Assembly (NCBI GenBank): GCA_007844125.1
Contig: CM017561.1
Location: 33,132,700-33,196,699, forward strand
Length of the DNA: 64,000 bases
Source of the DNA: Sinonovacula constricta
Lineage: Eukaryota > Mollusca > Bivalvia > Cardiida > Solecurtidae
Direction: 5' to 3'
Below the pieces are notes generated by a model that had not been told where the DNA came from, searched no databases, and saw only the letters and a list, made by a program, of their open reading frames with translations. Shown in pieces: positions 1-64,000 of the stretch. Positions within the stretch are counted from its first letter, which is position 1; the number at the start of each line of letters is the position of its first letter. The position numbers and the translations under genes are program-made.

Positions 1-3000
1 TTCAATGGCCTGGGTTGTACCACTGACACACCATCATCTTACTAAAGATCCCTTACTACAATGGCCTGGGTAGTTCCACTGACACACCACCATCTCACTA
101 GAGATCCCTCACTACAATGGCCTGAGTAGTACCACTGAAACCCCACCATCTTACTAGAGATCCCACACTACAATGGCCCGGGTAGTACCACTGACACACC
201 ACCATCTAACTAGAGATCCCTCACTACAATGGCCTGAGTAGTTCCACTGACACACCACCATCTCACTAGAGATCCCACACTACAATGGCCTGGGTAGTAC
301 CACTGACACACCACCATCTTACTAGAGATCCCACACTACAATGGCCTGGGTAGTACCACTGACACACCACCATCTAACTTAAGATCCCACACTACAATGG
401 CCTGGGTAGTACCACTGACACACCACCATCTTACTAGAGATCCCACACTACAATGGCCTGGGTAGTTCCACTGACACACCACCATCTCACTAGAGATCCC
501 TCACTACAATGGCCTGAGTAGTACCACTGACACACCACCATCTAACTAGAGATCCCACACTACAATGGCCTGGGTAGTACCACTGACACACCACCATCTT
601 ACTAGAGATCCCACACTACAATGGCCTGGGTAGTACCACTGACACACCACCATCTAACAAGAGATCCCACACTACAATGGCCTAGGTAGTACTACTGACA
701 CACCACCATCTCACTAGAGATCCCACACTACAATGGCCTGGGTAGTACCACTGACACACCACCATCTCACTAGAGAAGATCCCACACTACAATGGCCTGA
801 GTAGTACCACTGACACACCACCATCTAACTAGAGATCCCACACTATAATGACCTGGGTAGTACCACTGACATACCACCATCTCACTAGAGATCCCTCACT
901 ACAATGGCCTGAGTAGTACCACTGAAACCCCACCATCCAACTAGAGATCCACCACTACAATTGCCTGGGTAGTACCACTGACACACCACCATCTAACTAG
1001 AGATCCCACACTACCATGGCCTGGGTTATACCACTGGCACACCACTATCTAACTAGAGATCCCACACTACCATGGCCTGGGTAGTTCCACTGACACACCA
1101 CCATCTAACTAGAGATCCCACACTACAATGGCCTGGATAGTTCCACTGACACACCACCATCTAACCAGAGATCCCACACTACAATGGCCTGAGTAGTACC
1201 ACTGACACACCACCATCTAACTAGAGATCCCACACTACAATGGCCTGGGTAGTACCACTGACACACCACCATCTAACCAGAGATCCCACACTACAATGGC
1301 CTGAGTAGTACCACTGACACACCACCATCTCACTAGAGATCCCACACTACAATGGCCTGGGTAGTACTACTGACACACCACCATCTAACCAGAGATCCCA
1401 CACTACAATGGCCTGGGTAGTACCACTGACACACCACCATCTAACCAGAGATCCCACACTACAATGGCCTGAGTAGTACCACTGACACACCACCATCTAA
1501 CTAGAGATCCCACACTACAATGGCCTAGGTAGTACTACTGACACACCACCATCTCACTAGAGATCCCACACTACAATGGCCTGAGTAGTACCACTGACAC
1601 ACCACCATCTAACTAGAGATCCCACACTACAATGGCCTGAGTAGTACCACTGACACACCACCATCTAACCAGAGATCCCACACTACAATGGCCTGGGTAG
1701 TACCACTGACACACCACCATCTAACCAGAGATCCCACACTACAATGGCCTGAGTAGTACCACTGACACACCACCATCTAACTAGAGATCCCACACTACAA
1801 TGGCCTAGGTAGTACTACTGACACACCACCATCTCACTAGAGATCCCACACTACAATGGCCTGAGTAGTACCACTGACACACCACCATCTAACTAGAGAT
1901 CCCACACTACAATGGCCTGAGTAGTACCACTGACACACCACCATCTAACTAGAGATCCCACACTACAATGGCCTGAGTAGTTCCACTGACACACCACCAT
2001 CTAACTAGAGATCCCACACTACAATGGCCTGAGTAGTACCACTGACACACCACCATCTAACTAGAGATCCCACACTACAATGGCCTGAGTAGTACCACTG
2101 ACACACCACCATCTTAGTAGAGATCCCACACTACAATGGCCTGGGTTGTACCACTGACACACCACCATCTTAGTAGAGATCCCACACTTCAATGGCCTGG
2201 GTTGTACCACTGACACACCACCATCTTACTAGAGATCCCAGACTACAATGGCCTGAGTAGTACCACTGACACACCACCATCTTAGTAGAGATCCCACACT
2301 ACAATGGCCTGGGTAGTACCACTGAAACACCACCATCTAACTAGAGATCCCACACTACAATGGCCTGGGTAGTACCACTGAAACACCACCATCTAAATAG
2401 AGATCCCACATTACAATGGCCTGAGTAGTACCACTGAAACACCACCATCATACTAGAGATCCCACATTACAATGGCCTGGGTTGTACCACTGACACACCA
2501 CCATCTAACTAGAGATCCCACACTACAATGGCCTGGGTAGTACCACTGACACACCACCATCTTACTAGGGATCCCACACTACAATGGCCTGGGTAGTTCC
2601 ACTGACACACCACCATCTAACTAGAGATCCCACACTACAATGGCCTGGGTAGTACCACTGAAACCCCACCATCTAACTAGAGATCCCACACAACAATGGC
2701 CTGAGTAGTACCACTGAAACACCACCATCTAACTAGAGATCCCACACTACAACGGCCTGGGTAGTACCACTGAAACACCACCATCTAACTAGAGATCCCA
2801 CACAACAATGGCCTGAGTAGTACCACTGAAACACCACCATCTTACTAGAGATCCCACACTACCATGGCCTGGGTAGTTCCACTGACACACCACCATCTTA
2901 GTAGAGATCCCACACTACAATGGCCTGGGTAGTACCACTGACACACCACCATCTTACTAGAGATCCTACACTACAATGGCCTGGGTAGTACCACTGACAC

Positions 3001-3341
3001 ACCACCATCTCACTAGAGAAGATCCCAGACTACAATGGCCTGGGTAGTACCACTGACACACCACCATCTAACTAGAGATCCCAGACTACAATGGCCTGGG
3101 TAGTACCACTGACACACCACCATCTAACTAGAGATCCCACACTACAATGGCCTGGGTAGTACCACTGACACACCATCATCTTACTAGAGATCCCACACTA
3201 CAATGGCCTGGATAGTTCCACTGACACACCACCATCTAACTGGAGATCCCACACTACAATGGCCTGGGTAGTACCACTGACACACCACCATCATACTAGA
3301 GATCCCACATTACAATTGGGTGAGTAGTACCAGTGAAACAC
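1..3341. repeat. 56-bp tandem array (about 60 copies), truncated at window edge
   Basis: Units of about 56 bp built on atcccacactacaatggcct and accactgacacaccaccatc repeat head to tail from base 1. Divergence is low (single substitutions such as ggg/gag, taact/tcact/ttact) and there are rare 3-bp insertions. It lies in the intron after c33 or runs into the next exon. No long open frame and no identifiable exon sequence. In transcript direction each unit holds several AG dinucleotides (TTGTAG, CTCTAG, GTGTCAG). Confidence 0.95.
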
Positions 3342-3547
3342 CATCATCCAACTGTACAACTTTCTCTCTTAAAAAGACTTAGCTACAATAGGTCTTAATA
3401 AGAAAATGGTGAGGGACAACAGGTTTAACACTTGACCTACAAGGTCACGATCAAATTGGTTGCTCCTTTACTATTTATTTGCACTTACAGCCCAGTCCTT
3501 TCAATATATTTATATTAAGTATATTCAGCTTGTTTATAACCACTTAC

Positions 3548-3631
3548 CTGATCATCGTCATCCTTCACCTTCCCTATCTCGTACAGTCGACAGATGTTCT
3601 CCTCTGCACCCATCTCTGTGCTATGCTGGTT
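3548..3631 (-). CDS. DCAF1: DCAF1 coding exon c33, start of acidic tail
   Basis: 84 nt, phase 0/0. Encodes [20 protein letters not shown] then KVKDDDDQ, matching [32 protein letters not shown]. Acceptor TTTTCAG, donor GTAAGT. More acidic-tail coding sequence and the stop codon should lie left of the window. Confidence 0.93.
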
Positions 3632-6600
3632 CTGAAAATAACAAAGGTTTATATTGTTAGCTTGTTTAGTGGGTTTATCATCCCACCAAAGTATTTCAGT
3701 TATCTGGAGATAGTGTCCACTTAAAGCAGATATAGTGCTGCCTTCACTGTGTCTAGCATGCAGTGAACACCTGGCATGATATCACATCCAGTCACATTAT
3801 CCTGACACCGAGCCAACCAGTCATGGAACTGCCTTTATATTTGTTTGAGCGTTAGCTAGAAAGCTATACCAGTACCATTTTTAATGACTTTGTTATGTTG
3901 TAGCCCAGGATAGAACCCAGCGCCTCCCATACCTGGAGCCGACGCTCTACCGTTTGCACTAACAAGTCTGGTCGGGTTTATATTGTGCATGATTAATAGT
4001 TCATTTGCAGTCTTTAACTTATGGTCTGTTATGCATGAGTTTGCAAAACCAAGTAAACAACAGTCAATTTAGAAGCTGCCTGATGATCAGGATGTAAATA
4101 TTTACTGCTGAATTGTTAAATGATAGGTCATGTTACCACAACATGTCGTCTAAAAACACAACCTTGGTTAAGCGTTTGTTTAATTAATGAAGCAGGATAG
4201 AGGTTACAAAGATGTCTCTATTTTATAGTATTTCAATAAAACCAAGCTAAAGGACCACCTCGCTAAGTGGGACACTTTAAAAAAGAACCACAGGTGTCCC
4301 TCTTAGCAGGATTTTACTGTACGTGATTATAATGTTTTCTTATGTATTATTAGTTATAGTCATTTTTGTAGCATTTATGAAAAAGCTGCCTTGTATGTGA
4401 TAATTTTTAAAGCTGCAAGAACCTCTATTCAAGAACATCCTCATCTGACAGTGTAACAAAATAATTTGTACATGCCATATATAAAGGGATAAAATGGTAT
4501 GATCAAAGAAAAGTATAAAAATAAGTTTTTAATTAAATAAGTTGGTTCTTAAAAAATTAAAAATTCAAACCAAAATAAGGAGTAACAGTATGTTACTATG
4601 CCAATGGTTTCTTTTTGTTTTAACTGCTTATGTTAATTATTGTTATACAGTAATTGTTATTTGAATATCATTTAGTAAATCAAGAGCTTTTTCTTTAAAG
4701 AATGCTTTATGTGAAAAGGCTAACAGATAAACCTCCATATTTGGGGAGAACACACAAACAATTAAAAAACAATACAACAGTGAAACTGGTAAAATGTTGA
4801 AATCTCAGTTAAGTATAAAATAAAATGATCTACAAGCAGATTCTGTGCTACTTGCCTCAGAGGTTATTTTATCATAAATCTGCTTGAGGATTTTAAAGTT
4901 TAATGCAAATAAAAAACATTTTAATTCAAATGTTTTATTTTACGCTTATGGAATCCAGCACCTTATTGTTTAATTTTGAAGAATTACTCGCTAAATTATG
5001 AATACATGTTTCAAAATTAAAAGTTAAGAAAAATAACAAACTCTCATAATTTCATATCCTGTAGAAAGATCTTACTTCCTTTTGAAAACTTCAACTTTTG
5101 AAAATATACAATAACTGGGTCTCCCATAATGTCCTTGTTCTGATAAAAAACTTCAAGCAAAACGAGAGAACAGCTAAAAATATGAAACACTTTACCTTAA
5201 GTTGCTTTTTTTGGAAAAATTGGAATTATGAAAAAATTACAAATATAAATCGTTTGATTTTTTTTTGTCATAAGCTTCAGCTGTATAAGCCCAGGCTTGC
5301 TAGCAACACTATTCATCCAATAAATATAAAACATACTCCATCCTAATGGTGTGGCCAGCAAGTAAAGGGTTAAAACAGAAAGTAACCAAATTTAAAAAGA
5401 TTGAGACATACTGCCAAAATAACTAGGGCCTGTATTCGCCAACCATTCTTAAGCCTTAGTCATGACTTAAGCCCAAGTCACAATTTTCATACCAGCACAA
5501 ATAATCTTATTTATGAAGTTTCAATGTGATTTTAAGCTGAAAGATGCAAAGTTAAAGTGTCATGAAAAAATACAGACATGTAGCTAAATACATAATGAAG
5601 ATATTGTGGAATTGAAATCCATGATTTAAGCAATTCTTACTTCTTGGCCTAGTCCAAACAGTAATAGAGAATGCTAGAATTACTAGATTCTATGTTGTAT
5701 AAAAAGTATATGGACTCAAGAACAATATTAGCAATACAAGTTTAAGCACAACATCTTCAGGTACATGGTACATCTAGAATACCAGTATGGACATCTTTCA
5801 AGTCTACAGTGTAGAAGTGGTATAAATCAGTAAGCTAAAAACAGATTTGTCTATAAATTAATTTAGTTTTATTAACAGAATGTCCCGTATCAGGTATGTA
5901 CAGCTGTCGACTGAATAGTTCACCCCATCAATGTGGTGTACTGATCTGCCTTATTGTAAACTGTATCCCTAGTATAAACAGTTACCTACCTCCACCACGG
6001 CCAAAAACATGTCCTGTCTATCTGTACAGAGATCTGAGATACTGCGAGACTTCACATCCACAGTGGCTAAAATACATATAATGAACAAAGATGATGCACA
6101 CTTTAACTCAGTGTGGCAGTCAATTCAGCAAACATTATATTAAGGTGAATGCTGATTCTATAGAAAAAGAGGAAATGTCAATTGATAAAAAAATTGTACA
6201 TGCAATATATTTCACATAATAGTGATTTAAAACAATAACATTACATAAAAAAGAATATTTATTTCTTTGCAAAATCTGATGGATATTGACTTAATTGTTT
6301 CCACTTTTATTTAGAAGCTTGCAAACATGTGACATCTGCAAAATTGTATTTGTGCCCCAATTCAGCAAAACGTGAAGAGATAATGGACAAATTTCCATAA
6401 CAGGGTGTGAAAAAAAAAAGTCACCCTCAGCAGAATCATCAAAGGTTGTTTATTGTTTGTTTACTGGATTTATCGTCCCACCAACAGTATTTCAGTTATC
6501 TGGATCGAACCCGGGGCCTCCCATTCCTGAAGCCAACACTTTATCGATTGTGCTACCTGGTCCAGTAATCATCAAAGAGGTTTAACTTGAGTTGACTTAC

Positions 6601-9600
6601 CAATATGACTGTAGTTGGTGGCATCAAAGGTCCTGAATGTTGAACCATATGGGTTATGGCGGTCTGACTCATGATCTAACTCCTCATCTATACGCGTTGC
6701 TGCAAATTTTATCAAATATTGTTACATTAAAATTTCATAACTTAACCCTTAACCTAACACATGTGTAAATAAATCCTACCACATGTAAAAACTACATTAT
6801 CTACAAGTAAGTTATCTACAAATAAGTTATCTACAAAAGATTTCATATTGCAAGAGGCTGCAGCAAAACGTGTAGGTAAGTTATAACAACCAGTTCAGGG
6901 CATTATGCAGAGATTGTTAGAGGTATAATAAACCTAATCAACACATACATACCATACATGACATCAGCCATAGGGCTAAAGTGAATCTGACACTGATCCA
7001 GGGCAGCAACTGTGTGTAGGAGGTGGAAGGATCGAATATCCCACTGAACACTGGTCAAGGAACAGGTCTTGACAGAAATATATTAAAAAAATCTCTTTAC
7101 TTGAAAGATTTATAAACTGGCAGAATAAAATTTTAACCCTGCAGTCTAAAGAGTTCAATATAAATAACATTAAAATATTCACAAACTGTCATGGTGATTT
7201 TCAGTAATAAACATGCCACTTTGGAATGCTGTATAAAATTGATGAATTTGGAAAGGATCCCTTATTTTTCATCAAACAGCCAAACAGCTGTTATGACATC
7301 ATTGTAGAGATATGTTAACCATATAATGTTTATATATAAGGGCACCTTCAACTGGTCAACAATTCTCTATAAATTTCATGATATTTTTTTTTATAATTAG
7401 ACACACATAACTTTGAGTGATTATTGCTACAATTTTCATCAAAACATCCCTGATAATCCTTTTTGCCCTATTTAGTTTTTTCAAAATAGCATGCTTGTGA
7501 CATCATGCTCTTTGTTTTTTAGCTGATAACTTCAGAAATTTCATAAATGTTTCTGGTCATATTCCTACAGTAATGAAAAAAGAAATTAATAAGTGTCTGC
7601 AGAAAATGACAACAAATAGAAGTGACAATACATTTATCATGAAAACATGTTCAAGTTTATTGCTGCAGTATACAGACCCATTTTAACTGTTATCATACTA
7701 AATTTATAATTATATATAGTAGATTTTTAGGTTAATTTTATATCAACAAACATCATTTTACAAAAGACTTTGCAGCAAACTGTGCAGAGCTGGAACTGGT
7801 TGTTGTAGATCTACACTGTTTGACAGAGCAAGTCTGAACAGTTGGTCCTTAGCGAGCCAAGACTGAAAATTTCAATGAGGCGCATAGAGACATTACTTTA
7901 TGCATGGTGTAATAAGGTTATTGCTAACATCAGTAAGTAATTCCCAGCTCTCAGCAGTAAATTAAGAACTTAACCAATGGCTTACGTAGAACCAGTAACA
8001 CAACAGATCATCTAACAAATTGACAAATATCATACATTTTAACACAAAAGGATACCACTTCAGAGTTGATGATGATTTCAAGACCTTTTGGATGGAAGAC
8101 TCCGCTCACATATTGGTTGAACTTGTCAAACTTGTGTATGGCCTTCCCCGTGCGAGTGTCCCAGAGTATTCCATCATGAAGCACAAGGTCATCGGTGGGG
8201 TTGAACACAGCTCGGTTAGCCTTGTAGTTATTGGCTTTGTCTGCATCATACAGGGTAAGTAGCTTCTCCCCAGTCACAATGTCATAGATCTAAGGAGTAA
8301 AATATACAGCTGGTGAATTTATCCATAACATACATCGGTCAATATAAAACACAGTCCATCTACCTACAACATTCCTCAGTTTACAGTTTGTGATGATGAT
8401 TTCTTAACAGAGATGTAATGTTTAAAGTCCTTTTTATATACATTTTGGCATTCATTAACTTTGTCTAGACAGCTGTTATAAGATCAAATCTTAGACATAA
8501 ACACAAGTGTGCCAAAACATTCAGCTCTAGACAGCTTCTGGTGAGATTCTCCATGCAGGTGGGACAGGAAGTCTCAACAATATGTATAGTTTAAATAAAT
8601 GTCAAACAAGAATCATCAGTACCTCATCATCTTTGCAAAGGTGATTAAATCACAGCTAGAGCTCAGATCATCAATAACCAGTGTGACAAACACACAAAGA
8701 ACATCCCCAGGCATAACCACCACAAGGTCTCTTACATTCTTGGCTGACATAGGTCTCTATTTCCTAGCAGTGCGAGACCAAGAACAAAATCTCGAGACCA
8801 AGCAAAGAGGTGCTAGACAGAGGTGTTTATTTGCCAGTGACTCAAACCCTAGCTCATCTAGAAGGTCTCTGTGTCAATTGTATTACTGAGATTATGAAAT
8901 CCAAGTCAGAACTGTTTCAAGAGACATATCATAATAATGGTGCCTGGTGCAGGACTACATACATTGGCTACCTCGTCCTTTGTGCCAACCAGCCTGTCCT
9001 GGACATGTCTGCTGAACTCAAGGTGGTAGTCACCAAAGTGAAACCTGCAGTGAAAGAAATCAGGATCAGATAGGACCAGGGAACAAATGGATCAAACGTC
9101 AGGAATTACAAGTTTAACATAGAACACCAGAATTGAGGACAAATGCACATTAGAGTAACTCTATAAAACAGCAAGACAGTTTGTTGCAATAGTTGACCAT
9201 TAAGTTCCCATGACAAGATACTTATAATAAAACAGATGTGCAAAGAAATATATTAGCAGAAAAAAGTATCTACTAGTTGTGGCTTACATAATTACTACTT
9301 TATACATTATACTTTATACATTATGAAAAATTAAGTATGCCTATGCATACATTTAGACAGTCACCGCTTTCAAGTTTCTGGTGTATTGTCTAGTGTCTCA
9401 GTCACAGCAATTATGTTACTCATGCATAGCCTTATGTCTCAGCCAGTCCCCCAACTCAAGTTACTCACATATTATCAAGTGCCTCAGTCCCCTAATTCAA
9501 GTTACTTACATATTGTCAAGTGCCTCAGTCTCCCAATTCAAGTTACTTCTGCATTGTCTAGTGTCTCAGTCCCCCAATTCAAGTTACTTACATAATGTCA

Positions 9601-12600
9601 AGTGCCTCAGTCCCCTAATTCAAGTTACTCACATATTGTCAAGTGCCTCAGTCCCCTAATTCAAGTTACTTACATATTGTCAAGTGCCTCAGTCCCCTAA
9701 TTCAAGTTACTTACATATTGTCAAGTGCCTCAGTCCCCAAATTCAAGTTACTTACATATTATCAAGTGCCTCAGTCCCCTAATTCAAGTTACTTACATAT
9801 TGTCAAGTGCCTCAGTCTTCCAATTCAAGTAACTTCTGCATTGTATAGTGTCTCAGTCAGTCCCCCAAATCAAGTTACTTACATATTGTCAAGTGCCCCA
9901 ATCTCCCAATTCAAGTAACTTCTGCATTGTCAAGTGTCTCAGTCAGTCCCCCAATTCAAGGTACTTCTGCAATGTCAAGTGTCTCAGTCAGTCTCCCAAT
10001 TCAAGTTACTTACATAATGTCCAGTGTCTCAGTCAGTCTCCCAATTAAAGTTACTTACATAATGTCCAGTGTCTCAATCAGTCTCCCAATTCAAGTTACT
10101 TACATAATGTCCAGTGTCTCAGTCAGTCTCCCAATACAAGTTACTTACATAATGTCCAGTGTCTCAGTCAGTCCCCCAATTCAAGTTACTTACATAATGT
10201 CCAGTGTCTCAGTCAGTCTCCCAATTCAAGTTACTTACATAATGTCCAGTGTCTCAGTCAGTCTCCCAATTCAAGTTACTTATGCATTGTCCAGTGTCTC
10301 AGTCAGTCCCCCAATTCAAGTTACTTACATAATGTCCAGTGTCTCAATCAGTCCCCCAATTCAAGTTACTTACATAATGTCCAGTGTCTCAGTCAGTCTC
10401 CCAATTCAAGTTACTTATGCATTGTCCAGTGTATCAGTCAGTCCCCCAATTCAAGTTACTTACATAATGTCCATTGTCTTAATCAGTCCCCCAATTCAAG
10501 TTACTTACATAATGTCCAGTGTTTCAATCAGTCTCCCAATTCAAGTTACTTACATAATGTCCAGTGTCTCAGTCAGTCCCCCAATTCAAGTTACTTACAT
10601 AATGTCCAGTGTCTCAGTCAGTCCCCCAATTCAAGTTACTTACATAATGTCCAGTGTCTCAGTCAGTCTCCCAATTCAAGTTACTTACATAATGTCAAGT
10701 GTCTCAGTCAGTCTCCCAATTCAAGTTACTTACATAATGTCCAGTGTCTCAGTCAGTCCCCCAATTCAAGTTACTTACATAATGTCCAGTGTCTCAGTCA
10801 GTCCCCCAATTCAAGTCCCCCAATTCAAGTTACTTACATAATGTCCAGTGTCTCAGTCAGTCCCCCATCTCAAGTTACTTACATAATGTTCAGTGTCTCA
10901 GTCAGTCTCCCAATTCAAGTTACTTACATAATGTCCAGTGTCTCAGTCAGTCCCCCAATTCAAGTTACTTACATAATGTCCAGTGTCTCAGTCAGTCCCC
11001 CAATTCAAGTTACTTACATAATGTCCAGTGTCTCAGTCAGTCTCCCAATTCAAGTTACTTACATAATGTCCAGTGTCTCAGTCAGTCCCCCATCTCAAGT
11101 TACTTACATTGTTCAGTGTCTCAGTCAGTCTCCCAATTCAAGTGACTTACATAATGTCCAGTGTCTCAATCAGTCTCCCAATTCAAGTTACTTACATAAT
11201 GTCCAGTGTCTCAGTCAGTCCCCCAATTCAAGTTACTTACATAATGTCCAGTGTCTCAATCAGTCCCCCAATTCAAGTTACTTACATAATGTTCAGTGTC
11301 TCAGTCAGTCCCCCAATTCAAGTTACTTACATAATGTCCAGTGTCTCAATCAGTCCCCCAATTCAAGTTACTTACATAATGTTCAGTGTCTCAGTCAGTC
11401 TCCCAATTCAAGTGACTTACATAATGTCCAGTGTCTCAGTCAGTCCCCCAATTCAAGTTACTTACATAATGTCCAGTGTTTCAATCAGTCTCCCAATTCA
11501 AGTGACTTACATAATGTCCAGTGTCTCAGTCAGTCCCCCAATTCAAGTTACTTACATAATGTCCAGTGTCTCAGTCAGTCTCCCAATTCAAGTTACTTAC
11601 ATAATGTCCAGTGTCCCAGTCAGTCCCCCAATTCAAGTTACTTACATAATGTCCAGTGTCTCAGTCAGTCTCCCAATTCAAGTTACTTACATAATGTCCA
11701 GTGTCTCAGTCAGTCCCCCAATTTAAGTTACTTACATAATGTCCAGTGTCTCAGTCAGTCTCCCAATTCAAGTTACTTACATAATGTCCAGTGTCTCAGT
11801 CAGTCTCCCAATTCAAGTTACTTACATAATGTCCAGTGTCTCAGTCAGTCTCCCAATTCAAGTGACTTACATAATGTCCAGTGTCTCAGTCAGTCCCCCA
11901 ATTCAAGTTACTTACATAATGTCCAGTGTCTCAGTCAGTCTCCCAATTCAAGTTACTTACATAATGTCCAGTGTCTCAATCAGTCTCCCAATTCAAGTGA
12001 CTTACATAATGTCCAGTGTCTCAATCAGTCTCCCAATTCAAGTTACTTACATAATGTCCAGTGTCTCAATCAGTCTCCCAATTCAAGTTACTTACGTAAT
12101 GTCCAGTGTCTCAGTCAGTCCCCCAATTCAAGTGACTTACATAATGTCAAGTGCTTCAGTCCCCACAATTCAAGTTATTTATGCATTGTCAAGGGTCTCA
12201 GTCAGTCCCCCAAATCAAGTTACTTACATAATGTCAAGTGCTTTAGTCCCCCAATTCAAGTTACTTATGCATTGTCCAGTGTCTCTGTCCTAGAAATCAA
12301 GTTGCTTATGCATTGTCCGCCAAAACAAGTTACTTATGCATTGTCCAGTGTCTCTGTCCTAGAAATCAAGTTACTTATGCATTGTCTGCCAAAACAAGTT
12401 ACTTATGCATTGTCCGCCAAAACAAGTTACTTATGCATTGTCCGCCAAAACAAGTTACTTATGCATTGTCCGCCAAAACAAGTTACTTATGCATTGTCCA
12501 GTGTCTCTGTCCTAGAAATCAAGTTGCTTATGCATTGTCCGCCAAAACAAGTTACTTATGCATTGTCCAGTGTCTTAGTCACCCAAATCAAGTTTCTTAT

Positions 12601-15600
12601 GCATTGTCCAGTGTCTCAGTCACCCAAAACAAGTTGCTTACGCATTGTCTAGTGTCTGTCACATAAAAATCAAGTTACTTACGCATTGTCTAGTGTCTGT
12701 CACATAAAAATCAAGTTACTTACGCATTGTCTAGTGTCTCAGTCACCCAAAACAAGTTACTTACGAATTGTCTAGTGTCTCAGTCACCTAAATCAAGTTA
12801 CTTATGCATTGTCCAGTGTCTCAGTCACCTAAATCAAGTTACTTATGCATTGTCCAGTGTCTCAGTCACCTAAATCAAGTTACTTATGCATTGTCCAGTG
12901 TCTCAGTGACCCAAAACAAGTTGCTTACACATTGTCTAGTGTCTGTCACATAAAAATCAAGTTACTTACGCATTGTCTAGCGCTCAGTCACCTTAATCAT
13001 GATACTTAGGCATTGTCTAGTGTCTCAGTCACCTAAATCAAATTACTTATGTATTGTCTAGTGTCTCAGTCACCTAAATCAAGTGACTTAAGCATTGTCT
13101 AGTGTCTCAGTCACCTAAATCAAGTTACTTACGCATTGTCTAGTGTCTCTGACCCCCAGGACCAGAGAGCTGAACTGTTCATGATGCCATATGATGATGA
13201 TGTGAGCACCAGCTTCCCATTCTACATATGTGAAAACACAAGTGGTACCGTTTAAAAAATAAATTTTTATTTGGTATTTGTGGACAATAAGCTTTCACAA
13301 TCACAATCATTCATAATAATGTGGTAACTTGTTAAGTATCATTTGATGCAGCATAGTATTTTTACACAGAAGAGAAATATACTTCATTAAATACAACTTC
13401 ATAACTTCATAAAATATAACTAATATAAAAGATAAACACAGGCCCATGATGTTTAATGTGCTGTTGCAATGCTATTAAAAATCATAATCTTATTTGTAGC
13501 AATGTATTGGTACTGGCTGCCATATTTCCTTCCACCACCCCACCAACCCCCTCATTAAACAGATAACAAAAGAAGAGCACTTAAGATCTGATCTTAACCT
13601 GATAAACATGAATTCATCAGCCTAGGCAAATAGCGTAGGCGTGGACCAGATGGCTTCCACTAGGATCTATCTTATAAGCTGCAGTTTATATGCCTTCATA
13701 CCTTTTAGTGTATTTGTTAGAAAGACTAAGAATTTGTAATGGTTACTAAGACATGCAGTAGGTTATTTACAAATGTAGCAGCGAATTTACACATTAGCAG
13801 GTTACTAACTAGCAGGTTACTTACACATGTATCTGGTTACTAACACATGAATCATGTTACTAAAACGTTGTGGGTTACTAACACATGCAGCAGGTTATTC
13901 ACACATGACACAGGTTACTAACACATGTAGCAGGTAACTTACACTTGAAGTAGGTTACTTACACATGAAGTAGGTTACTTACACATGTAGCAGGTTACTT
14001 ACACATGTAGCAGGTTACTTACACTTGTAGCAGGTTACTTACACATGTAGCAGGTTACTTACACTTGTAGCAGGTTACTTACACTTGTAGCAGGTTACTT
14101 ACACATGTAGCAGGTTACTTACACTTGTAGCAGGTTACTTACACTTGTAGCAGGTTACTTACACTTGTAGCAGGTTACTTACACATGTAGCAGGTTACTT
14201 ACACTTGTAGCAGGTTACTTACACTTGTAGCAGGTTACTTACACATGTAGCAGGTTACTTACACTTGTAGCAGGTTACTTACACTTGTAGCAGGTTACTT
14301 ACACTTGTAGCAGGTTACTTACACTTGTAGCAGGTTACTTACACTTGTAGCAGGTTACTTACACATGTAGCAGGTTACTTACACTTGTAGCAGGTTACAT
14401 ACACCTGTAGCAGGTTACTTACACTTGTAGCAGGTTACTTACACTTGTAGCAGGTTACTTACACTTGTAGCAGGTTACTTACACTTGTAGCAGGTTACTT
14501 ACACTTGTAGCAGGTTACTTACACTTGTAGCAGGTTACTTACACTTGTAGCAGGTTACTTACACATATAGCAGTCCTAGATGGTTATTTAAATTTTGCCC
14601 CCTATAATGTTACAAAATTTATATGACAGTCAAGTTGATCAAATATTTACTCACCAATGAATGTTCACAGTGGGTCACTGGTGATGAATGGCAGTGGAAA
14701 GAGCCAGTTTCCTGCAAATAAATGGTAAAAATGTAGGTTTGTTCAATTTAAAATTTGAAAAAGGTATGTAAATGAAATAGATAATCTGGTAATTAGTATG
14801 AAAGAAAAGAGAAATAATTATTAACAATAAAAGTTCCAAGAAAAGCTCTTGTAAAAGACTTTGGGTTCATTTCATCATAAATGTTAAGATCGATTGAAAA
14901 AACATTCTTAAATTTTGGTCTTACAATCACTCCTAAGTGAATTTCTAAAAACTGTCATAAGTGTGATTGGTGGCAAATTGATCTTATGAGCTACTCTTCA
15001 AAAGTAAGTGTAAAAATAGCGTAACTATGCGTAAACTTTTGGTGCGTCCTTCAAGGTCCATGCTAGCAGACGTAAATTGACTATCGATAATAGAACATAA
15101 AAAACATCTTATTTAAAGTTGTTGATTGAATGCTAAAAGTAACGCCGCCATTTTCTTTATTCTTGCAATTTCACTCTTAAGAGTGCCCAAAAGTAATCTT
15201 AAGATTTACAAGTGAGTTTGCTCTGAAAGAGATTTCCAAAATATTAATGGAATGCTCTTAAGAAGGAAAACCATTCTTAAGAGATAATAAAATGGTCTTT
15301 AGATTTATGATGAAACACAACCTTCATTATTATTACTAATAAGACTCTTAAGACACAATAAATTAGATATCTCATTTGATCAGCTTTTTTGTGTCCATAA
15401 ACAATACTGTTACTTCAGCAACTTTAACTTTTGTGACACAAAGCAAAAAAATCTTTTTTATATTTTTTTTTATTATTCCAATAGACTAATACGTTAAACT
15501 TACCTCTGCACTGTTGGTGTTAATGAGTTTGAGGTTCCCTGCATATGTTCCTAACATGAGATATGGCTGTGTTGTCTGAAACATAACATGAGATATGGTT

Positions 15601-18600
15601 GTGTTGTCTGAAACATAACATGAGATATGGCTGTGTTGTCTGAAACATAACATGAGATATGGCTGTGTTGTCTGAAACATAATATGAGATATGGCTGTGT
15701 TGTCTGAAACATAACATGAGATATGGCTGTGTTGTCTGAAACATAACATGAGATATGGCTGCGTTGTCTGAAACATAACATGAGGTATGGCTGTGTTGTC
15801 TGAAACATAACATGAGATATGGCTGTGTTGTCTGAAACATGTGATAATGGCTGTGTTGTCTGAAACATAACATGAGATATGGCTGTGTTGTCTGAAACAT
15901 AACATGAGATATGGATGTGTTGTCTGAAACATAATATGAGATATGGCTGTGTTGTCTGAAACATAACATGAGATATGGCTGTGTTGTCTGAAACATACCA
16001 TGAGATATGGCTGTGTTGTCTGAAACATAACATGAGATATGGCTGTGTTGTCTGAAACATAACATGAGATATGGCTGTGCTGTCTGAAACATAACATGAG
16101 ATATGGCTGTGTTGTCTGAAACATGTGATAATGGCTGTGTTGTCTGAAACATAACATGAGATATGGCTGTGTTGTCTGAAACATAACATGAGATATGGCT
16201 GTGTTGTCTGAAACATAACATGAGATATGGCTGTGTTGTCTGAAACATGTGATAATGGCTGTGTTGTCTGAAACATACCATGAGATATGGCTGTGTTGTC
16301 TGAAACATAACATGAGATATGGCTGTGTTGTCTTAAACATAACATGAGATATGGCTGTGTTGTCTGAAACATAACATAAGATATGGCTGTGTTGTCTGAA
16401 ACATAACATGAGATATGGCTATGTTGTCTGTAACATAACATGAGATATGTTTGTGTTGTCTGAAACATAACATGAGATATGGCTGTGTTGTCTGAAACAT
16501 AACATGAGATATGGCTGTGTTGTCTGAAACGTAACATGAGATATGGCTGTGTTGTCTGAAACGTAACATGAGATATGGCTGTGTTGTCTGAAACATAACA
16601 TGAGATATGGCTGTGTTGTCTGAAACGTAACATGAGATATGGCTGTGTTGTCTGAAACTTAACATGAGATATGGCTGTGTTGTCTGAAACGTAACATGAG
16701 ATATGGCTGTGCTGTCTGAAACATAACATGAGATATGGCTGTGTTGTCTGAAACATAACATGAGATATGGCTGTGTTGTCTGAAACATAACATGAGATAT
16801 GGCTGTGTTGTCTGAAACATAACATGAGATATGGCTGTGTTGTCTGAAACGTAACATGAGATATGGCTGTGCTGTCTGAAACATAACATGAGATATGGCT
16901 GTGTTGTCTGAAACATAACATGAGATATGGCTGTGTTGTCTGAAATATAACATGAGATATGGCTGTGTTGTCTGAAACATAACATGAGATATGGCTGTGT
17001 TGTCTGAAACATAACATGAGATATGGCTGTGTTGTCTGAAACATGTGATAATGGCTGTGTTGTCTGAAACATAACATGAGATATGGCTGTGTTGTCTTAA
17101 ACATAACATGAGATATGGCTGTGTTGTCTGAAACATAACATGAGATATGGTTGTGTTGTCTGAAACATAACATGAGATATGGTTGTGTTGTCTGAAACAT
17201 AACATGAGATATGGTTGTGTTGTCTGAAACATAACGTGAGATATGGTTGTGTTGTCTGAAACATAACATGAGATATGGCTGTGTTGTCTGAAACATAACA
17301 TGAGATATGGCTGTGTTGTCTGAAACATAACATGAGATATGGCTGTGTTGTCTGAAACATAACATGAGATATGGCTGTGTTGTCTGAAACATAACATGAG
17401 ATATGGTTGTGTTGTCTGAAACATAACATGAGGTATGGCTGTGTTGTCTGCAACATAACATGAGATATGGTTGTGTTGTCTGTAACATCACATGAGATAT
17501 GGTTGTGTTGTCTGAAACATAACATGAGATATGGTTGTGTTGTCTGAAACATAACATGAGATATGGCTGTGTTGTCTGAAACATAACAGGAGATATGGCT
17601 GTGCTGTCTGAAACATAACATGAGGTATGGCTGTGTTGTCTGAAACATAACATGTGATAATGGCTGTGTTGTCTTAAACATAACATGAGATATGGCTGTG
17701 TTGTCTGAAACATAACATGAGATATGGCTGTGTTGTCTGAAACATAACATGAGATATGGCTGTGTTGTCTGAAACATAACATGAGATATGGCTGTGTTGT
17801 CTGAAACATAACATGAGATATGGCTGTGTTGTCTGAAACATAACATGAGATATGGCTGTGCTGTCTGAAACATAACATGAGATATGGCTGTGTTGTCTGA
17901 AACATGTGATAATGGCTGTGTTGTCTGAAACATAACATGAGATATGGCTGTGTTTTTTGAAAGATTAATGGTAATTAAAACGTTCGAGTAAAACTGCTTG
18001 AGAATTCATATAGATTTCCCTCTTATATCTCCATAATTTATGATTATTCAGTGCTAGATGGTATGGTGCAGGCTCATTTATACTTGCATTCAAAAATTTA
18101 ACCTGCATGTATTTGCATCAAAATTTAATTAAGTTAAACAAGGAAAAATTTTGCGATAAAAAATAAAATGACTTTCGCTAACAAACTTAAAATAAGAGGT
18201 GGTATGATCACTAGGAAGGCATGTGCAAATTTGTTAAAATATATGTAGTGGGTTTTGCAGTATCAGCTTGATAGTACTTACATGCACAATTGCAATCTGA
18301 GCATTACTGCTAAGCTGACACCACTGTTTATGCAGGAATAAAACACTCCATAATCATACAAAACACAAGCTTAAAACTACTGTGAAAACACTGGTGTCAG
18401 CCCTTTAATAAAGTATATTTCCACCTAACAAGCTATAATCTGTTTACATTAAACTTTACAATTTTTTCAGTTGTTTTCATCGAAATTGAAATCATTAGCC
18501 TTAAATCGTTATTATTTATAAAATGTTAAAAGTTTTGTTAGATATGCATATTTTTGAGACTCTTAACAATTTGGTAATAATTATACTCTTTCTGATTGTA

Positions 18601-21600
18601 TGTTGATAGTCTCTGACAATTATCAAACAGGCAAATTAAGGGTAATCCCTTAAAAAATAAAACCGAAAGCAACAGAAAAAAATTTGAGTAAGTATAGAGT
18701 AAAAACATTCCCCCCTGACCCGGCATGCAAGTTAGCAGTGTCTTTAAATAAACCCTTGAGCGTGAGAAAACAGAAATACAGTACATACCTGTAAATTCTG
18801 AAAATAGAGAAACATATGTATGTCTTCAGTATGACAGTGTGTACATTGATTCAGCAAACAAATTTGGCAAGGCAAAGGTACTTGTTCAGTTGTAGAAAAA
18901 AGGGAAATTTAAACAAGAAGATAATTATTTATTTATTTATTTGGGTTTTTATGGCACACCGACACTTAACAGGTCATACGGCGCCGAATATAAAGTTTAA
19001 TGTGAATAGAGAATAATCAGGTAAAAACCAAAATGTGTTAGCAAAATAAGAAAAAATACAAAAAACTATCAGGTTAAAATAATGTGAACTACAATTTAAA
19101 ATAGGTAAATATATTAAACAGTTTAAAAAATGTATAACTGTTGGTTAATAAACAGTTTAAAAATTTATAACTTATTAAGAATATTAATCTCGTTCAAGAA
19201 GCAAACAAGTTAAGAATCCGACGCTGTCCTTAACAGTTCGAACATGATATCAAGAAGATAATTAAGCACTTATCTTAAGTAAGCAATGTTCATAGCACAT
19301 GCCTATTTTGGGAAAAGAATAACAAGCAAGAACACTTATTGTTAAGATTAATAAGACCACAGCTACCGTCAACTGGCAAATTAGTGGCCAGTATTACCGT
19401 TGTCTTAAATCCTGTAGACAACTCTTTGGCAATGTCTACAAAGGTTCATAAAGCATGTGCATCTTGTTTACTTTTTCATAATAATAATAATAATAATAAA
19501 AAATAATAATAATAATAACTGATTGGCCTGTGGACAGTAGCTGTGGTCTAAGTTGGATAGACACCTTGTGGAGTGGCCTATGAAAAGTAGAAGCTCACTC
19601 CGCTTGCATCTATTTTTCATAGACCACTCCACTCATTGTCTTTTCTTTACATAGCCAACACATTATTAAGGTGTTAATAAATAGACAAACACATAACAAT
19701 CCTAGGTTTTTCTTGTGACTTACAATGCATAGCCATAACAACAACTTAAAATAATTAACAGCTTTATCTTCATGATAACCAATGTTGAACAAGTGGCTTA
19801 GCACAGTATATTATCTGGAGATTTTTTCTACAACAACAATACCTAAACATTGCTATAATGAGCATACTTGTATTGCTTTAACATATTTACAAAACATAAA
19901 ATATGTATCCAATGATCTGAAACTGTACCAACTATTATTGAGTTATGTGTTAAACTTGTTTTTAGAAATATATATCACACCAACACAATTATAGTCATTA
20001 CTGAGTCATTATTATTCCCTACAGGGAACTGTCGGATCAGGCTCTACACTATCTGCTGCATAGTCTTTATATGTCTTGTTACCTATCCATGAAGTTATAA
20101 ATAAAGATCAAAGACTTCAGTATAAGCAATACAGCAGGCTGCAGAGTATCTGGTCCGGCACTTACAGCAAATGTACAGCAGGAGTAGCCGTCATCTTCGG
20201 ACTCCTTGTAAGTCCTGATTGGTTTGAAACGACTGTAGATCATCTTTCTATCCATCTTACAGCCATCCATCCCGCCATACTTAGGGAAAATCTGCAAATA
20301 CAGACATATTTAACATCTTAACCTGGTATATAAAAGCATTAGTCTCTTTACAAATGTCATATTGTTAAGATAATAGTTAATGTTTTTATCTATGATTATT
20401 TGTATATATGTTTTTCTTATTAACATGCATAAAACTTGTCGATCTCTATTTGGTGCATGACTTTATAAATATGTTTAATGTAACAAAAAAATCAAACAGT
20501 TAAAAGAGGTTCTTTAATTCAAAAAGAAAAAATAAATGTGACAAGCAGAATTAAAACCCTATATTAGTGTACCTAATTATGCTTACACTTTTATGGCACT
20601 TAATGGAATATTGCTATAACAATATTTTTATTCGTGATTTTCTTTTAATTCTTGAAAATAAAATGTGTATTTAATGATGTCCAAAATGAGATAATCATTA
20701 CAAAAAGAATCAAAACTTACACTTTTGCTTAAATGCACATGCTTATAACAAACAATCAGGTCGCTTTTAACTAATCTTTTAAAAAACTTGCTTATGCTCT
20801 TCCTGTTGAAATAAGTAGTTGCATGCATTTCACTGCTTGTTATTTTGGCCAGTTTATCATATAAACATATTGTCTGATGTCCACAGAGAAGATGAGATTT
20901 ATCAAACAAGGCAGCCTCTATAAATGCAATTGTTAGTATTTTATACTTGAACCTTAATACATATTGTAATAACAAATGTCTATGCCTCCATTTTAACAAT
21001 AAATAACATTGAAATCATAACTTTTCCTACACAGTGTTCATCAATTAAGTCATCCAACTTTTTAGAGTATCAACATTGCAAATAACTGATGCATTTTTTT
21101 GTTCACCATTTGCAATTAATTTCGCACAATGCCTTATGCATACCAAACACCACAGTAAGAGTAAATGGCTAAATTTTAACCAAAATATTTTACCATTTTT
21201 TCCATTGTTCTAACAGTAAAGTTGCAAGGGGCTGAGGTTTTCTTTCTAGGTTCTGGGCAGCGATGAGGTCTGAAATTTTATACAGATGATGAAAATTTTT
21301 GGTTAAAATCAATTTAGTTGGGTGTAGCCCCATGCTTTTTTATGTTTATTTATTGGGTTTATTCTTCCACCAACAGTATTTAAGTTATCTGGAGACGGTG
21401 TTCACCTGAAGCAGATATAGTGCTGCCTTCACTGTGTCCAGCATGCCATGAACACCTGGCATGATACCACACCCAGTCACATTATCTTGAAACCGGGAAA
21501 ACCATTTGTGAAATGACCCTTATATTTGCTTGAGCATTAGCAAGGAGAGCTATACCACTACCATTTTTGACGACTTTGGTATGTTGTGGCCCGGGACTGA

Positions 21601-24600
21601 ACCCGATGCCTCTCTTACCTGGAGTCGACGTTCTACCAATTGCGTTTCCAGGTCCAGTTTTATCATTGTCGAAGTGACTTAATTAAAATTGAGAGTTGTG
21701 TAGAGCTTATGATAATAAGAATAGATAATAACAAGTCAGTAAAAAAAAATAATTACATGAAAATGAATCACTTGCTTCAGGGCTGGAAATTTTTTCTTTT
21801 TCTTTGGCTGTTTTGGTCAGGTGCATGCATTGTACATGTACCGCCTTTACATGTTGTTGATAAATGTGCCTGGTGTGAAACTGATTGTTTATTTGTCACT
21901 TGTCTGACTGCCGATTTATGACTTGTCCAGGACTAATTCAATGATCAATGACCAGTAGTCAGAAACTGCATTTTGACTTGTCCAGGATGTCGGGCTACCT
22001 TATTTTTCCAGCCCTGTGCTTATAAGCAGAATGATGTACCATCTGCTATCCCTTTATTCTGTTGAAGTTTTTATCAATATTTGTGCATTTAATAGCAATA
22101 GATCACAACCATTAACTTTTCTTAGGACTGATTCTAAAATGTCATCCCATGACCTTTAATAAAAGAGGTTATGGTTAGTATTCGTCTACAAAATCATTTT
22201 GTACCATATTATAAATAGAAAAAACAGAATGCAACAGGATTCTGCCAAGTTGCTCCAAAAGGTGAGAAACAGAGATGATCCCACTTACTGGAACAGTGAC
22301 ATAGGTGGACAAGTGACAACTGGGTTGGGGCAGAGAGCATGCTGCTTGCGAAGGTACTCTGTGACAATCTTGTCTAGGGTGATCTCATTTTCTCCTGTCT
22401 GACTGCGAGACATCAGTGACCTCCGAATGGCTGGACTCACCGCGTTCATATCTCGGTCCTTCACATATTTACACCTGGTGACAGGTTGCTGAGGGGTGGG
22501 ATGCTGCAAACACATAACAGCTGATAAGATTTTAGATAAATAAAACTAAGTATTACCAAAATACAAGGTAACTTCTACTCACCGATTTCTGCTTTTACCA
22601 CTATTTTTTGATAAGCACCATACATGTGAACTTTTTGTGAGACCAAAGAGGGAGATTTTCACCCGCAAAGTGGCAGATTTGTTATTTTCATATTTCCAAG
22701 AAGGGAGATTCTTGAAAATGTGTAAAAAAACCACCTCATTTTCAAATTATTTTGAACCTTAAAAGATGGAGTCTCCCTCCAAAAGTGGAAGATTTCACAT
22801 GTATGAAGCACATACTTTAAGTAATCAAAGATGGCAAAATTGTATCAATGCCTTAAAACAAACAACAATTTCTGCTTACGGGGGGATAGTATAGACAAGT
22901 ATGACACTTTATTAACTAAAGTTGATTTTCTGATACAACTAAAGTATAGTCATTTAAACCTTCATTTTCAGTAAGTGATGTTAAATGACCTTATGGGCTT
23001 GAGGGGTAAAGAAGAGACTTCCCTACAACATTCTCATTGACTGATTTGAATTAAATTCAAATTTGAATTTCAATCATACCGGTGGGATGACTGTGATTGG
23101 TTGAAGACTTGAGACCAGTGTAATATAACCTCACATCCTGCAGTACCCACAACTCTCCTATCAAACCTGCACTTACCCTGAGTGCTGTAGATGACTGTGT
23201 GGAGTGACGACTGAAGCTGAACCTGAGTGGTCCTCCAGGTGTGCCAGGTGTGGACTGGTTTTGGGAGCTGGTTGATCCCTGGCTGGTTCCTGCCTGAGGC
23301 AGCTGGCTGAGGGACATGGAAAGCACAGGGCCACTAGGGTACAACTGGGCCAGGGGACGGTTCTAGGGAGAGCAGATACATGGGTGGGGATTAACCTGCT
23401 TAATTTGTGAATAACTGATATTAGTTTCAAAGTTATTAGTTATTAACAACATCATGCATAAAAAAGACCTATTAACAGATAGCTTACAACCATTCGTCTG
23501 AGCTTGATCACTTTGTGCTTATCAGGCTCAGATTTGAAAATTATAAAAATAATTATATTTTTAGCATAATATGAAAACTCGTAAATTTTGAGAAGCTGAA
23601 ATAGGGACAATCCTTTGTTGAGTATTTTTACTATTTGAAAGACATTTATAAGAACACAATGTAAAACGAAACAGAATCACATACCACAGCCTTGGGTGTG
23701 ACAAGGCCAGATGGGGGAGACATGAACATGCTGCTGGGGCTGGAGACCTGAACTGGAGCAAAGTGGGTGGAATTTGTAGTTGGAGGCGGAGTAAAGCTGC
23801 GATGTAGTCCCGCCTCTCTCTGGAGCATCTCAGCAGAGTCGTGGAAACCTATGGTTAAACAAGAGTTAGATATCCATTTGAAATTAAATATACTAAATAT
23901 TTTATAAATAAATAAATAAATGTCCTTAATATTTATTTAAATGTCCATTATTTAAGACATTAAATTATTAAAAATTAGAATGTGTTTAAGGCATTGTAAA
24001 ACATATGGATGAAATTTACACAGCAATTGACCAATAAAACCTTTTGGGCTGGTCATGATTTCTGTCTTAGAGAAGATATGATGACAAAAATGTTTTCAAT
24101 CTTGACTAACAAGATACTCAAACATTTGAGATGATTTTCTAGAGAACTCTTGCACTTTACTAAGGTTGAAAATGTGTGTTTTACCTTGTGCCAGTAGATG
24201 ATCACATATCAGTTGTAGTAGTTCTTTCTCATGGAAGATTATTCGAGACTGAGCAACAATGTCAGCCTGTTGTAGAAAATATATTCACAAAGATTTTAAT
24301 ACAGTAAATTATCAAAAAAGTTAAAGATTTGGTAAAGATTTGTCTTATTCCCTGGTGTAGTCTCAAACATTCAAACAGATGGGTTAAAGGTATAAGTAAA
24401 GTAAATGGTAACTTCTTTATGATTCTATATTAAGAGCCTTAAGACAAGTATAGTCAAAGCTGTATTGAAAACAAACTGAAGACAGAAAAGAACACAACTT
24501 ACCTTTCTGATGTCATCAAGGGAAGCATTGGTGTAGCGGTTGGCCTGTTTTCCCATTACCTTCTCGATGAGATCGGTGGCATAGCGACAGAACTTGACGT

Positions 24601-27600
24601 GCTCTTGACTCTTATCTTGTAATACTGGCTCCTTCATCAGTGCTGTAACACCAGAAGTTACAAGGGATAGTGACAAATACTAAGACAAGAAATATGGTCA
24701 TTCCATGAAACCAGGTTTTCAATTATTTAGCACAAATTATTATGCGGAAACTGTTTTACTATTTTAAGCAACAGTGACCTGCAGGCTTGCTATATCCCAA
24801 GTTTCAGCAAGATTGGTTTATCCAAAGTGAAGTTATTTACCGGAAACCCTCTGTTTGACGCCACCTGCCCGCCATACCCCAATCAAATAACTATGATTTT
24901 CGTTGAAAACCTGGTTAAAAACAATAAGAAGATAGGGAAAGTTATTTACACATTATTATAAAAAAAAGAAATGTTGTGGTAAATACCGTGCTTTGCGGAA
25001 TACAACCCCCCTTGGAATAAAACCCGCATGGCCCTTTTTTTAATGTTTTTTAAAATTTTGTTAATATATAACCCGCAGCGGAATATTCCCCGCACCCTTT
25101 GTGCTGATAATTTATGTGTAAAGAAGCCATATTCCCAGGTCAAACACGTGTCAACTGTATCACACCAAGTCAGCGTGATCTACAGAGTGTTACCTAACAC
25201 TACAATGCATATATCGATCGACAATCCTTCTCGCTTTCTGCTGTAACACAAAAGCTGACCTTTTGTCGGGGAAGTGAGAGCTATTTATAGACAATGGGAT
25301 GGTGCAATACGTTAGGAGTGGTTATTTTGATGTTAACGCATTAAGTGTTTAATTGGAAAAATCAGGGCACGATAGGCTGATACGTGCAAAAAATTAATTG
25401 CCGTGCAGGAGCATTAGAAAGAATGTAAAACATTGTTTGTTAAGTTTATGTTACCGACAAAAGTGACAATTACAGATGATTGATTGATGTAACAGTGCAG
25501 CGTAATTATCGGCGTGATATGTGTTAAAACAGAAATGCAAACAACATACCATACTGGGTATCGGTATATATTTTTGCCCAAAATTGGAAACTACACTGAC
25601 GGCTTCAAGCTTGAAGTAGTCAGCTATGCGAAAGAGAACGGAAATCGGCCCTTCTAGTTTTTAAATTCTGTTGTTTATCTTTATCATATTGTTCTAGTTT
25701 GCTATTTATTAACTAAAATTTACACAACTAATATTTTTTTGTCTCTCACAAGGTCCCCGCTAAAGTCTCCGCTAATATACATAACTGAAAAGTCACATAA
25801 AGCATCAAGAACGAGTGCATATACATGTATGCAAAATAGTTATGAACCACCATCCGATGCTCGAAACTGTTCACGTTACGCTTGGAGACGAAAGTGGTTG
25901 CGAATTTTAGTGAGATGGTCCTCAAATCTGACACCAGTATGCTGTAAATTATGAACCACCATCTGATACACGAAACTGTTTATTTTACACCCGTAGACCA
26001 AAGTGGTTGCAAATCTTTGTGAGACGGTCCTTAATTCTGACCCCAGTATGCAGTAAATGTCCTCTGCAAAGAATATTATTAAACTGAAGGTCGCACTTTT
26101 AAGCGGCAAAAAGGTTAAGAAGTTCAGTTAAGCCTGCATTCAATTTCCATGATCTTAGGTTAGTGGCAGCTGACAAAAATGGATTTTGTCAACAGATTCC
26201 CCGCACTGGAATATTCCCCGCAAGCCGCCATCTTGAGAAAAAAAGTTGCGGGCTATATTCCGCAAAATACGGTTTGTAACTGATACTGTGACAAAGAACT
26301 TCTGTCCTGTTCTTCGAGCTGCATTAACAGTAACAATAAGAAATGATGAGCCAAAAAAGAAAGAACTATTTGCTACTTGATATGGAACTATAACAGGTCA
26401 CAGTGATTTGCATGTTTATTCGGTTTATCATCCCACCAACAGTATTTCAGTTATATAGTGATGAGTGATAGTCCAGAATTGTGCATAACATGAAATCAGT
26501 TTAAAGTAAATCAATCACAAAACTTACTCTGCAGTTGCCCATTACAGAAGAGTGGGAGCTTGCTGATGATCTGACGCACTGTCTCTGATCGTGCCATCCC
26601 TGCCAGAGCCTGGAAGTGAACATTTTTGTTGTCATTCACAGGATTTGATGTTTTAGATCCAAAACAGTATTTGTAATACTGAAAATAGTTTAAAATGTTT
26701 ACATAACAGGGCTACATGTATTATGAATAGCTGTTTACATTACACATGAATTTCTGTTAATTTACTAATAATAACTAGTAAATATTATTTCATGACTAAA
26801 TTAATGTGCAAACCTTTTTAATAAAAAAACACAATGACAGCTACAGTGGATCAATTATCTATGTAAGTAAAATATAATATATAAAGTAGGTTACAGTTAC
26901 ACAACAGCAACAAATTCAGTTGACTCACCTTACAGGCCAGAGCCCTGATAGAATCTGCATCAGTGATGGGTGTTGTAATTGACAACAGCTTTAACAGCAC
27001 CTATAGAAAACATCATAGAATATCTACATGAGGGATGGGTGTTTTAATTTAATTAACAGCTTAAACACTGCCTATAGAAAACATCATAGAATCTACACAA
27101 GTGATGGGTGCTTTAATTTAATAAACAGCTTTAACAGTGCCTATAGAAAACATGGTAGAATCTACATGAGTGATGGGTGTTTTAATTGACAACAGCTTTA
27201 ACAGCAATTGAAGGACACATGACAGAATCTGCATCAGTAATCATTGTTTTAATTGTCAACAGCTTTAACAACACATATGAGACAACAGTAAAATCAGTTA
27301 AAATTGTTAATGCTACATTTGGTAATAACTCTTAGCTTTTGGCTTAAAAGAACATATAAGGTATTAAGTCAGACTAGTGCAAATAGTTAAAAGGCTAAGA
27401 GATCCATATGTAGTCCATGTTTTTACTTGAAGCAGATATAAAGGGGCTTTTACTGTGATAAGACTTCTAAACAAAGATAATATCACATTAGCAAGGAACA
27501 AATACAGTGCCAACCAGTCTTACCAGAAAACCACTTTCTTTGTCGACAGTAAGCTAGAGAAGCAGGTCAACCTTTATTTGAAGCATTTTAATTGTAACAG

Positions 27601-30600
27601 CATATAATTTCTGTTTAATAACATAGACTATCTTGAGTCATTAGCTATAGAACCTTTCTATGACATATTGCTAAAGACAAGGTAGCTCCAAGGGGAGCTG
27701 TCTGATCTGGATTCGCAGTATTTTCTTTTGCCTAGACAATTTGTTGCAATTAAGTTATAAGGTAACAAAGTAACCTGGCCTTAATTAAAGATTTTGTCTA
27801 TGGCCCTTTTTCTCATGGACATGCAGGATTGATTCAATATCATAGAGTGGTATCCTATGGTAACAAAATAATTTCAAACCAACTGATTTGTTATACTATT
27901 TCAGTCCACTAAATATTTACCTGATATTGATATTCAATTGCAATAATTAAAAAAAAAAAACAATAAACTTTACTACAAAATGGCCATATGTAAGCTGACC
28001 ACTAATTTACAGGAATGTTCCCATGTTTATACTGAACCTAGAGTCTTCTATATGTACATACCATGATTCCGTTGTTCTCTCTGATTCCATTCCACATCTT
28101 GGATAAGACATCCTCTCCTAGCTTCAGGTTGACTTTCTTCTTCGCCCCAGACCCCATGTAACGACCCACCCCGCCACCCAGCTGTGAGACAACATAGCAT
28201 CATAATTATATCGTAAAACCAATTGATAAAGCAATATCAAAAGCCGTTTTAGAAGGCTTTGACAAGGAAGATCTAACTAAAACTTAAATGCAAACACAAG
28301 GCTTAAATATTTTATGTGTAAGTATTAATTCAGAAACAGATTATAGTTATGCATGCAAGGTACACTCATTTAAATTTATAAAGTATGTATTGTTTAATGT
28401 TTTGTTTGTTTCATACTTAAATCATTCTGACAGACAACTAAGAAAGAACCACAAGTAAAAGTTTGTTTTATTACATTGCACCAACACAACTATGGTCATA
28501 TTGACAGCATCCAGATAATTATTGGTGGAAGTAGACCCAAGGCTAACGATGGGGTAGAACAATACATGCACTGCAGGTTAGCTGGAAAATATCCCCACAT
28601 GAAAATTCTCAGCCCAAACCTTATACAAACCATGTGGGTAGGGCGACTCTAACCAGTGAGCCATGGGTGCCCTCCTCGACCCCACTTCTGGGACTCAACA
28701 CAACATCAGGGGCTCCACTACCACACTGATCCTGTTTAGACCTAAGTAAATTCCACTGCTAATTAAATAATCAATTTCAATTAAAAACTATTATTTATAA
28801 AAAAAAATTAAAGCACATACCCTTTCCAAGGGTCCGCACACACAGTTGATGAGCACACTCAGGGCTGATCTCTGGACGTCTGGCTCAGAGATTACCTCCC
28901 CTTCTGCCACACCAATGAACACACTAAAAAAATATGACAATGCAAGAAATATAACATACTGAACTGAATAAAAAAAACAAATATATAAAACTACAACAAA
29001 ACAAAACATTGAAGACAACAACAAAAACACCCCGCAATATCTTATAATTATGTGTTATGATATTTCATGGCATTATATTGCTTCTAGTTGTAAGTTTAGA
29101 TGCTGAAGTCACATAAAAAGATATAAATGGGTAAGATTCTGTAAAATCTGTAAAGCATACCTGATTGCTGGAGTGGAGACATTTTCTGGCAGGGGTATGT
29201 TACTTAGCAAGGTGAGCTGTGACCGTGGTGTTACACAGCATATACTGATCACATCGAGGGCTGCCTTGATGGTCTCTGGTCTGAAATACATTGCCTTATT
29301 GTTATGTCAAGATGCTAGGAGGTTTGTTTTTTTATTTATTTCTTAAGACTGTAAGTTCTGTTTCACATAATTACAGACAAGTTATTGCAAAGTTCACCTT
29401 GACAGAGAATGATACTTAGCTGAGTATGGAAATAGTGGAGCAGTCTCTTCTCATGTTAAACTGACACCAACCTTAACAAGGATTATCACTGAAGAGGATG
29501 AATGCCCCCAATACTGCTTTGCAACAATAATCAATACCAAAAATACTAAAGAGCCATTACTGAAGTAAAATCAAGCTTAAAATATGCGCCAATGATATTC
29601 GCAACTAGATTTGGTACTTACCACTCCAATCCTATATGGTTTCAGATGCTATACCAATATAGTCCACATTAACTACGTTTCAAGGGGATTTTTGTGGAAA
29701 TTCTAATAAGTAAAATTGGGGTTATGTAGCTGGTGAAATATCAGAAGTTAATGAGTAGGCCAAGTTGAGAGAACATTTGCAGCAATAGCAAGAAAGCTGG
29801 AGTTGAGCCCGGGATGGCCCTATATTTCATTCACATGCCTTGTGGGATTGGGATATGCTGGCATTTTTGCCAATACTGTGCAGCGACATTTCTATCATTA
29901 TAGCGCAGAGGCACTTATGAGGTGCCCAGGGACTGAATCCGGCCGGTCAATTATACTGACACCGACAAGTCAGGCATAATACTGTCCCATTAGTCCCGAG
30001 CGTTAGGAGGGAAGCCACTACAACCAATTTAGGTTTGACCCGGACGGGGTTTGAGCCCGCGACCTCCCGATCTGCAAGCCGACACTCTACCACTTGAGCT
30101 ATTGCGACAAGTCACTTGTCTTGTACTCACTTGCCAGTGTAGCTGTTCCAGTCAGGTGACATGGCAACCAGCTGAGAGAGCAGCTGTATACCACCTAGTT
30201 TGTGGAATGTAGCCTCAGGCTGCCACTGCTGCCGTACTGGCATCAGCTCCATCATCAACTCTACATTCTCCTGGATAATGTCTGGTGTAATCTTCAGAGC
30301 CTGCGGGTGGTGGAAATACAAAATATTTTATTTATTACCTTCAACAATGGCAGGCATTATTGCACATGTCATTCAACAACCAAGTCCAGCAAAACATCTT
30401 ATGCCACAGAAACCCACACATTATCACATCAATAGCAGGTAACACATTAAAAAAAATACTTTTGTTCAAAGATTAACCCATGCACTGCACAGTTAGACTT
30501 TCCAATTGAAAAGACAACTTCAGTAGCTTAGGTTTAACTGGTTTGACATAAGGCTAATTATTAAGCCTGAAAATGCAAACACACCTGGAGGGGCAAAACT

Positions 30601-33600
30601 GAAAACTAAAAAACTGGATAGATTCCTTACTTTAACAAATCCTTACTATCTAACAAAGATGATTTGTTTATTGGGTTTATCGTCCCACCAACAGTATTTC
30701 AGTTATCTGGAGATGGTGTCCAGATTTAGTGCTGCCTTCACTGTGTAAAGAATGCCGTGAACACCTGGCATGACACCACACCCAGTCAGATTATCCTGAC
30801 ACCAGGCGACCAGTCGTGGAACATTTGCTTGAGCATTAGCAAGGGAGCTATACCACTACCATGTTTTATGACTTTTGTATATCGAGGCCCACGTTCGAAC
30901 AGGGGCCTCCCGTACCTAGAACTGACGCTCTACCGATTGCGCTTTCAGGTCTGGTCTAACAAAGACGAGTTTTACTTTTTAGATAAATAATCTGTCATGA
31001 CAATGTATAATCAAAATGGTGTAATCAAGCTATTGTCAGCATTTATCTCTTTGCCTGCATAGCATGAATTCATCAGGCTTAGGCAAATACTGTACATCCA
31101 GATTCAACTCCCACTGGCTGCTAAGCCTCAAAAAGTCTTTTTACATTAGCAAATAATTTGGTATTAATGTGAGTAATAAATAAATTTAACATAGTCAGGG
31201 TATTTTTTTCTTTCATACATGTTTAATATACCTTATATGCAGGAGTTTCATGATGTGTGGACCAGCCTTCCGTCCGATCATGTGACCGCTTGAGCTCGTT
31301 CACTTTAAGGATGAGGTGGGACTCGAAGTATCGCTTGAGGGAGACGCACACATGTCTGGCTGACTGCCTCATTGTAAACACTTGGTCTTCCGTCAGGTTA
31401 CTATTGTCCTCCACATTGAGAATGCCTAGAGTGCTGATCTAAAGAGAGGGGGATAGAATCTATTTATGTGACAGTTTTGACTTCATTTCATAATATAAAA
31501 TAGAGCAAGAAATACCACTTTGTACAGACCTACATTAAACAATGTACAGAGCTACATACCACACTGTACAGCGCTACATTCCACATTGTACAGAGCTATG
31601 TACCACATTATACAGAGCTACATACCACACTGTACAGCGCTACATTCCATATTGTACAGAGCTATGTACCACATTATACAGAGCTACATACCACACTGTA
31701 CAGCGCTACATTCCACATTGTACAGAGCTATGTACCACATTATACAGAGCTACATACCATACTGTACAGCGCTACATTCCACATTGTACAGAGCTACGTA
31801 CCACACTGTACAGCGCTACATACCACACTGTACAGTGCAACATAACACATTGTACAGCTACATACCATATTATACAGAGCTACATACCACACTGTACAGT
31901 GCAACATAACACATTGTACAGCTACATACCACACTGTACAGCTACATACCACATTGTACAGCTACATACCACATTGTACAGCTACATACCACACTGTACA
32001 GCTACATACCACATTGTACAGCGCTACATACCACATTGTACAGCGCTACATACCACACTGTACAGAGCTACATACCACACTGTACAGAGCTACATACCAC
32101 ATTGTACAGAGCTACATACCACATTGTACAGAGCTACATACCACACTGTACAGAGCTACATACCACACTGTACAGCTACATACCACACTGTACAGCGCTA
32201 CATACCACACTGTACAGCGCTACATACCACACTGTACAGCGCTACATACCACACTGTACAGCTACATACCATACTGTACAGGACTACATACCACACTGTA
32301 CAGCGCTACATACCACACTGTACAGCGCTACATTCCATATTGTACAGAGCTATGTACCACATTATACAGAGCTACATACCATACTGTACAGCGCTACATT
32401 CCACATTGTACAGCTACATATCACACTGTACAGCTACATACCACATTGTACAGCTACATACCACATTGTACAGCTACATACCACACTGTACAGCTACATA
32501 CCACATTGTACAGCGCTACATACCACATTGTACAGCGCTACATACCACACTGTACAGAGCTACATACCACACTGTACAGAGCTACATACCACACTGTACA
32601 GAGCTACATACCACACTGTACAGCTACATACCACACTGTACAGCGCTACATACCACACTGTACAGCGCTACATACCACACTGTACAGCTACATAGCATAC
32701 TGTACAGGACTACATACCACACTGTACAGCGCTACATACCACACTGTACAGCGCTACATTCCATATTGTACAGAGCTATGTACCACATTATACAGAGCTA
32801 CATACCACACTGTACAGCGCTACATTCCACATTGTACAGAGCTATGTACCACATTATACAGAGCTACATACCATACTGTACAGCGCTACATTCAACATTG
32901 TACAGAGCTACGTACCACACTGTACAGCGCTACATACCACACTGTACAGTGCAACATAACACATTGTACAGCTACATACCATATTATACAGAGCTACATA
33001 CCACACTGTACAGTGCAACATAACACATTGTACAGCTACATACCACACTGTACAGCTACATACCACACTGTACAGTGCAACATAACACATTGTACAGCTA
33101 CATACCACATTGTACAGCTACATATCACACTGTACAGCTACATACCACATTGTACAGCTACATACCACATTGTACAGCTACATACCACACTGTACAGCTA
33201 CATACCACATTGTACAGCGCTACAAACCACATTGTACAGCGCTACATACCACACTGTACAGAGCTACATACCACACTGTACAGAGCTACATACCACATTG
33301 TACAGAGCTACATACCACACTGTACAGAGCTACATACCACACTGTACAGCTACATACCACACTGTACAGCGCTACATACCACACTGTACAGCGCTACATA
33401 CCACACTGTACAGCGCTACATACCACACTGTACAGCTACATACCATACTGTACAGGACTACATACCACACTGTACAGCGCTACATACCACATTGTACAGA
33501 GCTACATACCACACTGTACAGCGCTACATACCACATTGTACAGCGCTACATACCACATTGTACAGTGCTACATACCACATTGTACAGAGCTACATACCAC

Positions 33601-36600
33601 ACTGTACAGAGCTACATACCACACTGTACAGAGCTACATACCACACTGTACAGAGCTACATACCACATTGTACAGAGCTACATGCCACACTGTACAGAGC
33701 TACATACCACACTGTACAGCTACATAACACACTGTACAGCGCTACATACCACACTGTACAGCGCTACATACCACATTGTAAAGCGCTACATACCACACTG
33801 TACAGGACTACATACCACATTGTACAGGACTGCATACCACATTGTACAGGACTACAAACCACACTGTACAGGACTACATACCACATTGTACAGCGCTACA
33901 TACCACACTGTACAGCGCTACATACCACACTGTACAGCGCTACATACCACACTGTACAGCTACATACCACACTGTACAGCGCTACATACCACACTGTACA
34001 GCTACATACCACACTGTACAGCGCTACATACCACAATGTACAGCGCTACATACCACACTGTACAACAGCTACATACCACACTGTACAGCGCTACATACCA
34101 CACTGTACAGCGCTACATACCACACTGTACAGCGCTACATACCACACTGTACAGTGCTACATACCACACTGTACAGGGCTACATACCACACTGTACAGAG
34201 CTAAATACCAAACTGTACAGAGCTACATACCACACTGTACAGAGCTACATACCACACTGTACAGCTACATACCACATTGTACAGCTACATACCACACTGT
34301 ACAAAGCTACATACCACACTGTACAGAGCTACATACCACACTGTACAGAGCTACATACCACACTGTACAGGGCTACATACCACACTGTACAGAGCTAAAT
34401 ACCAAACTGTACAGAGCTACATACCACACTGTACAGCTACATACCTCACTGTACAGCTACATACCACACTGTACAGCGCTACATACCACACTGTACAGCG
34501 CTACATACCACACTGTACAGCTACATACCACACTGTACAGTGTTACATACCACACTGTACAGTGCTACATACCACACTGTACAGCTACATAGCACATTGT
34601 ACAGCGCTACATACCACAATGTACAGTGCTACATACCACACAGTACAGAGCTACATACCACACTGTACAGCTACATACCACATTGTACAGCTACATACCA
34701 TATTGTACAGCTACATACCACACTGTACAGCTACATAACACACTGTACAGAGCTACATACCACATTGTACAGCGCTACATACTACACTGTACAGCTATAT
34801 ACCACATTGTACAGCTACATACCACACTGTACAGAGCTATATTCCACACTGTACAGAGCTACATACCACATTTTACAGCTACATACCACACTGTACAGTG
34901 CTACATACCACATTATACAGCGCTACATACTACACTGTACAGCTATATACCACATTGTACAGCTACATACCACACTGTACAGAGCTACATTCCACACTGT
35001 ACAGAGCTACATACCACATTGTACAGCGCTACATACTACACTGTACAGCTATATACCACATTGTACAGCTACATACCACACTGTACAGCGCTACATACCA
35101 CATTGTACAGTGCTACATACCACATTGTACAGAGCTACATACCACACTGTACAGTGCTACATACAGTACTGAAAATCATGAAATTGACAAACGGAACGGA
35201 GTGGAAATGGAAACGAAACGTTTTTCGTTTCCTGTTGAAACGGAAACGGAACGGAGTGGAAATGGAAATGCAACGGAGCGCTACAAACGCTTGAAACGGT
35301 GTAAACGGTATAAACGCTATAACCGGAGCGCTTGGAACGCTAGAAACGGTAGAAACGCAAAAATCGGAATGCTAGTAACGGAAGAGTTATTTTCACTACC
35401 GCTTCAAACGTTTCTAGGTCACCTGATTATTTATAGTAACATTCCAACCGTTTCTTTGTACGAAATAAATTTAAACGAACACAATAACTGGTTTCAATTT
35501 ATCAACATAAACGCGCTACTTTGTGTTATCTGCAGAAAGAAATAACAAAAAAAATCTTTATTATTATCAAAAAATCGTATTAATCAAACTCGTACATTAC
35601 AGTTCCGAAACCCCACAAGTTGTCCAAGTCATCGTGTAGCGTCAAAACAGAAACTGCACTAAAAATCACTCCGCACGATAAAACACACAATTTAACTATA
35701 AAATTGCCTTTCTGTTGAAACTGATATTTTAATTCCAATGAAAAGCTTAACATCCCCATTGGATCGACATTCTTAGTCTTCATCGTTTTGCATATGAAGA
35801 TAGTGTGTACACAGCTGACTTTACACGTATGCGCGCGCAATGTCGCAGCCTGAGTTTGAATTTTCGCTAATTACTTGATAGCTGCATGGTCCGTTCCTGG
35901 ATTAACTACACCATCATTTTTTGTGAGAATAGTGTTTAAAGTATTTGTCATTTACAAAGAATGCATTGCGTGATACAAATTAAAGCTACTTAATAAAATT
36001 AAACGTTAACCAAAAGAATTTAAATATCTCATATAACACAAAAACATAAAACAACTAAACATAAAACAAACAAACAATGCTATGCATAATTGCAAGGTGT
36101 AACCCAATCAAGAACCAATTACATCCTCCCCGGCACTCAGAGCCAACGACTGGTATAATCCTAATGTGCCACGTCTGAATAACGATAGATTTCCAAATAG
36201 TGCACGTATACAATCATCGATGACAGTTAAATGAAAAACAATCGTAAAAACGAACTTATATCACGTCCATTTACATGATAAATATCAAAGAAATAATCAT
36301 CATTACCGCCATTAAATTCACATGATCATCATTATGATCCCATATTACCTGTATAATCGCCACTAATCATCATCAGCAGCAGCAGCACCGCCGTCACGAT
36401 CTACATCATAATTGTCATTAGCATCAACATCACCGTAACCGTTATTACCATTTTCATTATAATCATAAACAACATCAGTATAACCGTCATCATTATCGGC
36501 AGAAGCAGCAGTAGCAGCATCACCGTCATCAGCATCATCATTTCTTTAGTTACAGTGGTATGGATATGTAGTTTATTTTATCTTGTCTTTTTGTCAAGCA

Positions 36601-39600
36601 AAGTTTCTTATGCTTCTAATCTTAATTGTTATACATCTTATAATGAAGAATAGTGTAAATTTGGACATTGGTGTCAAAATTCCCATTTCTAAATGCATAG
36701 TTGCCATAATGCGCTATTATGTATATATGATTAATCGGAACCGCGATTAAAAATCTGCATAAAACTTTTGACTTTATTTGACTTGCAACTATTTGAATGA
36801 AGGGCTACACGCCTGGCTACGGCTTATTTCATGACCCCGCCATTTTCCCATTCATGGCTTAAATGTTCTATGCCAATTGGTGGTCTAAAGTGGGCCCTAC
36901 CGGGAACTTAATTTGTGTACCCATTTAAGGATGGAAATGTATTAATTTAAAGTATATCTTTTTCTAAATTCATATTATGTTTCTTCATGCGCATAGGTCC
37001 ATTTCATACCTTCATAAAGTATTACTCTAACTCAATCCCCAATTTTAATACATGAGCGGACACCCAACTAATAAAGCTAATAGGCAGATTTATGACACCT
37101 TGTTTGTCTAGTGGACAGGAAGTGTGACCGTGTTTTGGCGTCTTTTCCCCTTTGTAAGAACACATGCATCCACTATGCAGCTGTGTTTGAAAATGTCACC
37201 ATGTGGAAGTCGTGTGGTTTATGACCTTCACCTTTTAAAGAGCAATATGCATTGACAAGGACAACAAAAATTAAAAAAACACTTAGGTCTACAAAATCTT
37301 TTTTGGCTCATAAAAGGACCTAACGCTATATCTAGCAGTACCCACAATGATGCACCCTTTCCCCACCCCACTCTTTTTTCGTTGAGGAAGAGGAAACGTG
37401 GATGGTGGATTTCTTATAGTAAATACTACATAACTTGTCGTTTATTTTTTGTAAATAATGTTAAGAAGACAAGACACTTAAAGGAACAGTCTAATATATA
37501 TTTTCATCTCGTGTTTAGTCCAAATATATTATTTCAATGGCTCGCCTATTATTTTATAGTTAATCCATACCTTAAATATAAATAATTCCTTTATAAAAAA
37601 AGTTTATGATCATTCGATGGACAAAAGAAGTTTGTTAGGACATTTATATAAGTAAAAGGATATGCGTTCTGAAACATTACTACATAGTACAGTCCCCACT
37701 CCCTCCCCTCTCACTACTTTAGAACTTATCATTATGGCAGCTTGAAGACAATTATCGATCGATATCATGTTAAACAGTATTGAGAGAAATAATGGGTCGG
37801 TCAATTTGAAACGATTTTTTTTTCTTTTCGGCGACTTCAAATGGTTGTGACTGGCGATTGTTTCCCAGAATTTTCTTTGATGTTGCATTGTTGGCCAGAG
37901 AGCCCGCCGCGCCAAAAAGAAACAACACCGCATTTATTTTGTTACAACCTTGGATAAATTAAAATCACAGTGATTTAATTAGCGACTCCATGTTTTAAGT
38001 GCGTTAACAATGTATTGAATAGCCGTTAATTAGCACTTATATGAGCAAACCGAAAGCAAAAATAACACACGCTTGTTTTCTTAGAAAGTTGTATTTTATG
38101 CGACTTTTTATGTGCCTGTTTTCGGAAAAAACAGCATTTGTTCATGTTTATATGAGAAAATAATGTTAACGATGAAATGCGACTCTAGTGAGTAATACTA
38201 TCCTTAAATTCTTGGATATTACACGTAACTGTCAGCGAAACGTTAAAACTAAAGTCCGCCATGTAACAAATATGGGAGGGGGGGGGGGGCAAACGTTCGC
38301 CTTTTCATTTTGGCAGTGGGGGTGGGGGGCAAACGTCCGGTCTGCACTTACAGGGGGGGGGGGGGGGGGGGGGCAAACGTCCGGGGGGTGGGGGCAATTA
38401 TCAAAGGGGCAAATGCCACAATTAGCCAAAATTGTGTGTGTCATCGTACAAATTCTAAGATCGTATCACCATTACGCTTTTTTGCGGATTAACACATCAC
38501 AGAGAAGTTACTTTTTAGGATACTGGATGTGTGTGGACCACATTTGACAGTTTGTTTATTCCGGGATATGACGTCTGGCGAAGACAAGTAGGTCAGGTAA
38601 GGGCTATGGGTAAAGGTGTCAAAATACGTCATAATGACAAATTCGTCAAATTAACTTATATCCAATAAAATTAATCAACGCGAGATTTCTCGTTAAACAA
38701 TTAAAACTTCGAAAAAGTCGTGCGAAATTGTTAAATTGCCACAATATTTATTTCGTTCTATGTTTGAATCAAAAAGTAATATTTCTTCTTAAACGGTTTA
38801 GAGGGCTGTAATTTTAATTTGTGTTTTATTTGACTATCTTCGGTGATTCAGTGTTTGGACAACACAATTGTGACAGAGCTGCAATTGTGTTTGTGAACTA
38901 TTTTCGTTTTTTAGCATCAGTGTTTGGATAAATATCGCGAAAATGAATGACAACAATACAAAGCGTGTTCAACGTTTTTGTTGGTCAGTCTAGATGGGAA
39001 ATGTATGCACTCACTGAATCTTTACCTGGTGTTTTATAATTGAAATTTGAGTTTTTCTGCGTAAAACAGGTTAGTAGTGAAACATTTTATCGTGATTAGC
39101 CTAATATTAACTAAAGCGCAGTTTCCTGTTGTTTCGGCTGATTCAGGAGGGTAGTTATGTGTCTGCAATTTTCCTCCGGGTGGCTGACACTGAATAGTCT
39201 CGTCGCAAACAATCTATTGCCGATTCCTTTATGTGTAATGGAAGACTTTTGTCTCTCCCCAGAATGTTTACTTCTTTCGTCATTTTGCAAACACACCGGA
39301 ATACTTTACATTAAGAAATTTATTAAACGAATTTTTTTTAATCAAAATCGCAACGGAGCGAAATGGAACGATTGAAACGGTAGAAACGGAAGAAACGATA
39401 GAAACGGAAGAAACGATAGAAACGCTGGAAGCGTTTGAAATGCAGCGCTGGAAACGAATAAAACGAAATGGAAACGCAACGGAAACGGAATGGAAACGGA
39501 GCGGCGAACGCTTCCAACTGAAACGAAACGGAGTGAAAACGGAAAAATTGTCAGTTTCGTAATTTTCAGTACTGTACCACATTATACAGCTTCATACCAC

Positions 39601-42600
39601 ACTGTACAGCTACATAGCACATTGTACAGTGCTACATACCACATTGTACAGCTTCATTCCACATTGTACAGTGCTACATACCACATTATACAGCTACATA
39701 CCACACTGTACAGCTACATACCACACTGTACAGTGCTACATACCACATTGTACAGCTTCATACCACATTGTACAGAGCTACATACCACATTGTACAGTGC
39801 TACATACCACATTGTACAGAGCTACATACCACACTGTACAGCTACATACCACATTGTACAGCTACATACCACATTGTACAGTGCTACATACCACATTGTA
39901 CAGAGCTACATACCACACTGTACAGTGCTACATACCACATTATACAGCTTCATACCACACTGTACAGAGCTAAATACCACACTGTACAGCTACATACCAC
40001 ATTGTACAGCTACATACCACATTGTACAGTGCTACATACCACATTGTACAGAGCTACATACCACATTGTACAGTGCTACATACCACATTGTACAGCTTCA
40101 TACCACACTGTACAGTGCTACATACCACATTATACAGCTAAATACCACATTGTACAGTGCTACATACCAAACTGTACAGAGCTACATACCATACTGTACA
40201 GAGCTACATACCATACTGTACAGAGCTAACTTCCACACTATACAGAGCTACATTCCACACTGTACAGAGCTACATACCACATTGTACAGTGCTACATACC
40301 ACACTGTACAGCTACATACCACATTGTACAGAGCTACATACCACACTGTACAGAGCTACATTCCACACTGTACAGAGCTACATTCCACACTGTACAGAGC
40401 TACATACCACACTGTACAGAGCTTCATACCACACTGTACAGAGCTACATACCACACTGTACAGAGCTACATACCACACTGTACAGAGCTACATACCACAC
40501 TGTACAGACCTACATACCACACAGTAGAGCGCTAAATACCACACTGTACAGTCTACATACCACACTGTACAGAGCTACATACCACACTGTACAGAGCTAC
40601 ATACCACATTGTACAGAGCTACATACCACATTGTAGACAGCTGCTTACCAAACTGAACAGCTACATACCACACTGTACAGCTACATACCACATTGTACAG
40701 CACTACATACCAAATTGTACAGAGCTACATTCCACACTGTACAGAGCTACATACCATACTGTACAGAGCTACATAACACATTGTACAGAGCTACATACCA
40801 CACTGTACAGAGCTACATACCACATTGTACAGAGCTACATACCACACTGTACAGCTACATACCACATTGTACAGAGCTACATACCACACTGTACAGCTAC
40901 ATACCACATTGTACAGAGCTACATACCACACTGTACAGCTACATACCACATTGTACAGAGCTACATACCACATTGTACAGAGCTACATACCACACTGTAC
41001 AGACCTACATACCACACAGTAGAGCTACATACCACACTGTACAGAGCTACATATAACATTGTACAGAGCTACATACCACACTGTACAGAGCTACATACCA
41101 CATTGTACAGAGCTACATACCACACTGTACAGAGCTACATACCAAACTGTACAGAATACATACCACATTGTACAGAGCTACATATCACACTGTACAGAGC
41201 TACATACCACACAGTAGAGCTACATACCACACTGAACAGACTACATACCACACTGTACAGAGCTACATACCTCATTGTAGACAGCTGCTTACCACACTGT
41301 ACAGAGCTACATACCACACTGTACAGACCTACATACCACATTGTACAGAGCTACATACCACATTGTACAGAGCTACATACCACACTGTACAGAGCTACAT
41401 ACCACAGTATACAGAGCTACATACCACATTATACAGGGCTACATACCACATTGTACAGAGCTACATACCACACTGTACAGAGCTACATACCACATTATAC
41501 AGAGCTACATACCACACTATACAGAGCTACATACCACATTGTAAAGAGCTACATACTTAAATGTACCACACTGTACAGAGCTACATACCTAAATGTACCA
41601 CACTGTACAGAGCTACATACTTAAATGTACCACACTGTACAGAGCTACATACCACATTGTAAAGCCGTCTGAGACCATCCTGAGTGTCAAATCTGTTAAG
41701 GATGACATAGAATGGGAAGGCCTGTGTGAAGAACATGGCAGCATGGTATCGGCTGGAATCATGGGAGCACTCCAACAACCACAGGATGTAGCTGCAACAT
41801 GACATTGGATGGCTGAACTAATATGAGCATTCAAATGATAATTTCCAGATAGATCTGTTAGTTCAAAAAGAAACATCAACATTTTATTGTCCTTTATCAA
41901 TTTCAATTTTTACACCTAAACATTATGCTCCTTTTTCGTAACCTTTTAATCTATGCATAGGCTATCAAAAACAACAGGTTTTTTTTTTCTCACTTAAGAA
42001 AAATAACTACAACAATTTTCCAACAAAGGTTCAAATTGACTAAAACATTATTCCATATGGCAACTAATTGCTACACAATTCTAAGTATGTCCTTATCTCC
42101 AGTGAACATACGAACAAATGTTATCACCCCCATCCAATGTAAAGTAAGCACTGACCTAACGAGGGTAGTTAGGATGTGATCAGAGAGCAGGCACACCCTT
42201 TCCATGGCATCCTCAAAGTAGGACAGGTAGTAGAGACACAGAGATACACCTGTAGCTGCGATAGAGGGACGGTACACATCCAGCAGCTTCTGTACACCAG
42301 ATCTCTGCAGGAACTCAATGGCAAACTTCTTATGGCACAGCAACACGGCCAGGTACTGCAGGAGTGGGGTAAATATTAAACTAGCATGGCACCCACTGAT
42401 TGTGAGGATGCAATAGACCATAAATGAAATTTAGTACAGCAGAACAATTGTCCCAACCAAATCCATTTCGCTATAAAAAGACTTACTTATAATAAAACTT
42501 TGAACTGCATTAAAAGTGGTATTAAAACCCAAAGCCAAAAAAGGCATGAAATGATTAATGGTACCTGTGAAAATTGATCATTAAAAGTTACTATAGACTT

Positions 42601-45600
42601 GCTATTGATGCATGTATCTGATATCTTTAGGGGAATTGTCTGATGCCACCCTTAAGAAGCTTCAATGCATTTTACACATGACAAGGTACCACACATCATT
42701 GCTTATAATGTGCAATGATATATATCAGTACTGGTACACAGGGTACTGGGAAAAATCCTTTGATCTGTATGCAATGGGAAATAATTTCAGCAAAAAACAA
42801 CAAACAAAAAAAACAACCCCATAAACTACTAACTGCTCACTCAGATCTTCCTCTCTCTACCCAGTAATTCTTCAATTTCCCATCTACTCCTTCATTCGGT
42901 TATACTCTCATCCACTTTTTCAGTCCTTGTGTTCCCATCCACTCCTTCTCATCTATGCTCCATTTATGCTCTCATCTACATTTCAACCATTTGTGTGCCC
43001 ACCCACTCCTTCATGGGCCCATCTACTCCTTCATGTTCCTACCCATTCCTTTATGTTCCCACCCACTCCTTCCTGTTCCTACCAACTCCTTTGTGTTCCC
43101 ATCCACTCCTTTATGTTCCTACCCACTCCTTCATGTTCCTACCCATTCCTTTATGTTCCCACCCACTCCTTCATGTTCCTACCCATTTCTTTATGTTCCC
43201 ATTTACTCCATATTCCCATCCACTCCTTTATGTGCCCATCTACTCCGTCATGTTCCTACCCATTCCTTTATGTTCCCACCCACTACTTCCTGTTCCTACC
43301 CATTCCTTTATGTTCCCACCCACTACTTCATGTTCCCACCCACTCCTTCATGTTCCCACCCACTCCTTCATGTTCCTACCCATTCCTTTATGTTCCCACC
43401 CACTCCTTCATGTTCCTACCCATTCCTTTATGTTCCCACCCACTCCTTCATGTTCCTACCCATTCCTTTATGTTCCCACCCACTCCTTCATGTTCCTACC
43501 CATTCCTTTACGTTCCCATCCACTCTGTAATGTTCCTACCCATTCCTTTATGTTCCCATTCACTCCATATTCACATCCATTCTGTCATGTTCCTACCCAT
43601 TCCTTTATGTTCCCATTCACTCCATATTCCCAACCACTCCGTCATATTCCCAACCACTCCGTCATGTTCCTACCCACTCCTTTATGTTCCAATCCACTCC
43701 TTCATGTTCCCATCTACTCCTTTATGTTCCCATTCATTCCTTATTCTCTCTTTGTCTCTATTAAAACAAATATAACACAAACTTCTAAGCCTCCCAGCCC
43801 GCATGTCGAGTCTCGTTTAATGCCAAGAACTTTATATGAAAAGGTCTTTAATCTGACCTTCGTTGCCCCGATGGTTCTATCCAAACATTTGTCTGCAGTC
43901 TTGCATAAAATTATCTGACCGTCACTATAATGATCATAACTAGCCCTGCGATGTATTTTTAAATAAAAAAAACTTAAAACAGAAATTTTAGGTTAAATAA
44001 AATTTTATATGCACACAAAGCTTACCTTAAGAGCTTCAAAGGCTAGCCTGACATCTCTGTTGTATTTGAGGTTAATGTAGTAAAACACCAGGTCCATGGC
44101 TCGATGTTCAAAAGCTGCACTGATCAGCTGAAATGTGGGTTGGAAGTTAAAAGGTGACAATACTCACTACATCAATCTAGTTACTAAACAACTTTTTCAA
44201 AATAATGTGCTCTTAAGTTAAGGTATATTCTTAACTTAAATTGCCAACTTTGTCACAAAAATGTCTAAGTTGAGATTAAAAGCACTACTGGTGGAAAGAA
44301 GACAATCTGAATGATTAACCATATGTATACCTTAAACCTATCTTTCATTGCAAGTGTGACAGAGAAGATGATGTGTCAGTTTGAAATAGTGAACTTTTAA
44401 TACTCGCAATTCTACATTCTTTCTCAATCCATTCTTAATTTTTAGTCATCATTTAAAATCTACATGCAAAGGTGTAAGGATAAAATGCATGAGAGTCAGT
44501 ATAAACAAGATGCTGTGTTCAGAAAATAATATGCCCCAGGTAGCATAATTGGCCATGATAAACCAAGAAATAAGGTAGCAAGAGTTATGTAACTTGTCAG
44601 GGTCATGACCTGTGCACTGTTAAATAAGTGAAACTTTCATGCCACTGCTCTTTGTAGAAACTGAGAAATATCCAACTAGCTGAAAAAGGTTAACCAGACA
44701 GACGGACAGTTGTAATGAAGGACCATTCAATTACTTGATGCCGAGGCATAAAGTTGTTGATTCTAATCATATAGCTTTCAACATTAAGCTGGCTGACTTG
44801 GAGCTAAGCTATGTCCTACCAGGAAATTACCAGGCTCAGAGTTAATGATAGTGTAAATGCACAACAACTAACACTAGGGCTGAGTATAGGCAACAACAGT
44901 GTCATGATGACCCTCGATTGCTCACCTGAGATCCATGGCTTTCAGCATGCTTTAAAATGTTATCACCAGATTAAATGTACCTAACTGTGCCTTTGGCATC
45001 TACTGATCGGAAGTTTATTTAGCAATGTCCATGCAGACTAAGGTTCTAATAAATACTTGCCCATGGATGTGAGGTACTGTAGTACCAGCCTCTGCCAATA
45101 TATATGAGCACTGGTACTCTGCCCTACTGCACAATACACTCAACCTACCTCCTGATACTCACCCATGGGTGTGAGGTACTGTAGTATTAGCCTCTACTGA
45201 CAAGTGTATAGATACAAGCCTTGGTACTCAGTCTTACTGCACAATACATTCAGTCTACCTCCTGATACTTGCCATGGGTATGAGGTACTGTAGTAGGTAC
45301 TGTAGTATCAGCCTCTGCCGTTATGTGTATAGATACGAGCCTTGGTACTCTGCCCTACTGCACAATACACTCAACCTACCTCCTGATACTCGCCCATGGG
45401 TGTGAGGTACTGAAGTATCTGCCTCTGCCAATATGTGCATAGATATGAGCCTTGGTACTCTGCCCAACTGCACAATACACACAACCTACCTCCTGATACT
45501 CGCCCATGGGTGTGAGGTACTGTAGTATCAGCCTCTGCCAATATGTGTATAGATATGAGCCTTGGTACTCTGCCCAACTGCACAATACACACAACCTACC

Positions 45601-48600
45601 TCCTGATACTCGCCCATGGGTGTGAGGTACTGTAGTATCAGCCTCTGCCAATATGTGTATAGATATGACCCTTGGTACTCTGCCCTACTGCACAATACAC
45701 ACAACCTACCTCCTGATACTCGCCCATGGATGTGAGGTACTGTAGTACCAGCCTCTGCCAATATATATGAGCACTGGTACTCTGCCCTACTGCACAATAC
45801 ACACAACCTACCTCCTGATACTCGCCCATGGGTGTGAGGTACTGTAGTATCAGCCTCTGCCAATATGTGTATAGATATGACCCTTGGTACACTGCCCAAC
45901 TGCACAATACACACAACCTACCTCCTGATACTCGCCCATGGGTGTGAGGTACTGTAGTATCAGCCTCTGCCAATATGTGTATAGATATGACCCTTGGTAC
46001 TCTGCCCAACTGCACAATACACACAACCTACCTCCTGATACTCGCCCATGGGTGTGAGGTACTGTAGTATCAGCCTCTGCCAATATGTGTATAGATATGA
46101 GCCTTGGTACTCTGCCCAACTGCACAATACACTCAGTCTACCTCCTGATACTTGCCATGGGTATGAGGTACTGTAGTAGGTACTGTAGTATCAGCCTCTC
46201 CTGATATGTGTATAGATATGAGCCTTGGTACTCTGCCCAACTGCACAATACACTCAACCTACCTCCTGATACTCGCCTATGGGTGTGAGGTACTGAAGTA
46301 TCTGCCTCTTCTGATATGTGTATAGATATGACCCATGGTACACTGCCCTACTGCACAATACACTCAACCTACCTCCTGATACTCGCCCATGGGTGTGAGG
46401 TACTGAAGTATCTGCCTCTCCTGATATGTGTATAGATATGACCTTTGGTACACTGCCCTACTGCAAAATACACTCAACCTCAATCCAGTGTTGGCTACCA
46501 TTCTGACTTGTCAACTTTTATTTCTTTTATTTATTTGAGTATCTATTCGTAATTTTAAAGCTTGACTTTTTAAACTTTTATTTGTGTAGGCTGCAAAGAT
46601 GTGCTCTGTGAACTTATAATTATTTCAACAAGAAATACCCGAAGGATTACTGTGAAATTTGTCATGAGTGTCTATGAATGTGTCATGATTGGATATATAT
46701 ACTTTTTGTGTGGAATAAGCTTGCAGTTTTTGAGAAATTTGGAATATATGAACATAACTGATATTTCAATTGAAATTTCAAAAATGTGTATCTTGCCTAA
46801 GGAGGATTTAGCTGATCAGTGTTTACCAGGGATTATCCAATATAATAGGTGTAGCCTACACAATATAAGGCAATTATCACCAGCAAAACTTGATCCATGT
46901 GTACTAGAAACATTGAAACAGCTAGACATACTACAGCAATATAGGGGTACTAGAGGGGGTCGTGTCATTGAAAGACGAATATGGGACACAAATGGTGGAG
47001 TTCACCTTCATAATATTCGAACCTTACCTCAGAATATATCAACGAGAATAACAAATATTGAACATAGACAAAATCCTCCAAAAAACAGTGTTAATCCTGA
47101 CAACTTGAGAAAGATCTCATTTGAACCACTGTCTGTTTGTAAAGGGCAAACTAAGATTAAAATCTGTTGTCACAATTCAAGATCAGTGAAAAACAAGACT
47201 TTGGCCTTTTCTGATTACATCATATCCAACGATTTTGACATTATCGCTGTGACAGAAACGTGGCTTGGTGGTCTGGGTGACGAAGCGTGTATCGCCAAAT
47301 TAGTGCCTAATGGATACAAAATTGCCCATGTTCCTCGCCAAGGTCGTGGTGGTGGAGTAGCGGTTATTTACAAGGCACCCCTAAAACTCACTATGCTTGC
47401 ATCTAGTCGCAATACTAATGTTACGTCTTTTGAATATATGGACTGCATCATCAGTGTAAAAAACATTTCTCTACGATTGGCTGTGGTATATAGACCGCCT
47501 CCAAACAAACAAAATGGCCTTAAGACTGGTACATTTCTTGATGACGAATGGCCGACATTTCTTGCAAACTTTACGACTGCTGAGAACGATATTATTGTGG
47601 TGGGAGACGTTAATTTTCACTTAGACAATATGTCAAACCCTAACACGGCAAAATTCAAAAGTGTTTTGGAGGCGTGTGGCATGCGACAACACGTCACTGA
47701 ACCAACTCATGTAGCAGGCCACATACTAGATGTGCTTATTACCAGAGATACAGACACAACGGTATCAAATGTAGAAATATCTGACCCTGGACTCCCAGTC
47801 AATAACGGTAATACGTCTCGCGATCACTTCGCTGTTGTATTTAATGCTAGTGTGTCAAAACCACCACCAGTACGAAAAACTGTGACTTACAGAAAATTAA
47901 AATCGATAGATGTTAATGAGTTTAAAACAGATATTTTGACATCAGATATTTTAAATAGTGTAAAAGAAAGCTCAAATGTTGATGAACTAGTTGATGCCTA
48001 CAACAATGGTCTTTCTTTTCTCCTTGACAAACACGCACCTCTCAAGTCCAAGAGCATTGTACTAAGACCAATGAATCCGTGGTATTCCCAAGAACTTCAT
48101 GATGCTAAACATTTAAGACGCCAGTTAGATCGAAAGTGGCGATTGACTGGATTGACAATTGATCACGCAATTTACAGAAACCAATGCGCTGTTACTAATA
48201 AGCTTCTTAATATGTCCAAAGTTAAATACTACACTGAGAAGGTACAGCTATGTGGTCGTGACATGAAAGACCTTATCAAAGTGACCCGGCATTTGATGGG
48301 AGAAACCACAGAAGTTGTGCTGCCATCTGGTAAACCTGCAAACGTTCTTGCACAAGACTTTAGTGACTTCTTTGTCGATAAGGTTGAAGGCATACGAAGT
48401 GATATAGCCAGGACCATGTCTCACCAACAAACAGACAGTGTTGTCCCTGAAGCACCTTTCAATGGGGAGCATTTTTCAAACTTTTCACTAGCCTCCGATA
48501 TGGAAATTTCAAAAATTATTCCCAATTCTCCCAACAAATCCTGTGAACTTGACCCCATTCCAACATGGCTGCTGAAAGATTGTTTAAATGAACTATTACC

Positions 48601-51600
48601 ATTGATCACCAAAATCATTAACACTTCACTTGAGAAGGCCTATGTACCACCAGCTTTTAAAAGTTCTAGAGTAAGGCCTTTAATCAAAAAGACGGGGTTA
48701 GATCAAGAGGTTATGAAAAACTACCGGCCTGTATCTAATTTACCGTTTGTCTCAAAGATTCTCGAGAAAGCTGTCGATTCCCAACTTGAAAGACACCTAT
48801 CTGCACATAAACTTCACGAAGAGCGTCAGTCTGCTTATAAGCAGTTTCATTCAACAGAATCTGCTTTATTATTTGTAAAAAATGACATTCTCCGTTCTCT
48901 TGATATGAATGAAGCTACTGTGCTAGTCATGTTGGACTTATCCGCTGCTTTTGATACGATCGACCATAGTACCCTCCTTTGCCGACTTGAGCAACACTTC
49001 GGCATAGTAGGCAAACCTTTACAATGGATGAAATCGTATCTATGTGAGCGCTATCAAACTGTCTGCGTTAATGGAGAACTGTCAAAACCTGTACGTATGA
49101 CATTTTCTGTGCCACAAGGGTCTGTTCTTGGCCCGAAAAAATACATCATGTACACTAAACCTGTGGGCGCGATCTGTCGGAAGCATAATCTTCAACATCA
49201 TTTCTACGCTGACGACTCGCAATTGTACATGGCGTTTAAACCAAAAGAAACCATTTCACGCAATGAGACCTTGCGAAGGATTGAAGCATGCCTGAATGAC
49301 ATCATACTTTGGATGAATAATAACTTTCTCAAACTAAATGCGGACAAAACAGAGGTGATTGTCTTTGTACCAAAACGAAGTAACGTTGAAGATCTTACTG
49401 TAAGGGTAGGCGATTCTGTAATAAAACCATCAACAACAGTTAGAAACCTTGGTGCCATACTGGACTCTCATTTAGACATGGAACAACATGTGAACTCAGT
49501 TTCTCGTTCATGCTTCATGCAAATTCGACAAATAGGTCAAATTCGTAAATACCTGACCGTAGATTCAACCAGAACCCTGATAAACTCGTTAGTGACATCA
49601 AGACTAGATTACTGTAATTCGCTGCTATATGGATCTCCTAAGTACGTTCTCAACAAGCTCCAAAATGTTCAAAATACGGCTGCTCGCGTGGTAACCAGGA
49701 CACCACATAACTGCCACATAACCCCTGTATTAAAGGAACTACATTGGCTTCCTGTACACATCAGAGTCGAGTACAAACTCCTCACATATGTGTTTAAGGC
49801 GCTGCACGGACAGACACCTACCTACATACAAAACATGCTAGACATTTATATCCCATCCAGACAACTTAGGTCCCAGAATGATTGTTTAACGCTGGTTGTA
49901 CCGCGTAGTAGGACTGTGACTTACGGTGATCGCGCGTTTATGACGGCAGCCCCTAAACTCTGGAATGCCCTACCTAAATCACTTAAAAGCTGTGAAACTC
50001 TAACAGTGTTTAAGAGAGCACTTAAAACTCACTTATTTAAGAGGTTTTATCTGGACTGATTATTTTTGAACCAGAGTCGCTTTCTAACAAATTCTTAAGT
50101 CTTACCTGTATTTTATTTATCTTTTTTATTTTTATGTATGACTTGAGCAATACCTATGTTTTAATCTTTTTTTTAAATATTGTATTATCTATGTGGTTAC
50201 ACTGTACAGTACTTTTGAACGTGTTAATTGTACATGAAAAAAGTGCTTAAGAAGTTTGGTATATAATAATAATAATAACCTACCTCCTGATACTCGCCCA
50301 TGGGTGTGAGGTACTGAAGTATCTGCCTCTCCTGATATGTGTATAGATATGACCCTTGGTAGACTGCCCTACTGCACAACACACTCAACCTACCTCCTGA
50401 TACTCCCCCATGGGTGTGAGGTACTGAAGTATCTGCCTCTCCTGATATGTGTATAGATATGACCCTTGGTACACTGCCCTACTGCACAACACACACAACC
50501 TACCTCCTGATACTCGCCCATGGGTGTGAGGTACTGAAGTATCAGCCTCTGCTTCATCCCAATGCTGAGAGGGTTTAGGCTGAACGAGCCAATCACGTAT
50601 GGCTCAATGTCTGCCCAGCTACTGTTGCTGACATCACTCACTGGAACAAATAAAGAGTCTTTGTATCTTTCTCGTTAAATATTTAAATGAACATGATCAG
50701 CAACAACGAAATAAGTTCCCATGTAGGGAAAGTGATACTCCTGAAAATTACACACACAAAAAACAAGTTTAGAAACATGAATTTTCATTTTGATCAATCC
50801 TGAGCATGGAATCAACATAATTAGATTATAACATGTAACATTTTCAAATCTCACCTTATGTGCTCTTTTCAGTCTTTAGTTGCAAACTATGCATTCAATG
50901 AAGAAGGTGGTAACAGATAATATTAAAAAGAGGGCCATCATGGCCCTATATCACTCAGCTGAGTAACCATAGACATTAAGATAATATTAGCAGTATTTAA
51001 ACAGACCAGAATAATTGTAATTAATTTAACAAATACCAGGGCTTTTGCTATTTCATTATTCACAATTTTCCTGTATTACCATACATGTATATGTAAAAAA
51101 AAAAATGCATGCCGCTCTGACGCCCAGTTTTTTGAGGTTTTTTTGTACAAAATCTTGATACAGGTTCACCCAAGAAACATGTATACACAATAACAAAGCT
51201 CTAGCTCTAGTAGTTTCTGACAAGACAAGTTTCAATGTTTTTCAATATAACAGTAAGTAGAAACTGGCCATGGTCCTGGCAGCCATGTTTTTTTTAAGGA
51301 TCACAATGTTTATTAATAATCTTTAAACAGGGCTACCCAAAGGGCCAAAGAACATCTACATCAAATATCAAGGCTATAGCTATCCCCACACCCCAGGCAG
51401 CATGTTTTTTGCTGGAACAACATTCTTTGAACAATCATGATTCAGGGTTACCAAAAGAACATGTATACAAAAATAACACTGCTAAAGCTCTAGTAGTTTC
51501 TGACAAAAAGATTGTCAAAATTTTCCTAAAGAGCCATATATGGAAAATGGCCACAACCCTGGTGGCCAATGTTTTTTGAAGGACCAAAATGGTCACAATA

Positions 51601-54600
51601 ATTTGTCTACACCAGTAAAAAAATCAGCATTCACTGCAGATAAACTAAACCTGACTGCATGCAAATACAGTGGGGAGCTGTAGCATAATTTCCTATGTAA
51701 CAATTAGCAAAAAGTCAATAAATTGATGTGGAATCAATTTAGTTGATTTCCCAATCAACTGGTTTTGTTTGGCGTATGATTTAGATCAACTTACTGGAAC
51801 TTCAATCAAGTCATTTCTTTTCAAGTGACTGTTAATGATAACCATCTATTGCAAGGTTGAAGCCAACTTTATCCCTTAAGTTAAAAATGTAAAATCTAGA
51901 AGAAAAAGGCAAACTAGATTCAGAACTTGTAGCAGGTCAATTTAACAGCTGATATTTAGTCATGTTCCTAACAGAAAAAACAACAACAATGTACAGATTT
52001 CTTTCTTTCCATTTTTGACAGATAAAAAATGTTAATTGATAGACAAGAAAAACCCATCTGCCAATATTACTGGAGCATTGTTTACTTAAAAAAATATCAT
52101 GCCGAGGTTACAAATTAGTATTCTAAGTTGCCGACATCAGAACCGTTTGGATCTTGTTTTAAGCAAATCTATCAGAAGATATACACAGAGAAATGTCATC
52201 AAAGTTGATGTGATCAAGACTTTAGTGTTGATGTGAACACTGCAAACAGACACATTTGGTAATGGCTCAGTATAGCTTTTTTATAAGGTGTATGACAATT
52301 ATGACATTTTGATAGGCCACAACAAATTGACATTCTTGTGTATAAATGGACTAGTCTTTTCATCGCAATAAGCATACTGAAAAATTAAACAGTGTAAATG
52401 GATAATTAACCTGTCTACTACTATACCATTGCTGTACTCCACAAAAAGCAAGTGAAATGAAACAATGAATACTTTGTACAAGTTTTTAATAATCTATGAT
52501 ATTAACTGCCTTACCTAAGAAGCCATCATTATTCTGGGTTTTTGGTTTCTTGTTAAGCCGAAACATGTCACTGCTGTAGAAACTGGGAGAAAGGGCTCTT
52601 TTAAGGCGAGCCTTCCTGTCCTCCACTGTGTTATCATCCGGCCTCTCATCATCCTCAGAATCCACATCACTAAAGGAACCATCCTTTGTAACTTGAGGTG
52701 TTGCTACACTACTGCTGCTCCCAGAAAGGGGTGCGATAAAGTCTGTACTACACCCAGCAAGCTGACTCTGACTTTTTATCACATCATGTGATTTCCCTGG
52801 TGATAGACACACTTTCCCATTCAAATTCTCACCTGAGTTTGCAACTACAGCTGCGTTTTTTTCACCATTTACCAAACTTGTAGTTTCTGTAACTACAGCA
52901 TTTTCTATTCTGTTTACACCAACACCTTCTTGCTCTGTAATTGCCGGTTTGTCATTAGAACAGTCTGTTGGATGTTTACCTTTTATATCACTGTTTGCTG
53001 TTGGTCCTGTATCTCCTGATATGTTTCTCATGTCAATACTTGCTCCAGTATGACTGTCCTTGCTAACTGCCTCCTCACTTGAGCAGCTCCCCTCTTTAAT
53101 TACTATATCCCCTTTAATGTCAGAGCGAATAGGTGATTTATTATCACTGCTTTTTGCTGGAGATCTGGATCTAGATTTTGGAGTGGTGAATTCAAAAGCA
53201 TGGCTTGGACTGGCTTTCTTTGGTGAGCTGAACATCTGGAAGTGGCGCTGAGTGTCACTGGCTTTCTTCTTCTCCTTCGCCTCATATTCTTCATGCATTT
53301 CTTTCTGTAGGCTGTGTAGTCTTTGAAGCATTATTGGAACCTGGTAAGGGAAAAATGGCAGCAATGCAAATTGATAAAACAAGAGGGCAATGATGGCCCT
53401 ATATAGCTCACCTGAGTGCCATAGACATACAGCCCTTGTGGCTATGTTTTTTTATCAGATCAATATTCTTTGAACAATTTTGATACAAGGCCATCAAAGT
53501 ATCAAAGCTCTACCTCTTGTGGTTTCTGACAAGAAGATTTTCAAAGTTTTCCTATAAAGCCATATAGGGAAAATGGCTATACCCTTGGTGGTGTAATATG
53601 ATGGATCAAAACACAAAAAACATATATACCAAATATCAAGGCTCTAGCTCTTGTAGTTTCTGACTGTATGATTTTCGAAGATTTCCTATATAGCCATATG
53701 TAGCCTATATAGCATAAGCTCTGCCGTCTGGTGAGCTCAAACATATGAAAGGCCACAGTATGAAAATTAAGTCTCTTGTTTAAGACAGGCAACAGTTAAA
53801 TCTAGTAGATACAATACTTTTTCAATAAAAGAATCCTAATGTTGAATGGAAAAACATTTAACAACTAAAACACTTAAGTTGATCACAGTAGGGCTGTCAC
53901 GATATATACTAGAAACGTACCACGATATATTGCCATACATATAGACCGCATTGCAATATAAATGATAATATTAATAGAACAATATAACAAAATTGCCATA
54001 TTTAATCAAACTATTATAAGGAGCTTTAAACCCAATTATAATGAACAGAATGAACGACAAATGCCTGAGTGTAATATGATTTATAAGCTTTATAAGGTAA
54101 ATACAGAAGTAAGAAATTAATAGGACTAGAAGGTAATAAAATAAAAACAATCAAACAACAAATTAACTGCAAAAAATCAAAACAGTGTAGTGGGCTGCAT
54201 CCAGTGAATTTGGCTGATGACGATTCACAAATGTATTTGTTGTACTTAAAGTATATCTTACACGCGCATTAAAATGTCAACAGAATGCAACAACTTGAAC
54301 AATTTTAATTGTTGATCTGTCATCATTTACCTAGAAGTGGCCCACCACAATCGGTTTGGCCATAATGTTTACAATTTGCAACAGTCGTGTTCGATTAAAC
54401 TGCCAAACAAGTCGTGTTCGATTAAACTGCCAAACAAGACGTTTTAGATTTAACTGCCAAACAAATAGTGTTCAATTAAACTGCCAAACAAGTCGTGTTC
54501 TACTAAACTGCTAAACAAGTCTTGTTCAACTAAATTGCCAAACAAGTTGTGTTCGATTAAACTGCCTAACAAGTCGTGTTCAACTAAACTGCCAAACAAG

Positions 54601-57600
54601 TTGTGTTCGATTAAACTGCCTAACAAGTTGTGTTCGATTAAACTGCCAAACAAGTCGTGTTCTACTAAACGTTCTTGAGATTCAAGAAACAAGTCGTGTT
54701 CGATTAAACTGTCAAACAAAAGGTAATGACAGTGTTCTAAGTATTCTGCAACAAACTATCTTACAACACAGTGACTACTTGTAGTAAATTTAAAGTCCAG
54801 TAGAAATTGTCAAATCAAAAGCTTAAACCTAGCTTAAAACTATTATTAAAAGGAATACCCCAAATGCAAATCGAGTATGCCGCATTTCCTGAGCGGTTTA
54901 GAATGATCTCTCCTAACATGTATTTGATATCAGACTACATTTTTCAGTCTGTCATAGGCAATCGCTTTGGTTAATACGAGCATCTTGGACTCTTGATGCA
55001 CAAAACAACCAAAGTTTACAAAATATCATAAAAAAAAAACACAATACGTTCATTGTGTATTGCAGTACTGTATTGACTTTACCCAGTATTGCAATATAGC
55101 GGTATACCACGACAGCCCTAGATCACAGTAACCAGTAGACTATATGTTCTTAATATATTTAAGCAACAGCACCTCAAACTTAAAATACTATCTTTAATTT
55201 ACACCTTGAAGCAAAACCAGTAGCCAAGTAAACTGGCCATTACATGAAGCATTATTAAGGATTTAGCTTACGAGAGCTGAGTTTTTCTCCTTGAAGTTAG
55301 AAGCTATGTCTTGCAGCTCCATGGCACCTGCTAGGAGCCCTGTGGCATATGAACGGATAGGCTCCTCCCCTTTCTCCGCCCACTTCAACAGCTGCTCCAC
55401 CAGACCCTCCTAAAGAAAGTGAAAAAGGTTCTAATTTGGTAAAATTAAATAAAAGAATGATTCATAACCAGTGGTAATTTTCCATTTTCATTTTTCCAAA
55501 TGTCTCACAATCTTGTAATCAATTGAAAACAGGACACAGAGAGATATTTCCAAGAACAGTTGACAAGTTAACTAATTCCCACACTGTAAAAAAGTGTGCA
55601 TTTTAAAGGTGGTATCCAACAGTTTGTTTATATCAAAGTCATGTAACAATACCTTACCACTGCTTTGGGGATTAGGGCATAATGTCTGCACAGACTCATA
55701 CTTTAATATAAGTAAAAATGGTGTTGAAGATTGCCTACATTGTTAGACAGTACAAATTGTGATAAAACACTAAAAGTTCAGTCATTCCAAATCTATATAT
55801 AAGCACAATAAAGGTCACTGCTAAAAATAGATACCGATGTCAGAGCTGATTACCCGGATGACAATATAATGTAATCAAAAGTCAGTTGTCACATGGTTTT
55901 CCTAGTTAAAAATAGCTACCTCTGCAGTGTGGCTCTGATCAGAAATACCTGTTTGCAATGAGGAATGGGGATTTATGATTCAATGTTCACAATGATCAAG
56001 GGCATCAAGGAGTAGCATTTTACAAGATCTTTTCAGGTAACAATGACTTATTTGGATATTTGAGAAAGAAATATTGTCCGATTCCACATTTCAGTCAACT
56101 GTTTATTAGTAGAGAGTGAGAGGGTAACAGAGAATGTGGAAAAGGAAGGTCTTGTTCCAATGTCAATAGCACATCCCATTACCTCACTAAAACAAAATGT
56201 AATAAGACTGTATGCACCATGTGTCAACATTTTTGTTCACTATACTCCATGTAGCATACATTAACAAAGCATGCATTTTTGTGTAAGCAAGGAATGAAGT
56301 GACATGGCTTGTACAATGTAACTAGTTAATAACATTTGGTAATTTATAAAACTTGTAAGCATTAGGCAATCAAACAATTTCATTAGATAGAATATTTATT
56401 TGTGTGTGTATCTACATACATACACAAAGATAGAGAGATAGGAGAGATAAAGAAAAGAGAGAGAGGGATGAAAAGAAAAGCTCATTATTTCATTCATTAT
56501 TTCTGGTACATCAACAATTATTTGTTAGCTATATCATCCCGCCAACAGTATTTCAGTTATTTATAGATGGTGTCCACTTGAAAAAGATATAGTGCTGCCT
56601 TCACTGGGAATAGCATGCTGTAAACACCTGCCATGGTACCACACCCAGTCATATTATCAGGTCAACCAGTCGTGGAAGTACCCTAATATTTGCTTGAGCA
56701 TTAGCATGGGAACAATACCACTAACATTTTTAACGACTTTGGTAAGCCATGGTCCAGGATCAAACCCTAGGTCTTCATTTCCTGAAACCAACGCACTACC
56801 GATTGCGCTTCCATAGGTGGATAATGGTGTAAGGACGATGCTTGCACTTATTCATTATTAATACAAATATCTCTGGAACTGTTATACCCAATACAGCTTC
56901 TTGAAACACCTGCCATATTTCCTTACTTATCATCAATATGAAAATCTTTGGGTTTATATACATACAGTTTCTTGAAATACGACGGAAGTCTCTAGCCCTG
57001 GCAAAATATCATACAGCAGACGACATGCCACCGTCTGTATGGCAAGATTACGGCCCGAGTGTAAAACATAGCTCGTAACCAACTGAAATTACACAGAACA
57101 CAACTGCAAACAAGAGCAAAACTGGAACAAAAAAGAGAAAAAGAACTTCATCATATGATAACATTGAAGAAAAATGAAGGGCATAACAAGAAGCAACAAT
57201 GTTCTGAACTGCTCAAATAAAGGAACAGGCAATTCACTTGTAACAACTGCAAATATCAACAGTTTTTGTTTGCTGCAAAGCCTTAAAGTAAACATGTATG
57301 CATTTCCTTAATTTACATCAAGAACAGTTAATTCTGCTTTCATGGAACATATCATTAATCCCTCCCCACCAACTTAATATACTGTTTGTGCATTGAAGGT
57401 TTTTAGATTTCCCACAAAAAAGGGAATAAAGAGTAAAGAAATGCATTAAATGTTTAAGCTTTAAGGCATTGAAGTGTACCGTCTCAATAAAGACTTCTTT
57501 TTTCTCAATAGCTGGTAACAATGTATATAAGAGACGTGCTGAAGTTGCATGAAGTACATCATCCCCATGGCTTTCACCCAAGTAGCTATGCAGAAACTGC

Positions 57601-60600
57601 AAACAATATACACTCAATGTACTGGGTATTGATTGCAGGGAAATAGCAAATTGAAAAAGTGTGTAAAGGCACTGTAACAGTTGTGTAAGATGATAATATA
57701 CCTGTACCACAATAATTTCTACATAATGCACTGTTTTACCAATGTTGATATCGAGGTTGGTTGTACCTTAAACACAAGACACTACAACAATAACAATAAA
57801 TGTTGTTTATACAATAAAATTTGATATGTATCAGGAATTTTTGTGTATGTAACAGAAATATCAAGCTTTTATCTCTGGTAGTTTTACTAAATAGCCCAAA
57901 AGGAACTAACAGGCATTCAGGAAAATTGCCACGTCCTGGTGGCGTTGTTTGAAGATAAAATACTTTGAACATCTTTTCAATCCCTCTGTCCCCTGAAACA
58001 TCTGATGAAGTTTGGTTGAATCTGGGCCAGCTGTTTTAGAGTTGTCATTTAAAAAGTATTAACAGGCTTGGGACACCAGACATATGATGCTAGATGGTGG
58101 GTGATCACGATAGCTTACACTAGGCTCAGGTAAGCTAAAGAATGGAAACTTGAAGTGTCTTTTGCATAGTGATTATGATACGGGTGGCTATAAACTTGAA
58201 GTGTCTATAGCCTAGTGATTATGATATGGGTGGCTATAAACTTTAAGTGTCTATAGCCTAGTGATTATAATACGGAATTGTGGCTGCGCAGTTATTCATT
58301 TCACATGGGATCAGAGTTTGTTCTTTAAGTTTAGTCTACACTTTATAACTTTAAAAGAATATCTAGACAAAGAAAGTCTATCATGAGTTTCAATTGCTAA
58401 AGAAAATAGAAAAGCAGTAAAGCATTCTGAGGTATAAAGTTCCCATCATGTGATAAAAAAAAAAAGTATAAAAATATTAACTTACTCTATTCATGAAATC
58501 TTCATTTTTGAAAAGAGCTTTGAAGAGGTGGCCAAGAGTACAGGTAGGATTGGCCCTTCCTGAAATGGTTAACAAAAGACGTCCATACAAGTTGTGTATA
58601 ACAGAATTGCAGTTCAAAGGTTCAAACCTGCCACAGTATCATAGTATTCATTATATCATACTGTTAAAGAGATATATGACACTACATCACAAAATGCAAA
58701 ACAAGATATGATTTACTAAAAAACTTGACTTGAAAGAGCCTGCAAAAAAAAAAAAATACTTGCTGATGTTCAGAACTCGGGTGAGGGTTGTCATTTAACA
58801 AAACAAGCACAGGGTAACTATTATCTATGTAAGCCCATCTTAGCTGGCTTTTTTCTTTTCTAGTATCATCCACACTTGACCACTTAAGTACGGATAAAGT
58901 AAACTTTTTTATCACTTTTTGATGGAAATAATATGTCAATCAAAAAGGTTTACACAAGATTCAATATTTATTCATAGTAAATCCTCATCCTAGGTATAGT
59001 ATTGAAACTTATATGGTTATATTTTGTTCCACAATTGCAGTAGTGTTAAAATCATCATAATTAAATACAACTTTCAAGTATAAAGAGATTGCCAGAGCTC
59101 ATAACAAAATGTCCCAACATAGATACATTACATACCATAAAGTTTTATTGATAAGACACAGTTTTTTGCCCAAAATTATGATATAAAAGTGGGGGATGCA
59201 TCTTATCAATGCGAAGTAAAGTTTCCCCCTTTTTTCCAGACCAAAATTGACCCTTAGACAAAATCCAACCACAGAGACTATCGCCGATAGTATCTGCAAT
59301 AGACAACTGGACTGAGCTATTTTGAGGAAAAAGTTACAGTGTTTTACCTAAAATTTGACATGTAACATAAAAAGAGACATTTAAATTTGTTTCTGTATAA
59401 AAAAACACAATAATATGCAATAAATTTTTGCATAAATATCACTTTATTCTAACAAAATCAGCGAAGTTTCATAATCTGGAAACGGTTATTGAGTTTTAGT
59501 GAAATGGGCATATTCATTGACGACGCTGTTATTATCATTGTCTAAGTAATATGATATTATTCAATTGATGAATTTTGATTTGAAATTTGTTTTATTTTGA
59601 ATGTTTACTACGAATAAATTTTAATTTGAAATTAAGAACCCATTTAACAACAATAAAATGTGCATTGGCTATTTATGCAGACGAGTTTTCACACCTCTTT
59701 TGATGTTAATAGATCGTCCATCATCCGTAAGTAATTACAAAGGTGCATAGAACTGTTTGTAAGCGGTCACTTAAATACCCTGGTGTGAAAATGAACATTT
59801 AAAAGCCTTTAGTTGTTATTTTAATTGTCATTTGTGTGTTTGTTCCATGTGTCGAGAACTTAATTATAGGCAGAGAACTTAATTGTTTTTATGACATGCT
59901 GCTGCGTGAAACAGGATGTTCCCTCGTCTCTCAATTGTGTAGGGCTAGGATATACATACTTTTGAAGACACTTAGAGAATAATAAGCTTTCGGCACAAAC
60001 ACCGATTTAGTGAACAATTGAAACATGTTCCCTTGAGTCAAATCAAGCGATGCGCCGACGCGGCAGGGTTTTATTAGGAACAGGGGAAGACGCTGGATGT
60101 TGGTCAAAAGGGGAAAAATTGCGCGAAATATACAAAATTTGGGAAAATTCAGTATATTATATATTTCTTTATATTACTTTAACTTTCATTAACAAGTCTT
60201 AAAGAAGTCTTTTAAGGCTAGATTAAGCCTAAAGAGGCATGTCTCTTTGATTCCTGCAGCTGTTTCCAGCATTTGGATAACATAGCCATGACACCTAACA
60301 TTGGTGTATTTTTCAGCAGATGCCTTATGCCTTGCACTGTTATAGTGAGTTTCAAGTCTCCTTGAAGGATTATCACTTACCACTGCACCACATGAAACAT
60401 AGGGCACATTAATGTCATTTCTTGATGCAAACAGTTACACTATTTGCACTATTTGAACTATAATATAGTCAAGTATACAGTGATTCATAAATGAGTTGAT
60501 TGAAATGACAATTTTCTTTTGATTTGGAACTTTCAATTACCATTGGGAAGTCAGCAACTGATGCAGTATTGCAAGCCAACTGTTGCTGTTAAGAAAATGT

Positions 60601-63370: not shown

Positions 63371-63391
63371 CTTTGTAGATTTTTGCTTTGA
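63261..63391 (-). CDS. DCAF1: DCAF1 coding exon c1 (start codon at 63370)
   Basis: Acceptor TTTTCAG at the right edge, then 21 nt of 5' UTR and ATG at 63370-63368 (context AAAGATGG). It encodes [17 protein letters not shown]..., matching the N-terminal helix of DCAF1, and ends LTR with donor GTAGTA. It leaves phase 2. The acceptor implies at least one upstream non-coding exon, which I could not place. Confidence 0.85.
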
Positions 63392-64000
63392 CTGAAAATA
63401 GTTTAACAATGTCAATAAATTATTTTGATACAATACAGAATAATTATATAACAAAATAGCTTTTTCTTTAATTTGGATTTACAAACCCCAAATAGACCAA
63501 GCTAAAATAAATTAATTTTGGAACAGCATTGGAACCGGTGACCGACTGCTACTGAGTCTACTGCATCATCAACATCATGATCATCATTATCAGTTTGCCA
63601 CCAAATTCTTCTCAAAAAAGTTACTCTAAAGAAACCTTTATTTCATCTGACACCATTAAAGAAAATCAATTAAAAAGTGTTCTATGCCTGTAGAATAAGG
63701 TGGACTGTCAAACATTAAATTAGCCCTAAGAAATTATTTATATATATTTGTAACATAATTACTGCTTATGAAATAAAGCTTTGAAAAAGCATAATAAAAA
63801 TGTTGTTACAATTTAAATCTCATTCTAAATGACCTCAAATATTTTAAATATGAATTGCAAACACTTTTTATTGCGTTAAATCGCGAAAACTAATGACAAC
63901 TAATCAAAATAAACCGCGAAATCCAATAAAATTAGAGTGTTTGTTAGAGGATCGACAGAAACTGTTGATAAAAATCGTGAATTATAATTGAAATCTCAAC
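63392..64000. other. Upstream intron or 5' region of DCAF1
   Basis: The acceptor at 63391 means transcription starts further right. I could not place a 5' UTR exon, CpG-rich promoter or TATA box in this AT-rich stretch; the promoter may be outside the window. Confidence 0.45.

Follow-up and report, generated by a model that had tools for sequence, protein, structure and literature searches.

Minisatellites at five splice junctions of DCAF1 in a bivalve resemble the boundary duplications of amphioxus

The window, by which we mean the whole 64,000-base stretch of DNA analysed, contains a DCAF1 gene for which 33 coding exons were modelled, from c1 (63261-63370) to c33 (3548-3631). The window start cuts off the C terminus of the protein. 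The best homologue of the encoded protein is DPMN_016951 of Dreissena polymorpha, and many further matches are named DCAF1. Five borders of this gene are occupied by large tandem arrays, two of which are interrupted by transposable elements (Table 1).

Table 1. Features of the DCAF1 locus discussed in the text, in window positions
Feature	Position	Strand	Remarks
DCAF1 coding region	3548..63370	-	spliced alignment to DCAF1 with hand corrections
c27 donor array	9435..13149	-	41-bp unit beside exon, 45 bp further in; GT 63/84
Exon c27	13133..13221	-	last 17 bp form the first array copy
Intronic 20-bp array	13741..14573	-	82 bp downstream of c26 donor; no exon match
Exon c25	15504..15575	-	first 24 bp inside last array copy
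c25 acceptor array	15552..17965	-	32-bp unit; AG 75/76
Exon c16	26929..27000	-	55/72 bp inside array
c16 acceptor array	26946..27295	-	unit about 67 bp; AG 3/5
c10 donor array, distal part	31512..35164	-	22-bp unit; GT 147/171
DNA-transposon-like insert in c10 array	35164..39574	.	TIRs, TA on both sides; exact ends assigned by eye
c10 donor array, exon-side part	39588..41664	-	22-bp unit; GT 87/97
Exon c10	41653..41791	-	last 12 bp form the first array copy
c7 donor array, distal part	45053..46480	-	110-bp unit; GT 12/12
Non-LTR retrotransposon in c7 array	46481..50276	+	RVT_1 and endonuclease domains
c7 donor array, exon-side part	50277..50553	-	110-bp unit; 3/3 sites GAG|GTAGGT
Exon c7	50504..50640	-	last 50 bp form the first array copy

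All five arrays start 12-55 bp within an exon, span the splice site and enter the intron, three of them at donors (c27, c10 and c7) and two at acceptors (c25 and c16). The original prediction had placed arrays at these junctions with periods of 45, 32, 67, 22 and 110 bp; positions and approximate periods were confirmed, and alignment of the units to the adjacent exon ends, which it had suggested as a check, revealed exon sequence in each of the five. What is repeated is in all five cases the boundary itself, as in the 'mirages' of amphioxus discussed below. Together, the arrays contain 448 splice-site positions, of which 390 are canonical GT or AG (63/84 in c27, 75/76 in c25, 3/5 in c16, 234/268 in c10 and 15/15 in c7). 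The gene was predicted to hold several hundred copies of its own splice sites, and this is borne out: some 390 real-looking signals are present where five are needed at these junctions. One of the 147 GT dinucleotides in the distal c10 part sits on, or is formed by, the border of the inserted element.

Compared without gaps, the exon part matches nearby copies at 17/17 and 16/17 positions in c27, 23/24 and 24/24 in c25, and 47/50 and 48/50 in c7. For c10, 10/12 positions match right next to the exon and 12/12 in a segment that begins roughly 90 bp farther into the array. The low values for c16 (only 31/55 and 34/55) are due to copies that differ by indels; in a gapped alignment, its five copies agree to 84-96% with the unit consensus. 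With respect to their edges, we compared c27 and c25: the exon-side copies of c27 keep the 41-bp form while its interior copies mostly measure 45 bp, whereas c25 has no distinct edge copies, the four on its exon side being 97-100% consensus. The residues encoded by the exon pieces in the units are for the most part conserved among relatives, c7, c10 and c16 being the clearest cases. Because of this conservation, and because the pieces adjoin the splice site, the exon is the source of the array units. The same conservation rules out the reverse case, an array encroaching on the exon from the intron.

Aligned with 18 homologues, the protein encoded in the window keeps its register at all five array junctions relative to most of them. 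The exceptions are Tegillarca, which lacks residues at c7 and c16, Pinctada, which also lacks residues at c16, and at c25 Patella (one residue missing) and Dreissena (three extra); a few positions from c27, several relatives have gaps 1-3 residues long. Judged from the DNA, the regular boundary should be usable, and the encoded protein is predicted to run uninterrupted across the five junctions. Repeated 8-mers, sought in the protein models of relatives as traces of similar arrays, occurred in 3 of the 120 proteins listed, all from fish.

Both inserted elements carry target-site marks. The insert in the c10 array ends in terminal inverted repeats with 29-nt arms that are 90% complementary, TA included. 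The retrotransposon in the c7 array has a stop-to-stop frame at 46574-50059 and is probably flanked by a 5-bp target duplication, AACCT, read by eye. Since the elements lie inside the arrays and bear such marks, the copies on both sides predate the insertions; these two arrays are unlikely to be assembly stutter. For another frame in the window, at 52489-53451, a PDB search gave no match.

Arrays of at least five copies cover 19,125 of the 64,000 bases, about 30% of the window. Five of the nine straddle a junction, compared to 0.68 expected (P = 1.6e-4); like all P values for the junction excess given here, this one is post hoc and refers to one gene chosen for its pattern. Leaving out an array at the window edge (3-3353) gives 5/8 and P = 5.4e-5, and among the TRF loci of period at least 14 the proportion is 5/17, with 1.17 expected (P = 3.8e-3). 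For the larger arrays, P shrinks when a longer overlap is demanded. In length, the five junction arrays exceed the 12 other loci (Mann-Whitney P = 0.005). The claim that such sharing of junctions is unlikely by chance has statistical support within this gene (P = 1.6e-4), as a post hoc result; one gene of this sort cannot establish a junction-specific mechanism.

The four other large arrays (42994-43732, 54383-54670, 13741-14573 and 3-3353) overlap no visible exon. Of the 41 copies in the intronic 20-bp array, 39 have GT where a donor would have it, and 32 read GTAAGT there. Against the exons with 60-bp flanks, its unit scores at most 22, and shuffled units reach a mean of 18.8 and a maximum of 23. 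We rejected the idea that non-junction arrays are displaced junction arrays, as none of seven units from the 12 non-junction loci exceeded shuffles against any exon with 60-bp flanks. Short tandem duplications outside the large arrays and elements were found at a junction in 0 of 7 cases, with 0.81 expected. The original prediction was silent on these four large arrays, as well as on the splitting of two junction arrays by transposons.

Splice-site strength was scored with a simple matrix. The genuine c27 donor scores 0.2 compared to a median of 3.8 for its canonical copies, and in the remaining arrays genuine site and canonical median are equal (3.0 for c10, 5.4 for c7, 2.5 for c25 and 2.9 for c16). 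With copies that equal or surpass the genuine site, strength alone would not pick the right one. Conservation was compared along the unit in six segments (c27, both c10 parts, distal c7, c25 and the intronic 20-bp array): splice-core conservation is at least slightly above the mean of the rest, but 6-71 other six-column windows equal or exceed it, and we make no case from this for selection preserving the core.

Based on these observations, we propose, with a probability of about 0.8, that five borders of DCAF1 each gave rise to a boundary minisatellite of the amphioxus 'mirage' kind. A tandem duplication of 22-110 bp over the border would have copied the exon edge together with its splice site and bases from the start or end of the intron, and slippage or unequal exchange would then have grown it into the intron, to 5-268 copies. 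The exon-side copy would stay fixed because it encodes conserved protein, leaving the other copies free to vary. The splicing machinery probably recognises the genuine site by where it lies, as the copy closest to the constrained exon, and not by strength. Most likely, ordinary tandem duplication across borders is at work, and its products are tolerated since the site nearest the exon remains functional. Against this account, we count that it concerns one gene picked for its pattern and that none of the seven small duplications and only five of the nine large arrays lie at junctions, leaving 4/9 off them. The undistinguished edge copies of c25 are counted likewise, as is the fact that extending exon c25 by 3 or 6 copies keeps the frame and meets no stop.

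The 'mirage' label itself is compatible with two views of why the borders were hit. Dense minisatellites may strike introns, borders and intergenic DNA alike, with our attention drawn to the borders by chance, and we consider this conceivable rather than probable. The sheer extent of arrays in the window, the weaker P value once small repeats are counted, the selection of this gene out of an unstated number of windows and the missing excess among short duplications are in line with it; the P value for larger arrays, which drops further with longer overlap, and the same pattern in independent amphioxus genes argue against it. Just as tentatively, a process specific to junctions could make or expand the duplications, for instance through breakage or slippage associated with transcription, with splicing or with the edges of nucleosomes. 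Here, the excess among large arrays, the greater length of the junction arrays and the occurrence of the same class in amphioxus, as far as excerpts of the reports go (PMC3087553, PMC3902484), are favorable. However, small duplications show no such excess, and none of the five units matches an exon other than its own, the scores against the remaining exons and their 60-bp flanks staying within the range of shuffles. Nor was a common fold found among the five: only the c10 unit folds clearly better than its shuffles (z -2.1, 8/200 as good), c16 does so slightly (z -0.9), and c27, c25 and c7 fold worse than the shuffle mean. Single-strand folds as a driver were rejected, c10 being the only clear case among nine units tried. 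The process biased to junctions that was originally put forward keeps the excess within the gene in its favor and finds no counterpart in short duplications, other exons or a common fold. The alternative offered with it, selection that tolerates arrays retaining a working border site, fits the data but would not on its own account for the excess over intronic arrays, because purely intronic arrays should be equally harmless.

It is unlikely that the decoys are harmful and that selection silences those closest to the exon, or that the arrays regulate splicing. Such silencing would agree with copies 2, 3 and 4 of c27, in which the +1 G is replaced by T, A and C, respectively. Post hoc, P is about 5e-4 for three losses at +1, 3.4e-3 for losses at +1 or +2, and 0.0055 for three states at +1 in a 14-copy block. 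The five c10 positions following the genuine donor also score lower than it, and translation continuing beyond the donors of c7, c10 and c27 would reach a stop codon in no more than 111 nt. On the other hand, the c27 +1 G sits in a CpG, whose decay would account for G-to-A changes; c27 copies 5 and 6 retain GT, c7 copies 2 and 3 match the genuine donor in strength, and within the units, the splice core does not clearly stand out as the best conserved part. That the arrays are assembly artefacts is very improbable: they are known from one assembly, but their copies are not identical (79-96% matches in the main TRF rows for the five arrays), c27 contains ordered sub-families, and two arrays house transposons with target-site marks. 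Returning to boundary minisatellites of the 'mirage' kind, we regard a broader version as doubtful, in which splice junctions would be favored for minisatellite birth or growth from amphioxus to bivalves via splice-site use, hundreds of full-strength decoys being ignored by position and selection silencing just the nearest. If the assembly is right, DCAF1 offers a natural test of how the spliceosome chooses among more than 200 near-identical donors or 75 acceptors, for which constructs are the usual approach.

The original amphioxus Adh paper is said to be Canestro 2002. In the Adh3, globin, TnC and PGBD5 genes of amphioxus, 'mirages' are intron/exon boundary duplications reported, in the excerpted texts, not to disturb splicing (PMC3087553, PMC3902484). 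According to the same excerpts, copies are 81-100% alike in BflGb6 and number 2-7 in the globin and PGBD5 cases (PMC3087553, PMC3902484), and cluster edges escape homogenisation (PMC3087553), to which we liken the 41-bp edge form of c27. Common to these genes and DCAF1 are a unit made of exon edge, splice site and intron piece, the involvement of donor and acceptor sides, signal-carrying copies and a locus-specific unit length. DCAF1 differs in belonging to a bivalve, not a cephalochordate, in having five arrays in one gene and in reaching 268 copies compared to the 2-7 excerpted for amphioxus globin and PGBD5, Adh3 and TnC standing outside this comparison.

A human interferon-induced transcript, reportedly 6-16/IFI6, likewise has a tandem repeat with donor sites. 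Going by the title of that report, its minisatellite provides multiple splice donors (Nucleic Acids Res 1995, 23:1854; in PMC2572611). There, several copies would serve as donors, whereas the DCAF1 copies are known from DNA alone. Zhuo 2007, by its title, reportedly concerns introns from tandem arrays. In human segmental-duplication genes, internal tandem repeats at exon-intron boundaries can alter splicing, according to an excerpt (PMC2812944). As far as excerpt and title go, both share tandem repeats at boundaries with DCAF1 and lead to novel introns or changed exons, whereas the modelled structure of DCAF1 fits the proteins of its relatives. The Rogers model, as excerpted, explains intron gain by tandem duplication, an exonic AGGT duplication giving a new intron (PMC4974935, PMC2891723). 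It shares with the DCAF1 arrays splice sites brought by tandem duplication; the DCAF1 units, however, include intron sequence, and the gene model needs no added intron. Among the literature matches listed, seen as excerpts, none described a boundary minisatellite in a mollusc, 'mirages' having been searched only together with amphioxus. On this footing, DCAF1 adds a mollusc to amphioxus and human as sources of boundary minisatellites, and such repeats would then be a general way for introns to grow and possibly to arise. Taken together, and as far as the excerpted reports go, the DCAF1 arrays belong to a kind already known from amphioxus, with far more copies than the amphioxus cases compared.

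DCAF1 was modelled by spliced alignment against the minus strand and then corrected by hand, which yielded 33 coding exons (c1-c33, numbered 5′ to 3′) with 4,668 coding bases; in this hand-corrected model donors are GT, acceptors are AG and phases are consistent. After inspecting the sequence, five of the 38 pieces of the automatic model were joined into c6, the edges of c7, c21, c22, c1 and c33 were shifted, and one piece (22852-22929) was removed as spurious. Among the best 120 of 586 protein matches, Dreissena polymorpha DPMN_016951 scored highest, followed by other molluscs, many of them named DCAF1. Identity over aligned positions is 69.8% for Dreissena and 49.5-60.8% for 17 others. The host is accordingly likely to be a bivalve, and among the proteins listed there is none similar enough to be the host's own DCAF1. 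A second version of exon 4 (117 bp, coordinates counted by hand) resembles c4 (56966-57082), shares its phases and encodes 39 residues between the splice sites ttgtttgcag/ and /gtacac. Since the Dreissena protein model carries a homologous-looking 39-residue insert in the same place, after residue 87, the two versions may be mutually exclusive alternatives that have been conserved.

The TRF output for the window comprised 43 rows, and array edges were set by wrap-around alignment of each unit. As the original prediction had claimed, five tandem arrays indeed cross an exon edge together with its splice site, on a striking scale, with 12-55 exon bases inside the array (c27, 17; c25, 24; c16, 55; c10, 12; c7, 50). 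At c27, c25, c10 and c7 the exon piece agrees almost perfectly with nearby copies in an ungapped comparison, whereas at c16 it does so only once gaps are allowed. Most relatives conserve the residues that the pieces encode, for example a 15-residue stretch in c7 and a 16-residue stretch in c16, with lower conservation at c25 and c27. Because these pieces both match the copies and encode conserved residues, the exon border is the source of each array unit.

Positions of the features in the window
Feature	Position	Strand	Basis or remark
c1, first modelled coding exon	63261-63370	minus	spliced alignment, hand-corrected
c33, last modelled coding exon	3548-3631	minus	spliced alignment, hand-corrected
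Second version of exon 4	57480-57596	minus	
c27 donor array	9435-13149	minus	wrap-around alignment
c25 acceptor array	15552-17965	minus	wrap-around alignment
c16 acceptor array	26946-27295	minus	wrap-around alignment
c10 donor array, two parts	39588-41664 + 31512-35164	minus	wrap-around alignment
c7 donor array, two parts	50277-50553 + 45053-46480	minus	wrap-around alignment
Element within c10 array	35164-39574		terminal inverted repeats, TA both sides
Non-LTR retrotransposon within c7 array	46481-50276	plus	reverse transcriptase and endonuclease domains
20-bp intronic array	13741-14573	minus	82 bp from c26 donor
56-bp array	3-3353		intron after c33, extends up to window edge

Two of the arrays are split by inserted elements. 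That at c10 is a single array of ~5.7 kb, interrupted by an element that we take to be of Tc1/mariner type, a putative label; besides one unit, only 73 bases on the acceptor side (31439-31511) remain of intron 10 once array and element are subtracted. The element also contains GAAACGG-rich stretches. The c7 array is split by a retrotransposon, apparently young, whose two domains lie in an uninterrupted 1161-residue frame and which is flanked on both sides by AACCT, as judged by eye. Since the elements interrupt the arrays, tandem copies were already there when the elements inserted, although the array parts flanking them may have grown afterwards.

Canonical sites occupy 390 of the 448 positions in the five arrays (c27, 63/84; c25, 75/76; c16, 3/5; c10, 234/268; c7, 15/15), five of the positions being genuine splice sites, so that the claim of several hundred copies of the gene's own sites holds. 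Strength was scored with a simple weight matrix of our own that had no training on this species. By this measure a typical copy is as strong as the genuine site at c7, c10, c16 and c25 and stronger at c27, whose genuine donor ranks second weakest among the 33 of DCAF1. Read-through past the donor is halted by a stop codon after 111 nt at c7, 69 at c10 and 1 at c27. When c16 was extended upstream by 1-9 units, of which only the first four steps lie inside the array, seven of the nine steps had an AG no more than 6 bases away, and each of these seven extensions contains a stop; among nine copies tried at c25, copies 3 and 6 keep the frame open and the others close it.

The c27 array has a 41-base form on the exon side and again at its far end, with a 45-base form mostly inside. 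Its copies 2, 3 and 4 (13009-13132, minus strand) have lost the donor +1 G, each to a different base, which hints that decoy sites near the exon might have been silenced. However, the lost base is part of a CpG, GT persists in copies 5 and 6, and the c7 array has no comparable pattern.

To estimate chance, arrays and elements were collapsed, which left a gene of 36.7 kb with 65 junctions, and one unit per array was placed in it at random. Among the nine arrays of at least 5 copies, five straddle a junction, against 0.68 expected (P = 1.6e-4), as do five of 17 TRF loci of period at least 14, against 1.17 (P = 3.8e-3), a count that excludes an ATA microsatellite and rows overlapping larger arrays or within the two elements. 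P falls further if 5, 8 or 12 bases are required on each side, the last flattering the result because c10 reaches exactly 12. In length the five junction arrays exceed the twelve remaining loci (P = 0.005), and large loci straddle junctions more often than small ones (5/9 versus 0/8; P = 0.02). Speaking against a bias in how duplications arise, none of the seven short tandem duplications identified by autocorrelation lies at a junction (0.81 expected). The originally proposed junction-biased process has statistical support within DCAF1, but these P values overstate the case because the gene was chosen for its pattern; a general bias of arrays toward junctions is plausible and rests on one gene. 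Elsewhere, of the 41 copies in the 20-bp intronic array, 39 carry GT at a position resembling a donor (GTAAGT in 32), and the unit matches no DCAF1 exon.

Similar duplications of intron/exon boundaries are named "mirages" in amphioxus. PMC3087553 describes them in globins (in BflGb6, units of 150-160 bp, with 6 copies in one haplotype and 3 in another), cites Adh3 units of 10-72 bp, and reports RT-PCR suggesting regular splicing; PMC3902484 adds PGBD5 and TnC. Compared with the mirages so described, the DCAF1 arrays differ in host and copy number; the behaviour of their edge copies is mixed. They show the three mirage features that can be tested clearly from sequence alone, and their kind is already known.
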